A stretch of 64,000 nt of DNA. Source: Streptomyces sp. NBC_01478 (GTDB lineage Bacteria > Actinomycetota > Actinomycetes > Streptomycetales > Streptomycetaceae). A model generated the notes under the pieces. That model made no database searches and was not told the DNA's origin. It saw nothing but the letters and a program-made list of their open reading frames with translations. Shown piece after piece: positions 1 to 64,000 of the stretch (positions are counted from its first letter, which is position 1; the number at the start of each line of letters is the position of its first letter). Made by a program: the position numbers and the translations under genes. The stretch covers positions 12,009,501-12,073,500 of the forward strand of contig NZ_CP109444.1 of the NCBI RefSeq assembly GCF_036227225.1. Reading direction: 5' to 3'.

Positions 1-251
1 ACCAGCCCAAGCTGCTGCTCGCGGTCCAGCGCGCCGGCATTGGTGGTCACGTTCACGCGCACACCGGCGCTGCCGCCGGCGGTCGAATGGGAGTCCGGGT
101 CCAGCTCGTGGATGAACGCGGCGGTGTTGTCGAGGAAGAAGGGGATCGCGGGCACCTTCTCCCATCGCATGATCGCCTGAGCGAGTTCCTGGGCGAGTGC
201 ATGCTTGTCGTCGAACGTCCCGGTCGGGGCGTACACGTCGATCATCGGCAT
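1..251 (-). CDS. Tautomerase-family protein, C-terminus outside window
   Basis: The reading frame runs off the left edge, so only about the first 83 residues are visible. It starts MPMIDVYAPTG, placing proline directly after the initiator Met, which is the hallmark of the 4-oxalocrotonate tautomerase superfamily, where the freed N-terminal Pro is the catalytic base. The ATG at 251 has an AGAGGA Shine-Dalgarno sequence 7 nt upstream; the same frame extends further upstream but would bury the Pro. The visible part (start, FLDNTAAFIHEL, then RVNVTTNAGAL) fits a stand-alone tautomerase-like protein. The substrate cannot be inferred. It shares a strand with the HD-domain gene upstream but is separated from it by over 400 bases. 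Confidence 0.7.
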   Translation of the reverse strand, partial: MPMIDVYAPTGTFDDKHALAQELAQAIMRWEKVPAIPFFLDNTAAFIHELDPDSHSTAGGSAGVRVNVTTNAGALDREQQLGL

Positions 252-680
252 GGCGATGTCCTCTCGTGAGTGGGGATTCGTGATGAAGAGACATCCTCGG
301 GACAGGGCTTGCTCCACCCGGTCCCGGTCGGTCCGCTGGCCACAGAGCCAGGAGAGCACGATCTTCCAGCCGGACAGCCGTCCATTCAGTGCGCTATCCA
401 TAGTGTGGGTCCACTGCCATTCCCGCTCACTCACCCAAACACGTGATAGCCCCCCTCATGCGCCCCGTGCGGGGCCGGCCGGGCGCGGCGATGATGCTGA
501 AGCTGCCGATCAATCAAGAAGGGCGCGCCGGACACGTCGCCGATGGTCTTGGCGTTCTGCAGCACCTGCTGCTTGGGTGCCGCGGTCCGGGTGCTGTGCG
601 CCTTCGATGGTCTTCGCGTTGGCTTGCAGGCTGACGCCCTCCTCCCGTCGTGTGTACCGGCGGCCTGCCTCTGGCTCTCG
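252..680. other. Intergenic stretch without a convincing gene
   Basis: About 430 bases separate the tautomerase and the HD-domain gene. Minus-strand frames around 500-640 contain short protein-like pieces (for example QNAKTIGDVSGAPFLIDRQL) in two different frames. This could be the decayed tail of a lost gene, but no family is recognisable. Confidence 0.3.
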
Positions 681-1262
681 TCAGCCGCCGGCTTGCCTGA
701 GCAGTTCAGCCGCGATCGAGAAGGGCGGCGCCGCCTTCGGAGACTTTCGGGCGTGCTTGACGATGGCCGCCTGGAGCGAGTGGTCGTCGGGCGACCGCGG
801 GTAGGCGAGACGCACGGGCTCCTGCAGTTCGGGGGAAAGCTCGGTGAAGCGACCGCCGTCGGTGAAGACGCCCTTGTGGGTCAGGTAGGTCAGCAGGCCC
901 ATGCGGTCGGCGAGGCCGAGCGAGCTGTGCAGGGCGATGGCTTCCCAGACCCGGCTGATGTCGCCGTCAGGGACCCCGTGCTCGGCCAGCAGCTTTGCGG
1001 CGAGGTCCGCCCCTTCGACCTCGAATCGGGCATTGCCCTCGGCAAGCATCCCCAGCCCGAGGTCGTGCATGACTGTGGCGGCGAACAGCAGACCCTCGTC
1101 GTATGCCGCATCGCTCAGCAGGTCTTCTTGCTGAGCAGTCAGCCGTGCGAAGTAGAAACTGCGCAGGCTGTGTTCGGCAATCTGCCTGTCCACCGTCTCG
1201 TGCAGGATCGCGAGGGCTGCGTCGGGGATGTCGCCAGTCGGTACAACCAGAGGATCGTTCAT
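681..1262 (-). CDS. Small HD-domain metal hydrolase (cyanamide-hydratase-like), copy 1
   Basis: A 193-residue protein carrying the HD superfamily signature: H31 in HSLRSFYFA, H66-D67 in VMHDLGLG and H112 in AIALHSS, with FEVEGAD at 80-86. This H...HD...H layout and the short length match the Ddi2-type cyanamide hydratase branch of the HD family rather than nucleotide phosphohydrolases; that is a family comparison, not proof of substrate. It is one of four paralogues here (others at 32083, 38559 and 46380) and aligns residue for residue with the 32083 copy over the motifs. A TAGGTT sequence 6 bp before the ATG suggests a leaderless mRNA. Unlike the other copies it has no GlxA-type regulator beside it. 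Confidence 0.75.
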   Translation of the reverse strand: MNDPLVVPTGDIPDAALAILHETVDRQIAEHSLRSFYFARLTAQQEDLLSDAAYDEGLLFAATVMHDLGLGMLAEGNARFEVEGADLAAKLLAEHGVPDGDISRVWEAIALHSSLGLADRMGLLTYLTHKGVFTDGGRFTELSPELQEPVRLAYPRSPDDHSLQAAIVKHARKSPKAAPPFSIAAELLRQAGG

Positions 1263-1403
1263 GGCCCGAACCTAAGCTGCCGTCGCCGTCCACAAAAAGT
1301 GGCCCGTGGGCCTTCCTCCGCTGCCATTGGGCCATGATCTCTAGTGATGTGGCCGTGCCTCTGCGCCATCACGTTGTCGGATGACCTGCGCCTGGGGGGC
1401 TTG

Positions 1404-2375
1404 TTAGGCGGTGGCGGTTGTTGAGTGCGGGGCTGTGGACAGCCCGGACAGGTAGCGTTCGGCGTCCAGGGCAGCGGCACAGCCGGACCCGGCTGCGGTA
1501 ATGGCCTGCCGGTATCGCGAATCGACGAGGTCTCCACAGGCGAAGACTCCATCGAGGTTCGTGTGCGTCGTGGGATGGGCGGCGCGCACGTAGCCAGCAG
1601 CATCGAGATCGACCTGGTCGCGGACGAGAGCGGACCGCGGGTCGTGTCCGATCGCTATGAACAGGCCCCTGACCGGCAGCTGCCGAGTCTCAGCCGTCAC
1701 GGTGTCACGAAGGGTGACACCCTCGACTCGCTGGTCACCGACAATCTCCGTGACCTGCGAGTTCCATACGAACTCCAGTTTCGGGTCGGCGAAGGCTCGT
1801 TCTTGCATCGCCTTGGACGCGCGAAGCCCGTCGCGCCGATGAATCACGTAGACCTTCTCGGCGAACCGAGTCAGGAAGGTTGCCTCTTCCAGCGCGCTGT
1901 CCCCACCCCCCACGACGGCGATCTCCAGTCCGCGGAAGAAGAATCCATCGCACGTAGCGCACCAACTCACCCCGCGACCGGAGAGTCTGTCCTCGCCCGT
2001 CAGCCCCAGGTGGCGGTAGCCGGAACCCATGGCCAGCACAACCGCGCGGGCGTGATGGCTGCGACCGGAACTGTCGAGTACGGTCTTGACCGGTCCTGTC
2101 AGCTGGAGGCCGACGGCGTCATCGGGCACGAGGTGAGCGCCAAAACGTTCGGCCTGCTTCCGCATCTGGGCCATCAGCGTTGGCCCGTCGATGCCGTCGC
2201 CGAAACCGGGGAAGTTCTCGACCTCGGTGGTCGTCATGAGCGCCCCGCCGCTGGTCACCGAGCCTTCGAAGACCAGCGGCTTCAGCTGGGCCCGGGCGGC
2301 GTAGATCGCGGCGCTGTACCCGGCGGGGCCCGAGCCGACGACGATCAGTTCGTGGAGCTCGGAATCACCGGACAT
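1404..2375 (-). CDS. trxB: Thioredoxin-reductase-like FAD/NADPH oxidoreductase
   Basis: A 323-residue protein with the FAD motif GSGPAG at 14-19, the redox-active pair C139-A-T-C142 in WCATCDG, an NADPH-binding [10 protein letters not shown] segment, and the C-terminal FAD motif FACGDLVD. These are the full low-molecular-weight thioredoxin reductase hallmarks. The start was set at the ATG at 2375, which overlaps the end of the dioxygenase gene by 11 nt and gives the expected N-terminus just before the FAD fold; a longer frame exists but adds an unrelated basic tail. Translational coupling to an iron dioxygenase suggests a job in redox maintenance within this pathway (for example reducing a thiol partner or the peroxiredoxins of the same regulon) rather than being the housekeeping trxB. 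That role is inferred. Confidence 0.85.
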
Positions 2376-3561
2376 CGAAGCTGTCTCCCTTGACCGCCTT
2401 GCCCGACCCGCGAGCCCAGGACCACGCATAGCCCGGATCCTCGATGCCCGAGACGTCCGCGCCGAGCATGAGAGGCGCGAAGGTGTCGATCATGACCGCC
2501 GTTTCGTCCGTCGACTTCAGCGCAAGGGACTTCTCGTGGCTGCCGGGCTGGGGTCCGTGGATGTAGCCGGCAGGGTGCAGAGAGATCGAACCCTGGCTGA
2601 TCCCGGTGCCGGCGCGGCTCATGAAATCCCCGGTGTAGAAGAGGACTTCGTCGGAGTCGACGTTGGAGTGCGCGTAGGGCACCTTGACGGCGTCGGGGTG
2701 GTAGTCGAACAGCCGCGGCACGAACGAGCAGATGACGAACCGCGGTCCCTCGAACGTGATGTAGGTCGGCGGCGGCAGATGCAGCGCGCCGGTCGAGGGC
2801 ATGTAGTCGTGGATGTTCAGGGCGTACGGGTAGTTGTAGCCGTCCCAGCCGACCACGTCGAACGGGTGATACGCGTAGGCGTAGCGGGTGACGCCGGTCC
2901 GGGTCCGGACAAGCACATCGGCCTCACCCTCAGCCGGCGCGGGCAAGGACTCCGGACCACGAAGATCGCGCTCGTTGTAAGGCGAGCCGTCCAGGAACTG
3001 TCCCAGCGGCGACATGAAGCGCTTCGGCGGGCGGATGTGCCCTCCGCCCGTGCACTCGACGACAAGCAGACGCAACTCGTCCGAGGTCAGCCGCCACCGG
3101 TGGGTGGTTGAAGTGGGGATCACGACATAGTCGCCGTCACCGACCTCCATCGTTCCGTACGAGGACTCGAGTACGGCCGAGCCGGACTCGATGTAGCACA
3201 GCTCGTCGCCAACGGCGTTGCGGTAGAGACCGCTGCTGCGCACAGCCGCCACGTACAGCACCGACAGATCGGTGTTGGCCATGAGGAGATGACGGCCGGT
3301 CACCGGATCGTCGCCCACGCCCAGCTTGTGCGTGAGGATGTGACGCGGCAGCAGTGGAGAGTTCTTGACCTGCTCGCGGTTCTCGTACGCGACCTCTTCC
3401 GCATCTGTGATCACGGTGGGCAGGTTGCGGTGATACAGGAACGACTGGTTCCAGGTGAACCCTTCCTCGCCCTGCATCTCTTCGAAGAACAGGTTTCCTG
3501 CCGCGTCGCAGAACTGTGTGTGCCGGCGGCGAGGAACCTCACCCAGCCTTCGATAGAACAC
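2365..3561 (-). CDS. hmgA: Homogentisate 1,2-dioxygenase-like cupin ring-cleavage enzyme
   Basis: A 398-residue protein with the homogentisate dioxygenase fold: N-terminal cupin-like half ([14 protein letters not shown], then [11 protein letters not shown]) and a C-terminal half carrying the probable Fe(II) ligands, H298 and an acidic residue at 304/305 in [12 protein letters not shown], plus H329 and H335 in [18 protein letters not shown]. It is slightly shorter than animal and proteobacterial enzymes, as is usual for actinobacterial members. Starts at GTG 3561 with GGAGG 7 nt upstream. No fumarylacetoacetase, maleylacetoacetate isomerase or HppD is in view, so the natural substrate may be a homogentisate- or gentisate-like diphenol. 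Its promoter carries the paired palindromes shared with three other operons. Confidence 0.82.
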
Positions 3562-3571
3562 TTGGGCACCT

Positions 3572-3634
3572 CCGATAGTCGGTGAACGTGCGCATATATC
3601 GGTGGAGTCTGCGAGTCTTCGGTCTTCGTGTCAA
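3572..3634 (-). promoter_or_regulatory. Promoter with paired palindromic operator for the dioxygenase operon
   Basis: Read on the minus strand: TTGACA (3634-3629), 17-bp spacer, CAGACT (3611-3606), then two 11-bp motifs at 3592-3602 (CCGATATATGC, a half-palindrome) and 3572-3582 (CCGACTATCGG), 20 bp apart. The proximal motif shares 2 nt with the GGAGG ribosome-binding site. An operator downstream of the -10 box suggests repression by road-block. Confidence 0.7.
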
Positions 3635-3668
3635 CCCCTCGCGGGTCCCGCCGGTGCGCGGTCGCCGA

Positions 3669-3732
3669 TTGACAGCCGGGTGTCCCGGGGTTAGCTTGCT
3701 ACCGATTAACGGTTTAGTCGTTCGATTATCGA
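3669..3732 (+). promoter_or_regulatory. Promoter with paired palindromic operator for the hydrolase-enolase-MBL operon
   Basis: TTGACA (3669-3674), 17-bp spacer, TAGCTT (3692-3697), then CCGATTAACGG (3702-3712) and the perfect palindrome TCGATTATCGA (3722-3732), 20 bp apart, followed by GGGGA and the GTG start at 3745. The layout matches the divergent dioxygenase promoter. Confidence 0.7.
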
Positions 3733-3744
3733 CTGGGGACGCAA

Positions 3745-4881
3745 GTGCGCGAGTTGATGACCGTTCCCATGGGAACGGAAACCAAGGCCACCGAGATCTA
3801 CTCAGGTGTGGCACGGATGGCGGGTGTGCTGTGGTGTACCCGGGCGCGCGCCACACCGGGCAAGACTGCTTCGACTGCCGTCCTGGTCGTTCACCCGTCA
3901 TCCAACTTCTTGGGGCACTACGCCTTGGACGCCTGGGCGCGGCGTGGTGTCGATGCGATCGCGATGACTACCCGGTACATCGGGAACGACAGCTCCCTCC
4001 TGCTGGAGAACTGCCTGCTCGACGTCGCCGCAGTGGTTGCTCAGCTGCGGAGAGAGGGTTACGAGCGGGTTGTACTCGTGGGCAACTCCGGAGGCGGCGG
4101 ACTCGTCGCCCTGTACCAAGAACAGGCTGCGCGCGCCACCATCACCGCGTCCCCCGGCGGCAGCGGACCGGATCTGACCCAAGCCACGCTTCCCCCTGTC
4201 GATGCGCTGGTCACCTTGATGGCACATCCCGGCCGGGCGAATCTGCTGGTCGAGATGCTGGACCCGTCGATAGTGGATGAGAGCTCGCCGTTCGAGCGTG
4301 ACGCGGATCTCGACATGTTCGACAAGCGCAATGAGCCTCCGTACGACCGTGAGTGGCTGGCGCGATACCGCGAAGCACAACGGGCCCGCAACGAACGGCT
4401 CACCGACTATGCGCTGGATCAGATCGCACGCGTCCGCGAGCTGAGCGACGGCCGTGTCAACGACGTTCCGATGGTGGTGCACGCCACGTGTGCCGACCCG
4501 CGAAACGTCGACCTCACCATCGATCCCTCGGACCGCGAGGCCGGCACGCTCTGGGGCGACGCGGCTGTTGCCAACCTGATCCCCACCACTCTCGGCCACT
4601 TCACCTCCGCACAGTCGTGGCTGTCCCAGTGGTCGCTTCGAACGAGCAACGGCAACGGTCCGCAACGACTCGCGCGAACCGACGTGCCGGTACACGTCAT
4701 CTACGGAACCGCCGATCAAGCCTGCTTCCCTGAACACGCACGACAGCTCTTTGACGCTGTGCCGCACGGTCGCAAGAAGATCAGCGCCATCGCCGGAGGC
4801 AAGCACTACCTCAACGGGCAGGCCGAACTCACGGAAACCATGGCTGACGTCCTGGTCGGCTGGATCGAGGACACCCTGTGA
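3745..4881 (+). CDS. Alpha/beta-hydrolase
   Basis: A 378-residue hydrolase. The nucleophile elbow is GNSGGG in VVLVGNSGGGGLVALYQ (around residue 115), a late acid lies in YGTADQACFP, and the catalytic His is in GGKHYLNG near the C-terminus, so the Ser-Asp-His triad looks complete. GTG start at 3745 with GGGGA upstream; alternative internal ATGs exist. It overlaps the next gene by 4 nt (GTGA), so the three plus-strand genes form an operon. It sits divergent from the ring-cleavage dioxygenase and shares the same operator type, so ester or C-C hydrolysis of a ring-derived product is plausible but unproven. Confidence 0.75.
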   Translation: MRELMTVPMGTETKATEIYSGVARMAGVLWCTRARATPGKTASTAVLVVHPSSNFLGHYALDAWARRGVDAIAMTTRYIGNDSSLLLENCLLDVAAVVAQLRREGYERVVLVGNSGGGGLVALYQEQAARATITASPGGSGPDLTQATLPPVDALVTLMAHPGRANLLVEMLDPSIVDESSPFERDADLDMFDKRNEPPYDREWLARYREAQRARNERLTDYALDQIARVRELSDGRVNDVPMVVHATCADPRNVDLTIDPSDREAGTLWGDAAVANLIPTTLGHFTSAQSWLSQWSLRTSNGNGPQRLARTDVPVHVIYGTADQACFPEHARQLFDAVPHGRKKISAIAGGKHYLNGQAELTETMADVLVGWIEDTL

Positions 4882-5960
4882 GTCTGATCGGCACCATCGA
4901 GACCTCCTGGCACAAGATCCCCCTTGGCGGCGGCCGGGGAGGTTCGGGAGCGACCGAGGTCGATCTCATCCTGGTCACCGTCACCGACGACGACGGTGCC
5001 ACAGGACTTGGCTTCACCTTCGGGCTGACCGGAGGCGCCGGCGCTGTCAGGCATTTGATCGACAACGACCTGACCGCACTCGTATTGGGCACACCGCTCG
5101 ATCACTGGCCAGCCACCTGGGAAGCTGTCTGGTCGCGGACACACCGGCTGGGCAGGGGGCATGCTCTTCCGGCGCTGTCAGCTCTGGACCTGGCCATCCA
5201 TGATCTTGAGGCGAAGCGGCGTGGTCTGCCCCTTTACCGGCATCTTGGCGTACACGCCGACACCGTCGAGATCTACGGCAGCGGACGCGCCACCCACCAG
5301 ATGGACGTGGCTCAGCTCATCGAGGGCACGCAGCGCTATGTAGAGGAAGGACTGCGTGCCGTAAAGCTTCGGGCCGGAGCGCTCGGAGTCGAGGAGGACG
5401 TCGCCAGGATTGCCGCCGTGCGAGCGGCAGTGGGCGACGGTGTCCGGCTCATGGTCGACTGCAATGAGAGGCTCGACCTCCCCACTGCGCTCTGGTTCTC
5501 CCGGCGCCTCGCCGAACTCGATGTCTACTGGCTCGAAGAACCACTGCGCTCGGATGACATAGACGGCCACCGCCGGCTCGCTGAGCAGACCGGTCTGCCG
5601 ATAGCAGTCGGTGAGCACCTTCTTGGCCGCTTCGAGTTCGCCCAGTACCTCCAGCAGGGTGCCGCGACAATCCTCCAACCCGACCCACCGCTGTGCGGTG
5701 GCGTGACGGAATGGCGCCGGATCTCGGCGATCGCCGAGGCGGGATCGGCCTTCTTGTCGCCGCACTTCCTGCCCGAACTCAACATCCACCTCGCGGCATC
5801 GGTGCCCAACTGCCCATACGTAGAGCACTTCCCGCTCATCGACGACGTTCTCCTCGAAACGATCGAGATCCGGAACGGGCGAGCCGTTCCACCTGAACGT
5901 CCGGGACATGGGCTCCTGTTCGACCCGGACGCCCTCCACCGGTACGCCCACCTCAAGTGA
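4878..5960 (+). CDS. Mandelate racemase / muconate lactonizing enzyme-type enolase
   Basis: A 360-residue enolase-superfamily protein. Metal ligands are D194 (VDCNE), E220 (WLEEP) and E246 (VGEHL); H296 (LSPHFLPE) pairs with D269 (QPDP), one residue off mandelate racemase numbering. The second-strand base motif is K163-L-R165, where mandelate racemase has KxK, so the usual second Lys is Arg. Family members abstract the alpha proton of a carboxylate in racemisation, dehydration or cycloisomerisation; R165 makes a plain racemase less certain. GTG start overlapping the upstream hydrolase stop. Probably acts on a hydroxy- or unsaturated acid of the adjacent catabolic route. Confidence 0.85.
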   Translation: MSLIGTIETSWHKIPLGGGRGGSGATEVDLILVTVTDDDGATGLGFTFGLTGGAGAVRHLIDNDLTALVLGTPLDHWPATWEAVWSRTHRLGRGHALPALSALDLAIHDLEAKRRGLPLYRHLGVHADTVEIYGSGRATHQMDVAQLIEGTQRYVEEGLRAVKLRAGALGVEEDVARIAAVRAAVGDGVRLMVDCNERLDLPTALWFSRRLAELDVYWLEEPLRSDDIDGHRRLAEQTGLPIAVGEHLLGRFEFAQYLQQGAATILQPDPPLCGGVTEWRRISAIAEAGSAFLSPHFLPELNIHLAASVPNCPYVEHFPLIDDVLLETIEIRNGRAVPPERPGHGLLFDPDALHRYAHLK

Positions 5961-5989
5961 CACATAGGAAACCAGCGAAGGAGTCGCAC

Positions 5990-6946
5990 ATGTCGCAAGC
6001 ATTTGCTTCCTCGGGCGACACTGCCCCCAAGGTCGAGACGTTGGAGACCGTTGGCGACGGCATCTGGGCCCTCACCGCAGAAGGCGACCCGAACGTCGGC
6101 GCCATCGAGGGCGAGGACTTCCTCGTCGCGTTCGAGGCGCGTGCCACCCCGCTCATGGCACGGCGGTGGCTCGAGAAGCTGCGTGAGCACACGGACAAGC
6201 CGGTCAAGTACCTGGTGCTGTCCCATTATCACGCCGTGCGCGTGCTCGGGGCAGCGGCGTTCGACGCCGAGGAGATCGTGGCGTCCGCAGAGACCAAGCG
6301 GCTCATCGGCGAACGCGGGAAGGAGGACTGGGACGTCGAGTTCGGCCGTATGCCGCGGCTGTTCGACGGATATGAGGAGATCCCTGGGCTGACCTGGCCG
6401 ACCAAGACGTTCGACCAGCACCTCAGCATCGATCTCGGCGGCACCCGGGGCACCGTGGAGCTGTCCTGGTTCGGCAACGGCCACACCTCCGGCGACATTG
6501 CCGCCTACGTCCCGTCGCAGAAAGTCCTGTTTGCGGGCGACCTCGTAGAGAACGGATCCGCCGTCTACACCGGCGACGCCTACCACCAGGACTGGATGAC
6601 CGGAACCCTGGACAAGGTCGCGGAACTCGATGTCGAGGTGCTGGTCGGGGGCCGAGGGCACATCGCCCACACCAAGGACGAATCGCAGCGCGCGATCGAG
6701 CTCACCAGGGACTTCATCCGCCGAATGTTCACGGCCGTGGAGAAGGTGAAGAACGCCGGCAGCGACATCAAGGACGCTTACCTGGCGGCCCGTGCCGAAC
6801 TGCTGCCGGACTACGGTGGAATGCCTGTGTTCGAACACGCGATGGTCTTCGATGTCCAGCGTGTCTGGGACGAACTCGATGGCAAGCGCCCCGCCATTTG
6901 GACCGTCGAGCGGGATCACGAAGTCTGGGACCGCCTCACCAAGTGA
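5990..6946 (+). CDS. Metallo-beta-lactamase-fold protein with altered metal motif
   Basis: A 318-residue protein of MBL fold. The usual HxHxDH motif reads H79-Y-H81-A-V-R84, so the Asp and second His that hold the other metal are missing, while later ligands remain (GNGHTSGD, LFAGDLVENG, GGRGH). It may bind one metal or use a different centre. ATG 5990 was chosen because GAAGGAG lies 6 nt upstream; an upstream ATG at 5957 overlaps the enolase stop but lacks such a site. Third gene of the operon begun at 3745. Related proteins include thioesterase- and lactonase-like hydrolases; substrate unknown. Confidence 0.8.
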   Translation: MSQAFASSGDTAPKVETLETVGDGIWALTAEGDPNVGAIEGEDFLVAFEARATPLMARRWLEKLREHTDKPVKYLVLSHYHAVRVLGAAAFDAEEIVASAETKRLIGERGKEDWDVEFGRMPRLFDGYEEIPGLTWPTKTFDQHLSIDLGGTRGTVELSWFGNGHTSGDIAAYVPSQKVLFAGDLVENGSAVYTGDAYHQDWMTGTLDKVAELDVEVLVGGRGHIAHTKDESQRAIELTRDFIRRMFTAVEKVKNAGSDIKDAYLAARAELLPDYGGMPVFEHAMVFDVQRVWDELDGKRPAIWTVERDHEVWDRLTK

Positions 6947-6959
6947 TCACCGAGCTTCC

Positions 6960-7501
6960 TCAGCGTTGCCCCTCCACGGTGAGAACGGCTTTGGCGATCG
7001 GCGCTCGGCCGGGCAGGGCGGGTGAGAGCCGCAGCAGCCGGCCGCCCGGATCGGTGACCATCTGCACGTTCACCCGTGTCGACGGTGCTTGACGCCCCTC
7101 TGTTCCTCAAGCTGTGATCATCAGGAGCGCTGAAGTGTCAGGCTGCTGGTGGCGCGGGGGAGTAGTCGGCCCCTCCGTCGCTGACCCGGTGGCACTGGGC
7201 GAGCATGCCGCTCAGCAGGACGAAGTCCGCGTCGGCCTCGCACAGGACCTTCAGCAGACCCGGCGCACGTTCGGCGAGCAGGTGATGACCGCGCTGGTGT
7301 AGGCGTGGGCGGTGGACTCGCTGATCCCGAACCCGGCAGCGATCTTCGTTAGGATGGCGTGTTCGCACAGGTACATCAGCGTCACCACCGCGCGCTGAGA
7401 CGGACGGACGGGTGACGACGAGCATGGCGACCCACTCCATGAGCGCATGGGGCAGGTCGAGTACGGCAGGACGGATGACCAACGAGGCCCCCGAACAGCA
7501 T
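6960..7501 (-). pseudogene. Broken IS5-family transposase
   Basis: Reading the minus strand, transposase-like segments occur in successive different frames: an N-terminal piece starting at the ATG at 7501, the helix-turn-helix region VVTLMYLCEH...IAAGFGISESTAHAYTSAV, then HLLAERAPGLLKVL, and finally VNVQMVTDPGGRLLRLSPALPGRA near 7000-7070. At least two frameshifts and a truncated C-terminus make it non-functional. An 11-bp inverted repeat (7483-7493 and 7534-7544, CGAGGCCCCCG) brackets its start and may be part of the old element end. Different from the intact element at 24226. Confidence 0.7.
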
Positions 7502-7688
7502 GGTTGAGACGTCAGACATCTCGACCAACAGCCCGGGGGCCTCGCTCGTTGCGCTTCGTGGACCGTCACCTGACCGGTGGCCAGCTCGAAGAAGCTCAGT
7601 CACGGAGCAGTGCTCCCGGCCGACGGCGGCTGCATCGCCTCCTGAGCTGCGCCAGCTCAGCCGCCAGGGCGGGCAGGTCCTCACAAAT

Positions 7689-7745
7689 TGGAGTTGACGC
7701 TCCATAAATGCCGTGACAGGATCCCAGAATGGAGTGAATACTTCA
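7689..7745 (+). promoter_or_regulatory. Promoter with two TGGAGT-N4-ACTCCA-type operators
   Basis: TTGACG (7694-7699), exact 17-bp spacer and CAGGAT (7717-7722) form a strong Streptomyces-type promoter for the peroxiredoxin gene at 7815. Two 16-bp inverted repeats, TGGAGTTGACGCTCCA (7689-7704) over the -35 box and TGGAGTGAATACTTCA (7730-7745) near the start point, lie 41 bp apart, about four helical turns. This looks like a repressor-controlled promoter (TetR-type site geometry). Confidence 0.65.
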
Positions 7746-7814
7746 TTATCGGGTTCCTTTGCTTCGCGCCGGGCCCGCACACCCCCTCACTCCGCTGATA
7801 CGAAAGGTCCCCTT

Positions 7815-8480
7815 GTGAACAGCACCCAGACGATCGCCGAGCAGGTCGTGACGTTCAAGGAGCACCTGGCCTCCCAGGCGCCCGCCGTGGTTCTGGGTCG
7901 TTTTGACGAGGAGCAGGCCGGTCTCGACCGGGCCGGCATCCCCTCCGGAGTAGCCCAGCCCGGGGCGGTCATGCCCGACGGCGATCTGCTCGACGCGCAC
8001 GGTGCTCCGACCAGCCTGGCCAAGGCCCGTGATGGCAAGCCGGCCGTCGTCGTCTTCTACCGCGGCGCATGGTGCCCCTACTGCAACATCGCCCTGCGCG
8101 CTTACCAGGAGCAGGTGGTCCCGGCCCTGAACACGCGCGGCGTTGTACTCATCGCGGTCAGCCCTCAGAAGCCGGACGGCTCACTGTCCGTCAGGGAGAC
8201 GAATGAACTGACCTTCCCGGTGCTGTCCGACCCGGGCAACCAGCTCGCCACCCCGCTCGGCATCCTCACCCACCCCACCGACGGCGCCCGTGAGTCCCAG
8301 GCCGCACTCGGCCTCGATGTGGCCGACGGCAACGGCGACGGCACTCCCAACCTTCCGATGCCCACGACCGTCCTGGTCGACGCCGCCGGCACGATCCGCT
8401 GGATCGACGTCCACCCCAACTACACCTCCCGCACCGAGCCGCAGTCGATCCTCGACGCCGTCGCGTCGCTGCTCGCCTGA
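7815..8480 (+). CDS. AhpC/TSA-type peroxiredoxin-like protein, copy 1
   Basis: A 221-residue thioredoxin-fold protein with C87 and C90 in YRGAWCPYCN, a CPYC variant of the peroxiredoxin site, and the C-terminal strand pattern TTVLVDAAGTIRWIDVHPNYTSR. Likely a thiol peroxidase or disulfide reductase of the cytoplasm. GTG 7815 was chosen because GAAAGG lies 7 nt upstream; a longer frame reaches into the promoter. Related to the protein at 18969 but controlled by a different kind of operator. Monocistronic. Confidence 0.82.
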   Translation: MNSTQTIAEQVVTFKEHLASQAPAVVLGRFDEEQAGLDRAGIPSGVAQPGAVMPDGDLLDAHGAPTSLAKARDGKPAVVVFYRGAWCPYCNIALRAYQEQVVPALNTRGVVLIAVSPQKPDGSLSVRETNELTFPVLSDPGNQLATPLGILTHPTDGARESQAALGLDVADGNGDGTPNLPMPTTVLVDAAGTIRWIDVHPNYTSRTEPQSILDAVASLLA

Positions 8481-8585
8481 CACCCGTACACGCGGGGACC
8501 GGGCATCCCTCCTTCTTCTCAGGAGCGGACGCAGCCATCCGTCTACTTTGCCTCGCCAATGCAGGCCCGGCAGTCTCACCAAGAG

Positions 8586-9611
8586 TCAGGAATGCCCAGG
8601 CCAAAGCTCCAGGGCGGGCAGACGCAGCACCACATCGGGCGGGCCGGTGAAAGCGCGCGGATCATCCGGCGCCAAGCCGGCCACGTCGCAGCAGTACGCG
8701 ATCGCGTTGTGCAGGTAAAGGCAGGATCGCAGGATCTCATCGCTTGGATCATCGGATGCGGCCTGACCGCCTCCCGGGCGGAGGTCCCAGTCCAACTCGA
8801 CGCCGTCGCGGAATCTGCTGCCTTGATTACCGCTCTTCGGGTTGGCGTACATACCGTATCCCGCGGTGCCGGCGGTGAGCAGCGCCATCACACCCGGGGC
8901 GGAGGCGGTGTATCCGGCCCATTGCGTGACCACACAGCCGCCCGGAACGTCGGTGACGCCCACGGTGTCCGTGACTTCGTCCTCGGTCATGCCCGCCTCC
9001 CACGGGTCCATCAGCCATTCGTCGAAGTTGTCGATCCTCACGGGTTGGCCTTGGAGTCGGTGGGCCGCCTCGGCGCAGCTGATGCCGGCGACACAAGCGA
9101 TGCTCATCCCGTCGAGGGCCACATCGGCCAGGACGTCGATGAGGCGACCGGCGCGCAATACGGTTGCCTGTTCCTGCTCACTGAGGCCCACCGTCGACGG
9201 GGCTGGCCCGAACAGGTCGGGTTCCGGACCCGCCAGATTGAGTCGGCCGGGCGACCAGCCGTTCATCTGCGGCCGCCACGGGTCCGCGCCGGCAGAGACC
9301 AACCTCAGGGCCATCTCGCGCTCGCGGTACATCACCGCCTCGAACAACGGCGTACGCCCGTACCACAATGCGTCGATGTCGACCGCAGCTCGGATCAGTT
9401 CTTCGAACACGTTCATCGGCATCCCGAAACTGGCCGCCTCATGCAGTTCGCCCTCGTTCACATGCCGAGTATGGCCGGTATAGCCTTCCGGCGACCTCAC
9501 CTGTTTGCGTGGTGTAGCCGTCGGCGGTGACGTGGTGTGATCTCGAAGATGGCGCCCGGGCAGGGGCGACTCCAACGGCGCTTCAACCGTTGCGTTTGAG
9601 TCTTGAGTCAC
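8586..9611 (-). CDS. Ankyrin-repeat domain protein of unknown role
   Basis: A 341-residue protein. Residues about 50-120 form ankyrin-like repeats (GELHEAASFGMP, then GRTPLFEAVMYREREMALRLVSAGADPWRP). The centre (ATVLRAGRLIDVLADVALDGMSIACVAGISCAEAAHRL) resembles the sigma/DNA-region-4-like or DUF6461-type parts seen in Streptomyces ankyrin proteins, and the C-terminal third (CVVTQWAGYTASAPGVMALLTAG) is hydrophobic but without a clear transmembrane run. Such proteins probably mediate protein contacts; no enzyme motif is visible. The start could be later (MNVFEELIRAA), since the first 45 residues are low-complexity. Confidence 0.65.
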   Translation of the reverse strand: MTQDSNATVEAPLESPLPGRHLRDHTTSPPTATPRKQVRSPEGYTGHTRHVNEGELHEAASFGMPMNVFEELIRAAVDIDALWYGRTPLFEAVMYREREMALRLVSAGADPWRPQMNGWSPGRLNLAGPEPDLFGPAPSTVGLSEQEQATVLRAGRLIDVLADVALDGMSIACVAGISCAEAAHRLQGQPVRIDNFDEWLMDPWEAGMTEDEVTDTVGVTDVPGGCVVTQWAGYTASAPGVMALLTAGTAGYGMYANPKSGNQGSRFRDGVELDWDLRPGGGQAASDDPSDEILRSCLYLHNAIAYCCDVAGLAPDDPRAFTGPPDVVLRLPALELWPGHS

Positions 9612-9698
9612 AGGTCAAGCGCTGGTGCGTGACGCAATGGGACGTCCTGATAGATCAGCTTGCGTCGAGGAAGAAGATCATCGGGAGTCCCGTTGCAG

Positions 9699-9797
9699 GA
9701 GAAGTCCGTCATCACGCGCACGGTCGAGGCGGCCGGGGGTGTGCACGCCCCCGGCCACTTGGGCGAGTTGACCCAGATCGTTGACTCCGGGTCGACC
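9699..9797 (+). pseudogene. N-terminal scrap of an IS4-family transposase
   Basis: About 33 codons read KSVITRTVEAAGGVHAPGHL followed by GELTQIV, the typical N-terminal start of actinobacterial IS4-type transposases (APGHLGELT). The remainder of the transposase is absent. Confidence 0.55.
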
Positions 9798-9799
9798 CG

Positions 9800-10093
9800 A
9801 TGGCCAACATGCTGCCCTTCCGCAACCCGCGGCCGCACCTGCGTCGGCATCGCGCGCGGCTTCCAGAAGCGTTGGCTGAGATCATGGGCCAGGCGTACGG
9901 AGTTGGTGGAACCGTCTCCGACGCAAGCGACAATGACCTGCGCAACCGCCTGATCTTCGAAGAGCACTGGCAGACCCTCAAGAAGGCGCAGACGACCGAG
10001 GCCTTCTCGCACTCCGGTACCCAACGGACGATTCCGGTGAAGGACCTGGAGTTCGCCTACCCCGAACTGGCTCTGACAGGCGCGAGTTACTGA
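9800..10093 (+). CDS. Uncharacterised 97-residue ORF, possibly a gene remnant
   Basis: Begins ATG at 9800 in the middle of IS debris and ends RTIPVKDLEFAYPELALTGASY. The C-terminal 60 residues (NDLRNRLIFEEHWQTLKKAQ) look like real protein, whereas the Arg-rich start looks like frame read-through. I do not recognise a family. It may be the tail of a gene truncated by the transposon fragment next to it. Confidence 0.3.
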   Translation: MANMLPFRNPRPHLRRHRARLPEALAEIMGQAYGVGGTVSDASDNDLRNRLIFEEHWQTLKKAQTTEAFSHSGTQRTIPVKDLEFAYPELALTGASY

Positions 10094-10235
10094 CCTTGGC
10101 GTTGGAGTGGGTACCCAGGGTCAAGGGCCGGCCTGAGAGATCCCCGGCAACGCCCCGGTGCGGTCCTCGACCTGCTCAACGTGGAGGGGGCTGCAGCCGG
10201 TCTGCGGCGAGTGCGCGTGCCCTGCGTCCGCGTGT

Positions 10236-11408
10236 TCAGGAGGCGAGGGTCGCCAGCTCCACTCCCGCGTGGAGGAAAGCACCGACGGCGAAGTCCGCGG
10301 TGGTGTCGTAGGTGACGGGTTGGCTGGAGTCGGGGCGGTCGCCGACGCCTTGGACGTAGCCGAGGACGCCGTCTGGGTGGACGGCGGTGGTGACCAGGCC
10401 GTTCCAGGCACGGGCGGCGGCTGGCAGGTAGGTGGCCCGGTCGACGAGGGCGGTGGCGACGGCGTAGGCGACGGCATAGGCGAAGAAGGACGTGCCGCTG
10501 CTCTCGGGGCCGGGGAAGTGGGTGGGGTCGGCAAGGTTGACGTTCCAGAAACCGTCGGGACGCTGGACCGGGGGGAGGGCGGTCACCAGGCGTGTGAGGG
10601 TGTCGCGGTATTCGGCGGTGTTGGACTGGGCGGGCGGCAGGGCCTTGAGGGTCTTGACGTGGGCGGCGGCCACCCAGCCGTTGCCCCGCGACCAGACGAC
10701 GGGCTTGCCCGAGGGCGAGACGATGTGGCCGGGCAGGAAATTCTTGTCGCGGTACCACAGGCCGGTCGCCGGGTTCAGCAGGCCGGGGCCTCCCTCGGCG
10801 TGCTTGGTGTGCTGGTACAAGCTGTACAGCTTCTGGTGGTAGCGGGCGTCACCGCGCAGGGTGCCGAGGCGCGCGAAGGGCGGCATCGCCATGTGGAGGG
10901 CGTCGGCCCACCACCAGTCGTCGTTCTTGTCGACTTGGTCGGTGTAGGTCATGCGGTGCAGCGAGGTCTCGATCGCGCTGATCTTGTGCGGGTCGGGTTC
11001 CAGCGCGTAGAGGTCGAGATACGCCTGTCCGGCGTTTTGGTTGTCGGCGATCCGGGTGCTGGAGCCCCCGTTGAGGGCGTAGTTGTTCTGCTCGGCCCAG
11101 GACCGGGCGTAGGCAAGGTAGCGGGCGTCTTTGGTCAGGGAGTACAGGGACAGCAGGCCGGAGAAGAAAGTCGCGTTGGCCCACTGGTTGTTGCCCGGGT
11201 TGGCGTGGGCGGCGATCCAGTGGTCGGCGACTCGGCGCAGCACGGTGATGATCGCGGCGCGCGAGGGCAGAGTGGACGAGGGCACGGTGGCGGGGGTGGC
11301 CATTGCGCGCGGCCCTGCGATGCCGGTCAGGGCGGACAGCCCCACCGCGGCGAGCGCGCTGCCGCCCGTGGTGGTCAGGAAGCGTCGTCGGTCCATGTCC
11401 TTGTCCAT
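10236..11408 (-). CDS. Tat-exported glycoside hydrolase family 88/105 protein (unsaturated glycuronyl hydrolase)
   Basis: A 390-residue protein with a twin-arginine signal (DRRRFLTTTGGS then a hydrophobic run to residue ~36, AMA cleavage-like). The mature part has the (alpha/alpha)6 pattern of GH88/GH105: NNQWANATFFSGLLSLY, DDWWWADALHMAMPPFARLG, WSRGNGWVAAAHVKTL and a late FFAYAVAYAV. These enzymes release unsaturated uronic acid from oligosaccharides made by polysaccharide lyases. The neighbour at 11540 is a lyase-like secreted protein on the same strand, which fits. The conserved Asp of DDWWWAD is a catalytic candidate. Start could also be the Met five residues in (MDRRRF). Confidence 0.85.
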   Translation of the reverse strand: MDKDMDRRRFLTTTGGSALAAVGLSALTGIAGPRAMATPATVPSSTLPSRAAIITVLRRVADHWIAAHANPGNNQWANATFFSGLLSLYSLTKDARYLAYARSWAEQNNYALNGGSSTRIADNQNAGQAYLDLYALEPDPHKISAIETSLHRMTYTDQVDKNDDWWWADALHMAMPPFARLGTLRGDARYHQKLYSLYQHTKHAEGGPGLLNPATGLWYRDKNFLPGHIVSPSGKPVVWSRGNGWVAAAHVKTLKALPPAQSNTAEYRDTLTRLVTALPPVQRPDGFWNVNLADPTHFPGPESSGTSFFAYAVAYAVATALVDRATYLPAAARAWNGLVTTAVHPDGVLGYVQGVGDRPDSSQPVTYDTTADFAVGAFLHAGVELATLAS

Positions 11409-11539
11409 GGAGGCCAGGGCCTTTCATGTTTGAGGAGGGGCGGATTTCCCGGAGTTGGGGGGAGGGTTGGCTGCTGCTGTGCAGGAGCCCCCTTACGGGA
11501 ATCGGCGCGGCGGATCGCCATCGGCCGTGCAGGGCGAAC

Positions 11540-12799
11540 TCAGTTGGGGTTGCGGACATTGGTGAGGGTTTCCCAGGCCACGAAGAGGTTGTTCGTGCCG
11601 GCCGGGCGGTTTCGCTCGGTGAGAGTCTGGGTGTTGGCCATCGCGACGCCGTGGAGGGTGTTCAGTGTGTTGAAGCCGACCTCGGTGATGGGGCCGAGTC
11701 CGAGTTTGAGAGTGCCGCCGCACACGGTGGACGGGATGGCCGCGCCGAGTTCGTACTTCGACTGGAAGCCCAGTGCCTGCCGTAGCCGTTCACCGACCTG
11801 CGGATAGAGGTCCTGCCCCTGGATGCGGGCGGTCTCCAGGACGTGGGAGATCGAGGAGATGCCGTAGCCGGTGTGGGTGAGGTCGCGGCAGGTTTCCTGG
11901 GTGATGCCGGTGGTGAAGGTGCTTGCGCCGAACCAGAAGCTGACGATCTGGTCGCGAGTGGTGAGGTGCTGGCTGGGCACGGTCTTGGGCAGCGCGCCGT
12001 CCGAGGAGAGGTACACGAAGGCGGGGACGCGCTGCAGGTAGTGGCCGATCGCGGTGTCGTAACTGGTGTGGTCGTCGAGGAAGACAGAAATGCTGACGGC
12101 CGCCTCCAGCATCGTCAGGTCCCAGTTGCCGGTGCGGTTGGAGCCGTTGACGACCAGCGGGAGGTAGACGGTGCGCAGCATCGTCGCGAAGCGGCCGGCG
12201 TTGGGCCAGTTACCGCGCACGGTCTTGATGATTTCGGCTGCCTTGGGCCAGGAGGAGCCCGTCCAGCCGGTCTGCAGTGGGGCGTTGTCGTTGGTGTGGT
12301 TATGGATGGTCGCGGACCAGGCGTCCATGAGCTGGATCGCCTTCTGTGCGTAGCGGTCGTCGCGGTTGATGTACCAGGCCAGCGCGTCGGTGTACGCGGC
12401 TATCGCGTCCTCGCGTTCGTCGGTACAGCCGTTGTTGGGATTCGAGGAGGGGCCGCACTCCACGGTCGCCCGGGGTTTGGGGCTGCGTGACAGCGAGGCG
12501 TAGGAGCTGGCCATCATGCTGTCGTACGCGGTCTTCCACGGCTGGGCCCCCGCCTGGACCTTGGCCCGTACGAAGTCGAGCTGGGCGGAGTCAAGGTTCA
12601 CGCCCGGGTGCACGAACGCCGCGGGCGATGCGGCAACGGCTGCGGCTTTAACGGTGCCGGGCTGAACGGTTGTGGCCCGCGTGGCGGCTTCCGGCGTGGG
12701 TGCCGGGGAAGCCGAGGCGGGAGCTATGACGGCTGCGGCCGCCACAGCGCCGAGCACGGCGGACAGGCAGGCGAACCGGGAGAGGGCTGTTAGGCGCAT
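11540..12799 (-). CDS. Secreted alginate-lyase-family polysaccharide lyase
   Basis: About 419 residues starting MRLTALSRFACLSAVLG, a Sec signal peptide with Ala-rich cleavage zone near residue 32. The mature part has the alpha/alpha toroid motifs of the alginate_lyase family: PGVNLDSAQLDFVRAKV, AAYTDALAWYINRDDRYAQKA, NRTGNWDLTMLEAAVSISVF and QETCRDLTHTGYGISSISH (His and Tyr candidates for the catalytic pair). ATG 12799 was preferred over one 18 bases upstream because it starts exactly at the signal peptide. Together with the GH88/105 protein downstream it makes a small extracellular uronate-polysaccharide degradation pair. Confidence 0.82.
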   Translation of the reverse strand: MRLTALSRFACLSAVLGAVAAAAVIAPASASPAPTPEAATRATTVQPGTVKAAAVAASPAAFVHPGVNLDSAQLDFVRAKVQAGAQPWKTAYDSMMASSYASLSRSPKPRATVECGPSSNPNNGCTDEREDAIAAYTDALAWYINRDDRYAQKAIQLMDAWSATIHNHTNDNAPLQTGWTGSSWPKAAEIIKTVRGNWPNAGRFATMLRTVYLPLVVNGSNRTGNWDLTMLEAAVSISVFLDDHTSYDTAIGHYLQRVPAFVYLSSDGALPKTVPSQHLTTRDQIVSFWFGASTFTTGITQETCRDLTHTGYGISSISHVLETARIQGQDLYPQVGERLRQALGFQSKYELGAAIPSTVCGGTLKLGLGPITEVGFNTLNTLHGVAMANTQTLTERNRPAGTNNLFVAWETLTNVRNPN

Positions 12800-12965
12800 G
12801 GGGGGATGGCCTTCCATGAGGCGACTGCCGCTACGGAATTCCTATACGTGAACACTGAATGCGATGGTGAACCGTCGATGCCGGAAGGTAGTCGCGCGGG
12901 GACGAGGGCGTCAAGGTCTAGACCAACATTGCGGGGAGCCCGCGGCTGCACCATCACGCGTCCCG

Positions 12966-13033
12966 CGTAGTCCAGGACGCCAGGGCACTACGCGCACCAC
13001 GTAGTCCGGGACGCCAGGGCACTACGTGCGCCG
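12966..13033 (+). repeat. Two tandem 34-bp repeats
   Basis: Units at 12966-12999 and 13000-13033 begin CGTAGTCCRGGACGCCAGGG and differ at few positions. Each unit contains CGTAGT and ACTACG near its ends, so each can fold back. Two copies only; not a CRISPR array. Confidence 0.7.
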
Positions 13034-13246
13034 CGGGCGTTATCGAGGGCCATGCCGACAACGCCGACCGCCCCCAGAACTCGACCTGCGTCAACGCCGG
13101 CAACACCATCGGTGACAACCTGATCTTCAACATCATGCAGGCGCTCGTCGACGGCGGGGCGATCAGCATGGAAGGGCCACCAGGCGCAGTACGTACACCA
13201 GGCCGACGGCACGATCGACGCTGCGGCTGCGCTCGCCAACGGCCCT
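13034..13246 (+). pseudogene. Fragment of a beta-helix gene copied from the 34776 gene family
   Basis: The DNA here matches, with scattered differences and a small frameshift, the segment at about 36328-36540 inside the large secreted beta-helix gene (shared phrases encode NLIFNVMQ-, DDGGAIYMEGHQAQY- and QADGTIDA-like residues). It has no start and no remaining gene around it, so it is a decayed duplication directly behind the tandem repeats. Confidence 0.75.
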
Positions 13247-13283
13247 GGTACTGGCACCGCGCGGGCGGGCGGCCTGAGCGTGA

Positions 13284-13952
13284 TCAGGCAGGCACGAGGA
13301 AGGACTCGACGTGGTCCAGCATCGTGTCCAGCCCCGCCTCAAGCGCCGCGGTGTCGCGACGGATTTGGGTGAGCAGCAGGCCGCCCTGAAGCGTGGTCAG
13401 CAGCGCCAGCCCCAGTCGCTCCGGGTCGGCGTCGGCACGCAGTTCACCACGATCCTGCATGGCCCGCAGGCCATCCACGACGGACTTTTCCCACAGCGCG
13501 AACCCGGCCGCGACCTCCTTGCGGGCATCAGGGTCCGTTTCAGCCAGCTGACTGCCGAGAGTCCCGATGGGACAGCCTCCGACGTAGTCCAGCGAGCGCT
13601 CCAGGTCGACAGCGAAATCCCGCCAGGCCCGCAGCGCCTCCATGCTGTCGAGGCGGCTGTACCGAGGCCGGGCGGCCCCGAATCTGCCGAGCACCTGCGC
13701 TGTATGGACGGCGATGACTGCCTTTACCAGGGACTTCTTGTCCTTGAAGTAGTGGTAGATCTGCGAAGGGTTCACCTCCGCGGCTTCCTGTACGTCCTCG
13801 ATGCTGGTGCCGGCTACGCCGCGCTCGAACATCAGGACCGCCGCAGCAGCCGCGATCCGGTCGCGCGTTGCCTGACCCTTGCGCGTTAGGCGCGGGACAG
13901 CGGTACCGACCTCATCAGTGTGCACGTCACGAGGGTAAGCATTTTGGAGCAA
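13284..13952 (-). CDS. TetR-family transcriptional regulator
   Basis: About 222 residues. N-terminal helix-turn-helix: RDRIAAAAAVLMFERGVAGTS, IEDVQEAAEVNPSQIYHYFKDKKSLVKAV. The C-terminal half (GCPIGTLGSQLAETDPDARKEV...LLTTLQGGLLLTQIRRD) is of the AcrR/TetR_C type where a Cys in GCPIG is often conserved in regulators of reactive-compound responses. The start is uncertain: TTG 13952 has AGGAG 10 nt upstream; a GTG ten codons later is possible. Upstream (13934-13958) AAGCATT occurs twice, flanked by GTAA and TTAC, a possible own operator. Its target is unknown; the SDR gene downstream is convergently oriented in the operon sense only by strand, with 200 bases between. Confidence 0.8.
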   Translation of the reverse strand: MLQNAYPRDVHTDEVGTAVPRLTRKGQATRDRIAAAAAVLMFERGVAGTSIEDVQEAAEVNPSQIYHYFKDKKSLVKAVIAVHTAQVLGRFGAARPRYSRLDSMEALRAWRDFAVDLERSLDYVGGCPIGTLGSQLAETDPDARKEVAAGFALWEKSVVDGLRAMQDRGELRADADPERLGLALLTTLQGGLLLTQIRRDTAALEAGLDTMLDHVESFLVPA

Positions 13953-14156
13953 GCATTACAAACTCCTGACGAGACGCCCGATCGTCCGCGGTGTCTCGAT
14001 TTCCGGCGGTCGGGCAGTTCATCTGGCGCGAAGGGGTCACCCCTCACGACGACGCTTCCGTGGCGAGTGTCCGCAGTCGGCATGACCGGTACGTCCGGTG
14101 CCTCATGCCGTGCCCCAGTCTGCCGGTCTCACGAGCGTGGCACCTCAATTGCGTTG

Positions 14157-14912
14157 TCACCGCAGTTCGAGTCCGCCGTCGATGGTGATCACCTGGCCGG
14201 TGACCCAACTCGAACCTGGTGATGTCAACTGCACGATCCAGCCGGCGATTTCTTGGGCCTCTCCCCGGCGTCCCAACGGAATGTTTGTCCGTTGCTGAGC
14301 TTTGACAGTTTCCGCCTCGTCGTGTGACAGACCTGAGGCTGTCAAGACTTCGCTCTCCGTGGGGCCGGGGGCTACGGCGTTCACTCGGATTCCGTGTGGC
14401 GCCAGCTCCAGCGCCCACGTCCTCGTCAGGTGCTCAAGTGCACTCTTCGCGGCGCCGTAATGTGCCGAGCCTGGGCTGGGGCGGTGACCGAACGTGCTGG
14501 AGACATTGACGACGCAGCCGCGTGTCTCGCGCAGCCACGGCAATGCCGCCTGGGTAAGGAGTGTCGGAGCGACGACATGAATCGCAAAGAGTTCGTCTAC
14601 CTGTTCGGCGAGTACGGTGTCGAGGCCGGCGCGGATCGTACCGCCCGCGTTGTTGACCACAATGTCCACGCGCCCCCATAGGTCCACAGCCTTCCGCACA
14701 ACCGCACCCGGAGCCTCGCGGTCTCGCAGATCCGCGGCGAACGGTTCGACGCCGCGGGCCAGTTCCGTGGTCCGTTGCAGCGCTTCGGCTCGACGCCCGA
14801 CGCCAAGGATCCGCACGCCCTGATCAGCGAGGGCGATGGCTGTGGCACGTCCGATGCCGGAGCCCGCTCCGGTCACGATGGCCACAGGATGTTCCGTAGC
14901 AATCGAGTTCAT
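14157..14912 (-). CDS. Short-chain dehydrogenase/reductase (SDR)
   Basis: A 251-residue classical SDR: TGAGSGIG cofactor motif at 15-22, NNAGG at ~89, SSTF then Y-x3-K (HYGAAKSALEH) active site, and the C-terminal GPTES...VTGQVITIDGG. GRR after strand 2 suggests NADP(H) preference. ATG 14912 with GGGGAG a few bases upstream. Last gene of the minus-strand operon hydroxylase-OsmC-SDR; likely oxidises or reduces an alcohol/ketone in the aromatic route. It is distinct from but similar to the SDR at 44276, which also partners a FAD monooxygenase. Confidence 0.88.
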   Translation of the reverse strand: MNSIATEHPVAIVTGAGSGIGRATAIALADQGVRILGVGRRAEALQRTTELARGVEPFAADLRDREAPGAVVRKAVDLWGRVDIVVNNAGGTIRAGLDTVLAEQVDELFAIHVVAPTLLTQAALPWLRETRGCVVNVSSTFGHRPSPGSAHYGAAKSALEHLTRTWALELAPHGIRVNAVAPGPTESEVLTASGLSHDEAETVKAQQRTNIPLGRRGEAQEIAGWIVQLTSPGSSWVTGQVITIDGGLELR

Positions 14913-14933
14913 GCGTGCTCCCCGTGTGGTGCC

Positions 14934-15413
14934 TTAGGTGAAGACGAGTTCACTGGTGATTTCGATCGCCGAGCCGATGCTCGACGCGACAGGACAGTGC
15001 CGGTGGTGGCGCTCATGGGCGCGTTCGACTTTCTCGACCTCGATATTGCTGTCGCGCCGGAGTCGGTACGTCACGTGAATGCTGCGGATGCGGAGCACCC
15101 CGCGTTCCTTGACGATGACTCCCTCGGCTCGTGCCTCCAGCCTGCCGTTGTGAGTGTCCTGGCCCAACGCGAGCAGCATCCCTGAGAAGGTCCCGGTCAG
15201 GCAGCCGGCGGCCGCCCCGATCAGATAGTCGAGCGTCGTCGCATGCGGAGTCAGCTCGCTGTCGGGAATCTTGTAGTGCTCGGCGATCTCGTCACGCATG
15301 CCCATGGGGACTTCGCCGTCGACCGGCATCGTCACCAGCTTCGTTCGCCCGGGACTGGGCCGAACGGTGAATGTGGGACGTTGAACGATTTGCTCTTCCG
15401 CCGTCTGTGTCAT
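14934..15413 (-). CDS. OsmC/Ohr-family protein
   Basis: A 159-residue protein beginning MTQTAEEQIVQRP. The OsmC fold is recognised from TTLDYLIGAAAGCLTGTFSGML (first peroxidatic Cys position, in GAAAGCLTG) and the second conserved Cys in HRHCPVASSIG, which together form the thiol peroxidase pair. The ATG shares one base with the stop of the hydroxylase gene (TGATG), so translation is coupled. In this operon it may clear peroxide made by uncoupled turnover of the FAD hydroxylase; this is inference. Confidence 0.85.
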   Translation of the reverse strand: MTQTAEEQIVQRPTFTVRPSPGRTKLVTMPVDGEVPMGMRDEIAEHYKIPDSELTPHATTLDYLIGAAAGCLTGTFSGMLLALGQDTHNGRLEARAEGVIVKERGVLRIRSIHVTYRLRRDSNIEVEKVERAHERHHRHCPVASSIGSAIEITSELVFT

Positions 15414-17041
15414 CAGGTCCTCGCTTCCATCTCGGGCTCGCGCGCCAGGGCCTGCTGCCAGGCGGCACGGATGCGGTCCATCCAGGATTCGTCGGACGAC
15501 CCGGCCTCGATTTCCCGCACAGCGGCCAGGTAGCAATCGGGGCGGACCAGATAGGCGGCGTCGCTCGGGTGGTGCAACGGATGCGGTGTGCTGCTTCCCT
15601 CGACCTGGAGCGTGAACAGCTGGACCACCCCTGACTCGTCAACCGAGTAACACCTCAGCGTGCCGGGGGAGGCGGCCTCTGTCCGGATCACGGTGAAGCG
15701 GCCGGCGGCGATCTTGCGGACCGTCGTGGGGACACCGTCATGGATCAGCCGGAAGTCCGGGATCATGGAACCCGGGCGTGGCAGCCGAGCCGTGGGGAGA
15801 CACTCGGACGGAGTCGTCAGCGGCGACTGCGTGTAGGCATGCGGTTCGTAGAGCTTGCCGGAGTCGACCAGGTGCGCTTTCGCCGGATCATTGGCCGCCT
15901 GAGCGAGGGTTTTGTTTCGTTCGGCCAGCTCTTCCGGAGTCGAGGGCGTCATGAAGTTCATGGACTGGCCCGTGACGAGCACATGGTGAGCGGCGGCGGA
16001 CTCGCGTTCCGTGGCATACGTGTCGAGGAGCCTGTCCGGCGCAGTGCCGGCCAGTACCCCGGCCAGCTTCCAGGCGAGGTTCTCGGCGTCCTCCATGCCG
16101 GAGTTCATCCCTCGGGCGCCGAACGGCGACACGACATGTGCGGCGTCACCGACGAGGAAGACCCTGCCCTGTCGAAACCTGGAGGCCTGCCGCTGCTGGA
16201 AGGTCCAGCCGTTGCAACGAAGGATCTCGATCTCGACCTCGTCGACCTGCGCGTGATCAAGGACAGCTCGAATACGCCTGGTCACGCCGCCAGAGGTGAG
16301 TTCTTTCTCGACGTCGAGCTCTGGCGGAATCTGCCAGTCCAGCCGCCAGACGTCCTCGCCGAGGCTGTGCATCAGCACGATGCCCTCTGGATAGAACGGT
16401 GGGGAGAACCACAGCCGCCGTTCCGTGGGGAAAGGAAGCTGTGCTCGAAAGTCCGCGACGAGGAAACGGCCGTTCGTCCGCCAGCCGTGGAAGTCGATCC
16501 CGAGCGTCTTGCGCGTCGGGCTGCCCACGCCGTCCGCCGCAACGACGTACGACGCGTTGAGCACGCGTGTGTGTCCCGAGCCGTCGACAACGCGGACCAC
16601 GGCGTGATCGGCGCCCGCTCCGTCGTGGACGACTTCGGCGGACGCCCCGTGGAGGATGCGAACGCCCTCCTGCCGCGCGACGGCATCGTGCAGCAGTTCC
16701 TCGACCCGGTACTGGGCGAAGTTGATGAAGGGCGGATAGACGCTGGAGGCGTCCCTGTCGAAAGTGAGCCGGAGGATCTCCTCGTCGCCGTAGTAGGTCC
16801 GGCCGAGGGACCAGCTGCTTCCGCGTTCGAGGATCTCCTCGGCGATCCCCATCCGGTCGTAGAGAGCGATGATGTCGCGCTGGATAGTGACAGCACGTGA
16901 CTGTCCGCAGCTCGGCGTTTCCCTCCGCTCCACGACGACGCAGCGCACGCCCGCGCGTGACAGTAGGAGTGAAGTCGCAATCCCGATGGGGCCCCCGCCG
17001 ATGATGATGACCGGAAGCGCGACAGCCTTGTCGAGAGCCAT
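15413..17041 (-). CDS. FAD-dependent aromatic hydroxylase (PheA/MhpA-type)
   Basis: A 542-residue group A flavoprotein monooxygenase: GGGPIG FAD motif at 15-20, VVAADGVGSPTRK (the DG motif), and LVGDAAHVVSPFGARGMNSGMEDAENLAWKL (GD motif). The extra C-terminal thioredoxin-like domain (from about residue 410) is typical of phenol hydroxylase and 3-(3-hydroxyphenyl)propionate hydroxylase relatives. It would hydroxylate a phenolic ring with NAD(P)H and O2, giving the diphenol that a ring-cleaving dioxygenase uses. ATG 17041 with GGAG 6 nt upstream. First gene of an operon with OsmC and SDR; divergent from the IclR gene at 17223 and preceded by the paired palindromes. Confidence 0.88.
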   Translation of the reverse strand: MALDKAVALPVIIIGGGPIGIATSLLLSRAGVRCVVVERRETPSCGQSRAVTIQRDIIALYDRMGIAEEILERGSSWSLGRTYYGDEEILRLTFDRDASSVYPPFINFAQYRVEELLHDAVARQEGVRILHGASAEVVHDGAGADHAVVRVVDGSGHTRVLNASYVVAADGVGSPTRKTLGIDFHGWRTNGRFLVADFRAQLPFPTERRLWFSPPFYPEGIVLMHSLGEDVWRLDWQIPPELDVEKELTSGGVTRRIRAVLDHAQVDEVEIEILRCNGWTFQQRQASRFRQGRVFLVGDAAHVVSPFGARGMNSGMEDAENLAWKLAGVLAGTAPDRLLDTYATERESAAAHHVLVTGQSMNFMTPSTPEELAERNKTLAQAANDPAKAHLVDSGKLYEPHAYTQSPLTTPSECLPTARLPRPGSMIPDFRLIHDGVPTTVRKIAAGRFTVIRTEAASPGTLRCYSVDESGVVQLFTLQVEGSSTPHPLHHPSDAAYLVRPDCYLAAVREIEAGSSDESWMDRIRAAWQQALAREPEMEART

Positions 17042-17049
17042 TATGATCT

Positions 17050-17111
17050 CCGATAATCGGTTGCCTCGATCGTATATTGAGCATTAGCGCTCGCTGGTGG
17101 CTGGTTGTCAA
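17050..17111 (-). promoter_or_regulatory. Promoter with paired palindromic operator for the hydroxylase operon
   Basis: On the minus strand: TTGACA (17111-17106), 17-bp spacer, GCTAAT (17088-17083), then a degenerate motif at 17070-17080 (TCAATATACGA) and the perfect palindrome CCGATTATCGG at 17050-17060, 20 bp apart. The proximal motif shares 2 nt with the GGAG ribosome-binding site. Same layout as at 3572, 3669 and 18898. Confidence 0.7.
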
Positions 17112-17222
17112 CCCGTCGGACGTGGCACCCCACATACCGGGCTGGAAGGAAGCTGCTGGTAAAACAGGACTGTCGTCCGCTCACGCGGCGGCGTCGAATA
17201 GGGGAAACCAGAGGAGGCGACC

Positions 17223-17915
17223 GTGGCTCAGGACGCAAAGGTGCCGACCGAGATCGCACAGACTCTCGACCGCGGCCTGCAGGTCCTCGAGTTCTTGGGC
17301 TCGTCGGTGAATGGGTTCACGGCCACCGAAGTGGCGCAGCAAATCGGTGTGCATCGCTCGATCGCCGCGCGACTGCTGGCCACATTGGCCAACCGCAAGT
17401 TCGCCACCCGGCTCGCGGATGGGCGCTACGTCATCGGGACAGGGCTGTTCAGCCTGGCCCGGATGGTCGCGCGCGATCTGGTTTCGGTTGCGACGCCCAT
17501 GCTCCGCGATGCAACGGAGCGAGTCGTCGCCACCTCGGTACTCCACGTCGCGGACGGCGATGAGGTGGTGACCGTGCTCTCCATCGAACCGCCCTCGGCG
17601 AACTTCCGCGTCGGGATGCGCGTAGGCGCCCGAGGCCCACTCGACCTGGCGGCCCACGGGATCGCGATCCTTGCCGGCCGCCCATCGATGCTCGGCGAGC
17701 GACCAGAGGTCGCCCAGGCCCGGGAACGCGGCTACGCCGCCACCACGGGAGAAGTCGTACCCGGCTACACCGGGTTGTCTGCGCCTGTCTACGTCGGTGG
17801 CGAAGCAACGGCCAGTGTCGGCCTGGTGATTCCCGCATCCAGAGGCGTCGAGGTGCCAGAACTCGCGGTCGAGGTAGTCAAACTGGCCCAGGCGCTCTCG
17901 GTGGCCAACGGATAG
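17223..17915 (+). CDS. IclR-family transcriptional regulator 1
   Basis: A 230-residue protein: N-terminal winged helix (QTLDRGLQVLEFLGSS...ATEVAQQIGVHRSIAARLLATLANRKF) followed by the IclR effector domain (RVGARGPLDLAAHGIAILAGRP, then SAPVYVGGEATASVGLVIPA). GTG 17223 with GAGGAGG upstream. It is divergent from the aromatic hydroxylase operon, whose promoter contains palindromes shared with three other catabolic/redox promoters in this window, making it the best candidate for the common regulator. IclR proteins usually bind short palindromes as dimers or pairs of dimers, which fits two 11-bp sites 20 bp apart. Effector unknown, probably an aromatic acid. Confidence 0.88.
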   Translation: MAQDAKVPTEIAQTLDRGLQVLEFLGSSVNGFTATEVAQQIGVHRSIAARLLATLANRKFATRLADGRYVIGTGLFSLARMVARDLVSVATPMLRDATERVVATSVLHVADGDEVVTVLSIEPPSANFRVGMRVGARGPLDLAAHGIAILAGRPSMLGERPEVAQARERGYAATTGEVVPGYTGLSAPVYVGGEATASVGLVIPASRGVEVPELAVEVVKLAQALSVANG

Positions 17916-18110
17916 TGACGCCCCGGGGTGCAGGCAGCCGGCCAGGTGCGTCTTGAGAAGTGGTGTTCGGACTCTTACCCGATGCGGGCCTTTGCCCTGG
18001 TGTCAGGACGAGCGGCCGGATGCGAGAGCGGCATCCGGTTGATCTCTGAGATGTCGAAGGCGCCGAGGAGACCAGCACGACGACCGGGCCAGACGGCTTC
18101 CCCTGCACGC

Positions 18111-18249
18111 CCTAGCCGTGGGAAACCTTGCCGCGGCGGGCCCCGATCTGTTGCGCGCGATGGTCAAAACAATCACCGACGCGCTCATGCCTACCGAGGC
18201 CAGCGCCGCTGCAAAGCGGATACGACCGGGCTGGCGTCTGCCTAACTAG
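18111..18249 (+). pseudogene. N-terminal remnant of an IS256-family transposase
   Basis: The frame reads AAAGPDLLRAMVKTITDALMPTEASAA, matching the N-terminus of Streptomyces IS256-type (mutator) transposases, and then leaves homology. About 40 codons survive. Confidence 0.6.
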
Positions 18250-18700
18250 CTGCACCTGGCCCGATGTGTCGTCGACGACGGCTGACGTCTGCGGCGAGCT
18301 GCGGAACGCTTCCAGGTCAGCCACGCCACCGCCTTACGCTGGCCGGACGCTTCCGACGCTACGGTCCAGCGGGGATACGCGACCGCGTCAGCCGCCTGAG
18401 ATGCCAGCCCCGCCGCACCCCGGCCGCTGTCGAGAAACAGGTTGTACGCCTGCGGCTCGCCCACCACATTCTGCGCCGCCACGGCCTGCCTGCCCTGGCC
18501 ACGCTGAACAGGGCCGCCGGCGAACCTGCACGCCGCTGCGAACGCTCCCGGCCCGGTGAACTGGTCCGCATAGACGTCAAGAAGCTGGGCCGCATCCCCG
18601 ACGGCCGCGGCCACAAAACTCTCGGCCGCGCAGCCGGCCGAGCCCACCAGGACCGCTGCATCGGCAGCGGATGCGCTACCTGCACACCGCCATGACACCA
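18250..18700 (+). pseudogene. Remnant of an IS481-family transposase
   Basis: Segments RLRRAAERFQVSHATA, then in another frame GRFRRYGPAGIRDRVSR, TPAAVEKQVVRLRL, LRRHGLPALATLNRAAGEPARR and PGELVRIDVKKLGRIPDGRGH are typical of IS481 transposases. There is an in-frame stop near 18283, a frameshift near 18345, an internal deletion of roughly 20-25 codons between RLRL and LRRHG, and the catalytic core after the first Asp is missing. Non-functional. Confidence 0.75.
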
Positions 18701-18897
18701 GGACCTCGATCGTCCCTTTCGCGTACCGCCGCGCCGTCGCCTCGGGCGCTTGGAGCCTGGCTGAACGTCTCGGCCGGCGCGTGTGCGCAAGAGCCAGGAG
18801 AGCCCACTCGGATGCGGCACCAACCTCGCCCCTCAGGGTGCCGGTGTGCCAGGCACGCGGTGGCTGTTCGAGGGCGTGGGCGGGTGCCTCATCAGGC

Positions 18898-18956
18898 TTG
18901 ACATGACCGACACGCCGTGGCATCTTCGGTTATCGGTTATGGTCATCGTTTATCGG
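18898..18956 (+). promoter_or_regulatory. Promoter with paired palindrome-like motifs for peroxiredoxin 2
   Basis: TTGACA (18898-18903), 17-bp spacer, CATCTT (18921-18926), then TCGGTTATCGG (18926-18936) and TCGTTTATCGG (18946-18956), again 20 bp apart, followed by AGGAG and ATG 18969. The right halves TTATCGG match the motifs at the three other promoters; the left halves are less symmetric. Confidence 0.6.
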
Positions 18957-18968
18957 TGAGGAGAAGTA

Positions 18969-19652
18969 ATGAGCGACCCGCGCGACGACGAGTTGGCATC
19001 ACTCACGAAGGAGCTGGACGACTTCGCGGCGGCGGTCAACCGACCGGAAAGCGCCAAGTCCGCCATCAACGATGCGTTCGACGAGATCGACAAGCGGGGG
19101 CTCGTTCCTGGTCTCAAGATCGGCGAGACCGCGCCGGATTTCACCCTTTCTGACGCCAAAGGCGACCAGGTGCGCCTGGCGGACCGGCTGTCGCAAGGGC
19201 CAGTGGTGCTTGTCTTCTACCGGGGTTCTTGGTGCCCGTACTGCAATCTCGAACTTCGCGCCTACCAACAGGCCCTCCCGCAGTTCCAGAAGGCCGGCGC
19301 ATCCTTGATCGCGATTAGTCCACAGCAGCCCGACGACGCAATGAGCATGACTGAGAAACATGACTTGGAGTACGACGTGCTCAGTGATGTGGAACAGGGT
19401 GTCCTTGCTGCCTACAAGATCCGCTTTGACTTGCCACCGCATGTGACCGAGCACATGCTCGACGGCACTCTGGCCGCTCTTGCCAAGCAGCAGCCCGAGG
19501 GCCATTACAGCCTGCCTGTGCCCGCCACGTTCGTGCTCGATCAGCAGGGAGTCATCCGGGCGCGGCATGTTTCCATGGCCTACCGCACACGGATGGAACC
19601 GTCAGAGGCGCTTGAGGCTGTTCGAAAGATTCAGTCAGCCAAAGCTCGCTAG
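18969..19652 (+). CDS. AhpC/TSA-type peroxiredoxin-like protein, copy 2
   Basis: A 227-residue protein: N-terminal helix bundle (residues 1-50), then APDFTLSDAKGDQVRLADRL and the redox site YRGSWCPYCNLELRAYQ with C89 and C92, and VPATFVLDQQGVIRARHVSMAYRTR at the end. Probably a thiol peroxidase-like reductase. ATG with GAGGAG 6 nt upstream. Its promoter carries the palindrome-pair shared with the aromatic catabolic operons, so it probably protects the cell when these oxygenases are active. Relative of the 7815 protein, which has different control. Confidence 0.85.
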   Translation: MSDPRDDELASLTKELDDFAAAVNRPESAKSAINDAFDEIDKRGLVPGLKIGETAPDFTLSDAKGDQVRLADRLSQGPVVLVFYRGSWCPYCNLELRAYQQALPQFQKAGASLIAISPQQPDDAMSMTEKHDLEYDVLSDVEQGVLAAYKIRFDLPPHVTEHMLDGTLAALAKQQPEGHYSLPVPATFVLDQQGVIRARHVSMAYRTRMEPSEALEAVRKIQSAKAR

Positions 19653-20042
19653 ATCCCTTCGGTACAGGGCCGACAACTAGGCTGTCCTCCATTCGCCGAC
19701 CTGATCGGTCTGTTTCGAACGGTCGTGTTGGATGGGGCGAGTTGGCTGGTGCGAAGGCATGCAGAAGGGGTCTCTGGGCGGCATGCGGGTTCTGCTGGGT
19801 GTTCGCAGTGAATGAAGCAGTCACGTCAGGCCAGGACAAGGCCATTGCGCTTCTATGGGTGAACGGCCTGTTCGCCAGAGAGACTTGCACGATGGTCTGA
19901 CCCTGTTCACGGGGGCAGTCACCGGCAGCGGATGCGCGTCCCGGACAGATACCCAGGTTGTCGCGCCTCTTGGCCCAGGCATGAGCTACACGTGCAGGAT
20001 CCGGGGACCAGTTCCGTTGGCCATGCCCGGAGGGGGCGAAAT
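19653..20042. other. Non-coding stretch ahead of the nitrilase fragment
   Basis: About 390 bases with no recognisable gene on either strand; probably old insertion debris. It leads directly into DNA matching the 3' end of the nitrilase gene. Confidence 0.4.
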
Positions 20043-20264
20043 CCTCGACGAGTACGCCGAGGGGTTGGTCGTCGCTGGCATCGACTTGTCTCTGGTCGAC
20101 CTGGCCAAGAACGCCGCAGACCCCACCGGCCACTACGCCGGGTCGGACGCCACGCGACTGCTGCACGACGACCGGCCCAGGCCGGCCGTGGTCCGGCCCG
20201 GCGAGGCTGGTGGCGGACCCTGCTTCGTCGACTTGGACGAGTCAGCAGACGGCGCCGCCGCTGA
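20043..20264 (+). pseudogene. C-terminal fragment of a nitrilase gene
   Basis: Encodes LDEYAEGLVVAGIDLSLVDL and AKNAADPTGHYAGSDATRLL, nearly identical to the C-terminus of the intact nitrilase (positions 26021-26246). Similarity continues past the gene end to about 20333, matching 26267-26342, so it is a DNA duplication including downstream sequence, not an independent gene. No catalytic Glu, Lys or Cys is present. Confidence 0.85.
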
Positions 20265-20481
20265 GGTTCCACTTTCACGGCCTTGGCATAGGGGCCGCGC
20301 TCGCCCATCTCGCCGCTCGGAGGCTCACGTGCCGGAGCATCTAGACCACCTCCAATGGCGGTGGCCGCAGCCGACTGCAATGCCGCCCAGCCGAGGCCAG
20401 ACGGTCCGGCCTGCCGTTACCCAACATGCTGAGCCCGACGAGGCGTTCAGCGCCTGACCGTCGACACATCCGGAGGGCATC

Positions 20482-21870
20482 GTGGATCGTCGAGTGCTGG
20501 GGCTTGAGGGCTGGCGCGAGCTGATCGCCGCTGACCCGCATACCGCTCGGGAGCGCGCCAGGGACACGGCGCTGGAGAGTGCCGCGGACCTCGGAGCGTT
20601 CCTGAGCGTGGCGGAGCCCGGTTCCCCGCCGCCTCCGCGGCGGGCCCGGGGAATGAAGGGCATGCCCTTCGCAGTGAAGGACAACATCAACACTTCTTCG
20701 CTGGCGACAACGGGTGGGTCGGCTGTACTGGATGGATCGCTGCCCCGCGCGGACGCCGGGGTCGTTCAGAGCCTGCTTGACGAGGGTGCCTGGGTGGTCG
20801 GCAAGACCAATCTGCACGAGCTCGCCCTGGGAGTCACGTCGGAGAACGGGGCGTTCGCCGACGTACGGAACCCGTATGACGCCGGGAGATCGGCCGGCGG
20901 GTCGAGCGGAGGGAGCGCGGTCGCTGTCGCAGTCGGTGCTGCGGCGTTCTCCCTCGGCACCGACACAGGCGGGTCGATGACGATCCCCGCTGCGTGCTGC
21001 AGCGTTGTCGGGTACCGGCCGACCCGTGGCCGGTACCCCGTCGATGGGCTCCTGTCGATTTCCTGGACACGGGACAGCATCGGCGTGATGGCCACATCGG
21101 TTGCCGATGTGATCGCAGTTGACGCAGCGGTGACCGGTCGGCGTCCGAGCCAGACCCGCCGACACCGCCGCCCCCTGCGGCTGGGCGTTCCACATAACCG
21201 TCTGAGCGATCTTGACGACGACGTGGCCGTCGTCGTCGACGACGCCTTCAGCCGCCTGGAGGGGAGCGGGCTCGTCGAGCTGCACGAAGTGTCGACGGCC
21301 TCCCTTGACGCGCGCGCGTTCGAGCACGGCTTCGCGGTGGTCGCCTTCGAGGCCCCCCGAACTGTCGAGGCGTATCTGAGCGAACTGCGACCGCCCTACA
21401 ACGGCCTGGACCTGGCGACGCTCGCATCCGGCGCACGGTCGGGCGACGTAAAGGCACTACTCGCACATATGCTGGCCGACCCCATCGGGCGGGACCGCTA
21501 CCGCCGGGCCCGGGACGCGCGCGACGCCGTGCAGGCCGACTACGGGAGAGTGGCCTCCTCGACGCAACTGGACGCTCTGCTCTATCCGACCATCCCCTCC
21601 CGCCCTCCACTACTGGGGGGAGGCGCCGTCATGACGCACCGTAACCGGACTGTGGAGACCTTCCCCACGCTGACCCGGCACACCGAAGCCGGGGCGTTCG
21701 CCGGGAACCCGTCGATCAGCCTGCCCGCTGGCTGCGACCGCGGGGGACTACCAGTCGGACTCACGCTTGAAGGGCTGCGAGGCGCTGACGATCGGCTACT
21801 CGAAATCGCGGCCGTGACCGAATCGGCCCTGGCCGGTGCCGAAATGCCCGTCCTGACCGGGGAGAGATGA
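20482..21870 (+). CDS. Amidase-signature-family amidase
   Basis: A 462-residue protein with the Ser-cisSer-Lys triad: K66 (FAVKDNIN), S141 (GRSAGGSSGGS) and S165 (GTDTGGSMTIPAA). Length and motifs match the aryl/acyl amidase, indoleacetamide-hydrolase and allophanate-hydrolase group. GTG 20482 with GGAGG 8 nt upstream. It hydrolyses an amide to acid and ammonia. Three bases separate it from the MetX-like hydrolase, so they are cotranscribed. With a nitrilase nearby (25233) the region could convert nitriles and amides to acids, though the two are separately transcribed. Confidence 0.87.
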   Translation: MDRRVLGLEGWRELIAADPHTARERARDTALESAADLGAFLSVAEPGSPPPPRRARGMKGMPFAVKDNINTSSLATTGGSAVLDGSLPRADAGVVQSLLDEGAWVVGKTNLHELALGVTSENGAFADVRNPYDAGRSAGGSSGGSAVAVAVGAAAFSLGTDTGGSMTIPAACCSVVGYRPTRGRYPVDGLLSISWTRDSIGVMATSVADVIAVDAAVTGRRPSQTRRHRRPLRLGVPHNRLSDLDDDVAVVVDDAFSRLEGSGLVELHEVSTASLDARAFEHGFAVVAFEAPRTVEAYLSELRPPYNGLDLATLASGARSGDVKALLAHMLADPIGRDRYRRARDARDAVQADYGRVASSTQLDALLYPTIPSRPPLLGGGAVMTHRNRTVETFPTLTRHTEAGAFAGNPSISLPAGCDRGGLPVGLTLEGLRGADDRLLEIAAVTESALAGAEMPVLTGER

Positions 21871-21873
21871 CCC

Positions 21874-22887
21874 ATGGCAGAGATCATCATGACTCACCGC
21901 ATCGACGAGCTCCCGCTTGAGAGCGGCGAAACCCTGCGCGACGTCGAGATCCGCTACCGGACCTACGGAAGGCTGAACGCCGAACGCAGCAACGCCGTGC
22001 TGTATCCGACCTGGTTCCTCGGCCGGGACTCGGACAACACCTGGGCGATCGGGCCCGGGAAAGCGCTGGACCCTAACCGCTACTTCGTGGTCGTCCCGAA
22101 CCTCATCGGCAACGGCATATCGACCTCACCGTCGCGCGCGGCCACCGAGCACAGCGGTGCAAACTTCCCTGTGGTGACCTACCGAGACCAGGTACAGGCT
22201 CAGTACGACCTCGTCCGGACCCTGGGGATCGAGCGTCTTCACGCCGCGGTCGGCTGGTCGATGGGCGCCGCCCAGGCACTGCATTGGGGCGTGGAGTATC
22301 CGGAATCGGTCGGCCGCGTCATGGCCTCCTGCGGAACTGCACGTACCACCGAACACAACCGTGTCTTCCTCGACGGCGTCGCCGCCGCGATCACCGCTGA
22401 CTCCGACTTCGCCGACGGCCACTACCGGGAGCAACCGGTACGCGGCCTGCGCGCCGCCGGGCGCGTCTACGCTGGCTGGGCCTTCAGCCAGGCCTTCTAC
22501 CGGGAGCAGGCGTATCACACACTCGGATTCAGATCCTGTGAGGAGTTCGTCGTCGGCTTCTGGGAGGAGATATTTGTACGGGACAGAGACGCCAACGACG
22601 TGCTGTCGATGATCGAGACCTGGAAGCGGGGCGATGTCGCGTCCGGCCCGCGCTTCGACGGCGACCTCGCAGCCGCACTGGGCACCATCACCGCGCCCAC
22701 CCTGATCTTGGCAGCCGAACGAGACCTGTACTTCTGCGCCGAGGACCTCGAGTACGAAGCCTCGTGCATCCCCGGTGCACGCTTCGAAGTGCTGCCCGGT
22801 GTATGGGGGCACGCGGCCGGGGCAGGGGTGAACCCGGTCGACAGCGCAGTCGTCGACCGGCTGACCCGCGAGCTGCTGGAACAATGA
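21874..22887 (+). CDS. MetX-like alpha/beta-hydrolase
   Basis: A 337-residue protein of the homoserine O-acetyltransferase-like group: YRTYGRLN, NAVLYPTWFLG, then the nucleophile elbow AVGWSMGAAQALHWG (Ser about residue 128), the acid in AERDLYFCAEDLEYEA and the His in VWGHAAGAG. The amino-terminal substrate loop of true MetX (LSGGSxxGPxxAYET-type) is changed to PTWFLGRDSDN, so it is more likely a hydrolase or acyltransferase for another substrate. ATG 21883-equivalent alternatives exist; ATG 21874 follows GGGGAGAGATGACCC. Operon with the amidase. Confidence 0.8.
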   Translation: MAEIIMTHRIDELPLESGETLRDVEIRYRTYGRLNAERSNAVLYPTWFLGRDSDNTWAIGPGKALDPNRYFVVVPNLIGNGISTSPSRAATEHSGANFPVVTYRDQVQAQYDLVRTLGIERLHAAVGWSMGAAQALHWGVEYPESVGRVMASCGTARTTEHNRVFLDGVAAAITADSDFADGHYREQPVRGLRAAGRVYAGWAFSQAFYREQAYHTLGFRSCEEFVVGFWEEIFVRDRDANDVLSMIETWKRGDVASGPRFDGDLAAALGTITAPTLILAAERDLYFCAEDLEYEASCIPGARFEVLPGVWGHAAGAGVNPVDSAVVDRLTRELLEQ

Positions 22888-23159
22888 CCGAGATCTCTGC
22901 CCCGCTGCACGGCAGTGTCCGAAACCAGATCGCCCGAGGGACAGGGCGGATCGAGACGGTGGATGCCGATCCGGCCGGGTGGGAGAGCGTGATCGGCGAG
23001 ACGCTCGTCGATCTGGAGTCCCTGAAGCCGGCCGCACGGCAGTTCCTCTGCACGTTGACGACTCGTGGCGCAGGTGGACATCTCGCTGTCCGACACCCGC
23101 AGCCAGCACACTCCCACTGCCGTGGTTGCTGCATGTATCCTGGGAGCCACCGTCTGTGA
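22884..23159 (+). CDS. Uncharacterised 91-residue ORF coupled to the MetX-like gene
   Basis: Its ATG overlaps the upstream stop (ATGA), the classic sign of a third operon gene. The first 55 residues (RIETVDADPAGWESVIGETL, VDLESLKPAARQFLCTL) look like genuine protein; the last 35 are Cys/His/Pro-rich and look like frameshifted sequence. I suspect the 5' part of a longer gene broken by a frameshift or deletion. No family recognised. Confidence 0.4.
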   Translation: MTEISAPLHGSVRNQIARGTGRIETVDADPAGWESVIGETLVDLESLKPAARQFLCTLTTRGAGGHLAVRHPQPAHSHCRGCCMYPGSHRL

Positions 23160-23245
23160 GGCATTAATCGGCTGGCAGTAGTCGAGAGTCTTTCCAGCCA
23201 ACGGATTGCTTTACGCACGAAACTCCCACGGCGCACACTGGCTCC

Positions 23246-24217
23246 ATGGGAATTCTCGTTGCCCGCGGCATGGACGAGTGGGCCCAGGTGATTTCGGAGA
23301 GCTTCGTTCCGCTGTCGCTGGGCACCATGGCGGGCGCCTTCAAGGGTTCGGTGCACTCCAACGCGCTGGGGCCCGCCGTGACGCTCTCCGCGGTCAAGGT
23401 GCAGGGCTACTCCGTCGCCACCCGGACCTCCAGGCTGGTGCGCACCCAGCCGCGAGACGACTTTCTGTTCTCCCTTCATCTCGACGGTGAAGGCGCCCTG
23501 GTGCAGGACGACCATGAGGCGGTGCTGGCGCGCGGGGGCGGGGTGCTGTACGACTCCGCGCGGCCCTACCAGCTGCTTTTCCCAACCAGCCATCGTCAGC
23601 TGGTGCTGCAAATTCCCCGGCAGCATTTGTGTGACCGGGTAGGCCGCGTAGCGGAGGTGTGCGGGCGGGCGCTGCCCCCCGGCGGCCCTGGCGTCCGGGC
23701 CCTGGCTGCCTATGTGCGCGAACTCGCCGAGACCTGCGAGAACCTCGCCAGTACTCCTCGGGCTGAGCTGGGGGTCACGACCGTCGACCTTCTGGCCATC
23801 GTCCTGCGTGCGGCTGTCGGCGATGACGCCGGCCCGCGCGGATTCCCAGGGCGGGCCGCCTTGTTGGCATCGATGCAGACGTATGTACGCGATCACCTGT
23901 CCGACCCTCGTCTGACACTGACGGAGCTGGCCCGGTTCCATGGTGTGTCCGTGCGCTACACCAACGAGTTGTTCGCCGCTGAGGGTTCCTCTCCGGCCGC
24001 GTTCATCCGCGCAGAGCGACTGCGTGCCGCGCACCGCCTGCTGGCCGACCCCCGGTACTCCGCGCTTACGGTCTCCACCGTCGCGACCCGCTGCGGCTTC
24101 GGCGATCGCACCACGTTCACTCGCGCCTTCGTACGGGCGTATGGCCTGCCGCCAATCGCCTTTCGTGCGGCGCACGGCTACGAGCCTGAGCAGCGCGGTC
24201 CAGCCCGTCGCCGGTGA
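23246..24217 (+). CDS. AraC-family regulator with AraC-binding-like N-terminal domain
   Basis: A 323-residue protein. The N-terminal 200 residues (EWAQVISESFVPLSLG...LLFPTSHRQLVLQIPRQHL) match the ligand-binding part found in FeaR-like regulators, and the C-terminal two HTH units are LTLTELARFHGVSVRYTNELFAAEGSSPAAFIRAERL and LTVSTVATRCGFGDRTTFTRAFVRAYGLPPIAFR. It resembles the regulator at 62679 in layout. Located between the amidase operon and the nitrilase, it may control one of them. An IS5-family insertion begins 8 bp after its stop and now separates it from the nitrilase. Confidence 0.87.
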   Translation: MGILVARGMDEWAQVISESFVPLSLGTMAGAFKGSVHSNALGPAVTLSAVKVQGYSVATRTSRLVRTQPRDDFLFSLHLDGEGALVQDDHEAVLARGGGVLYDSARPYQLLFPTSHRQLVLQIPRQHLCDRVGRVAEVCGRALPPGGPGVRALAAYVRELAETCENLASTPRAELGVTTVDLLAIVLRAAVGDDAGPRGFPGRAALLASMQTYVRDHLSDPRLTLTELARFHGVSVRYTNELFAAEGSSPAAFIRAERLRAAHRLLADPRYSALTVSTVATRCGFGDRTTFTRAFVRAYGLPPIAFRAAHGYEPEQRGPARRR

Positions 24218-24225
24218 CCGCAACT

Positions 24226-25122
24226 GAGCCTCTTTCATCCTGAATAGTCGCAGGTCATGAGTGTGTGGATGGCTTGGACGGTGCGGCTGATGCGGCGGGT
24301 GGAGGAGCGTGCTCTGCGCATGATGTGCCAGGACTTGAGTAGGGCGAAGGCGCGTTCGCCGGGGGCTCGGAGCCGGGCGTGGTCGCGGTTGAACTGCTGG
24401 TAGTGCTCGGGCTGTTCGTTGTGGTGGTAGTAGGGGGTGCGGAAGGTGGCGCCGGCGCCCTGGTAGGCGCGGTCCGCCAGCACGAGGATCTGCCGGGTCA
24501 GGCAGGCCTGGACGATGCCGTGGGCGCGGGCCGAGGTCAGGTCATGTGTGCGGCCGGGTGTCGCGCGGGAGAACCACAGCGGTGTGCCGTCAGGGCGGGC
24601 GATGACCTGCACGTTCATGCCGTGCTTCTTGTGTTTCTGCGAGTAGTACGGCTGATCGGCGCGGACGCGGTCGGTGGGGATCAGCGTGCCGTCAACGATG
24701 ACGTGGTCGCCCTCACCGAGGCCGGTGAGGGCTTCATGGAGGCCTGGGGCCCAGGAAGCCAGCACCTCCAGGGCCTCGTCCACGTAGCGCCAGGCGGTGG
24801 CCTGCGATATGGCGAACCCGGCGCCGAGCTGGGCGAACGTCTCGTTTTTGCGCAGGTGGACCAGTGTGAGCAGTGCCTGGTCGAAGCAGCGGAGCTTCCG
24901 CCAGCGGGTGTTACGTGCGCGGCGGTGCTCGTACAGCAGCCAGGCGACGTGCTCAACGAGCTCATGCGGGACGTCGAGGGTGGCAGGATACGGAACCAAC
25001 AGGGCCCCTTCGGTCGCCGGTGTGCTGAGTGGAATCACCACGCCAACGACGAGGGGCCCTGCCTCGTCACCACAGCCACTGACCAGCCCATTTCACCCGC
25101 CAGCACAGGATGAAAGAGGCTC
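24226..25122 (-). mobile_element. Complete IS5-family insertion sequence
   Basis: 897 bp bounded by perfect 17-bp terminal inverted repeats, GAGCCTCTTTCATCCTG at 24226-24242 and its complement at 25106-25122, flanked by a 3-bp direct repeat ACT (24223-24225 and 25123-25125). It contains a single intact transposase. Matching ends and target duplication indicate a recent simple insertion between the AraC regulator and the nitrilase. Confidence 0.88.
24235..25041 (-). CDS. IS5-family transposase
   Basis: A 268-residue DDE transposase. N-terminal HTH: LLTLVHLRKNETFAQLGAGFAISQATAWRYVDEALEVL. Catalytic residues D117 (HVIVDGTLIPTD), D190 (LVLADRAYQG) and E229 (LRAPGERAF) are all in place, and the SQKHKKHGMNVQVI signature is present. 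GTG start. It fills nearly the whole element, and no frameshift is seen, so it may be active. Confidence 0.9.
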   Translation of the reverse strand: MVIPLSTPATEGALLVPYPATLDVPHELVEHVAWLLYEHRRARNTRWRKLRCFDQALLTLVHLRKNETFAQLGAGFAISQATAWRYVDEALEVLASWAPGLHEALTGLGEGDHVIVDGTLIPTDRVRADQPYYSQKHKKHGMNVQVIARPDGTPLWFSRATPGRTHDLTSARAHGIVQACLTRQILVLADRAYQGAGATFRTPYYHHNEQPEHYQQFNRDHARLRAPGERAFALLKSWHIMRRARSSTRRISRTVQAIHTLMTCDYSG

Positions 25123-25232
25123 ACTGACCGCCGAAAACGCCGCAAACTCGCGCGCACAACGCCGCATCGACTGGTTCGCGCACGCCTACGGTTTTGGCCA
25201 CCTCAATAACACCCACTCGCCCGGAGGCCGCC

Positions 25233-26267
25233 ATGTCGTCCGTTTACCGTGTCGCAGCCGTGCAGGCCGAGCCCGTATGGCTCGACGCCGGCGCCACAGT
25301 TGAGAAGACCATCGGACTCATCGAGGATGCAGCGGCGCAGGACGTGGCTCTCCTCGCCTTTCCCGAGGCATGGATCCCGGGCTACCCACTGTTCCTGTGG
25401 CTGGGCGCGGTGGCTGGGCAGGTGCCGTACGTCGCCCAGTACCACGCAAACTCCCTCACCCTGGACAGCCGTCACCTCACAGCGATCCGTGAGGCGGCCC
25501 GCCGCACAGGTGTGACCGTCGCTCTCGGCTACAGCGAGAAGGACCACGGCAGCCTCTACATAGCGCAGACCATCATCGGCCCCGACGGCGGTGTCCCGCT
25601 GCACCGCCGCAAGCTCAAGCCCACCCATGTCGAACGCAGCCTCTTCGGTGAAAGCGACGGCAGCCACCTCAAGGTCATCGACACCCCGCTCGGTCGGCTC
25701 GGCGCGTTGAACTGCTGGGAACACCTCCAGCCGCTGAACAGGTACGCCATGTACGCCCAGCACGAGCAGGTCCACATCGCAGCCTGGCCCGCCTTCGGCC
25801 TGTACAAGGGCATCGCCTATGCCTTCAGCGCCGAGGCCAACCTCGCCGCAACGCAGAGCTACGCCCTGGAAGGCGGATGCTTCGTCATCGCCCCGAGCCA
25901 GATAATCGGCGAACGGGCCATCGAGACGTTCGCGACCAACGACGAACAGCGTGCTCTGCTCACCACTGGCGCCGGCAACTCCCGCATCTACGGCCCCGAC
26001 GGATCGCCTCTGGGCCAAAACCTCGACGAGTACACCGAGGGGTTGGTCGTTGCCGACATCGACTTGTCTGTGATCGACCTGGCCAAGAACGCCGCAGACC
26101 CCACCGGCCACTACGCCAGGTCGGACGCCACGCGACTGCTGCACGACAATCGGCCCAGGCCGGCCGTGGTCCGGCCCGGCGAGGCTGGCGGCGGACCGTA
26201 CTTCGTCGACCTGGACGAGTCGGCAGACGGCACCGCCGCTGAGGTTCAGCTTTCAAGCCTGGCCTGA
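25233..26267 (+). CDS. Nitrilase
   Basis: A 344-residue nitrilase-superfamily protein with the triad E45 (LAFPEAWIPGYP), K127 (LHRRKLKPTHVER) and C161 (GALNCWEHLQPL). The CWEHLQPL and PTHVER(S/T)LFGE blocks are those of true nitrilases converting nitriles to acid plus ammonia, rather than carbamoylases. ATG 25233 with GGAGG 5 nt upstream; the frame extends upstream without a better start. Pieces of the same gene occur at 20043 and 39520, so this locus has been a donor of duplications. The IS insertion upstream may have altered its promoter. Confidence 0.92.
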   Translation: MSSVYRVAAVQAEPVWLDAGATVEKTIGLIEDAAAQDVALLAFPEAWIPGYPLFLWLGAVAGQVPYVAQYHANSLTLDSRHLTAIREAARRTGVTVALGYSEKDHGSLYIAQTIIGPDGGVPLHRRKLKPTHVERSLFGESDGSHLKVIDTPLGRLGALNCWEHLQPLNRYAMYAQHEQVHIAAWPAFGLYKGIAYAFSAEANLAATQSYALEGGCFVIAPSQIIGERAIETFATNDEQRALLTTGAGNSRIYGPDGSPLGQNLDEYTEGLVVADIDLSVIDLAKNAADPTGHYARSDATRLLHDNRPRPAVVRPGEAGGGPYFVDLDESADGTAAEVQLSSLA

Positions 26268-26540
26268 TCTCGTGTGGTGAGCGCGGCTTTCACGGCCTTG
26301 GCATGGGGGGTCGCGCTCGCCCATCTCGCCGCTCGGAGGCTCATCCGCTTCCGGGAGGCAGGGAACCTAACACCAGATGACGACTGCCGGGAAAAGAAAG
26401 TCAGTTTGGATCATTGTCCGTCGTATGGATATGCCGGAGGGCCGCGCTTTGGACATCGCTTTGACCATGCCATTCCATACTGCCGCCGCTACCAAAACAA
26501 GTGTTCCTCACATCCCTCGCACCCCCCGAGGGGGATCGTC

Positions 26541-26984
26541 ATGTACCTCGCCGAAGCGCCTGTCGCATCACCCAGACCCACCCCCACCGAAGTCGCATAC
26601 GCCAGCCCGGGCCAGCAGGCGCTGCTTGCCCTGCCCGCCACTGCGGCCTGCGTACCCGTAGCCCGTCGCTGGGCCGCCGTGCTGCTCAACTACTGGGGAG
26701 TGCTTCCGGATGACGAAGATTCCGCCCTCCTGATCATCGGCGAACTCGCCGCCAATGCCGCCCTTCACGGGCGCGCTGACATGACGCTGCTGCTCTGCCT
26801 CGACGGCCGGACGCTGCGCATCACGGTTGCCGACTCCGGGGCGCCAGCGTCCCGCGTACGCGACGGCATCGATGCCGATGACTACGGCCGAGGCTGCGAG
26901 CTTGTTCGCCTGCTTTCTGAGTGCATGGCCGTGCAACGGACAGCCCAGGGCTGGATAGTCCAGGCCGTAGTGCACTGCTGGTGA
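26541..26984 (+). CDS. HATPase_c (anti-sigma-factor-like) regulatory protein
   Basis: A 147-residue protein with GHKL ATPase boxes: N box IIGELAANAALHGRADMTLLL, G1 VADSGAPASR, and G2-like DDYGRGCELVRLLSECM. This is the RsbW/SpoIIAB-like type abundant in Streptomyces, usually binding anti-anti-sigma or sigma factors. ATG 26541 was chosen because it starts the known fold and follows GGGGG; an open frame upstream has no protein character. Solitary; partner unknown. Confidence 0.8.
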   Translation: MYLAEAPVASPRPTPTEVAYASPGQQALLALPATAACVPVARRWAAVLLNYWGVLPDDEDSALLIIGELAANAALHGRADMTLLLCLDGRTLRITVADSGAPASRVRDGIDADDYGRGCELVRLLSECMAVQRTAQGWIVQAVVHCW

Positions 26985-27617
26985 CCAGTGCTCAGGAACA
27001 CGCCTACGCAGGCAGTGGATGGTAGCCATGGCGCACGTGGGGTGCTGATGCGATCACGTGAGCAGGAGGGTTGAAGGGCGGCACGCCTCTCAGGTGTGGA
27101 TTTCCGTTCCGGGAAAGGCCACGCCGGTGATAAGACTGACCAAGACGCCTCGGTTCGCTATTGAACGTCAGAATTAATAAACCCGGCTATATTGTCTGCA
27201 AGTTTAACGCGTTTGTTCGTCTCATATAGAATGGGCGGCCCGCTGGTGCTTTGAGCGAGCGATTGTCCAGGGTCAGGTGTGAGTGCTTTGCTGGGCAGGG
27301 TTGGCGGCAGATGGTGCGGATGCCAGCCCAGCGCCTCAGGGGCTCGTGGCGGATCGAGCAACTCGACGGATGCGCCGCAGGAACAGGCCGTGTAGCCGTG
27401 TCCGTGTCACCGGTCTTGGTTAGCGTTCCGTCGGACCTCGATGACCGGTAGAGACTTGCGTGGGGTGGCACCGGTTGGGACGTTCGCGAGACGTCGTCCG
27501 GTAGTTCGACGTACTTGCCCCACAACGCCGAGAGCGCGCCCGTATCCGCAGCGAAAAGGGCATCCGCCGGGGCGGACACCCCTTCGCCCCGGCTGCGTGA
27601 CCGAACCCGGTCGAACC
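26985..27617. other. Long intergenic region without a recognisable gene
   Basis: About 630 bases, including an unusually AT-rich patch near 27160-27230 (ATTAATAAACC, CTATATTG, CATATAGAAT). No convincing coding frame was recognised; minus-strand phrases such as TGALSALWGKYVELPDDVSR near 27500 suggest a decayed gene. Confidence 0.4.
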
Positions 27618-28274
27618 CTATGCGGTCGGAGCACCAGCAACCTGGGACAGCTGCAGCGGGGCAGCAGTCTTCGCCCGTACCTCCTCCTCGGTGACGCCCG
27701 GAGCGAGATCTACTAGTCGCAGGCCGTCCGGATTCACATCGATGGTGGCGAGATCTGTGATGATGCGGCTGACCACACCGGTGCCGGTCAGCGGCAGGGT
27801 GCACTCTTGGACGATCTTCGGGCTTCCGTCCTTGGCGACGTGGTCCGTGAGCACGACAATCCGGCGGGCGCCGACCACGAGGTCCATGGCCCCGCCCATG
27901 CCTTTGACGAGGGCACCCGGGATTGTCCAGTTCGCCAGATCGCCCTTTGCGCTGACCTGCAGGGCCCCCAGGACGGCGATGTCGATGTGGCCGCCGCGGA
28001 TCATGCCGAAGGACGTCGCGGAGTCGAAATAGCTGGCACCGAGGTTGACGGTGACGGTCTGCTTGCCCGCGTTGATCACGTCAGCGTCCTCCTCGCCTTC
28101 CCAGGGGAACGGGCCGAGGCCGAGGATGCCGTTCTCGCTCTGCAAGGTCACTTGGATGCCGTCGGGAATGTGGTTGGCCACGAGAGTCGGAATGCCGATC
28201 CCCAGGTTGACGTAGTCTCCGTCGTTAAGTTCGGCAGCTGCGATCGCCGCCATGTCGTCACGTGTCCGGGGCAC
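27618..28274 (-). CDS. 3-oxoacid CoA-transferase subunit B
   Basis: A 218-residue protein with the family active-site signature SENGILG (the Glu forms the CoA-thioester intermediate) and GxGxP-like [15 protein letters not shown]. Together with the subunit A gene upstream it transfers CoA from succinyl-CoA to a 3-oxoacid (acetoacetate or 3-oxoadipate). The two genes are 12 bp apart and form an operon. In this window the pair could serve the last step of an aromatic route. Sequence alone does not separate ScoB from PcaJ. Confidence 0.92.
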
Positions 28275-28286
28275 GAGTCTTCCCTC

Positions 28287-28997
28287 CTAGGCTTCGACGG
28301 TCATGCGGAGGCGGACCGTGCGCTGCTCGATTTCCTTGCCCCGATCCCTCGCGGCCACCACATGCCTGACGTAGATGCCCGGGGTGACGACCGATTCGGG
28401 GTCGGTGAACTCCTCGGACAGCTGCTCTGCCTCTGCAACAGTCACCCGGCCGCACGTGGCCACGAGGGGGTTGAAGTTACGTGCAGACGCCCGGTACGTC
28501 AGGTTGCCGGCCTGGTCGGCGGTATGGGCGTGCACGAGCGCGAGGTCAGCGACGATCGCCCGCTCCTGAACGTGGAGGTGCCCGTCGAACTCGGCGTGCG
28601 GCTTGCCTTCGGCGACGGGCGTGCCCACGCCGGTCCTTGTGTAGAAGGCCGGGATCCCGGCCCCGCCCGCCCGCATGCGCTCGGCGAGCGTGCCCTGTGG
28701 GGAGAACTCCACGTCGAGGGCCTTGTCCAGGTATTGCTGGGCGAACAGTTTGTTCTCGCCCACGTACGAGGCAATCACCTTGACCACCTGACGATTCTCG
28801 AGCAGCAGGCCGAGGCCCTTGCCGTCGACCCCCATGTTGTTGGACACGATCGTCAGCGCCGTGACGCCGCTGTCCCTTACGACCTCGATGAGGTCGTAAG
28901 GGACGCCGCAGAGACCGAACCCGCCGACGGCGATCGTCATCCCGTCGGTCAGCACGCCGGCCAAAGCCTCTTCCGCGTTCGCGCGTCGCTTGGACAA
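28287..28997 (-). CDS. 3-oxoacid CoA-transferase subunit A
   Basis: About 236 residues: TDGMTIAVGGFGLCGVPYDLI at the start and VSNNMG, RMRAGGAGIPAFYTRTGVGT, then NLTYRASARNFNP, all typical of subunit A of succinyl-CoA:3-oxoacid or 3-oxoadipate CoA-transferase. An ATG at 29084 gives 29 extra residues of basic, non-conserved sequence; TTG 28997 with GGAAGG 8 nt upstream gives the expected family N-terminus and is preferred. Divergent from an IclR regulator at 29159, the usual arrangement for pca genes. Confidence 0.88.
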   Translation of the reverse strand: MSKRRANAEEALAGVLTDGMTIAVGGFGLCGVPYDLIEVVRDSGVTALTIVSNNMGVDGKGLGLLLENRQVVKVIASYVGENKLFAQQYLDKALDVEFSPQGTLAERMRAGGAGIPAFYTRTGVGTPVAEGKPHAEFDGHLHVQERAIVADLALVHAHTADQAGNLTYRASARNFNPLVATCGRVTVAEAEQLSEEFTDPESVVTPGIYVRHVVAARDRGKEIEQRTVRLRMTVEA

Positions 28998-29019
28998 TTC
29001 GCCCACCTTCCGCCTTGGT

Positions 29020-29145
29020 CGTTCACTCTCCGAGCGCTGGAGAGTCAAGCTCTTCGATCCCTTACTGGGCAAGAACCTGCGCATTTATCGAGCAAAGCGA
29101 TTGACCTGTGAGCGGAGAGCGGGCATGGCGTCCACTCAGTGAACG
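29020..29145. promoter_or_regulatory. Divergent control region between CoA-transferase and IclR genes
   Basis: Two 8-bp half-sites in inverted orientation, CGTTCACT (29020-29027) and AGTGAACG (29138-29145), lie close to the two start codons. Next to the first is a perfect 6-bp inverted repeat, CTCTCC-N7-GGAGAG (29026-29044). These are candidate binding sites for the neighbouring IclR protein. Confidence 0.45.
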
Positions 29146-29158
29146 TACGATGAGGTGC

Positions 29159-29941
29159 ATGGACGCGACCCCGGCAGCTCACCTCGTCGGTAGGGTCAGC
29201 GCAGTTCTGCGCGCGCTGTCGACGGTCAACGAGGCCGGTGCGGGCACGGCCGTCCTGGCGAAGGCGACAAGCCTGCCCAGACCGACCGTGCATCGGCTGC
29301 TCGTCTCGCTCGCGGAGGAGGGGTTCGTCGACCGCGATCGACGCAGTGGGCACTGGTTCCTCGGCCCCGAGCTGTATCTGCTCGGCGGAGTGGCCGGCAC
29401 TCGCTACGACATCACTCGCCATGCGCGCGAGAGCGTGCACCGGCTTGCGACCCTGACGGGGGAGAGCGCGTTCTTCTCGGCGCGGCGGGGCGATGAGACA
29501 GTGTGCCTTCTACGCGAGGAGGGGGATTTCCCCATCCGTTCCTTCGTGTTGTACGAGGGCGCGCGTTTCCCACTGGGCGTCGTATCAGCGGGCCTGGCAG
29601 TGCTGTCGTTCCTCGACGACGCAGAGATCGACGCCCATCTCGCGGGCCGGGATCTGGTCGGCCAGTGGGGCCAGGCACATGCTCCGGATGCGGTGCGTGA
29701 ACGCATCCGGCAGACCCGGACCGACGGCTATGCCGTGAACCCCGGACTCGTCGTGGAAGGCAGCTGGGGCATGGCGGCAGCCGTATTCGACCATGCCGGA
29801 CAGCCCGCGTGGGCGCTCACTCTGACCGGCGTGGAAACCAGGTTCCGCCCCGAACGCAGACCTGAACTCGGTGCGCTCCTGCTGCGCGAGGCGCATACCC
29901 TCGGCCGGGTGCTGACCAGTGGCGTCGACACCCAGCGGTGA
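29159..29941 (+). CDS. IclR-family transcriptional regulator 2
   Basis: About 260 residues: N-terminal winged helix (GRVSAVLRALSTVNEAGAGT, VLAKATSLPRPTVHRLLVSLAEEGFVDRD) and the IclR effector domain (RYDITRHARESVHRLATLTGESAFFSARRGDETVCLLREEG, then FPLGVVSAGLAVLSFL). The start is uncertain among GTG/ATG codons at 29108, 29150 and 29159; the last gives the family-like N-terminus. Divergent from the CoA-transferase pair, which is its likely target, as with PcaR/PcaU-type regulators. Followed by a strong hairpin at 30095. Confidence 0.88.
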   Translation: MDATPAAHLVGRVSAVLRALSTVNEAGAGTAVLAKATSLPRPTVHRLLVSLAEEGFVDRDRRSGHWFLGPELYLLGGVAGTRYDITRHARESVHRLATLTGESAFFSARRGDETVCLLREEGDFPIRSFVLYEGARFPLGVVSAGLAVLSFLDDAEIDAHLAGRDLVGQWGQAHAPDAVRERIRQTRTDGYAVNPGLVVEGSWGMAAAVFDHAGQPAWALTLTGVETRFRPERRPELGALLLREAHTLGRVLTSGVDTQR

Positions 29942-30094
29942 CCGCTGCGTGACACACGCCGCGGGACCTGATACCGGCCATGCGACTGGCCTGGCCGCGA
30001 GCACGGTGATCTGCGTCAACAACCCAGGTGGCGCCTCCCTACGTTCTACGGGCCGGGCTGGTCCGTCGCGACGCCAACCCGGCGTAACGAGAAG

Positions 30095-30114
30095 CCCCCT
30101 CGTCCACGAGGGGG
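30095..30114. terminator. Bidirectional hairpin terminator
   Basis: Perfect 8-bp stem CCCCCTCG / CGAGGGGG with loop TCCA, lying between the converging IclR and alpha/beta-hydrolase genes. Confidence 0.7.
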
Positions 30115-30119
30115 AGGAG

Positions 30120-30836
30120 TCACCAGCGAGTACGAGAGCTGCCGCCGCCCATGGAGTTCTTCACGATCCTGTCCAGATAAAGAGCGAGGTCCTTGGGACG
30201 GGAGTACATCGGGCCGTGGCCGGTGGGCCACTCGACGGTCTCGGCGCCCATGCGCGCGGCGAGTTCACGCTGGGTCGCCGCGGGCAGCGCGCGGTCCTCG
30301 GTGGCGATCAGGTAGTGGGTGGGCAACGTCCGCCAGGCGGGGCTGCCCGAGGGCGCGGTGTCGATGCCGAGGCGGGGGAGCTTCTGTACGGCGGCAGCGA
30401 GCGCGGTGCGCTCCTCGGCGGCGTCTGCGGCCATGACCTTGCCGTACGCGCGACGGTCGATGTACGAGTGTTGGTCCTCGGTGGTCCTGATGTGCTCGGG
30501 AAGCAAGCTGCCGGTGCGGCGGCGGGAGATGTCGCTCACCGATTCACCCTCGTCGGGGGCGAAGGCAGCGACGTAAGCGAGGGCCGCGACACTGTCTTGG
30601 CCGCGGGCCGCGTTGGTGATCACCGCACCGCCGTACGACCAGCCGGTGAGCAGCACGGGCTCACCGGTGTCGAAGGTGGTCAGCACCCGCCGCACGGCCG
30701 CGATGTCGTCCTCCATGGACTGGAGCGACAGCTGGGCGGCGACGGGATCGTGGCCCAGGGCAAGCAGTTCGGTGATCGTCTCACTCCAGCAGGAGCCGTC
30801 GGCCCACAGGCCGTGGACCAGGACGATGGCGGTCAT
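30120..30836 (-). CDS. Alpha/beta-hydrolase (EstC/MES-like)
   Basis: A 238-residue protein: AIVLVHGLWADGSCWSETI oxyanion region, nucleophile elbow LLTGWSYGGAVIT (Ser about 78), acid in ATEDRALP and His in WPTGHGPMYSRP. This short cap-poor type resembles the salicylate methylesterase/hydroxynitrile-lyase-like group of hydrolases. ATG 30836 with GAGGAGG upstream. Next to GlxA regulator 1 on the same strand, with an ISKra4 scrap between them. Similar hydrolases accompany the other GlxA/HD loci. Confidence 0.82.
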   Translation of the reverse strand: MTAIVLVHGLWADGSCWSETITELLALGHDPVAAQLSLQSMEDDIAAVRRVLTTFDTGEPVLLTGWSYGGAVITNAARGQDSVAALAYVAAFAPDEGESVSDISRRRTGSLLPEHIRTTEDQHSYIDRRAYGKVMAADAAEERTALAAAVQKLPRLGIDTAPSGSPAWRTLPTHYLIATEDRALPAATQRELAARMGAETVEWPTGHGPMYSRPKDLALYLDRIVKNSMGGGSSRTRW

Positions 30837-30885
30837 GGAGTCCTCCTCGTGAACGGTTGGTTGTATTCGGTCGGACAGCGGTAAA

Positions 30886-31035
30886 TCAGATGCTGAGGGC
30901 GTATTCGCTTGAATCGGCTGGTTGGTAGAGGCGTTGATGTTCGCGGGTGACGTGGTAGCGCCAGTGGGTGTCGAAGTCGCCGTTGCTCTGGTCGGCGCGC
31001 AGTCGGAGGACGGCTTCGGTGCCGTCGGGACCCCA
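30886..31035 (-). pseudogene. C-terminal fragment of an ISKra4-family transposase
   Basis: About 49 codons reading GPDGTEAVLRLRADQSNGDF and DTHWRYHVTREHQRLY, resembling the C-terminal tail of ISKra4-type transposases. The rest is missing. A matching scrap in the opposite orientation lies at 32738 on the other side of the GlxA-HD pair. Confidence 0.6.
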
Positions 31036-31039
31036 GCGG

Positions 31040-32011
31040 TCATGATGCTGTGTTCGAGGTGTCGGTCTGGTGCTGGAAAAGGGTGCGGTACTGCTGGGGT
31101 GAAGTGCCGAGGTATCGGTGGAAGGTGGCTCGGAGTGCGGCGGGACTGCCAAGGCCGCTGAGGTGGCCGATCTGCTCGATGGCCACGGTTGTTGTTTCGA
31201 GCAGCTCTCGCGCCCAGTCGAGGCGGGCGCTGGTCAGCCAGGCCAGTGGCGAGGTGCCCGTCTCCTCGCGGAAGCGCCGAGCGAATGTGCGGCGGGACAT
31301 GTGCGCGTGTTGCGCAAGTGTGTCCAGGGTGTGGTGGTGTGCGAGGTTGGCCAGTATCCAGTCGCGGACGGGGGCAAGCTCGGTGCCGCTCGCGGCCGGA
31401 CGAAGACGTTCGATGAACTGGGCCTGCCCGCCCACTCGTTGCGGTGGCGCCACCAGGGCCCGGGCGCGGGTGTTTGCTGCGGCGGCTCCGTGGTCGCGGC
31501 GGATGATGTGCAGGCAAAGGTCGATGCCCGCGGTCACGCCCGCGGAGGTAAGGATGTCCGAGTCGTCGACGAACAGCCGGTTCGGCACGACGGAGATCCG
31601 CGGATACAGGCGCTGCAGGCGGCCGGCTTCCTGCCAGTGAGTCGTCGCTTGGCGTCCGTCGAGGAGCCCCGCGGCCGCCAGGGCGAAGGCACCGGTGCAG
31701 ATCGAGACGATCCGCCCACCGCGGGCATGGACGGCACGCAATGCCCGCAGGACGCTGCCGGGCACCGCCGCGTCCGGGATCTCATAGCCGGGAACAACCA
31801 CTGTGTCGACGTCGTCCAGCGCTTCGAGGCCGGTGCGCGCGGCCAGCTCGAAGCCGCCGCTGCTGCGGATGGGCCCGGCTGCCGGATCGGTGCACACCGT
31901 GACGTCGTAGTGCGGGTCCGTCCCGAATGCCTGAACGGGGATCCCGAAGTCGAGCGCGAGAACGCCGGGAAGCGCCAGGACTGCAACACGGTGTTGGCTG
32001 GTCGTCTGCAT
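31040..32011 (-). CDS. GlxA-type regulator 1 (DJ-1/PfpI domain plus AraC HTH)
   Basis: A 323-residue protein. Residues 1-200 form a DJ-1/PfpI domain with the elbow Cys C105 in SICTGAFALAAAGLLDGR; the C-terminus carries two AraC HTH units (TLDTLAQHAHMSRRTFARRFREETGTSPLAWL and AIEQIGHLSGLGSPAALRATFHRYLGTSPQQYR). The DJ-1 part is related to isonitrile hydratase, and in these regulators probably senses a small molecule. Divergent from HD copy 2 with 71 bp between starts; the TAGGAT 6 bp before its ATG suggests leaderless transcription. Confidence 0.9.
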   Translation of the reverse strand: MQTTSQHRVAVLALPGVLALDFGIPVQAFGTDPHYDVTVCTDPAAGPIRSSGGFELAARTGLEALDDVDTVVVPGYEIPDAAVPGSVLRALRAVHARGGRIVSICTGAFALAAAGLLDGRQATTHWQEAGRLQRLYPRISVVPNRLFVDDSDILTSAGVTAGIDLCLHIIRRDHGAAAANTRARALVAPPQRVGGQAQFIERLRPAASGTELAPVRDWILANLAHHHTLDTLAQHAHMSRRTFARRFREETGTSPLAWLTSARLDWARELLETTTVAIEQIGHLSGLGSPAALRATFHRYLGTSPQQYRTLFQHQTDTSNTAS

Positions 32012-32082
32012 GGCCCGATCCTAGCGGTGGGTGACCCTCGGGCCACTGGCGAGTGGGAGGGACCGCTTCGTAGCGTCGAGGC

Positions 32083-32715
32083 ATGACATTCACCCTCGAT
32101 CTGCCGACCGGGCCGCTGGCCGATGCTGTGCTCCGCGCGGTGCAGTCCTCGGAGAGCGCCTCGATCGCGAACCACAGCGTGCGCAGCTTCTTCTTCGCGC
32201 AGCTTCTCGCCGAACACGAAGGCGCCCTGGACGATGCCGCCTACGACCGTGATCTGCTCTTTGCGGCGACTGTCCTGCACGACCTGGGGGTCGGCGACCT
32301 CGCTCAGGGCGACGCACGGTTCGAGGTGGAGGGCGCGGATCTTGCTGCCGCGCTGCTGACTGAGCACGGTGTCGACGCGCAGGACGTGGACCGGGTGTGG
32401 GAGGCGATCGCCCTGCATGCCTCGCCTGGGATCGCCCAACGGCGTGGACTGCTCGCCTACCTGACGTATGAGGGCATCGCTGCCGACTTCGGACTCAACG
32501 CGGAGATCGTTGCCGATTGGGAGAAGGAGATCCACAGCGTGTATCCGCGGCTGGCGATGATCCGGTCGCTGACTGACGCCATTACGGAAAGGGCCGCACG
32601 GTCCGCCGCGGCGGCACCCCTCTACTCGATCGGCGGCGAACTGCTGCGCGAACGCCGCGCCGACGGCATCACCACCCTCGAACTCGCCGCCGCATCCTCC
32701 CCCTGGGGAGAGTGA
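32083..32715 (+). CDS. Small HD-domain metal hydrolase (cyanamide-hydratase-like), copy 2
   Basis: A 210-residue HD protein with H31 (HSVRSFFFA), H66-D67 (VLHDLGVGD) and H112 (AIALHAS), and FEVEGAD at 80-86; motif positions coincide with copy 1 (681-1262). The C-terminus TERAARSAAAAPLYSIGGEL also aligns with copy 1. TAGCGT 6 bp ahead of the ATG suggests a leaderless start. Divergent from GlxA regulator 1, which is its likely controller. The substrate is unknown; relation to cyanamide hydratases is by motif layout only. Confidence 0.8.
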   Translation: MTFTLDLPTGPLADAVLRAVQSSESASIANHSVRSFFFAQLLAEHEGALDDAAYDRDLLFAATVLHDLGVGDLAQGDARFEVEGADLAAALLTEHGVDAQDVDRVWEAIALHASPGIAQRRGLLAYLTYEGIAADFGLNAEIVADWEKEIHSVYPRLAMIRSLTDAITERAARSAAAAPLYSIGGELLRERRADGITTLELAAASSPWGE

Positions 32716-32737
32716 GCACAGCGGGCGGGCACAGGTT

Positions 32738-32785
32738 GCGGTGGAACTGAAACTCCGCGCCGCGCTCAGCAACGGCGACTTCGAA
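32738..32785 (+). pseudogene. Small ISKra4 transposase scrap
   Basis: Sixteen codons read AVELKLRAALSNGDFE, matching the AVLRLRA--SNGDF block of the fragment at 30886 but on the opposite strand, 22 bp after the HD gene. Too short to stand alone; identified by the paired occurrence. Confidence 0.45.
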
Positions 32786-33090
32786 CCCTGCTGCCCGATC
32801 CGGCGGCCACCGAACGGCCACGACCGGCGTTCACCCGGGAGTCGCCACGGCATCGGGCGCAGATGTGCGCTTTCACTGGGCCGACCACCAACTGAGTCTT
32901 GCCCAGCGGGAGTTGTGGACTACCGGCGGAGGTTCGACCCCTCCCTCGGCATGAGCATGCGCCGCGAATGTCCGGGTTGCTCGCGTCGCGACGGGCGGCG
33001 TCCACCCCCGTTATCTTCTTCGCGGTTCCGCAATGGGACCGCTGGCCTCCGGGCCCGGCATGGCTGTTCCCCCCTGTCGAACCGATGACC

Positions 33091-33269
33091 TGGGGGTGGT
33101 GCCACCGGGCCCGGGAGGCGCCGTTGGAGACGCTGATGAGAGGTCCGACTACCGCCTGGCCGGGCGTAATGCCCGGCAGTACACAAGCGGCAGGTCTGCA
33201 TAACGTGGATGCGCGCATACGACGCCAACGCCCCGGCCAGCACGCACGACATCCGTTCGGGAGGACGGC
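33091..33269 (+). ncRNA. Candidate bridge-RNA region of the IS110-family element
   Basis: IS110-group elements encode a structured guide (bridge) RNA in the non-coding end upstream of the recombinase. The region before the recombinase start contains a perfect hairpin GCCGGGC-GTAAT-GCCCGGC (33159-33177) and a GGTGG/CCACC inverted repeat near 33095. Exact limits and guide loops cannot be set from one copy; this is an inference from the family. Confidence 0.35.
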
Positions 33270-34472
33270 GTGAACGACAACGACGACATAGGCGTCTTCC
33301 TCGGCCTGGACGTCGGCAAGAGCACCCATCACGGGCACGGACTCACCCCGGCCGGCAAGAAGGTCTTCGACAAGCCCCTGCCCAACACCGAGCCGAAACT
33401 GCGGGACGTCTTCGAGAAGCTGAAGGCCAAGTTCGGCACCGTCCTGGTGATCGTCGACCAGCCCGCCTCCATCGGCGCCCTGCCACTGACGGTGGCCCGG
33501 GACGCCGGCTGCAAGGTCGCCTACCTGCCGGGCCTGTCGATGCGGCGGATCGCCGATCTCTACCCAGGCGAGGCCAAAACCGACGCCCGCGACGCGGCCG
33601 TGATCGCCGACGCCGCCCGCACCCTGCCGCACACACTGCGCTCGCTGGAGGCGACCGACGAGATCACCGCCGAACTCACGGTCCTCGTGGGCTTCGACCA
33701 GGATCTGGCGGCCGAGGCCACCCGCACCTCCAACCGGATCCGCGGCCTGCTCACCCAGTTCCACCCCAGCCTCGAGCGGGTCCTGGGACCGCGTCTGGAC
33801 CATCAGGCTGTGACCTGGATGCTGGAACGCTACGGATCCCCTGCCGCTCTGCGAAAAGCCGGACGCCGCAAGCTGGTTGAGGTGATCCGGCCCAAGGCCC
33901 CCAGGATGGCCCAGCGGCTGATCGACGACGTCTTCGACGCACTCGACGAACAGACCGTCGTCGTTCCCGGCACCGGCACCCTCGACATCGTGATCCCCTC
34001 CCTGGCCCGCTCGCTCGGAGCCGTCCACGAACAACGCCGGGCCACAGAAGCCCAGATCACAGTCCTGCTGGAGGATCACCCTCTTTCGAAGGTCCTGACG
34101 TCGCTGCCCGGCGTCGGCGTCAGGACCGCCGCCACCCTGCTGGTAACCGTCGGCGACGGCACCAGCTTCCCCACCGCCGCCCACCTCGCCTCCTACGCCG
34201 GCCTCGCCCCGACCACGAAGTCGTCGGGCACCTCCATCCACGGCGAACACGCCCCCAGAGGCGGCAACCGGCAACTCAAACGCGCGATGTTCCTCTCCGC
34301 GTTCGCCGCCCTGCACGATCCCGCCTCCCGCACCTACTACGACAAATGCCGGGCCCGAGGAAAAACCCACACACAAGCCCTCCTCCGCCTCGCCCGCCAA
34401 CGCATCAACGTCCTGTTCGCGATGCTCCGCGACGGCACCTTCTACGAACCCAGAACCCCACACCTCGCTTGA
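33270..34472 (+). CDS. IS110-family recombinase (transposase)
   Basis: A 400-residue protein with the N-terminal RuvC-like DEDD domain (FLGLDVGKSTHH, then VDQPASIGALPL and AKTDARDAAVIADAAR) and the C-terminal Tnp20 domain with its Ser-containing motif (LPGVGVRTAATLLVTVGD, YAGLAPTTKSSGTSIHGEHAPRGGNRQLKRAMFLSAF). No frameshift, so potentially active. GTG 33270 with GGGAGG upstream. Element ends lack terminal inverted repeats, as usual for the family, so I did not set its borders. Confidence 0.92.
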   Translation: MNDNDDIGVFLGLDVGKSTHHGHGLTPAGKKVFDKPLPNTEPKLRDVFEKLKAKFGTVLVIVDQPASIGALPLTVARDAGCKVAYLPGLSMRRIADLYPGEAKTDARDAAVIADAARTLPHTLRSLEATDEITAELTVLVGFDQDLAAEATRTSNRIRGLLTQFHPSLERVLGPRLDHQAVTWMLERYGSPAALRKAGRRKLVEVIRPKAPRMAQRLIDDVFDALDEQTVVVPGTGTLDIVIPSLARSLGAVHEQRRATEAQITVLLEDHPLSKVLTSLPGVGVRTAATLLVTVGDGTSFPTAAHLASYAGLAPTTKSSGTSIHGEHAPRGGNRQLKRAMFLSAFAALHDPASRTYYDKCRARGKTHTQALLRLARQRINVLFAMLRDGTFYEPRTPHLA

Positions 34473-34775
34473 CGAAAGACATAGAGGCACCCCCCCGCAG
34501 AGCTGCTGCAGGATCCCGCGCCCGAAGGGCCTGCCGTTCGCCCCGGCCGGACGGCTCGCGGGCGGGGCGGGCGTCAGTCGTCTCCGGCATGCAGAACCGC
34601 CCATACATCCGATCCATTGCTCCGGATTTGACTGCATGGAGGCCGCTCTCTTCGCATCAAGCCCCGTACAACCCGTTGACAGCTCCAAGCGCGTGCTGCC
34701 ACGTTGACCCCATTCATCGGATGTCTCAGCCTCTCCTGCGGGCATGCCCGCGGCTTGACGGATCCCGGAGCGGTC

Positions 34776-37748
34776 ATGAAATGGATGGCGTCGACGTGCA
34801 AGATCCTCGGTTCTGTACTCGCCTTCGGACTGGTCGGCGCGGGAGCGCTGGGCGTGTCGGCAAGTCCGGCGCGGGCCGCCACGGCATCGGTGCTGTGGGC
34901 AGCGCCTGACGGCCACGGTGCGGCGTGCATATCGAGGAATCCCTGTTCCCTGACCACCGCGCAGGCCGAAGTGCGCGCTCTTGAGCACGGCCGGCACCCG
35001 GTGAGCCCCCGGGTCGAACTCCTCGGCGGCACGTACCGGTTGGACAAGACGTGGAAGTTCGGCGCGGAGGACTCCGGCCGGCCCGCCGACCCCGTGGTGT
35101 GGGAGGCCGCGCCCGGCGCCAAGCCGGTCATCTCCGGCGCCTCCAAGGTCACCGCCTGGCGTGAGGTGGGGAGCAGCGGTGTGTGGGCCGCACACGTGCC
35201 CCGCGGCAGCGCCACCCGTCAGCTCTACGTGGACGGCAGACAAGCCCCCATCGCCCAGGCCACCCCGGCGGCCCTGCACTTCACGGGCAACTGGGCCGGG
35301 TCGGCCACAGGGTATGACCTGTCGAACGACGCCGTGGCCCTGGCCTGGTTCTCGCACCTCACGCTTGCGCAAGTGGCGCAGGTCGAGTTCGACTATCCCG
35401 CTGGCAACGGCGCGTGGACCGACTCCAAGTGCGGGGCCGCACGGATGTCCGGCAGCACGCTGGTCATGGACCAGCCCTGCTGGACCAACGTCACCGACAT
35501 CGCCCCGTTCAGCCAGGGCACCGGCGGCCTGCCGTCGATGCCCACCTCGCAGCTTCCCGACACGATTCAGGGCGCCCGCAGTCTTCTGACGCCCGGTCAG
35601 TGGTCCCTGGACGGTGCCACTGACACGCTCTACTACATGCCCAAGAGCGGTCAGCGGATGGCCGGCTTGGACGTCGAACTGCCCCGGCTGGAGAAGCTGG
35701 TGCAAGGTGCCGGCAGCCTGGCCAGGCCCCTGCACGACGTCACCTTCGAGGGCCTGACGTTCTCGTATGCCACCTGGAACGCCCCCTCGTCACCGGTGGG
35801 CTTCGCCGACGTGCAGAGCAACCTGCACAGAACCGGCGCCAGCAACCAGGGGCTGTGCACCTTCTCCGCACCCGCCGGCAGCTGCCCGTGGGGCGCGCTC
35901 ACCCAGCCTCTCGCCAACGTCGCTTTTACCGGGGCCAGCCGTGTGACGATCACCGGGAACCGATTCGTCAACCTCGGGGGCGCCGGCCTGAGTTTCATGT
36001 ACGGGGGATCGCACAACGTCATCGATGGCAACGAGTTCACCTCGATCGCCTCCACCGCGCTGTCACTGGGCTGCACGTTCGACCCGACTCCCACCGACAC
36101 ACCGGCCTCGGTGATCAAAGATCACTGCACTCCTGACCCGAAGACCGTGCAGGCGGACCAGGTCGGGACGAACGAGATCCTGGACCACACCACGGTCTCG
36201 AACAACGTGATCCACGACGTCGGCACCGACTACCGCTCGGCCTGCGGCATCACGCTGCTCTTCAGCCGCCACACCACGATCACGCACAACGAGCTGTACA
36301 ACCTGCCGTACACCGGAATCACCGCGGGCGTCATCCAGGGCCACGTCGACGACGCCAACCACCCGCAGAACTCGACCAACATCAACGCCGACAACACGAT
36401 CAGCAACAACCTGATCTTCAACGTCATGCAGGTCCTCGACGACGGCGGCGCGATCTACATGGAAGGCCACCAGGCGCAGTACGTCTACCAGGCCGACGGC
36501 ACCATCGACGCGACGGCCACCCTGGCACACGGCCTGCACGTCACCGGCAACGTCGTCTACAACGACGGCTCGCGCTTCAACGCCTTCTACGACGACGCCG
36601 GTTCGGAGTGGATCAGCTTCAGCAGCAACGTCGAGTTCCACCCCCTGGCCTCACTCGGCGCCCAGGGCGGCTGCTCGGCCACCGGCCACTTCTGGGTCAC
36701 CGGCAACTACTTCTCCGACCCCGCAGAGAGCTACTTCTGCACGCAGCCCATCGACTCCCACGCCAGCGACAACACCACCATCCCCGCGTCCCCGGGCCCG
36801 GGAGACATCCCCGTCTCCTTCCTCGTCCACGCGGGCGTCACCGACGGATACGGATCGCTGGTAGGCGGCCTCCCCCTCACCGCGAGCTACATCTCCGCGC
36901 CCACGCCCGTCGCCAGCTCCACGACCGAACGGGTCCTCATCGCCGGCGCCGGCTTCTCGCCTAGCACCCCGGTGTACTTCGGCGACCGGCGCGCCACCGA
37001 CGTCCAGGTGGTCTCCTCCGGATTCCTGATCGCCACGGTACCGACCGGAGCCGACGGCACGGACGTCACCGTCGGCACCTACGTACCCCGTCCGGTCATC
37101 AGCGCCCCCACGAGCGGTACCACCGGCCTGGCCGACACCTTCACGGTGCGTGGCACAGCGGTGGCCGGCAACACCGTCGCGGTCACCGGCAGCACGAACC
37201 AGGCAGGCTGCACCGTAGCCGCTGCCGTCGACGGCGCCTGGTCGTGCACGCTCACCGACTCCTCGCCCGGCCAACAGTCCCTGTCCGCCACGCAGTCCGA
37301 CAAGGACGGAGCCACGTCCAAACCGTCGGCAGCCGTCCTCGTCTACGTCGGCGCCCCGCCGGCCGCAGCACGTCTCAACGACACCGATCCGTCGATCGTC
37401 TACAACACCTGGGACTACTTGGGCAGCCGGGGCTACGGCGATCACGACGACGACGTCCACTACGCGACGACCGACGGCAGCAGCATCACGTACACGTTCA
37501 TCGGCACCGGGATCAAGATGTTCGGTGAGGAGTTCACCGATCAGGGCAACCTCAGTGTGTCGATCGACGGCGGTCCCGCCACCGTCGTCGACACCGTGCC
37601 CGCCGACGGCGCGCGCCACACCGATGTCGCCGTCTACACCAGCACCGCCCTCACCGCCGGTGTCCACACCATCGTGGTCACCAAGCTCTCGGGCACCTAC
37701 GCCACCTTCGACGGCTTCGAAATCGACAACCCTGCCTCCTCCCAGTAG
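34776..37748 (+). CDS. Large secreted right-handed beta-helix protein with IPT/Ig-like and C-terminal sugar-binding-like domains
   Basis: A 990-residue exported protein: signal peptide (residues 1-31, ending SPARA-A). Residues ~40-560 form a parallel beta-helix (VWEAAPGAKPVISGASKVTAW, VAFTGASRVTITGNRFVNLGG, NVIDGNEFTSIASTAL, HTTITHNELYNLPYTGITAG, INADNTISNNLIFNVMQ), typical of polysaccharide lyases and GH families acting on uronans. Then an IPT/TIG-like unit (ERVLIAGAGFSPSTPVYFGDRRA), an Ig-like bacterial repeat (SAPTSGTTGLADTFTVRGTAVAGNTV) and a C-terminal beta-sandwich (WDYLGSRGYGDHDDDVHYATTDG). ATG 34776 with CCGGAG upstream. A broken copy of its middle lies at 13034 beside the other glycan enzymes. 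Confidence 0.87.
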   Translation: MKWMASTCKILGSVLAFGLVGAGALGVSASPARAATASVLWAAPDGHGAACISRNPCSLTTAQAEVRALEHGRHPVSPRVELLGGTYRLDKTWKFGAEDSGRPADPVVWEAAPGAKPVISGASKVTAWREVGSSGVWAAHVPRGSATRQLYVDGRQAPIAQATPAALHFTGNWAGSATGYDLSNDAVALAWFSHLTLAQVAQVEFDYPAGNGAWTDSKCGAARMSGSTLVMDQPCWTNVTDIAPFSQGTGGLPSMPTSQLPDTIQGARSLLTPGQWSLDGATDTLYYMPKSGQRMAGLDVELPRLEKLVQGAGSLARPLHDVTFEGLTFSYATWNAPSSPVGFADVQSNLHRTGASNQGLCTFSAPAGSCPWGALTQPLANVAFTGASRVTITGNRFVNLGGAGLSFMYGGSHNVIDGNEFTSIASTALSLGCTFDPTPTDTPASVIKDHCTPDPKTVQADQVGTNEILDHTTVSNNVIHDVGTDYRSACGITLLFSRHTTITHNELYNLPYTGITAGVIQGHVDDANHPQNSTNINADNTISNNLIFNVMQVLDDGGAIYMEGHQAQYVYQADGTIDATATLAHGLHVTGNVVYNDGSRFNAFYDDAGSEWISFSSNVEFHPLASLGAQGGCSATGHFWVTGNYFSDPAESYFCTQPIDSHASDNTTIPASPGPGDIPVSFLVHAGVTDGYGSLVGGLPLTASYISAPTPVASSTTERVLIAGAGFSPSTPVYFGDRRATDVQVVSSGFLIATVPTGADGTDVTVGTYVPRPVISAPTSGTTGLADTFTVRGTAVAGNTVAVTGSTNQAGCTVAAAVDGAWSCTLTDSSPGQQSLSATQSDKDGATSKPSAAVLVYVGAPPAAARLNDTDPSIVYNTWDYLGSRGYGDHDDDVHYATTDGSSITYTFIGTGIKMFGEEFTDQGNLSVSIDGGPATVVDTVPADGARHTDVAVYTSTALTAGVHTIVVTKLSGTYATFDGFEIDNPASSQ

Positions 37749-37899
37749 CCGCTGGAGGCGCCGCCGCGAGCGAGGGTTCACGCACCACTGGAATCCGCGC
37801 AACGGGCAGACCTTCATGCGCGGCCGCCGCCGTGTCATGACTGCCTCTTGCGCGGGCTTCCCAATCGGTGCGGGCCGTGGCCTGCTCGGTTCCCCGACA

Positions 37900-38198
37900 C
37901 CTGAAGCTCCGTTTCATCCCGCCTTGGCGACCTTGCTCTCGACCTCGCCAATGGCTGCAAGATCAGGGGTGTTGCCCTGCCGAGCGACACCTCGGCGTCG
38001 TATCAACTGGGCTTGCCCGGCGCGGGCCAAGTCCGACGGGGCTCCCTGCGCCCCATGTCAGTCCCGGTCGCGCACGCCACGCCCATGAAGCGGAACGCCA
38101 TCTACGACCACCGCACGCAGCAGGCCGCGGTGCCGGTCACCGTGCATTCCGAGGACGGCGGCGCCTGCGAGACCGTGCTTGTGCGCGCCCCGGCGTAA
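37900..38198 (+). other. Possible gene remnant
   Basis: An open frame with good codon character (GDLALDLANGCKIRGVALPS, then RGSLRPMSVPVAHATPMKRN, ending VHSEDGGACETVLVRAPA) has no start and no recognised family; upstream the frame is lost. Probably the 3' end of a truncated gene between the beta-helix gene and the GlxA remnant. Confidence 0.3.
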
Positions 38199-38217
38199 GT
38201 CGCGCTGTACTACAGGG

Positions 38218-38355
38218 GGCGCCGCCAGGCCAGCAGGCGGTCACGTAGTCCGGCCAGTGGCCGAACACCTGCTGGGGAACGGCTACGTCCAACAGGACAT
38301 AGCCCGGCTGCACCACCACCGCGACCTTGGCCGGATCCTTGGGGTTATTGTCCAT
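38218..38355 (-). pseudogene. N-terminal remnant of a GlxA-type regulator
   Basis: From the ATG at 38355 the frame reads DPAKVAVVVQPGYVLLDVAV then PQQVFGHWPDYVTACW, which aligns with the DJ-1/PfpI start of the GlxA regulators at 31040 and 48677 (xRVAVLALPGVLALDFGIPVQAF). Homology ends after about 45 codons; the elbow Cys and the HTH are gone. It is divergent from HD copy 3, exactly the arrangement of the intact GlxA-HD pair at 31-32 kb. Confidence 0.7.
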
Positions 38356-38433
38356 CTGGCCATCGTGCGACGGCCTCGGTCTTCCTAGGCTGGTCATGCC
38401 GCGCCGATCATGACTAGCGAGGAGATATGCACC

Positions 38434-38562
38434 ATGTACGTAGTAGTCGAGACGTGGACACCGAAGCCCGCCTACTTCGAGCAGTCCAACGTCGTGGGTG
38501 AGCTGCGGCCGGCCGAGGCGGTCGCCGTCGAGCACCTGGCACTGGGGGCTGAGGCCAAGTGA
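38434..38562 (+). CDS. 42-residue ORF coupled to HD copy 3
   Basis: ATG 38434 with GAGGAG 8-9 nt upstream; sequence MYVVVETWTPKPAYFEQSNV continues to LALGAEAK. Its stop overlaps the GTG start of the HD gene (GTGA), so it is translated in the same mRNA. The first half resembles the start of small alpha-beta barrel (monooxygenase/NIPSNAP-like) proteins, so it may be a truncated gene now acting as a leader ORF. Function unknown. Confidence 0.5.
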   Translation: MYVVVETWTPKPAYFEQSNVVGELRPAEAVAVEHLALGAEAK

Positions 38563-39221
38563 GCGTGCTCGAGGATCTGCCGGAGAAGATCGGAGGGTGG
38601 CCGCGTACGGCTGCTACGGAGGCCGCTGTCGCCTTCGCTGCCGAGCACTCTCCGGATTGGCTGCTCAACCACACTGTCCGCACTTACTTCTACGCTCGTA
38701 GTATCGCCACCGCCAAGAACCTCACTGCCGGGGTGGACTACGACGACGAGACGCTCTTCCTCGCCACGGTGCTGCACGACATCGGCCTGACCGACGAGGG
38801 GCAGGGACCGAACCGGTTCGAGGTGGACAGTGCGTTCCGGGCCGCTCGATTCGCCCGAGAGCATGGGCTGTCGGATGCCGCCGCCGACCAGATCTGGGAC
38901 GCGGTGGCGTTGCACAGCTCCGGGGGGATCGCGCCCCACAAGCATACTGTCGCCGCTCTCTTGCATTTCGGTACTGGTGCCGACCTGTTCGCTTTCGGTA
39001 TCGAGGATGTGGACCGGGCGGTAGTGGACGCGGCGCACGAGGCGTTTCCCTATCTGGATCTGCGGAACAACTTCCATGCGCTGCTCGTCCATCAGATCGA
39101 CGAGCAGCCTTCCAAGTGGGCGCCGTTGTCGTACGTCGACGCCGTGTATCGCAAGCACCGGCCGGACAATCCGTTCCCCGGGCTGGACGAACTGGTCGCC
39201 GCCCCGGTGCGTCCGGAGTAA
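38559..39221 (+). CDS. Small HD-domain metal hydrolase (cyanamide-hydratase-like), copy 3
   Basis: A 220-residue HD protein: H38 (NHTVRTYFYAR), H73-D74 (VLHDIGLTDEGQG) and H119 (AVALHSSGG), with NRFEVDSAFRAARF. It is closer to copy 4 (46380) than to copies 1 and 2, sharing KNLTAGVDYDDETLF-like and LDLRNNFHALLVHQ-like blocks. GTG 38559 overlaps the stop of the small ORF; GTG 38565 is also possible. The regulator that should sit opposite is reduced to a stub, so this copy may now be constitutively controlled. Confidence 0.8.
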   Translation: MSVLEDLPEKIGGWPRTAATEAAVAFAAEHSPDWLLNHTVRTYFYARSIATAKNLTAGVDYDDETLFLATVLHDIGLTDEGQGPNRFEVDSAFRAARFAREHGLSDAAADQIWDAVALHSSGGIAPHKHTVAALLHFGTGADLFAFGIEDVDRAVVDAAHEAFPYLDLRNNFHALLVHQIDEQPSKWAPLSYVDAVYRKHRPDNPFPGLDELVAAPVRPE

Positions 39222-39519
39222 CGACGTCTCGCGGTAGCTGCGGTCGGGTGCCGGACCGTTTGTCGGCGGGCAGCTGCGACGAAGAAGACGCGGAGCCGGG
39301 CACCCCGCGTGCCTGGCTCCGCGCCAGTGTTGACCCGGCATCGCGTCCCGGGCCTCTGAGAGTTGGCATCCCGGCTTCAAGGAAAGCCGTGGCGGTCGCG
39401 ATGCGGGGGACCGATGCCGTCGGGAGCGGCGCCGAGTTCTTCGGCGAGGGCTTTCACGGCTGTGCTGAGGCTGGCGGTCATGCGGGCGGCACGCAGTTCG
39501 CGGTCGGACGCGAACATGC

Positions 39520-39690
39520 GGGCTCGGCGTACTCGTCGAGGGTCTTTCCCATGGGCGATCCGTCGGGGCCGTAGATGCGGGAGTTGCCGGCGCCAGTGGT
39601 CAGCAGAGCGCGCTGTTCGTCATTGGTCGCGAACGTCTCGATGGCCCGTTCGCCGATTACCTGGCTCGGGGCGATGACGAAGCATCTGCC
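39520..39690 (-). pseudogene. Internal fragment of a nitrilase gene
   Basis: Encodes CFVIAPSQVIGERAIETFAT and DEQRALLTTGAGNSRIYGPD, nearly identical to residues ~212-268 of the intact nitrilase at 25233. Frames on both sides are unrelated. Opposite orientation to the complete gene; no catalytic residues except none of the triad. Confidence 0.85.
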
Positions 39691-39966
39691 CACGTCCGGG
39701 GCCGCCAGCATGGCCACGTACACCACGGCGTCGACGAGGAGGACGGCCATGATCTCCGGCCACCACCGGCTCAAGGGCGGGGCCGCCGTGCTCGGGGCGA
39801 CGGGCCCGGATGAAGCCGGCGTCAGCCTGGCGATGCTCATGGCCAGGCTGGCGCCATAGGAAGGCGGAGAACGTACGGCGCTACTTTCATCCCTCGGCGG
39901 AGGCGATCGCCGAGGTCACCAGCCTGCTTGCACCTGGTGACAGCAGGAGATGAATGAGTTGCCTGC

Positions 39967-40716
39967 CTATCCGGGGAACCACTTGGTGCAGACCTGGTCA
40001 CCTGCGCGTTCCCAGCATGCGCGTACGCGCTGAATCTCTGTACGCGGAACCATCATGGTGTGCTGGTCAGTCCCGTAGTTGACCTTCCTGGACTCCGACA
40101 CACCCCCGTCCACGGACACCGTCACTTTGTCGCCCTGCTTCACGTAGTCGCCCCATGCTTTTGCCCAGGCAGCCTGGCACTTGCTGTTCCAGCGGACCAC
40201 CACCGTGATCGGCCCTGGAGTCTTCCGATCCTGCTCCGCGATTGTCTGCACGCCCTCGTCGCAGTGTCCGTTGGGTTCTTTGCCTCGGCAGGAGGTCAGC
40301 GTGCAAGAAGAGGACGGCGGATGCTTGTCCGGGAACACGGTCAGGACCAGTATCACCGCGAGGACGGTCGCGCCGAGTACAGAGGTAACGAGGAATTTCC
40401 GGTTCCGGAACCGATTGCCCCAGGGACGGTCTTCTTCTGAGGCCGCCGGTTCTTCTTGCCGGAATCTGTCCTCCCAGGCCGAATTCCACTCTTCCCACTC
40501 GGCATGAGGGTCGCGCCCGATGGTCCTGGCGAACGCGTCGACGTACTCCCTCTCAGGTGCTCTGTCCGCCCTGTTGAAAAAGTTGCTGGCCCAGGCGGCA
40601 GAGCGTTTGCATGCCTGCCCGAAGCTCTCCTGCGTCCGCTTCGGATCGTTCTTGAGCTGCTCCTGCTTTCGCTTTAGGAAGTCGCCATAGCTGCTGTCCT
40701 GTCGTGCCGATCCCAT
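39967..40716 (-). CDS. Membrane-anchored DUF2690 protein
   Basis: A 249-residue protein. Residues 1-100 are a hydrophilic, helix-turn-helix-like domain (RTQESFGQACKRSAAWASNFFNRADRAPEREYVDAFARTIG), one transmembrane helix follows at about 109-127 (FLVTSVLGATVLAVILVLTVF), and the outer domain has four conserved Cys (SSSCTLTSCRGKEPNGHCDEG, SKCQAAWAKAWG, RACWERAGDQVC) typical of DUF2690. Common in Streptomyces, role unknown; probably an envelope sensor or assembly protein. ATG 40716 with GGGGGAGG upstream. Confidence 0.8.
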   Translation of the reverse strand: MGSARQDSSYGDFLKRKQEQLKNDPKRTQESFGQACKRSAAWASNFFNRADRAPEREYVDAFARTIGRDPHAEWEEWNSAWEDRFRQEEPAASEEDRPWGNRFRNRKFLVTSVLGATVLAVILVLTVFPDKHPPSSSCTLTSCRGKEPNGHCDEGVQTIAEQDRKTPGPITVVVRWNSKCQAAWAKAWGDYVKQGDKVTVSVDGGVSESRKVNYGTDQHTMMVPRTEIQRVRACWERAGDQVCTKWFPG

Positions 40717-40909
40717 GACGGGATGCCTCCCCCTCGTCTGGCCGTGGAAGCCGGTTCTCCCAGGTCAGACCCCCCGTGAACATTCATGAACTCTTTACGC
40801 CGGGCTGAGTCTTGACCCCAATAGTGCCACTAACGGAGCGTCATGGTGTGTCGACCGGTGGTCACTTCGTACGGGGCGGAGTGACGCCGACAATCCTCTG
40901 GAGGGAAAC

Positions 40910-41545
40910 ATGGCATTGACCTTTCGAAGTGGGACGGCGGCGCGGGGGCTCAAGGCTGCGGGCTGCGGGGTCCTGACAGCTCTGGTCCTGGCCGGGGCGA
41001 CGGCCTGCGGATCCGGGGTCAAGTCCGAGTCCGGTGCGAAGCCCGTCGCGGCGGTGGCGGAGGACTCCTTCGTCCTTCCGTCGGCGGGACCGCTGGAGAA
41101 CTGCGGTGACCTGCACACCGGCTCGCGGGGCGCCTGCGTGCGCGTGCTGCAGAGCTATCTCAACGATCCGCACGCGCACAACCAGTGGGACGGCGCCGGC
41201 CTGTCCGTGGACGGCATCTACGGGTCCAAGACGGCGGCGGCAGTCCAGGCGTTCCAGACCTACCGGTCGCTGCCCTCGACCGGGGTGGCCGACGCACAGA
41301 CGCGGTCGTACCTGGCGAACGGCTCCCCGGCCGCGTGCATGGACACGCTGGTCGGCATGGGGTCGGCTACGCCGTGCGTGGTCAAGCTGCAGAACTATCT
41401 GTCGCAGTCCGGTCATCCGCTGACGGTGGACGGGATCTTCGGAGCACGTACCCGGGATGCTCTCAAGGCGTTCCAGAAGGACATGGGGCAGGATCCTGAC
41501 GGCATCGCCGGTCCCGAGTTCTGGGGTCCGCTCTCAGGGGACTGA
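40910..41545 (+). CDS. Lipoprotein with two peptidoglycan-binding domains
   Basis: A 211-residue protein: signal peptide with lipobox-like LAGATAC (Cys about residue 33), then two PG_binding_1 repeats, CGDLHTGSRGACVRVLQSYLNDP...SVDGIYGSKTAAAVQAFQ and CVVKLQNYLSQSGHPLTVDGIFGARTRDALKAFQKD. It should anchor at the membrane and bind cell wall. No catalytic domain is attached. ATG 40910 with GGAGGG upstream; followed by a strong terminator hairpin. Confidence 0.85.
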   Translation: MALTFRSGTAARGLKAAGCGVLTALVLAGATACGSGVKSESGAKPVAAVAEDSFVLPSAGPLENCGDLHTGSRGACVRVLQSYLNDPHAHNQWDGAGLSVDGIYGSKTAAAVQAFQTYRSLPSTGVADAQTRSYLANGSPAACMDTLVGMGSATPCVVKLQNYLSQSGHPLTVDGIFGARTRDALKAFQKDMGQDPDGIAGPEFWGPLSGD

Positions 41546-41553
41546 CCTTCTTG

Positions 41554-41599
41554 CCTTCCTCGGGTACAGGCCGTCCGTCTGGTCGGTACCCGAGGAAGG
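41554..41599 (+). terminator. Hairpin terminator after the peptidoglycan-binding lipoprotein
   Basis: Perfect 14-bp arms, CCTTCCTCGGGTAC (41554-41567) and its complement (41586-41599), with an 18-nt loop, starting 8 bp after the stop. Confidence 0.75.
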
Positions 41600-41694
41600 A
41601 GACGGGGCCGTCTTCTGTTCCTCAGTGGTTTTCTGCTTCTGCAGTGGCTCCTGGGGGCCGGCCTATTGGTGCCCGGACGTCCCAGGTACGGAAA

Positions 41695-41725
41695 AAGCCG
41701 GCTCCCGTTTCCGGGATACCGGCTT
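41695..41725. terminator. Second hairpin, probable terminator
   Basis: Arms AAGCCGG (41695-41701) and CCGGCTT (41719-41725) enclose an inner TCCCG/CGGGA stem; preceded by a run of A on the plus strand, so it would act best on minus-strand transcripts. Confidence 0.4.
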
Positions 41726-41777
41726 CCGGCGGTTCCGTGCGCCAACACGAGACCGCTTATTTCCCCTTGTGCTGTGG

Positions 41778-42168
41778 TTGGAGCCAGTAGCAATCAGGGT
41801 ATTCCTGCGATCCTACCTCTCGGCGGGTCGTAGCTTTCAGACCACAGTGACGGTCTCCTGGTGATCGAGTCAAGCAGCCGATTGGGACAGCCCCACACCA
41901 ACTGGTTCCCTCTGAGGGCTCATCGACTGCCGCGCACTTCCTGAGCTGCCGGAACACCGCTTCATGAATCGTTCAGGAAGTTTCAGGAACAGCAGCGAAC
42001 CTCGCATATGCGGGATACCGCTGCACCAATGTCCCCTGGCGCAGAGACGTACCCAACTCGACTCCCTATGAAGGGACTTTTTTGAGATCCTCGAATCCGT
42101 ACGGAATGCCAACCCCACAGTGGCGCCAACCGCTTGGCAGTCCGTCAACCACCTTGGAGCCAGTAGCA
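41778..42168 (+). repeat. Pair of 15-bp direct repeats flanking non-coding DNA
   Basis: TTGGAGCCAGTAGCA occurs at 41778-41792 and 42154-42168. The 361 bases between hold no recognised gene. The second copy lies just ahead of the small membrane protein gene. Could be recombination scars or binding sites. Confidence 0.5.
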
Positions 42169-42211
42169 CGCCGGTGCCCCCGAAAAGGGGCCCCGGCAGA
42201 AGGGGAATTTC

Positions 42212-42508
42212 ATGAGCAGCAAGAACCATAACCACGCACCGGAACTACACGGTGTAGCACAGAAGCCGGAAAGCGGTTCCGGCCGTAGCCGTCTGGGCGG
42301 TGCCGAGGCAGCCGTCATCATCGTGGCCATCGTGGTCACGGCGTTCCTCGTGGTGATGGTGGGCCTGGCTCTGAGCGCCGTCCTGAAGCTGATCCTGGGG
42401 GCCGGCCTGGCTGCGGCGGCCGTCGTGGCAGCCGTCACCACCGGAAGCTCCAGCCGCTTGCGCGCGGCGCTGCGTGCCCTGTTCGACCCGTCCGACCCGT
42501 CCGACTGA
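42212..42508 (+). CDS. Small membrane protein
   Basis: A 98-residue protein: hydrophilic N-terminus (MSSKNHNHAPELHG), two adjacent hydrophobic segments at about 35-56 (AAVIIVAIVVTAFLVVMVGL) and 60-78 (LKLILGAGLAAAAVVAAV), and a basic then DPSDPSD tail. AGGGGAA lies 6-7 nt before the ATG. It ends 14 bp before the HTH gene and probably shares its transcript. No family recognised. Confidence 0.6.
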   Translation: MSSKNHNHAPELHGVAQKPESGSGRSRLGGAEAAVIIVAIVVTAFLVVMVGLALSAVLKLILGAGLAAAAVVAAVTTGSSSRLRAALRALFDPSDPSD

Positions 42509-42522
42509 CGGGCGGTCCGGCC

Positions 42523-43287
42523 ATGGGGCGGCAGGAGAAGCCGATCAGCAGCACTGTTCCTGCCGTCGTTGTCCTCGCAGAGTACCTGCGAGGACAACGA
42601 CGGCAGGCCGGGCTGACCTACAGTCAGCTCGCCGGATTCAGCACCCACGACAAGACCACCCTCAGCCGGGCCGCGTCGGGCAGGACAACTCCCGGCGAGG
42701 GCGTCGTCCTCGACTTCGTCCGCGTATGCGCTGCTGCGCAGGGCCACAGCCCCGATGAAGCCCTCGCCGAAGCCCGTAGGCTGTGGCGCGTGGCCCGGTA
42801 TGAAGAGCGACGGGCCGACAGTGGTACTCGGCGGCCGCAGGCTCCTGCGGTCGAAGTCATCGCCGACCGGGCCGAGATGAGCGCGGCGCTGTGTGAACTG
42901 TACGAGAAGGCCGGTGCCCCCTCGTTCCAGCGGATGGAGGAACTGGCTGGCGGCTACGGAAAACTGCCGCACAGCACGGCACACCGCATCGTCCGGCGGG
43001 GAAGGGTTCCTTGCAGCGTGCGGCAGCTCACGGGGTTCCTGGATGCTTGTGGCGTCGCGGGGGTCGAGCAGCGGCCGTGGATCGATGCCTGGCATAAGGT
43101 CCGCCAGGACAGCACCGCCGTGGCTCCCCAACTACCGCACCCGACCGACGCGGCCGATCTGCGCAGACTGACTGTAGAAGGCAAGAACCGCAGTACCGGA
43201 CGTGGAATGCCCGGCCGTACTGAGGCTCGTTCCGCCAGCCTCTGCACGCACCACGATGTAGTCGTCCCCCATTGCTTCGCGCTGTGA
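42523..43287 (+). CDS. Helix-turn-helix (XRE-like) protein containing a perfect palindrome
   Basis: A 254-residue protein. Residues ~14-70 (LAEYLRGQRRQAGLTYSQLA, THDKTTLSRAASGRTTPGEGVVLDFVRVC) form an XRE-like HTH, followed by an Arg-rich linker and a second helical region (MEELAGGYGKLPHSTAHRIVRRGRVPCSVRQLTGFLDACG) that looks like a second HTH. Such proteins are common, poorly known Streptomyces regulators. The coding DNA for residues 13-29 is a perfect 22-bp inverted repeat (42559-42607), which is very unusual inside a gene. Confidence 0.65.
   Translation: MGRQEKPISSTVPAVVVLAEYLRGQRRQAGLTYSQLAGFSTHDKTTLSRAASGRTTPGEGVVLDFVRVCAAAQGHSPDEALAEARRLWRVARYEERRADSGTRRPQAPAVEVIADRAEMSAALCELYEKAGAPSFQRMEELAGGYGKLPHSTAHRIVRRGRVPCSVRQLTGFLDACGVAGVEQRPWIDAWHKVRQDSTAVAPQLPHPTDAADLRRLTVEGKNRSTGRGMPGRTEARSASLCTHHDVVVPHCFAL
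42559..42607. repeat. Perfect 22-bp inverted repeat inside the HTH gene
   Basis: Arms at 42559-42580 (beginning CCTGCCGTCG) and 42586-42607 are exact complements with a 5-base loop AGTAC. In RNA this would be an extremely stable hairpin 37 bases after the start codon. Confidence 0.9.
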
Positions 43288-43337
43288 GGCGAGTGTTCCG
43301 TGCACGGTCGCTGCGTGCCGGGTATCGAGTGCGCGGG

Positions 43338-43931
43338 TCAGGTCAGGGTCGGGCCGTGTCGGAGGAGTACTGACATTGCGTCGATCAGTTCGCGGGTCGA
43401 CGCCTTCGCATCGACAATGCTCTGGGTAAGGAAAACCCCCATGCCTGCCGCTATCAGGGCGACGGCGAGCCGCTCGGGTTCAGGGGCGTCCGGATTCGCC
43501 CGTGCGACGAGTCGGGTCAGCGCTGCGTGCAGCGCCGTAGCCAGCGGCTGGTGCGGGCCGGGGTGGGTCGGATCCCGGAGGAGTTCAGCCCAGAACTGAC
43601 CCACTATAAGCCGCGGTGCCGAGCCTGGCGCACTCTGTATCAGAGTGTTGTGCACGAGGTCGATCACTTCCGCTGTGTCGAGGACATCAGGGCCCTGCGC
43701 GGCCTCGTCGAGGGCTGCGACGACTGGTGCGCGGATGGCCTCGAACACTGCATTGATCAGGTCTTCCCTGCTCGCGAAGTGGCGGTAGATGCCACCCACG
43801 GACATGTTCGCCGCCGCACAGATCTCCGGCATAGACGTGGCGGCGAAGCCCTTGCGCGCGAAGCAGTCCGCGGCGGCGTCGATGATGGCACGACGTACGC
43901 GCGAGCGTCGGTCAGTCGATATACGAGGCAT
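43338..43931 (-). CDS. TetR-family transcriptional regulator
   Basis: A 197-residue protein. HTH: RRAIIDAAADCFARKGFAATSMPEICAAANMSVGGIYRHFASREDLINAVF. C-terminal part (EVIDLVHNTLIQSAPGSAPRLIVGQFWAELLRD, then VALIAAGMGVFLTQSI) is of the TetR_C_6-like kind. ATG 43931. Divergent, with about 340 bases between, from the SDR-monooxygenase operon at 44276, whose promoter has a perfect 10-bp inverted repeat; it is the natural candidate to bind there. Confidence 0.85.
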   Translation of the reverse strand: MPRISTDRRSRVRRAIIDAAADCFARKGFAATSMPEICAAANMSVGGIYRHFASREDLINAVFEAIRAPVVAALDEAAQGPDVLDTAEVIDLVHNTLIQSAPGSAPRLIVGQFWAELLRDPTHPGPHQPLATALHAALTRLVARANPDAPEPERLAVALIAAGMGVFLTQSIVDAKASTRELIDAMSVLLRHGPTLT

Positions 43932-44194
43932 GGTGCAAGCCGGGGGAGTGGCAGGAACAGGGGGACTGCGGGAAACAAGATTCTTGCACGAGATTGTGCC
44001 GGGTGAGAACCGATGCCCCAGCCGGGCCTCGGCCCGTCATCGATGCATTTCTGAGCCCGACCGGTGAATGTCATGTGCGGGGGAGAGCCTACCCATCGCC
44101 GCCCCTCTGTCGGGCTTCGGCTGTCCCCGGGCGGGAGATCGTCCGACTGCTTCTTGGCGGTCCTTCGCTGAGCGAGGCAGACAGCGACCTCTGC

Positions 44195-44246
44195 TTGACG
44201 GGTACGGTCGGCGGTCTCTTTAATAGCGAAAGATCATTCGCTATTA
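44195..44246 (+). promoter_or_regulatory. Promoter and perfect operator of the SDR-monooxygenase operon
   Basis: TTGACG at 44195-44200 and TTTAAT at 44219-44224 (18-bp spacer) form the probable promoter. Overlapping the -10 is a perfect inverted repeat, TAATAGCGAA (44221-44230), 6-bp spacer, TTCGCTATTA (44237-44246). The SDR ATG is 29 bp further on. Confidence 0.65.
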
Positions 44247-44275
44247 GCGTCCGTGAGGACGCAGAGGAGGACAGG

Positions 44276-45013
44276 ATGACGACGCAACGCACTGCTCTCG
44301 TTACCGGTGGTGGCAGCGGGATCGGGCGAGCTGCCGCCGAACTGCTGGCTGACCAAGGGTGGTCGGTGATGATCACTGGCCGCCGTGAGGACCCGCTGCG
44401 CGAGATAGCGAAAGGACGTGACTCGATAGCGGTGCACGTCGGGGATGTCTCCGCCGATGGCTCCGCGAGGGACATGGTCCAGGCAACCCTCGCTGAGTTC
44501 GGACGGCTGGACGCGCTGGTCAACAACGCGGGCATGCTTTCTCCCGTAGGCACGGCGGAGATCACCGCCGACCACCTGGACGCGCTGTTCCGTACCAACG
44601 TGCACGGCCCGGTCCAGCTGGTGGCCGCAGCTGCGGACGCACTGGCCGACGGTGGCAGCATCGTCAACGTCACCAGCGCCATCGCGCACAAACCCACCGG
44701 CGGGCCGCTCTACTACGCCGCGAGCAAGTCCACGCTGGGGTATCTGACGCGTTGCTGGGCAGCAGAACTGGCCCCGCGTAAAATCCGGGTCAACGCGATC
44801 GCGCCCGGCCCGACCGAGTCCGACATTCTCTCCACGATCGCCAACCCGGAGGTGGTCGAGCAGATCAAGGCGGCCGAGGCCGCGAGTCTGCCGCTCAAGC
44901 GCCGTGGAACCGCCGCGGAGGTCGCACGGTGGATCGTTGCCCTGGCCGACCCGGACGCTTCCTGGGTGACCGGCCAGATCCTGGCCGTCGATGGCGGGAT
45001 GTCGGTCGGATGA
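44276..45013 (+). CDS. Short-chain dehydrogenase/reductase (SDR)
   Basis: A 245-residue classical SDR: TGGGSGIG at 10-17, NNAGM at ~86, TSAIA then YYAASKSTLGY active site, and VTGQILAVDGGMSVG at the end. TGRRE after strand 2 favours NADP(H). ATG 44276 with GAGGAGG 5 nt upstream; an open frame extends upstream without protein character. Overlaps the FAD monooxygenase gene by ATGA. Similar to the SDR at 14157 which also partners an aromatic hydroxylase. Confidence 0.88.
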   Translation: MTTQRTALVTGGGSGIGRAAAELLADQGWSVMITGRREDPLREIAKGRDSIAVHVGDVSADGSARDMVQATLAEFGRLDALVNNAGMLSPVGTAEITADHLDALFRTNVHGPVQLVAAAADALADGGSIVNVTSAIAHKPTGGPLYYAASKSTLGYLTRCWAAELAPRKIRVNAIAPGPTESDILSTIANPEVVEQIKAAEAASLPLKRRGTAAEVARWIVALADPDASWVTGQILAVDGGMSVG

Positions 45014-46047
45014 GCCGCCGAGTCCTTGTCGTCGGCGCCGGGCCTGTAGGACTCGGCCTCGCCCACGGTCTGCACGTCCGGGGCGCTGAGGTGGCGGTGG
45101 TGGAACGGGCCCCAGAGCTGACCGAGGTCGGATGGGCGATCTCGCTGACCGACCGGCATCACAAGGCGCTGGATCAGCTGGGCTTACCGCCTGGCCTGTG
45201 GCAGCGGGACCTGATGGTGCGCGAGTACATCTTCGACGCGCACACCTCGGTTCCCGTGGACACCATGCCGAGTTACCCCGGAATGCTGCTGGAGCGGTCT
45301 GTCTTACAGACGCGGCTCCTCGATCCGGTCCGTGACCTGGTTCGCACCGGCACCACTCCAGCCGCGGTCGAGGACGACGGCATCACCGTCGGCGTCCGCT
45401 TCGACGATGGCACCACCGGCGAGTACGACGCCGTCATCGGAGCTGACGGCGTCCGCTCCTGGATCCGCCTCAACGTCCTCGGCGGTCCTGCACCGTTCGA
45501 TATCGGCTGCACCGTGATGCGTTTCCGCCTCCCGAACAAGATCGGCGTGACCTTCGCCGCCCGCACCACACCGGTCCAGGGCTCGCGACTGGCGTACTTC
45601 CTGATCGACGGGGGCAAGACCCTGCACTGCATGGTGTTCATCAACGACCCGGCCCGGCGGCACCGTGACACCCGGCTGAGCGCGCTGGCTGAACGATTCG
45701 CTGGCCTGCAAGGCCCCCTCGGCTACGTGGTCGAGGCCATGCGGTCTGACCCCGACCACCTCGCCGTCGACATCGAGCAGGTCACCACCACCGTCTGGGC
45801 CCGTGGCCGGGTCGCGATCGCCGGCGACGCCGCCCACGCCATGAGCCCGGCTCTCGGTCAAGGGGGCGGTGCGGGACTCGAGGATGCGGCAGTCCTCTCG
45901 GATCTGCTCACGGCCCCCGGGCTCCCGGTCGAACAGGCCCTCTCCGGCTACGAACGACTCCGCCGTCCAGCCGCGCAGGAACTGCAGTACCGCTCCTTCA
46001 ACGCGGCTCGCGATCTCGTACCGCCTCCGCTGAAAGCCCTGATGTAA
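45010..46047 (+). CDS. FAD-dependent monooxygenase (PHBH-like, short type)
   Basis: A 345-residue flavoprotein: GAGPVG motif at 8-13 (VLVVGAGPVGLGLAHGL), VIGADGVRSWIR (DG motif) and VAIAGDAAHAMSPALGQGGGAGLEDAAVL (GD motif). It lacks the C-terminal thioredoxin-like domain of the hydroxylase at 15413. This type includes salicylate- and 6-hydroxynicotinate-hydroxylase-like and tetracycline-modifying enzymes. ATG overlaps the SDR stop. Substrate unknown; the operon operator indicates induction by a specific ligand. Confidence 0.87.
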   Translation: MSRRVLVVGAGPVGLGLAHGLHVRGAEVAVVERAPELTEVGWAISLTDRHHKALDQLGLPPGLWQRDLMVREYIFDAHTSVPVDTMPSYPGMLLERSVLQTRLLDPVRDLVRTGTTPAAVEDDGITVGVRFDDGTTGEYDAVIGADGVRSWIRLNVLGGPAPFDIGCTVMRFRLPNKIGVTFAARTTPVQGSRLAYFLIDGGKTLHCMVFINDPARRHRDTRLSALAERFAGLQGPLGYVVEAMRSDPDHLAVDIEQVTTTVWARGRVAIAGDAAHAMSPALGQGGGAGLEDAAVLSDLLTAPGLPVEQALSGYERLRRPAAQELQYRSFNAARDLVPPPLKALM

Positions 46048-46339
46048 CCATGCGACGGTGTGCCGAAGCGCAGGCTCTGCATCACGCCTACGACGGCCAG
46101 GACGCTGACGACTTCATGCGGTGCCTTGCCGTTCGCGTCGCCCGGGATGCCGCGCGACCGCCCCGGATTGCCCGTGCGGTCCTTGCTCCCGTCTCGCCAC
46201 CCCCCAGATGCCGCCGCCGGCAGCTGCCCTTGTTCTCTCGGCCGCTGCGATGCGCCGGGTTGGTGTCAATGGGCGGGTGTCGGTGACGGCATGTCAGCCC
46301 TGGAGGTTTTCGCTGGTGGAGTTCTAAGCCCTGGGAGGG

Positions 46340-46373
46340 CGGGCGGCCTGTACTTCCGTGCCCAGGCCGCCCG
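46340..46373 (-). terminator. Hairpin terminator after the HD-SnoaL gene
   Basis: Perfect 11-bp stem CGGGCGGCCTG (46340-46350) / CAGGCCGCCCG (46363-46373) with 12-nt loop, 6 bp beyond the stop of the minus-strand gene and also downstream of the converging monooxygenase gene. Confidence 0.75.
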
Positions 46374-46379
46374 ACGCGG

Positions 46380-47429
46380 TCAGTTGAAGAACGGGTCGTC
46401 CACGACGTGAACCCAGCCGCCGCCCGGCTGGCGTCGGAGAATCTCGGTGGTGGTGGTGACCACCGGCTCCGGTCCGACCCCGGTGAGGGTGGCGGTGTTC
46501 GACACCAGAGCGACGTCGTCGACCTGTCGGATCTCGCGCATTTCGAGCTTGAGGTGGGCACCGCTGTCGACCATCTGCTGCATGGCCTGGCGGATGGCGT
46601 CCGTGCCCACCAGGTGATTTCCGGGAGTGGGGACGAAGTGGGCGTTCGGCTCGTACAGCGACACCAGACCCTCGACGTCACCGGCCTCCAGGTACTCCAT
46701 GTACATGGCCCCCAACTGCTGGGGCGTCTCGGCACGGCGGCGGGCGGTGACACCGACCGGCTTGTCGCCCCAACCGGCCGCGTCGATCAGGTCGTACCAG
46801 GTGGGATAGGCGCCGTAGGGCAGGTGGCGGCGCACCAGGTCGCCGATGAAGGTCGTCGGGGACGCCTTCCGGGGCTTGGCCAGGCCCTGGGTGATGATGA
46901 TGTCGCTGAACCCGTGGGCCAGGTCCTGACGCGGCAGCAGGGCGTGCACTTCGTCGGCGAGGCCGGCAGGAAGGCTCTCACGCTGGATTCCGAGGATGTC
47001 GGTGGCGATACCCAAGTGGGCCAGCGCCACCTCCGTGCCCTTGCGCGAGGCGATGCCGTCCGTGGTGTGCAGGGCGATGGCGTCCCAGACGACGGCGATA
47101 CGCTCTTCTTCGACACCACGCTCGCGGAGGAACGCCGCTGCGATGTCGGCGCCGTCGACCTCGAAACGCTGATCGCCGTTGCTGCCCTCCTCGCTCAGTC
47201 CCAGGTCGTGCAGGACGCAAGCGACGAACAGCAGTTCGTCGTCGTAGTCGGTACCGGCGCGCAGACCCTTGTTCTGGGCATGGGCGCGGGCGAAGACGTA
47301 GCTGCGGACGCAGTGATCGTGAATGAAGGCAGGCGTGGCCTGTTCAGCAAAGGCGAATGTGTCCCGGGTGAGGCTCGTGTCGGGGAGGTCGAGCTGCTCG
47401 AACACGGACAGGTGTGCGTCGGTGGTCAT
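46380..47429 (-). CDS. HD-domain hydrolase fused to a SnoaL-like domain, copy 4
   Basis: A 349-residue two-domain protein. Residues 1-215 are the HD hydrolase: H39 (HDHCVRSYVFAR), H74-D75 (VLHDLGLSEEG), H121 (AIALHTTDG), with QRFEVDGADIAAAF. Residues ~228-345 are a SnoaL/NTF2-like cone (TPQQLGAMYMEYLEAGDVEG, LVSLYEPNAHFVPTPGNHLVG, GGGWVHVVDDPFFN). The fusion links two families that are separate neighbours elsewhere in the window. ATG 47429 with AAGGAG upstream. Same strand as the alpha/beta hydrolase at 47588, and both lie opposite GlxA regulator 2, so they probably form one regulated unit. Confidence 0.85.
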   Translation of the reverse strand: MTTDAHLSVFEQLDLPDTSLTRDTFAFAEQATPAFIHDHCVRSYVFARAHAQNKGLRAGTDYDDELLFVACVLHDLGLSEEGSNGDQRFEVDGADIAAAFLRERGVEEERIAVVWDAIALHTTDGIASRKGTEVALAHLGIATDILGIQRESLPAGLADEVHALLPRQDLAHGFSDIIITQGLAKPRKASPTTFIGDLVRRHLPYGAYPTWYDLIDAAGWGDKPVGVTARRRAETPQQLGAMYMEYLEAGDVEGLVSLYEPNAHFVPTPGNHLVGTDAIRQAMQQMVDSGAHLKLEMREIRQVDDVALVSNTATLTGVGPEPVVTTTTEILRRQPGGGWVHVVDDPFFN

Positions 47430-47587
47430 GATGTGTCTCCTTCATTTGGGCCCCGGTCCGGGGCGAATCGGCACGGTGGCCGGGCGGCACGCTCACGCGT
47501 GCCGGGTATGGAGGGTGGGGGCGGCTGCACGGCATGTGGAGTGACAGCCGATCGCCGCACGGGGGATGCGCGGCTGGAGTGCTGTGC

Positions 47588-48388
47588 CTACATCTGGGCG
47601 ACGAATGCGCCGATGTGTTCGGCCACTTGGTCGGGTACCTCAAGGGGCGAGAGGTGGCCGGTGTCCTTCAGAACGGTCAGCGTGGCGGTCGGGATCAGCG
47701 GCAGCAGGTGGTCGGCAAGCACGGTCGGCGGGTCGACCTTGTCGTGGCTGCCCGCGAGAACCAGCACCGGCACCTCGATGGCTGAGACGCCGGCCGACAC
47801 GTCCTGGACCATGCCCTGGCGCGACCATGCAAGACGCGCCTGCTCGCCGCCGCGCATACTGTCCTCGACCACCTGCCGGCGCAGCTCGGGAGTCAGCCCG
47901 CCGCGGGTCATCATCAGGTCGATACCCTGAAGAATCCCCTCCTCGCTCTCGTAGGCGTGGAGAGCCATCTCCTGCATCTGCTCGGTCACCCCGATCGGCG
48001 CGGGCGGTGCGGGCGCCACGAGGACGGCTCCCCGCAACCCGGCGGGCTTGCGTGCGGCCAGTATCTGGGCCACCTTGCCGCCCATGGAGTGTCCGACGAG
48101 CACGTAGTCGGAGTATCCGAGCGCATCGATGACCCGCTGCGCGTCGTCCGCGAGCTGCTCCAGGCCGTAAGGTCCCGGCACGCTCGTGGAGTCGCCCCAT
48201 CCACGCTGGTCGTAGGCCACGAAGCCCTGTCCGGGATCCAGCAGCCGCAGCACCGGGATCCAGGTGCGCCGGGAGCCTCCGTAGTAGTGCAGGAAGACCA
48301 GCGCCGGACCGTCACCCTCATGGACGTGGGCGTACACCTGGCCGCCCTGTACGTCGAAGAAGCGGCCCACCACATTCAGCGAAGTCAT
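47588..48388 (-). CDS. Alpha/beta-hydrolase
   Basis: A 266-residue protein: LVFLHYYGGSRRTW oxyanion region, nucleophile elbow VLVGHSMGGKVAQ (Ser about 98), acid in VLAGSHDKVDPP, catalytic His in KDTGHLSPLEVP. All triad residues present. ATG 48388 with GAGGAG upstream was preferred; the frame extends upstream without conservation. Divergent from GlxA regulator 2. A broken, frameshifted relative lies at 52474 in the same window. Confidence 0.85.
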   Translation of the reverse strand: MTSLNVVGRFFDVQGGQVYAHVHEGDGPALVFLHYYGGSRRTWIPVLRLLDPGQGFVAYDQRGWGDSTSVPGPYGLEQLADDAQRVIDALGYSDYVLVGHSMGGKVAQILAARKPAGLRGAVLVAPAPPAPIGVTEQMQEMALHAYESEEGILQGIDLMMTRGGLTPELRRQVVEDSMRGGEQARLAWSRQGMVQDVSAGVSAIEVPVLVLAGSHDKVDPPTVLADHLLPLIPTATLTVLKDTGHLSPLEVPDQVAEHIGAFVAQM

Positions 48389-48676
48389 CGCCAGCTCCTC
48401 GTCCACGGCCGGGGCTCTCGGACCGCTCCACCGATGTGTGGAGTCGGCTGCCCCGCGCTCGTTCCTCGATCCTGCTCCGGAACCTCCCGTCCAGGACACG
48501 GCTCATCTGCCATCATCCGCATCTTTTGAGCCAGAACTGCGCGGATGGGCCCTTGCTTTCCGGTCACACGATCAGCGGCTTGAACAGGTGATTTATCCCG
48601 GGAACATCTCTGGGCCAGGGCATGGCGGCTCCCTGGCCCTCCCTGCGATATGAATGACGGACGTAACATTGCGGCC

Positions 48677-49624
48677 ATGAACAAGCATCGGGTCATGGTC
48701 CTGGCGATCGACGGCGTGCTGCCCATGGATCTGGGGATCCCCACGCAGATCTTCAACGCCCGTCCGAACACCCCTTACGAGCTCACCGTGTGCGGCGACA
48801 CCGAGGAGGCCGTGACCACGAGCGCCGGTTTCACCCTCGGGCTGACCGCGGGTCTCGAGGCGCTCGCCGAAGCGGACACGATCATCGTCCCGGGCGTCGA
48901 GGACTTCCGGCGCCCTCCGCGCCCACGGGTGAGGGCCGCTCTCAAGCTCGCCGGCCGCGCCGGGATACGCATCGCTTCCATCTGCACCGGCGCCTTCGCC
49001 GTCGCCTCGGCCGGACTGCTCGACGGCCGCACCGTCACCACCCACTGGGCCAGCGCGGACGACCTCGAAAAGCTCTACCCCCGGCTGCGCGTCGACCGCA
49101 ACGTCCTCTACATCGACAACGACACCATCCTGACCTCCGCGGGATTTACGGCCGGCATCGACCTGTGTCTGCACCTGGTCCGCAAAGACCTCGGCGCGGC
49201 CGTCGCGAACGACATCGCCAGGGACATCGTCGCCGCCCCGCACCGCGACGGCGGCCAGGCCCAGTACATCAGCAGGAGCCTCCCCACCCCCCAGGCCACC
49301 ACGCTCGCCGGCACCCGTGAACGGGCCCTGCTCCACCTCGAAGAGGACCTCACCATCCCCCACCTCGCCGACCATGCCGGCGTCTCCCCGCGCACCCTGA
49401 CCCGCCTGTGGCGCCAGGAAACCGGCGTCAGCCCCCACCAGTGGCTCCTGACCGCCCGCATCAACCGCGCGCGAGAACTCCTGGAGACCACCGACCTCCA
49501 GGTGGAACAGATCGCCGTCCGGTGCGGCCTCGGCAGCGGCGCCAACATGCGCGCCCGTTTCCGTGACGCACTCGACGTCACGCCCACGGCCTATCGCCGC
49601 ACCTTCCAGCACCGGGCCGCCTGA
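48677..49624 (+). CDS. GlxA-type regulator 2 (DJ-1/PfpI domain plus AraC HTH)
   Basis: A 315-residue protein: DJ-1/PfpI domain with C103 in SICTGAFAVASAGLLDGR, and two AraC HTH units (TIPHLADHAGVSPRTLTRLWRQETGVSPHQWL and QVEQIAVRCGLGSGANMRARFRDALDVTPTAYRR). ATG 48677 rather than 48650 because it starts the fold (MNKHRVMVLAIDG) and TAACAT lies 7 bp before it, fitting a leaderless transcript. Divergent from the hydrolase and HD-SnoaL genes. Close relative of regulator 1 (31040). Confidence 0.9.
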   Translation: MNKHRVMVLAIDGVLPMDLGIPTQIFNARPNTPYELTVCGDTEEAVTTSAGFTLGLTAGLEALAEADTIIVPGVEDFRRPPRPRVRAALKLAGRAGIRIASICTGAFAVASAGLLDGRTVTTHWASADDLEKLYPRLRVDRNVLYIDNDTILTSAGFTAGIDLCLHLVRKDLGAAVANDIARDIVAAPHRDGGQAQYISRSLPTPQATTLAGTRERALLHLEEDLTIPHLADHAGVSPRTLTRLWRQETGVSPHQWLLTARINRARELLETTDLQVEQIAVRCGLGSGANMRARFRDALDVTPTAYRRTFQHRAA

Positions 49625-49951
49625 CGGCGAAGGCCGCACTTGCGCGGTCACCGAGTCCGTCGACCCAGGCGCACGTCCGCCCCGACAGTGTCCAGGGCAG
49701 AAAGACAGCCTCACGGCAGGGCGTCGGGGCCGTCCGGCCGATCCAGGACACCGTCGAACAACGGGTGCACGGCCTGCTCGCCGAACTCGACATCTCGGGG
49801 GGAGTGCACCGGGGCGTGCTGGACTGAAGGGTTCGGCCTGCGGCCTGTGCGAGGGCCGGCCTCCTTGTTTGCGCTGGCCTCGCGGGCAGTGGCTTCAAGA
49901 CGAAGGAGGCTCGTTGCCGGTGTGGTCAGCGGTGGCTGCGATCATCGGTGT
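49625..49951. other. Intergenic stretch with no recognised gene
   Basis: About 330 bases between GlxA regulator 2 and the AraC gene. A plus-strand piece near 49720-49830 (GAVRPIQDTVEQRVHGLLAE, LDISGGVHRGVLD) has protein character but no start or family; possibly a remnant. Confidence 0.35.
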
Positions 49952-50848
49952 ATGGCTGATTTTGGAAGCCCGGACGTTGTCGACGTCAGCTACGACAATC
50001 CGGATCAGCCCCGGCTGGGGCTGGAGATTTTATCCTTCGCGACGTTGCGTGAGCGGCTGTTGCCGCCTGTCGTGGCGGCGCCCAACCGTCCGGACTTCCA
50101 TCAACTGACCCTGGTCACCCGCGGCGAGGGCACCGCGTTGATCGACTTTGTGGGTTACCCGTGTGCTCCGGGGACTCTGCTGCATGTGCGTCCTGGTCAG
50201 GTGCAGCGTTTCCCTGCGGGTCCTCAGGGAGGCATCGCGGATCTTGATGCGACCCTGGTGGTGTTCACGCCCGCCTTCCCGCCGCCGGTGCCTGCCAGTG
50301 CAGCCGTCATCGACGAGGGGCTCAGCCCTGCCGCTTTCTCACTGTCTGCGGTGGAGTACCGGGCCATGTCGGTGGCGGTGGCCGAGATAGCGGCGGAATA
50401 CGGCACGCTGGCCGAGCGGGACGCTTCGCAGACGGAACTCACTGTGGAACTGCTGCGGCAGCTTGTCGCTGCGCTGCTGGTACGCATTGCTCGGCTGCCG
50501 CACCCTGGTGAATGGAACCCTGCGGCGGGGGGCGAGGTGTTCCGTGCCTTCCGCGGCGAGCTGGAACGCATGTTCGCCACGAGGCGCCGTGCCGCCCAGT
50601 ACGCCACGCACCTCGGTTACTCGCCGCGGACGCTCACGCGGGCCTGTCTGGCCGCTACGGGCCGTACCGCGAAGGATCTCATCGACGACCGTGTCGCCCT
50701 GGAAGCCAAGCGGCTGCTGGTTCATACCGGCCTTCCAGTCGCGTCCATCGGGCGCATGCTGGGTTTCACGGAACCCACCAACTTCGGGAAGTTCTTCGAG
50801 CGGACGGCGGGTGCCACTCCCGGGGCATTCCGTGCCATACAGCGCTGA
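49952..50848 (+). CDS. AraC-family regulator with cupin-like sensor domain
   Basis: A 298-residue protein: N-terminal AraC_binding cupin (PDFHQLTLVTRGEGTALIDFVGYPCAPGTLLHVRPGQVQRF) and C-terminal HTH pair (FRGELERMFATRRRAAQYATHLGYSPRTLTRACLAATGRTAKDLI; ASIGRMLGFTEPTNFGKFFERTAGATPGAFR). ATG 49952. Upstream of an alpha/beta hydrolase and a SnoaL protein on the same strand, 250 bases away, which it may control. Confidence 0.87.
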   Translation: MADFGSPDVVDVSYDNPDQPRLGLEILSFATLRERLLPPVVAAPNRPDFHQLTLVTRGEGTALIDFVGYPCAPGTLLHVRPGQVQRFPAGPQGGIADLDATLVVFTPAFPPPVPASAAVIDEGLSPAAFSLSAVEYRAMSVAVAEIAAEYGTLAERDASQTELTVELLRQLVAALLVRIARLPHPGEWNPAAGGEVFRAFRGELERMFATRRRAAQYATHLGYSPRTLTRACLAATGRTAKDLIDDRVALEAKRLLVHTGLPVASIGRMLGFTEPTNFGKFFERTAGATPGAFRAIQR

Positions 50849-51097
50849 CAGCCCCGCCCGCTGAGACTGCCAGAGGCGTTCTGGGCCGTGGGGCGGAGAC
50901 TGCGCCGAGCCCCGTGTCCTCTGAGACGCACGCCATGAGCGGATCAGCGAGTCCATTTTCGACCATGGCGCGTCTCTTACGGATCTCGCCTGCGCCGCTC
51001 GCATCGAGCACTGTTTAAGCAAGCAGTCAGCACGTTATCCGCTTCCGGCCGGGCCTCTGATTGCCTGGTGAGGCCGGGAGGAAAGGAGAAAACAACC

Positions 51098-51880
51098 ATG
51101 CCGTACGCAGACGTCAACGGTGCCCGCCTGTACTTCGAGGACAGCGGTGGTGAGGGCCCGGTCGTGGTCTTCAGCCACGGCAACCTCATGGACCGTGACA
51201 TGTGGGTGCACCAGGTCCAGGCCCTGGCCGAGGACTTCCGGGTCGTCGTGTGGGACGAGCGGCTGCACGGCCGGACCGAGGACGACGGAAAGACCTACAC
51301 CTACTGGGACTCGGCCGCCGACCTGATCGGGCTCCTGGATCACCTGGACGTGCAGCAGGCGACGCTGGTGGGGCATTCGCAGGGCGGCTTTCTGTCGATG
51401 CGAGCCGCCCTGGTGGCGCCTGACCGGGTCAAGTCCCTGGTGCTCATCGACACGACGTCGGTCGCCTGGCCACCCGAGGCGCTGGCGCAGATGCGCGGTG
51501 CGTCCGAGGGACTCCGCGGCGCGGGTCCGGAGGCAGTGGCCCCGGTATTGCTGGGGATACTGCTCGGACACCCCGCGATCCACGATCAGTGGCTGGCGAA
51601 GTGGAAGACGCAGCCGCGTGAACGGCTCGCCGACGCGGTGCAGGTACTGATGGGAGCGGATGACATCACCGGCCGGCTCGATGAGATCACGGTGCCCGCT
51701 TTGGTCGTCCACGGCGACGCGGACCAGCCGATCCCGTACCCGTTGGGCCAGAAACTGGCCGGGGAACTCTCCGGTGCCCAGGAGCTGGTCACCGTGACCG
51801 GGGCCGGACACACGCCGAACCTCACTCATCCCGACCGCGTCAACCCGGCGTTGGTCAGCTTCCTTCGCCGGTACGCCTGA
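51098..51880 (+). CDS. Alpha/beta-hydrolase
   Basis: A 260-residue protein: VVVFSHGNLMDRDMW oxyanion region, nucleophile elbow TLVGHSQGGFLSMR (Ser about 97), acid in VVHGDADQPIP and His in VTGAGHTPNLTHP. Complete triad. ATG 51098 with GAAAGGAG upstream. Followed after a terminator-like hairpin by a SnoaL-like gene. Resembles 3-oxoadipate enol-lactonase/haloperoxidase-like hydrolases in length and spacing; substrate unknown. Confidence 0.85.
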   Translation: MPYADVNGARLYFEDSGGEGPVVVFSHGNLMDRDMWVHQVQALAEDFRVVVWDERLHGRTEDDGKTYTYWDSAADLIGLLDHLDVQQATLVGHSQGGFLSMRAALVAPDRVKSLVLIDTTSVAWPPEALAQMRGASEGLRGAGPEAVAPVLLGILLGHPAIHDQWLAKWKTQPRERLADAVQVLMGADDITGRLDEITVPALVVHGDADQPIPYPLGQKLAGELSGAQELVTVTGAGHTPNLTHPDRVNPALVSFLRRYA

Positions 51881-51914
51881 CAGTCCCACAGCCCCCTCCC
51901 CATACGTGGAACCT

Positions 51915-51939
51915 GCAGCGCCGATCAGCACGGCGCTGC
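51915..51939 (+). terminator. Hairpin terminator after the alpha/beta-hydrolase
   Basis: Perfect 9-bp stem GCAGCGCCG / CGGCGCTGC with a 7-nt loop (ATCAGCA), 35 bp after the stop. Confidence 0.6.
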
Positions 51940-52033
51940 TGCCCGCGAGGCGTTTTGGCGGACATTCACACGCGGGTCTCAGCATCCGCCATTTCAACGA
52001 TCTGCACGAGATCCAATTCTGAAAGGAACAACC

Positions 52034-52411
52034 ATGTCGACTCCCATTACCGACCTGGCGCAGCTCCCCCCGGCCTTCGAGAAGGCCATGAACTCCGGGA
52101 ACCTCGATGAGGTCCTGAACCTGCTCGCTCCCGGTGCCGTCATGCGTACCGTCACCGGTGAGACCGTCACCGGCCAGGCGCTGCGCGACTACGCGGCCGG
52201 GTCGATCGCCGGCAAGGCCCAGCTGTCCAACGGCCCGTCGCGCATCGTGGCTGGCGACGGCATTGCGTTTGTCACCGAGGAGTGGACCCTCGAGATCACC
52301 ACTCCCGACGGCAACCGGAAGAAGGCCACCGGCGCCTCTGCCAATGTCGCCCGCCTTGGTGAGGACGGCACCTGGCGCTACGCCATCCTCAACCCCCTCG
52401 GTACCGCCTGA
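52034..52411 (+). CDS. SnoaL/NTF2-like small protein
   Basis: A 125-residue protein of the SnoaL-like (NTF2) fold: QLPPAFEKAMNSGNLDEVLNLLAPGAVMRTVTGETVTGQALRDY, then IAFVTEEWTLEITTPDGNRK and DGTWRYAILNPLG. Such proteins bind hydrophobic ligands or act as isomerases and cyclases. ATG 52034 with AAAGGAA upstream. Behind the alpha/beta hydrolase gene; the same domain is fused to HD copy 4 and duplicated at 59208. Confidence 0.82.
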   Translation: MSTPITDLAQLPPAFEKAMNSGNLDEVLNLLAPGAVMRTVTGETVTGQALRDYAAGSIAGKAQLSNGPSRIVAGDGIAFVTEEWTLEITTPDGNRKKATGASANVARLGEDGTWRYAILNPLGTA

Positions 52412-52473
52412 GCGTCTGCGGGTGGCTGGACTCCCCGGAGCCCGGCCACCCCCCTCAGCCAACTGACGCCCGG

Positions 52474-53021
52474 CCCCTGGTCTTTGTCCATCCCCGGGGT
52501 GGATCGCGCCGCACCTGGCGGCCAGTCATCGACAGTTCGCCGACGACACCGAGTGCGTCGCCGGCGAGTTCGGCCACGGCGGATTCGCCGTGGTGGGCCG
52601 CTCGACGGACGGCAAGGTGGTCCAAGTGCTCGCCTCCCACCGGCCTGAAGGGCGTAGTGCTCAGCACACCCGCCCCGCTGGCTCCGATCGGTGTGACGCA
52701 CGAATTCCAGGCGGTGTCGTCGCATGTCTACGACAACGACGAGACCGACGACCACAGCATCGATCTGGTCCTGACCCACGGTGAGTCGGGCACAGAAGCA
52801 CACCGTCAGGTGCCGGGGGAGACCTTCCGGGCAGGGCCGGAGCGATCGGCTGTGCTGGTGCTGGTCGGCAACGAGGACAAGGTGATCCTGCGCGGCCGCC
52901 TGCCGCCTCTGATTTTCACCGCCACGCTCACGAGCTTGGCGTAATGGGTCACCTGTCGCCGCTGGAGGCGCCGGACCGGGTCGCCTCTCACATCAGCGGG
53001 TCCGTCGCCCGCGTCTCACTT
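52474..53021 (+). pseudogene. Decayed alpha/beta-hydrolase gene
   Basis: Pieces in several frames match the intact hydrolase at 47588: LVFVHPRGGSRRTWRPVID, then VVGRSTDGKVVQVLASHRP, LKGVVLSTPAPLAPIGVTHE, VLVLVGNEDKVI, LIFTATLT and HLSPLEAPDRVASHI. The nucleophile elbow GHSMGG has become GRSTDG, there are several frameshifts and a stop after TATLTSLA. Non-functional. Confidence 0.75.
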
Positions 53022-53051
53022 CGACGTGAGTGAGCGGGACCTGTGTGATCG

Positions 53052-55898
53052 GTGGGTTTTGTGGGAGTTCATGTGCTTCGTGGCCGTGCTGCACCAATGT
53101 CGAGCGCGCTGCATGTCGTGCACCGGGCGAAGCGTTCGGGCCAGGGCGGGATCATTCTGATCACAGGCGAGGCCGGCATCGGGAAGACCGCGGTCCTCGA
53201 CACCGTGCGCGCGGAGGCCGCCTCCGCCGGGTTCGTGGTGGGGATGAGCAAAGCGGACGAGGTCGACCATGTTTCGCCGGGCATGCCGCTTCTGCTCGCT
53301 CTGCGATCCGGCCGCACACCACTGGCGTCCTCGAAGGCATTCGACGATGTGAACACGCTGGTGGATCAGCCTCTGCTTCTCATCGACCGGGTCTGCGCGC
53401 TGCTGGAGGAAGTGGCAAGCTGTTCACCCGTCTTCATCGCCATCGACGACATTCAATGGATCGACCGCCTGAGCCGTCTGGCCCTCCGCGTACTGCCGGC
53501 CCGGCTGTCGGGCCTTCCGGTCGTGTGGGCGTTCACGGCCCGGGACAGGTCAAGCGGCCTGGCCGAGGAGCTCTCCGGTGGTCACTTCGACGGCGTTCCG
53601 GTCGAGAAACTCGTTCTCGGCCCGCTCGGTCTCACGGACCTCCTGGAGGTTGCGAGGGACTGGCTCGGACATATTCCTGCCGATGGAACGCGTCGAATGC
53701 TGGAAGGAGTGGCCGGCACTCCGTTCCTCGCTGTGCAGATCCTGGAGGGCATCGCCCGCGCCCGCGCCCGCGGTGAGAACGAGGACCAGGTGCCTGCCGA
53801 GTTCGTGGCAGGAGTCCGCCGCCATCTGACCGTACTACCGGCCACGGCCGCGGAACTCGTGCGCCTGGCCGCAGTGTTGGGCCGCCCCCTGACGTTCGAG
53901 GATGCCCTCGGCCTGCTGCCGGACCAGCCTCCGGCAACTGTGTCCGATCTGATCGACAGCGTCACGTCGTCGGGGCTTTTCGTGTCGCACGGATCCCTCA
54001 TCGCCTTCCGGCACGATCTCGTCCGGGAGACCGTCTACGCCGATCTTTCCGATGCGACACGTCGCCGCATGCATCAGCGGTGCGCTCGCTACCTGATCCA
54101 TGCGGGACACAGCGCGCTGAGCGCGGCACCGCATGCGGCGGCCGGTGGAAGAAGCGCGGATGACACCAGCGTCGCCATCCTCAGAGCAGCGGCCGACGAG
54201 GCGCTGGCGTCCATGCCGGACACGGCCGCCGACCTGATCGTTTCCGCTCTCGCACTGACCGGTCCTGACCAGCCCGGCTACTGGGATGTCGGGATCCGCT
54301 GCGTCGACATCCTCAGCCGAGCCCAACGCTCAGCCCAGGCCGTGCACGTCGCCGACTCCCTGCTCCGCAAGGCCCCGCCGACGGAGGAAGCGGCGCGCAT
54401 CGAGGTATTCGCGGCCCGCGCGCTGTGGCTGACGGGCCGGTTGACCGAGTCGGTCGGCCGTATCGACACGGTCCTGTCCGCCGAGCAGGTGTCCGCCCCT
54501 TTACAAGCCCGGCTGCGAGCCTCCCGCGCCCTGGCCATCACGCGCTCCGAGACCGCGGAGCGCGCCCGGGCGGAGGCGGAAGCCGCCCTCGCACTTGCTC
54601 AGGAGGCGGGCGACCGCGCAGCGCTGGAGGTGTCGCACCTGGCGCTCGCCGAACTGGCCAAGAACTCGGGACATCACGCGCAGTCGCTGGCTCACTTCCG
54701 CGAACTGCGTGCCATCGCCGGCGCCGAGTATCTGCCGGCGGAGATTCTGGTGCTGCAGTTGCTCGACCGGTACACCGAGGCCCGATCGCTGCTCGACGCC
54801 GCGCGCCAGGAGTCCGGAAGTCAGGCCGAGGCGGTTCTGCCGTCCATGTTGCACGCCCAGATGTGGCAGGACTTCTGCGAAGGGCGCCTGGAGGAAACCG
54901 GGGCCGATGCGACGGCGTTGGTGACCCTGGGCTCGGAACTGGGCAATCATGTGTACGAACTTGATGCCGTCTCCCTCCTCAGCACGTTGGAGCTGTACCG
55001 GGGTGATGTCGTGCGGGCGCGGGCTCTTCTCACGCCCTATCTCACGCACACCGACGTGGACGACGATGTGCGCTCACCGGGTCTGATTCTCATGCAGGGA
55101 TGGCTCGCCGCCGCTGAGGGTGATGTCGCGCAGGCCCTGGCCGTACTCGGACCGCTGCTGTACGCGGCGCGCGACGGGCGCACCTGGTGGCCCTGGTGGC
55201 CGGGATGGATGCCGATGTTCGCGCGCATGGCTCTTGCCGGCGGCGACGCCCGCTTCGCGGAAGAGGCGGCCGCGATCGCGGGGGAGGGCGCGGCGCGCAA
55301 CCCCGGCGTCACGACATTCGAGGGCCTCGCCCTGCACACTCGAGGGCTGGTTCACCAGGACCGACAGATGCTCCAGAAGGCGGCGGACATCCTGAAGGCC
55401 GTTCCGCGACCAACTGCCCGCGCGGCCGTCGCCGATGATCTGGGCCGAGCGCTGCTCGCCGAGGGCCATCGCGAGGAAGGGATCGCCCACCTCGACCGGG
55501 CGTGGCAGCTCTACCATGACATCGGTATCAGAACCTCGATGCTGTCCGTCCAAGAGGTCCTTCGCGGGGCGGGAGTTCGACGGGCACAGTGGGCGACGGG
55601 AGCAGCCCGCCCCGCGTCGGGGTGGCAGGCACTGACCAGGGCCGAGCTGGCGGTCACCCGTCTGATCGGCTCCGGGCTCACCAACAGAGCCGTCGCCGAC
55701 GACCTGGGTCTGTCCCCCAACACGATCGGCACCCACGTCCGGTCGATCTTCGTCAAGCTGGGCATTCACTCGCGTGTACAGCTGGCGAACGCACTCCACA
55801 GACGCGACGCCGAGCTGTCCGGCCAGAGCCCCCGGGAACTCCGGACTGAACGACCGCACTTGGGCCAGACGGAGCGCTCGCGGAGTTCGTCGACGTAG
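53052..55898 (+). CDS. LAL-type (AAA-ATPase plus LuxR HTH) transcriptional regulator
   Basis: A 948-residue protein: Walker A GEAGIGKT at 39-46, Walker B VFIAIDDIQW around 131-141, a long helical TPR-like middle part (~330-840) and a C-terminal LuxR HTH (LTRAELAVTRLIGSGLTNRA, VADDLGLSPNTIGTHVRSIF). Length and order match LAL/MalT-like activators that often control accessory metabolism in Streptomyces. GTG 53052; a later Met (residue 16) is possible. Monocistronic; targets unknown, though it lies next to hydrolase/SnoaL genes. Confidence 0.88.
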   Translation: MGFVGVHVLRGRAAPMSSALHVVHRAKRSGQGGIILITGEAGIGKTAVLDTVRAEAASAGFVVGMSKADEVDHVSPGMPLLLALRSGRTPLASSKAFDDVNTLVDQPLLLIDRVCALLEEVASCSPVFIAIDDIQWIDRLSRLALRVLPARLSGLPVVWAFTARDRSSGLAEELSGGHFDGVPVEKLVLGPLGLTDLLEVARDWLGHIPADGTRRMLEGVAGTPFLAVQILEGIARARARGENEDQVPAEFVAGVRRHLTVLPATAAELVRLAAVLGRPLTFEDALGLLPDQPPATVSDLIDSVTSSGLFVSHGSLIAFRHDLVRETVYADLSDATRRRMHQRCARYLIHAGHSALSAAPHAAAGGRSADDTSVAILRAAADEALASMPDTAADLIVSALALTGPDQPGYWDVGIRCVDILSRAQRSAQAVHVADSLLRKAPPTEEAARIEVFAARALWLTGRLTESVGRIDTVLSAEQVSAPLQARLRASRALAITRSETAERARAEAEAALALAQEAGDRAALEVSHLALAELAKNSGHHAQSLAHFRELRAIAGAEYLPAEILVLQLLDRYTEARSLLDAARQESGSQAEAVLPSMLHAQMWQDFCEGRLEETGADATALVTLGSELGNHVYELDAVSLLSTLELYRGDVVRARALLTPYLTHTDVDDDVRSPGLILMQGWLAAAEGDVAQALAVLGPLLYAARDGRTWWPWWPGWMPMFARMALAGGDARFAEEAAAIAGEGAARNPGVTTFEGLALHTRGLVHQDRQMLQKAADILKAVPRPTARAAVADDLGRALLAEGHREEGIAHLDRAWQLYHDIGIRTSMLSVQEVLRGAGVRRAQWATGAARPASGWQALTRAELAVTRLIGSGLTNRAVADDLGLSPNTIGTHVRSIFVKLGIHSRVQLANALHRRDAELSGQSPRELRTERPHLGQTERSRSSST

Positions 55899-56060
55899 GT
55901 GCGCGCATCCACCTCGGGCAGCATCCAGGGCAGGAAGATGAACCGGTAGATGATGGGGGCCACCACCCGGTCGATCAACTCGTCGCCGCTGAACGTGATG
56001 CCGGGCCGGGCGGCGAATTCGGCCGCCTCTGCCCGCCGGTCGCTCGGGCAGTCAGCCCCG
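55857..56060 (-). pseudogene. C-terminal fragment of a TetR-type regulator
   Basis: The minus strand reads RRAEAAEFAARPGITFSGDE, then LIDRVVAPIIYRFIFLPWML and PEVDARTYVDELRERS, the last ~60 residues of a TetR_C_11-type regulator. No HTH part or start is present. It overlaps the end of the LAL gene. Confidence 0.6.
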
Positions 56061-56134
56061 CAGGCGGAAGGACCGCTGAACGTCCTGAAGATTCTCTTCA
56101 GCGTCTGGCGCGACCGGTCGGGCAAGGTAGACGC

Positions 56135-56812
56135 ATGCGTGTGCTGGTGATGGACGACGACGCCCGTCTCGTGGAGCTGCTCCAACAGGGCCTTCGCGCA
56201 GAGGGGTTCGCGGTGGATGCCACGAGCGACGGCCTTGACGGTCTCGCCAAGGCGGCCGCCGACAACTACGACGTGATCATTCTCGACGTCATGATGCCTG
56301 GCCTGAACGGCTACAAGGTGTGCGCCCACCTGCGGTCGAGCGGTGACAACACCCCCATCCTGATGCTGACGGCGAAAGACGGTGAGTACGACGAGGCGGA
56401 AGGACTGGAGACGGGGGCCGACGACTACCTGACGAAGCCCTTCTCCTTCGTCGTCCTCACCGCTCGTCTGCACGCCCTGATACGCCGCGCGCGTCCGGAG
56501 CGGCAGATCGTCCAGCACTTCGGGGACCTGGAGATCGACACAGGAGCCCGGCGTTGCCGACGCGCAGGCACGGACATCGCCCTCACTCCTCGGGAGTTCG
56601 ACGTCCTGGCACTGCTCGCGGCAACCCCGGACATCGCCATCAGCAAGGCCGCCGTCCTGGAGCGGGTCTGGGACAGTGCGTACGAGGGCGGCCCCAACAT
56701 CGTGGAGGTCTACGTCAGTGCTCTTCGCCGGAAAATCGACCGGCCCTTCGGCCGGGCCAGTATCGAAACCGTACCTGGCGGGGCCTACCGGCTCCGCTCC
56801 GACGGAGCCTGA
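56135..56812 (+). CDS. OmpR-family response regulator
   Basis: A 225-residue protein: receiver with acidic pocket D7-D9, phospho-acceptor D51 ([12 protein letters not shown]), switch Thr (MLTAKD) and Lys (YLTKPFSF); C-terminal winged helix ([46 protein letters not shown]). ATG 56135. Partner sensor kinase follows within 50 bases. Confidence 0.93.
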
Positions 56813-56855
56813 CGGCGGCGCCCCCCGCCGGCGCCTACGGCTGTGGCCGCAGACC

Positions 56856-58094
56856 GTGCGTGTCCGTGCCACCGCCGCCGTCGCACTCGTCGCCAGCCTT
56901 GCTCTCGTCGCCTGCTCGGTGGTCCTGCTCTACGCCGTCCACAACAATCTGGTCGACTCCGCCCAGAACACGGCCCGCGACCACGTCGAAAAGGCAGCGA
57001 GCCAACTCGCCTCAGGGATGCCTCCGGGCGACGTACGGGCCGAGCTGCCGGACGTCATCCTGGACACCGCGCCCCCCGCCGGCTCCTCATCCACCGCATC
57101 GGCGGACCAGGGTGCAAATGCCTATGTGGGCACGTCTGCGGGGCCGATGGTGGTGCAGGCCTATCCCAATCTTGCTCCCGCGCGTACCGCCGTGATCACG
57201 TTGACCTGGGCCCTGGTCCCGTGTACCGCCCTGCTGGTCCTGCTGGTCGCCTACCTGGCGTGGTACGCCATGGGCCGGGCACTGCGACCGGTGGAGAACA
57301 TCCGTGCCGAGTTCGCCGACATCACCGCCCACAGTCTCCAGCAGCGCGTCCCCGTCCCCGACTCCAACGACGAAGTCGCTTTGCTCGCGCAGACGATGAA
57401 CGGCACTCTCGATCAACTCCAGCGTGCCGTCGGCCGTCTGCGGACCTTCACCTCGGACGCCTCGCACGAACTGCGCGGCCCCCTCACCACCCTGAAGGCC
57501 CGTCTTGAGCTGGCCCTGGCCCGCCCCGACCGGGCTGAATGGACAGTGGTCGGCAGCGAGGCCCTGCGCGACACCACACGTCTGGAAGACATCGTCACCG
57601 ATCTCCTGCTCCTTGCCCGCCTGGACGCTCGCCAGCCCCTGAAACTCCAACCCCTGCGCGTCACCGACCTCTTGCAACGGACCCTCGCCGAGCGCTACCC
57701 CCGTCAACCTGTCGTCCTCGTCACGGACTCCGCCTCAGACGAGGCGATCCTGGGCAGCCCCACGGCACTCGCCCGCCTCTTCCTGAACCTCATCGACAAC
57801 GCGCTGCGCCACGCACACAGCAGTGTGATCGTGGAAGTGCACCACACCGAACATGAGCTGGTCGTCGAGGTCAGCGACGACGGTCCCGGCATCCCCGAAC
57901 CCGACCGCGAGAGGGTCTTCGACCGCTTCACACGTCTGGACAACGCCCGTACCCGCAGCGAAGGCGGCACGGGTCTGGGCCTCGCCATCGCCCGCGACAT
58001 CGCGGCCGCCCACGGCGGGACGCTCACTGCCGAACCGCCTCGGACCACCGACGGGGGTGCCCGTCTGCTCCTGGTCATCGCCAGGCAAGACTAA
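56856..58094 (+). CDS. Sensor histidine kinase
   Basis: About 412 residues: first transmembrane helix right at the start ([22 protein letters not shown]), an extracytoplasmic domain of ~90 residues, second helix ([27 protein letters not shown]), HAMP ([21 protein letters not shown]), H box ([19 protein letters not shown]), N box ([11 protein letters not shown]), G1 (SDDGPGIPE) and G2 ([18 protein letters not shown]). The start is not clear: GTG 56856 is minimal, while GTG 56718 or 56676 would overlap the regulator gene and add a basic N-terminus. Signal unknown. Confidence 0.88.
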
Positions 58095-58614
58095 CTGCGC
58101 AGCACGTAGCGGTTGCGCGACCGAAGATCGGACGCGCGTGACAGCGTGTGAGCGTCCGCTGTGCTCGAGGCTTCCGTGGCGTTGAGAGCTTTTGCGGCCC
58201 CGCGGTCCGGAGAACGCTCCATCACCCATTCATGTGAGAGACAAGCGGCCGATTGGTCATCGACGCTGGATTCAGAACCGGTGCCCGAGCGAAGCCGGAC
58301 ATGGCTGGACGGACGCCCCGGTGAACGCTCGTGGCGGGTCACGGCGCTGGAGCGGCATCCCAAGTGTGACCGCGTGCCTCCGGCACCCCGGACCGGGGCC
58401 CAGGCACGCTCCAGCGAGAGGTGGATCCGATGGAAGGGACAGCTCCGATGGCGCTGAACTACTCCCAGGCGCTGACCAGAAAGGTGACCGCCGCCAACGG
58501 AATCGAGTACGCGTAACCGTGAGGTTGGCGAGGGCGGAGTGCCCCTTCGTACGTGCAGGTCCGGCTCTGGCGCGCGAGGTTCCGGGCCGGAGGGCGTGCG
58601 AGAGGAAGGGCGGC
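58095..58614. other. Intergenic region with a truncated hydrolase start
   Basis: About 520 bases between the histidine kinase and the HxlR gene. The only recognisable item is at 58448-58516 (+): MALNYSQALTRKVTAANGIE, then YA and a stop, the usual N-terminus of an alpha/beta-hydrolase cut short by a stop codon or deletion. The rest shows no gene. Confidence 0.5.
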
Positions 58615-59076
58615 TCAGAGTCGTATCTGTGGCGGGTGTGTGCCTCCCACCACGGCCAGGTCCTCGAAGCGGATCTCCTCGCCGCAGGCGGCGCAGTCCG
58701 CTCGGGTGTGCAGGATGGCACCGCATCGGTGCTGGAACTCCGCTGTGGCGATGCCGTCGCGGCAGTAGAGGTCGCCCCACTCCTTGAGGGCGGCGAGCAC
58801 GGGGAGCAGGGCCTTGCCCGCTTCCGTGAGGACGTATTCGTCGCGCGGTGGATGTTCGCTGTAGCGCCGCCGCTCCACGACACCGGCCGTCTCCAGCCGA
58901 CGCAGCCGTGTGGACAACAGCGTCCGGTTGAGCCCGACGGCGTCGGCGATTTCGGAGAAGCGCCGGTTGCCGTACAGCAGTTCGCGCACGATCGGCAGCG
59001 AGTGGCGTTCCCCGACGACGGCTATCGCGTCGGTCACAGAACAGACACGAGGTGTCGGTGCAGATTCAGTACTCAC
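58615..59076 (-). CDS. HxlR-family transcriptional regulator
   Basis: A 153-residue winged-helix protein: IAVVGERHSLPIVRELLYGNRRFSEIADAVGLNRTLLSTRLRRLETAGVVERRRYSEHPPRDEYVLTEAGKALLPVL is the complete HxlR domain, followed by a short tail with C-x2-C (RADCAACGEE) and a preceding Cys (HRCG) that could bind metal or sense redox. A Cys (RVCSV) also precedes the domain, common in HxlR-type redox/aldehyde sensors. GTG 59076. Divergent from the SnoaL-MBL pair at 59208, its probable target. Confidence 0.87.
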   Translation of the reverse strand: MSTESAPTPRVCSVTDAIAVVGERHSLPIVRELLYGNRRFSEIADAVGLNRTLLSTRLRRLETAGVVERRRYSEHPPRDEYVLTEAGKALLPVLAALKEWGDLYCRDGIATAEFQHRCGAILHTRADCAACGEEIRFEDLAVVGGTHPPQIRL

Positions 59077-59100
59077 TGTGCTAGGTTAACGTCACTGGCG

Positions 59101-59117
59101 AGTACATTTTTTGTACT
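59101..59117. promoter_or_regulatory. AGTAC-N7-GTACT inverted repeat between HxlR and SnoaL genes
   Basis: AGTAC (59101-59105), spacer ATTTTTT, GTACT (59113-59117). GTAC-type half-sites are typical for HxlR regulators. A further AGTACT lies at the HxlR start codon (59065-59075). Confidence 0.55.
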
Positions 59118-59207
59118 AACTCCTCCGGTGTGGCCGTTGCCCTCAACGGGGTCCGGCGCGGCCGTACGACAGTCAACCCCGCTTACGAACGACAAGAGGC
59201 GAACGCC

Positions 59208-59825
59208 ATGAGCAACGAAGCCAACAAGCAGGTTGTCCTCGCGGCCATCGACGGCACCACTGGGCGCAAGAACCAGGTGCACCGCGTGCTGGCGCAGGGG
59301 CACTTCGTCGTGACTCACGCCACGACCACCTTCCCCGACGGCGGCCAGGCCGCAGCCTTCGATCTCTGGCAGATCACGGATGGGCAGATCACCGGCCACT
59401 GGGGTGACCAGGAGCCCATCGTGGAACAGACCGCCAACGGTCACACCCAGGTCGACGGCGTCGCCGTCATCGACGCGGCGGCCGACACAGACGCCACGCG
59501 CAAGGTGGCGGAAGGGGCGGTGCGCACGATTCTGGTCGACAACGACTTCTCCGACGTGGACCGCCACCTGGCGGGCGAGTCCTACATCCAGCACAATCCC
59601 CGCTTCGCCGACGGCATCAGCGGACTGGCGGCCGCACTGGGTGAGCTGGCGAAGGCCGGCCAGTCCCTCAAGTACTCCGACGTACTGGACGTCGTCACCG
59701 AGGGAGACTTCGCCTACATCCGTTCGGTGGGTGTCTTCGCGGGCGCCGACTTCGTGTTCCACGACCTGTTCCGGGTGGCGGACGGGCGAGCCGTCGAGCA
59801 CTGGGACGTCATGGTCCCGAGGTGA
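59208..59825 (+). CDS. SnoaL/NTF2-like protein with one truncated and one complete domain
   Basis: A 205-residue protein. Residues ~14-75 (HRVLAQGHFVVTHATTTFPDGGQAAAFDLWQITDGQITGHWGDQEPI) correspond to the second half of a SnoaL domain; residues ~90-205 (VRTILVDNDFSDVDRHLAGE, SYIQHNPRFADGISGLAAAL, FHDLFRVADGRAVEHWDVM) form a full one. The first copy has therefore lost its N-terminal half, probably by internal deletion. ATG 59208. About 75 bases ahead of the MBL gene; divergent from HxlR. Confidence 0.8.
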   Translation: MSNEANKQVVLAAIDGTTGRKNQVHRVLAQGHFVVTHATTTFPDGGQAAAFDLWQITDGQITGHWGDQEPIVEQTANGHTQVDGVAVIDAAADTDATRKVAEGAVRTILVDNDFSDVDRHLAGESYIQHNPRFADGISGLAAALGELAKAGQSLKYSDVLDVVTEGDFAYIRSVGVFAGADFVFHDLFRVADGRAVEHWDVMVPR

Positions 59826-59899
59826 GGAAGGGCGGCCGAGCCGTCCGCCTCTATCAAGTGCCACCAGGCAACCACCACACGGAAAAGGGCGTGGTAGAG

Positions 59900-60760
59900 A
59901 TGGTCTCCCAGACCGACTTGGCGTACGAAGTCTTCATCTCCGATCCGATCCCCACCAGCGTCACGGATCCCATCCCCAACGGAGAGCTGTTCTCCTGGTC
60001 GCCGATGTCGACCACGCTGATCTATGGGGAAGAGAACGCAGTACTGGTCGATCCCCCGCTGACGATCGATCAGGCCCAGAGGGTGGGTGACTGGGTCGAA
60101 CGGTCGGGCAAGCACCTCGAACACATTTTCATCACCCACGGCCACGGTGACCATTGGTTCGCCTCCGGCCCTCTGGTCGAGCGCTTCCCCGGCGCCGTGG
60201 TCCTCGCCGGCGAGGACAGCATCCGTCTCATGCGGCAGCAGAGCTCGGCGGAGTTCAGAAAGGCCCAGTGGGACAACCTGTTCCCCGGCCAGATCCCGCC
60301 GACTCCCGTGCTCGCACAGCCCGTACCACCGCAAGGGTTTCTTCTGGAGGGCAACGTTCTGCGCTCCGTCGAAGTCGGGCACACCGATACCGACGGCACC
60401 ACCGTGCTTCACGTTCCCTCGATCGGGCTCGTCGTCGCCGGCGATGTCGTTTACAACGGCGTGCACGTGTACCTCTCCGAGTCTGCGGATGGAGGGCGTG
60501 CAAAGTGGCTTCAGGCGCTCGACACGGTCGAGAAGCTCGCGCCGCGCCACATCGTCTGCGGACACAAGAACAAGGCGCTTCCGGACAGTCCGGACACCAT
60601 CGAGGAAACTCGGCAGTACATCCGTGACGCGGACCGGCTCCTGAACTCGACAACGAGCCGCATCGAATTCTTCGATGCCTTGTGCGCCCTTCATCCCGAA
60701 CGCCTCAACCAGGCGGTCGTGTGGCTCACGGCCACCGCGCTCATGGATGCACAGAGCTGA
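59900..60760 (+). CDS. Metallo-beta-lactamase-fold hydrolase
   Basis: A 286-residue protein with the intact metal motif HxHxDH in ITHGHGDHWFA (about residue 78-83), then VEVGHTDTDG, VVAGDVVYNG and VCGHKNKA, so both metal sites look complete. ATG 59900 was chosen because it begins the fold; a frame upstream to 59822 exists. Relatives hydrolyse thioesters or lactones. Compare the relative at 5990, which has lost half of the motif. Confidence 0.85.
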   Translation: MVSQTDLAYEVFISDPIPTSVTDPIPNGELFSWSPMSTTLIYGEENAVLVDPPLTIDQAQRVGDWVERSGKHLEHIFITHGHGDHWFASGPLVERFPGAVVLAGEDSIRLMRQQSSAEFRKAQWDNLFPGQIPPTPVLAQPVPPQGFLLEGNVLRSVEVGHTDTDGTTVLHVPSIGLVVAGDVVYNGVHVYLSESADGGRAKWLQALDTVEKLAPRHIVCGHKNKALPDSPDTIEETRQYIRDADRLLNSTTSRIEFFDALCALHPERLNQAVVWLTATALMDAQS

Positions 60761-60895
60761 GGTCGACTCTCTGCGAACGTGGCGTTGCGCCCGCGAGTGT
60801 GTGGCACTTTCCGCGGTGGTCCCTTCGGAGCGCCCGCGCAGATCACCATGCTGGTGCACGACCTTCTCCAGAGCACCGGTCAGGACGGGAGCTCA

Positions 60896-60937
60896 GGACG
60901 GCTCCGCCCCGGATCGATACGGTGGCCGGAGCCGTCC
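60896..60937. terminator. Hairpin terminator between converging genes
   Basis: Perfect 11-bp arms GGACGGCTCCG (60896-60906) and CGGAGCCGTCC (60927-60937), 20-nt loop, located between the MBL and aldehyde dehydrogenase stops. Confidence 0.7.
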
Positions 60938-60989
60938 GTCGGCGAGCAGATTACAGATCGACGTGGACAGGTGTGGACCGGCAGCCCGC

Positions 60990-62423
60990 TTATGCCAGCG
61001 ACGTCCAGACGCTCTTCACCTCGGTGTACAGGTCGATGGCGCCGCTGCCCATCTCGCGGCCCCACCCACTGGACCCGTAGCCGCCCCAGGGTGTCGAGGC
61101 GTCCACTGGGTTGGACATGTTGATGTACACGGTTCCGGCGCGGACGCGGCTGGCGACGCGGTGGGCTGCTGCCACGTCCCGGGTCCAGACGGCGGCGGCG
61201 AGCCCATACTCGGTGTCGTTGGCGCGGGCGACGACCTCGTCCTCCTCATCGAAGGGGAGGACCGCGAGCACGGGGCCGAAGATCTCCTCGCGAGCGATAC
61301 GCATGTCGTCGCGGACGCCGGTGAAGACAGTGGGCCGGTAGAAGTAGCCGGGCAGGTCGGCGGAAGAGCCGCCGGTGACCAGGGCCGCCCCCTCGTCAAC
61401 GCCGCTGCGGACGAGCGCGTGGACGTGCGCGCGGTGCTCGGCAGTGACCAGCGGGCCCAAGTCGGTGGCTTCGGCGTTGCCCGGCCCCAGGCGCATCTGA
61501 CCGGCCGCCTTGGCGCAGCGTTCGGCGAATTCGTCGGCCAACGAGCGGTGGACCAGGAAGCGGGTGTACGCGGCGCACACCTGCCCGCTGTTGAGGAGCG
61601 CACCCTGCAGACACCCAGCGACGGCCGCGTCGAGGTCGGCGTCGGGCAGCACGATACTGGGCGCTTTGCCGCCGAGCTCCAGCGAGACCCGCTTCAGATT
61701 GCCTGTCGAAGCGTGCACGATTGCGCGGCCGGTCTCGGTGGAGCCGGTGAAGGAGACCTTGTCGACGCCCGGGTGCTCGACCAGTGCGCGACCGGCTTTC
61801 GGGCCGCCTGTGAGCAGGTTCACCACACCGTCCGGGATGCCGGCCTCCTGGCACAGCTGGACGAGCCGGACCGTGGTCATGGGCGTCTGCTCCGCGGGCT
61901 TGACGATCACGGTGTTGCCGCATGCCAGCGCGGGCGCGATCTTCCAACTCGCGATCATCAGGGGGAAGTTCCACGGGGTGATGAGCGCACACACGCCGAC
62001 CGGCTCCCGCTTGGTGTACTGCAGCACGTTGGGAAAAGACATCGGAGCCGTCTCGCCGTAGAGCTTGGTGACCCAGCCCGCGTAGTAGCGGAAGTGCTCG
62101 GCTGCGACCTTGACGCTCACCATCCGCGAAACGCCGATCGGCTGGCCCTGATCGAGGGTCTCCAGCTGGGCTAGTTCTTCGGCATGTTCGTCGATCAGGT
62201 CGCCCACGCGCCACAGGATGCGAGCCCGTTCCGCCGGCGCGAGACCCGCCCAGGCGGGGCTGTCGAGCGCTGCCCGGGCTGCCGCGACCGCCTCGTCCAC
62301 GTCTGCTCGGTCGGCGTCGGCGCACCGTGCGTGCGGCGCACCGGTCGCCGGGTCGACGGTGTCGAACTCGGCGCCGGACGCGGCCGACTGCCAGGTGCCG
62401 CCGATGAAGAGGGTCTGGCTCAT
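60990..62423 (-). CDS. Aldehyde dehydrogenase
   Basis: A 477-residue NAD(P)-dependent aldehyde dehydrogenase: PWNFPLMIASWKIAPALACGNT (cofactor), GSTETGR, catalytic Glu in LELGGKAP and nucleophile Cys in LNSGQVCAAYTR, then EEIFGPVLAVLPFDEEDE. ATG 62423 with AGGAG upstream. Immediately downstream of an AraC regulator on the same strand, an arrangement like feaR-feaB for phenylacetaldehyde oxidation; with a homoprotocatechuate dioxygenase gene next door, an aromatic aldehyde or semialdehyde substrate is likely. Too little context to name it feaB or hpaE. Confidence 0.93.
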   Translation of the reverse strand: MSQTLFIGGTWQSAASGAEFDTVDPATGAPHARCADADRADVDEAVAAARAALDSPAWAGLAPAERARILWRVGDLIDEHAEELAQLETLDQGQPIGVSRMVSVKVAAEHFRYYAGWVTKLYGETAPMSFPNVLQYTKREPVGVCALITPWNFPLMIASWKIAPALACGNTVIVKPAEQTPMTTVRLVQLCQEAGIPDGVVNLLTGGPKAGRALVEHPGVDKVSFTGSTETGRAIVHASTGNLKRVSLELGGKAPSIVLPDADLDAAVAGCLQGALLNSGQVCAAYTRFLVHRSLADEFAERCAKAAGQMRLGPGNAEATDLGPLVTAEHRAHVHALVRSGVDEGAALVTGGSSADLPGYFYRPTVFTGVRDDMRIAREEIFGPVLAVLPFDEEDEVVARANDTEYGLAAAVWTRDVAAAHRVASRVRAGTVYINMSNPVDASTPWGGYGSSGWGREMGSGAIDLYTEVKSVWTSLA

Positions 62424-62678
62424 TGTGTGCTCCTGTGTTCTGAGTCGTCGGTCCTGTCGCTGCCAGGACGAAGCGGGCACATGACCACTCGCCGCCCGGC
62501 TCGGTCGTCGGCGGAGTGTGCGGCTCGCATACGGTGAGCGTCGCTCTGGTGGGAGATCCCGGTTTGCGGTGGCGTGCACGACGTCTTGCGGTGCCGGGCA
62601 CGGATTCCCGTAAGGCGCCGAAACGACAGGCCCCCGGCACTGCCGGATGAGGACTGCGCGTACACCTTGCCCGTCCGG

Positions 62679-63632
62679 CTACTGGGCCTGAGCCGCTTCA
62701 CGGGTCTCCCGAGGGCTCATGCCGTACGCCGCCTTGAACGCGTGGCTGAAGTGCGCCGCGTCGGGAAAACCCCAGCGGCCGGCCACGGCGCCGATGGGGA
62801 GGCCGGCGAGTGCGGGATCGGCGAGGTCACGTCGGCACTGTGTGAGCCGCCGCTCGCGGATCCAGCCGGAGACCGTGTGCCCCTGTTCGGCCAGGAGCTT
62901 GTAGAGGTAGCGGCGTGAGATGCGGTGGGCCGCGGCGATCCGGTCCGGGCCCAGCTCGGGATCGGCGAGCCGCTGCTCCATGTAGAGGAGGATGCGCTGT
63001 CTGAGCGCCTCCGGCCCGTCTTCTCGGTGAGCGGAAGAGCTGCCGTGCTGCGCGAGCAGAGCGCTCACGAGGTCGACCGCGCTGTCCGCGAGGCGGTCTT
63101 CGCCCACTCCTTGCAGCTCCCGCACCTGACGGGCCAGGCCGCGCAGGAAGGGCTGGACCACCGGGCCCAGTCCCTCTTGGCACGGGACGGTGGCGGCGTT
63201 GACCCTCGCCAGCTCCTGTTCCGTCAGCCGCAGCAGGGCGCGCGGGAACATCAGCACGAGCATGCTGTACGGCAGCTCGCAGTCGAGTGTGTAGGGGCGG
63301 CGCGTGTCGTAGATGGCCAACTCGCCGGGGGCCAGCAGGGCTTGGCGGTCCCCTTGGGCCAGGCGGCAGCGGCCGGTCAGCTGCAGACTCACCTTGACGA
63401 AGTCGGGTTGGTCGGAGGTGATGTGCCCAGAGGTATGGGTGACACCGTGCGGCTGCGCGGCCACGACCGACACCTGCACGGCGCCGAGGTGGGAGGTGTG
63501 CAGGGAAGCGTGGAAGTCGGACGTCTCGCCCGGTACGGCTTCCATGGGCACGAAGCTTCGGCGGACGACCTCGCGCCAGAATTCGAAGCGTCCGGCGGAC
63601 GTGTCGTCCTGAGGTGTCGTCACTGAGCGCAC
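62679..63632 (-). CDS. AraC-family regulator (FeaR-like)
   Basis: A 317-residue protein: N-terminal AraC_binding_2-like domain (RFEFWREVVRRSFVPMEAVPGETSDFHASLHTSHLGAVQVSVVAAQPH, then LLAPGELAIYDTRRPYTLDCE) and one complete plus one partial AraC HTH (PDRIAAAHRISRRYLYKLLAEQGHTVSGWIRERRL; PIGAVAGRWGFPDAAHFSHAFKAAYGMSPRETR). GTG 63632 with AGGAG upstream. The N-terminal domain resembles the regulator at 23246. Likely activator of the aldehyde dehydrogenase or of the dioxygenase gene. Confidence 0.88.
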   Translation of the reverse strand: MRSVTTPQDDTSAGRFEFWREVVRRSFVPMEAVPGETSDFHASLHTSHLGAVQVSVVAAQPHGVTHTSGHITSDQPDFVKVSLQLTGRCRLAQGDRQALLAPGELAIYDTRRPYTLDCELPYSMLVLMFPRALLRLTEQELARVNAATVPCQEGLGPVVQPFLRGLARQVRELQGVGEDRLADSAVDLVSALLAQHGSSSAHREDGPEALRQRILLYMEQRLADPELGPDRIAAAHRISRRYLYKLLAEQGHTVSGWIRERRLTQCRRDLADPALAGLPIGAVAGRWGFPDAAHFSHAFKAAYGMSPRETREAAQAQ

Positions 63633-63653
63633 GGTGCTCTCCTGTGTGGAAGA

Positions 63654-63677
63654 GGGGGCCCCGGTATTCGGGCCCCC
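63654..63677 (-). terminator. Hairpin after the dioxygenase gene
   Basis: Perfect 8-bp stem GGGGGCCC (63654-63661) / GGGCCCCC (63670-63677) with 8-nt loop, 7 bp past the dioxygenase stop. Confidence 0.65.
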
Positions 63678-63684
63678 GGGAGAC

Positions 63685-64000
63685 TCAGCCGAGGCCGTCG
63701 GCGCCGACCTTGACGGCGGCCTCGTCCAGGAGGGCGTCGGAGACGGGTTGCGGCCGGCCGTCGAGGTCGAGGACCGGGGTGGCCTCCTTGTACCAGGACT
63801 CGATGACGGCGTTGCCCCAGAAATCGCGGCGGCGGTCGTCGTGGACGTTCCAGCGGTACGTCTCGTGGTCGGGGTCGCCGGTGTAGTAGTCCGAGGTATA
63901 GATCTCCACGCGGTGGCCGTCGGGATCGCGGAGGTAGACGTAGAAGGCGTTGGAGACGCCGTGCCGTCCCGGGCCGCGCTCGATGTGGTGCTCCTTGCGC
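63685..64000 (-). CDS. hpaD: 3,4-dihydroxyphenylacetate 2,3-dioxygenase-like extradiol enzyme, N-terminus outside window
   Basis: Only the C-terminal ~104 residues are visible: ERGPGRHGVSNAFYVYLRDP followed by DGHRVEIYTSDYYTGDPDHE and WNVHDDRRRDFWGNAVIESWY. The Glu in HRVEIYTSDY is the third metal ligand of class I (vicinal oxygen chelate) extradiol dioxygenases, and the D-YYTGDPDHE-x-RW block is that of homoprotocatechuate 2,3-dioxygenase (HpaD/HPCD). It would open the ring of 3,4-dihydroxyphenylacetate. The gene continues past the right edge. Confidence 0.8.
   Translation of the reverse strand, partial: RKEHHIERGPGRHGVSNAFYVYLRDPDGHRVEIYTSDYYTGDPDHETYRWNVHDDRRRDFWGNAVIESWYKEATPVLDLDGRPQPVSDALLDEAAVKVGADGLG

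Follow-up and report, generated by a model that had tools for sequence, protein, structure and literature searches.

Tandem palindromes before four operons of a Streptomyces aromatic gene cluster as probable operators of a local IclR-family protein

Four operons of a Streptomyces cluster, devoted to ring hydroxylation, ring cleavage, hydrolase-enolase steps and peroxide defence, are each preceded by two short palindromes, which raises the question of whether they form a single regulon and which protein would command it. The window, i.e., the whole 64,000-nucleotide stretch of Streptomyces sp. NBC_01478 analyzed here, contains the following genes of the proposed regulon.

1404..2429, minus strand: thioredoxin reductase, downstream of the dioxygenase (TIGR01292, 374.3 bits, cut-off 343.45)
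2365..3561, minus strand: HmgA-like cupin ring-cleavage dioxygenase, 398 aa
3745..4881, plus strand: alpha/beta hydrolase
4878..5960, plus strand: enolase-superfamily (MR/MLE) enzyme
5957..6946, plus strand: metallo-beta-lactamase-fold (MBL) hydrolase
14157..14912, minus strand: SDR oxidoreductase
14934..15536, minus strand: OsmC-like protein
15413..17041, minus strand: FAD-dependent aromatic hydroxylase
17223..17915, plus strand: IclR-family regulator, 230 aa (Pfam HTH_IclR, IclR_C), proposed repressor of all four operons
18969..19652, plus strand: AhpC/TSA-type peroxiredoxin (Prx2)

The genes and their paired palindromes

The dioxygenase scored 46 bits against TIGR01015 (HmgA), below the cut-off of 510.75, and is thus called HmgA-like, not HmgA; it meets Pfam HgmA_N (31.1, cut-off 20.2). 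Read by eye, its alignment to 3zds pairs H, E and H in the stretches where the His/Glu/His iron ligands of homogentisate-type dioxygenases would be expected. Behind the hydroxylase gene, OsmC and SDR have no match within the Amycolatopsis jejuensis stretch described below, and are therefore placed in the regulon by operon position only. The 17223 protein matches PF09339 (HTH_IclR; 43.6 bits, cut-off 22) and PF01614 (IclR_C; 44.8 bits, cut-off 24, covering profile positions 6–75 of 174), and scores 66.2 bits, below the cut-off of 284.75, against the PcaR/PcaU/PobR subfamily TIGR02431.

Ahead of each operon lie two 11-bp palindromes whose starts are 20 bp apart in all four pairs. The initial annotation had listed eight boxes at this exact distance, and all eight were found where it placed them. 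The candidate operators and promoters are as follows.

3572..3582, minus strand: dioxygenase operator, proximal box CCGACTATCGG, its end merging into the Shine-Dalgarno GGAGG
3592..3602, minus strand: dioxygenase operator, distal box CCGATATATGC, degenerate (7.2 bits)
3629..3634, minus strand: dioxygenase promoter, -35 TTGACA, 17 bp to CAGACT at 3606-3611
3669..3674, plus strand: hydrolase promoter, -35 TTGACA, 17 bp to TAGCTT at 3692-3697
3702..3712, plus strand: hydrolase operator, distal box CCGATTAACGG
3722..3732, plus strand: hydrolase operator, proximal box TCGATTATCGA
17050..17060, minus strand: hydroxylase operator, proximal box CCGATTATCGG, merging into the Shine-Dalgarno sequence
17070..17080, minus strand: hydroxylase operator, distal box TCAATATACGA
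17106..17111, minus strand: hydroxylase promoter, -35 TTGACA, 17 bp to GCTAAT at 17083-17088
18898..18903, plus strand: peroxiredoxin promoter, -35 TTGACA, 17 bp to CATCTT at 18921-18926
18926..18936, plus strand: peroxiredoxin operator, distal box TCGGTTATCGG
18946..18956, plus strand: peroxiredoxin operator, proximal box TCGTTTATCGG

Seen from the divergent IclR gene, the hydroxylase pair is 143–173 bp upstream. The proximal box had been given as CCGAYTATCGG, which describes the dioxygenase and hydroxylase operators and fails for the hydrolase (TCGATTATCGA) and peroxiredoxin (TCGTTTATCGG) ones; the distal box, said to be degenerate, is so at two of the four promoters, those of the hydrolase and peroxiredoxin having good scores. 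The Shine-Dalgarno overlap noted for two cases is correct for the dioxygenase and hydroxylase. An exact TTGACA stands ahead of every window pair, its first base 28–33 bp before the first box, so that the annotated promoter form, TTGACA-17 bp-(C/T/G)AnnnT, stands in its first hexamer in all four, and breaks down at the hydroxylase -10, GCTAAT. Throughout, the -10 hexamers are poor TATAAT matches. Over 13 TTGACA promoters from four genomes, the first base of TTGACA lies 28–34 bp before box 1 in every case and, with a 17-bp hexamer spacing assumed, box 1 starts at or after the last -10 base in all 13.

Recurrence of the pairs within and beyond the genome

Window pairs were scored with a 9-position core from the literature, CGATWATCG, at thresholds of at least 14/18 for the pair and at least 6 for each box. 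Five pairs at distance 20 pass, namely the four reported and a weak one at 1495, against a mean of 0.25 and a maximum of 2 in 200 Markov simulations. At thresholds of at least 14, 15 and 16, distance 20 holds 5, 3 and 2 pairs, while each other distance from 11 to 100 holds at most 3, at most 2 and 0, respectively. Single boxes (YCGATWATCGR, up to one mismatch) occur nine times in the window versus 1.66 expected, a count reached in 0 of 100 shuffles; six of the nine are boxes of the pairs.

In the 12.1-Mb genome itself, an exact consensus pair with a variable gap was too strict a pattern and gave no match. Allowing up to three mismatches returned six places, all of them cluster pairs in the two terminal copies (reversed control, 0), and recovered three of the four pairs; the dioxygenase pair needs more mismatches, and profile R1 was therefore used. 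At E<=10, and with 150 of 929 first-look candidates scored, all eight R1 matches are the four pairs in two copies each, because the region lies in the terminal inverted repeat, so that the genome-wide matrix scan proposed in the initial annotation yielded no off-cluster match.

Amycolatopsis jejuensis carries the same gene cluster with the same pairs, 20 bp apart in five of five, the fifth preceding an MFS transporter. Compared with the window, its boxes are identical at 84 of 88 positions and its spacers at 16 of 36, and R1 (E<=10) found there the five cluster pairs plus one match elsewhere (E 1.86). Two more genomes, with IclR proteins of 55–58% identity, have pairs and TTGACA before the hydroxylase, dioxygenase-Prx2-hydrolase and MFS genes. 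The suggested link to peroxide defence is supported: a pair of its own precedes Prx2 in the window and A. jejuensis clusters alike, and in a third genome a single pair stands before a dioxygenase, Prx2 and hydrolase, in this order.

Upstream of 18 other homologues of IclR 17223, a core pair at 20 bp occurs in 11, any other distance from 11 to 60 occurring in at most 6, and 200 simulation runs on these regions gave a mean of 0.345 and a maximum of 2. No pair at threshold was found in seven of the 18 regions, that of locus L022 among them. The 11 are not independent cases, since four of them (L060-L062, L064) have nearly identical boxes and helix; the L055 pair looks weak (13/18). When one hand-picked box per locus is compared with the recognition helix, box variants mostly track helix variants: HRSI(A/V)ARL goes with CCGATTATCGG, HRSI(A/T)YR with TCTATWATCGA, ARAVVYRL with (T/C)CGATTACCGT, and HRTVxYRL with GCTATATTCGC or GCTATAATCGC.

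In six genomes or records, R1 at E<=10 matched the own genome and A. jejuensis only, missing the pairs of G001, the RHA1 plasmid, G240 and G246. Those of G001 and RHA1 are diverged and rank first of ~20,000 positions with a locus-restricted matrix; their promoters are without TTGACA. In 394 family genomes, the pattern with up to two mismatches found the own genome (two of four pairs, both copies) and, in G240 as in G246, a single place, its reversed control matching in one genome. We took the latter two places to be chance, because none of 20 query proteins matched the surrounding stretches at 1e-15; the G240 place is ~175 bp from a contig end, with only one side visible. An IclR search at 1e-45 of 394 class genomes returned the own genome only. 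Three Rhodococcus plasmid loci (L015, L016, L019) with dioxygenase and hydrolase at 50–58% have no pair above threshold. In N. gerenzanensis (L017), a single box, CCGATAGTCGG, precedes the dioxygenase match by 35 bp and another adjoins the start of the IclR gene, neither having a good partner at 20 bp.

A local IclR protein as the probable repressor

The pairs are probably operators of the local IclR protein 17223, which we infer to act as a cooperative tetramer, repressing the four TTGACA promoters until an aromatic ligand arrives. IclR-family proteins bind DNA as dimers or tetramers; here one dimer would occupy each palindrome of 11 bp, and the distance of two turns (20 bp) would set both dimers on one face of the helix, where they would act jointly as a tetramer. 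Box 1, whose first base coincides with the -10 end or follows it by up to ~5 bp, would thereby cover the predicted start point, and box 2, 20 bp further on, would reach the Shine-Dalgarno sequence, with the ligand-free protein blocking RNA polymerase at all four promoters. On meeting an aromatic substrate or intermediate, the protein would come off and the four operons would be turned on together, i.e., ring hydroxylation, HmgA-like cleavage along with the thioredoxin reductase, the hydrolase-enolase-MBL reactions, and the peroxiredoxin, whose co-induction would serve to remove peroxide arising in hydroquinone chemistry.

The initial proposal of a single regulon with IclR 17223 as its regulator is well supported by genome comparison, since no off-cluster match was found in the own genome, A. 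jejuensis keeps both cluster and pairs, and further IclR homologues have pairs upstream. That the palindromes are chance repeats within promoter DNA, as the weak dioxygenase distal box might hint, has a negligible probability and is already contradicted by simulations, shuffles, genome-wide searches and cross-genome conservation. It is improbable that another regulator binds them, with IclR 17223 a mere neighbor. TetR 13284, AraC 23246 and a second IclR (29108) share the window, a protein coded elsewhere might also serve, binding by 17223 is a prediction from sequence, and L022, whose helix HRSIATRL is almost that of the window protein, has no pair upstream. However, of the four window regulators compared (all before position 30000), only IclR 17223, at 86%, was found in A. 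jejuensis, in the 20.7-kb stretch where every pair is retained, whereas the TetR, AraC and second IclR have no match there. Moreover, IclR homologues from other lineages also have such pairs upstream, the box sequence varies with the IclR recognition helix, and the box core is that of the IclR proteins PcaR and PcaU.

How the 17223 protein would act is a separate matter. Since PcaU/PcaR-type IclR proteins can also activate, we read repression here from site position alone, and an activator or dual regulator, although unlikely, is the alternative to which we give most weight. The poor -10 hexamers would suit it, but a protein bound at or downstream of the -10 blocks polymerase and does not recruit it, and box 1 lies at or after the -10 end in all 13 promoters discussed above. 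A role in RNA, with a box 2 hairpin over the Shine-Dalgarno sequence controlling translation, is suggested by the place of box 2 within the predicted 5' leader, touching the Shine-Dalgarno sequence in two cases, and by the hydrolase leader, whose fold is slightly better than that of most of its shuffles, 10 of 200 doing as well. This reading was rejected as very improbable after folding against shuffles: the four leaders gave z values of -0.40, -1.62, -0.40 and +0.61, with no common structure, and it accounts neither for the position of box 1 over the predicted start point nor for the constant 20-bp distance.

Relation to known IclR systems

The initial annotation held the operator layout to be absent from the literature, which is wrong. 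According to PMC8222616, tandem palindromes with 18–22 nt between centers occur in 94 orthologous groups within the IclR family, are usual in it, and are read as tetramer sites, aromatic metabolism being the most frequent control target. The window pairs share this spacing with the regulators of Suvorova and Gelfand (2021, PMC8222616), here at exactly 20. By eye, the consensus box CCGATWATCGG matches 9 of 11 core positions of the group 1 motif, GKTYCRYW3-4RYGRAMC, given there; unlike it, no outer GKT/AMC arms were seen flanking the boxes, which have A and T at Y/R positions. Table 1 of the same source gives PcaR (P. putida) and PcaU (A. baylyi) motifs that contain CGATWATCG, the window core, and a PobR (A. 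baylyi) motif that contains CCGATSATCGG. These three differ from the window system in gene set and outer arms, and PcaU has a third box (PMC8222616), whereas the window operators consist of two full palindromes 20 bp apart. HmgR is also an IclR protein over homogentisate genes, but the window dioxygenase is HmgA-like, not HmgA, and the HmgR motif in PMC8222616, ATTACGTTATTCGTAAT, differs from the window boxes. TtgV (PDB 2xrn/2xro), related in sequence to the 17223 protein, belongs to the same family, and its tetramer-operator structure is cited in PMC8222616.

The layout is known for the family and the regulon itself seems new, its new part apparently being the control of a ring hydroxylase, an HmgA-like dioxygenase, hydrolase-enolase-MBL enzymes, a peroxiredoxin and a thioredoxin reductase by a single local IclR protein. 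TtgV, for comparison, controls solvent efflux. Among the titles of open-licence papers listed, none describes the regulon, its relatives or the operator. The passages of PMC8222616 considered here do not name the regulon, which could be among its supplementary 181 groups.

We see an even chance that this is a self-contained, horizontally moving actinobacterial regulon, where a single local IclR protein, clamped as a tetramer onto the start point and roughly 30 transcribed bases after it, would command a new HmgA-like ring-cleavage pathway along with its own thioredoxin reductase-peroxiredoxin couple, peroxide defence being induced by the aromatic compound, not by oxidative stress. For an uncharacterized aromatic pathway, the locus offers a regulator, an operator and a regulon that can all be tested, and a clear case in which sequence puts a peroxiredoxin under an operator of aromatic catabolism. 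Pathway genes can be delimited with the help of the operators, the fifth A. jejuensis operator adding a transporter; this membership should aid the search for the substrate, and the operator-regulator pair is a possible biosensor part. Among actinomycete IclR regulators, NdgR of Streptomyces coelicolor has a role in thiol oxidative stress, and its 15-bp motif (PMC4340878) is unlike the window boxes in sequence.

Paired putative operator boxes and their genomic specificity

Re-reading of the sequence confirmed the positions of all eight palindromic boxes and the 20-bp start-to-start distance in 4/4 pairs. Followed downstream, every promoter consists of TTGACA, 17 bp, a −10 hexamer, box 1 (distal), 9 bp, box 2 (proximal), and the start codon. 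The −10 hexamers are poor (CAGACT, TAGCTT, GCTAAT, and CATCTT), and box 1 begins 28–33 bp beyond the first T of TTGACA, which puts its onset between the last −10 base and 4 bp past that base. Using a literature-derived core independent of the window sites (CGATWATCG, 18 positions per pair), five window pairs, including one weak pair at 1495, score at least 14/18 at distance 20, against no more than three for each remaining distance in the 11–100 range and a simulated mean of 0.25 (maximum 2, 200 runs). At 16/18 or better, pairs exist solely at distance 20 over the same range.

The host chromosome is a single contig of 12,124,816 bases, with the window at 12,009,501–12,073,500, in which YCGATWATCGR-N9-YCGATWATCGR (up to 3 mismatches) occurs in six places, namely three of the four pairs, twice each; its reversed control gave no match there. 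A sequence-only profile built from the four window pairs together with five pairs of Amycolatopsis jejuensis, nine in total, returned eight matches at E ≤ 10 with the best 150 of 929 candidates scored, corresponding to the four pairs in two copies. Recovering these sites is no test of the profile, which was made from them; the absence of further matches is a valid test, although weak sites could be missed among the candidates outside the best 150. Thus, the genome scan proposed in the initial annotation as a possible refutation revealed no extra pairs outside the cluster copies within those limits. The second copies lie 96–112 kb from the opposite chromosome end, where window 1–21,309 recurs without a difference, in reverse complement, at bases 94,001–115,309; the cluster therefore sits inside a long terminal inverted repeat, with each gene in it present twice. 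In the host family, the pair pattern (up to 2 mismatches) was found in 3/394 genomes, including the host; the retrieved stretches of the other two contained no cluster gene, one being truncated by a contig end.

Conservation in Amycolatopsis jejuensis

A search of genome_contigs turned up one locus encoding a closely related IclR protein, in A. jejuensis (86% identity), which carries a compact version of the cluster.

Protein identity, A. jejuensis versus window
Thioredoxin reductase: 77%
Dioxygenase: 89%
Hydrolase: 85%
Enolase: 84%
MBL: 81%
Hydroxylase: 72%
IclR: 86%
Prx2: 81%

All four pairs are kept at matching promoters and equal distance, with identities of 40/44 in box 1, 44/44 in box 2, and only 16/36 in the spacer. 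The proposal that the four operons share one regulon is well supported by this retention, and, on comparative grounds, we regard the regulon as real and well conserved. A fifth pair precedes a transporter gene:

11612–11642 of the A. jejuensis stretch (L007): operator pair before an MFS transporter gene, metabolite:H+ symporter-like

The transporter scores 442 bits, just below the metabolite/H+ symporter family cut-off of 443.45; it has no match in the window (1e-15), and its best match elsewhere in the host genome is 47% identical. Conversely, the window OsmC, SDR, TetR, AraC, and second IclR have no match in the A. jejuensis stretch, and the first peroxiredoxin of the window matches only Prx2 there (both at 1e-15).

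Relative to this compact version, the window cluster is interrupted: its MBL operon is separated from the hydroxylase operon by glycosidase and other genes, and the IclR gene is ~1 kb from the Prx2 operator, versus ~70 bp in A. jejuensis. Window 17916–18900, from the IclR gene to the peroxiredoxin promoter, contains no convincing gene (the ORF at 18264–18695 has no Pfam match) and is possibly a decayed insertion.

The probable IclR regulator and its relatives

The regulator in question is the following:

17223..17915 (+): IclR-family protein (domain match), outside the PcaR/PcaU/PobR subfamily by score

Tandem palindromes 18–22 nt apart, read as tetramer sites, are described for 94 orthologous IclR groups by Suvorova and Gelfand (PMC8222616), where a table gives PcaR and PcaU motifs containing CGATWATCG and a PobR motif, CCGATSATCGG. 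The 20-bp layout resembles these tandem sites and is thus typical of the family, so the earlier view that it was absent from the literature does not hold. The content of the regulon is new as far as the literature was searched, the supplementary lists of PMC8222616 aside.

IclR homologues (1e-40) occur in 4/394 genomes of the host family, including the host, and in 11/390 of the A. jejuensis family, counting A. jejuensis. We scanned the stretches of the other three and the other ten, respectively, with seven plasmid loci (L015–L017, L019–L022). Two genomes keep the full design with an IclR of 55–58% identity: in G1014, pairs precede the hydroxylase and a dioxygenase–Prx2–hydrolase operon; in G765, one precedes an MFS gene and a weaker one the hydroxylase. 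TTGACA begins 28–34 bp ahead of box 1 in 13/13 promoters of the host, A. jejuensis, and these two genomes; among the promoters checked for the hexamer, those with pairs in G001, in G1071, and on the RHA1 plasmid lack it.

Upstream of IclR homologues (18 regions from 17 loci, none used to build the matrix), 11/18 regions hold a core pair of at least 13/18 at distance 20, against at most 6/18 at each of the other distances between 11 and 60 and a simulated mean of 0.345 (maximum 2) at 20; the independent cases are fewer than 11, as four of these are mutually close relatives and locus L055 is weak. With this recurrence, the initial assignment of regulation to the 17223 protein is very likely. Box variants mostly pair with recognition-helix variants, a covariation that is no more than suggestive, since both also track kinship; the exception is plasmid locus L022, whose helix is near that of the window protein, yet no pair lies upstream. 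We hold with good, slightly lowered confidence, given L022 and the scoring of the best 150 of 929 candidates, that the pairs are operators of the 17223 protein, which would most likely obstruct polymerase at the start point, with an aromatic ligand lifting the block on binding.

Extra 20-bp pairs also occur on the downstream side of the IclR-homologue gene in other actinobacteria, suggesting further operons in those regulon versions:

L060 9447–9477: operator-like pair
L062 10896–10926: operator-like pair

Proposed pathway and peroxide defence

The dioxygenase scores far under the HmgA cut-off, although it is a relative of homogentisate dioxygenase, and seems to keep the iron ligands at their presumed positions. 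Several of its nearest plasmid relatives, in Rhodococcus, adjoin a related alpha/beta hydrolase, while Pseudonocardia and Streptomyces plasmid relatives have fumarylacetoacetase nearby instead. A flavin hydroxylase followed by an HmgA-like dioxygenase points to para-hydroxylation that yields a hydroquinone, then ring cleavage, with the hydrolase perhaps replacing fumarylacetoacetase; this route, its substrate, and the parts played by the enolase and MBL proteins are inferred.

The predicted task of Prx2 and thioredoxin reductase is to clear peroxide arising from hydroquinone autoxidation or uncoupled hydroxylation. Prx2 has its own operator pair, and thioredoxin reductase lies behind the dioxygenase, in both the window and A. 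jejuensis; on the RHA1 plasmid, a thioredoxin reductase (61%) is ~1 kb from the IclR homologue. Operator, position, the G1014 gene order, and the RHA1 neighbour support placing both genes in the predicted regulon, and the suggested link to peroxide defence gains from the two-species Prx2 operator and the dioxygenase–Prx2–hydrolase order.

Beyond the cluster, the following features were observed:

20482–24217: indoleacetamide-hydrolase-like amidase, MetX-like hydrolase, and FeaR-like AraC regulator
24235–25041: DDE transposase gene
25194–26267: nitrilase gene
19990–20277 and 39523–39690: partial nitrilase copies (78% and 89%, protein level)

The partial copies point to local duplication close to the transposase gene, and the 20482–24217 genes with the nitrilase possibly form a separate nitrile/amide degradation set.
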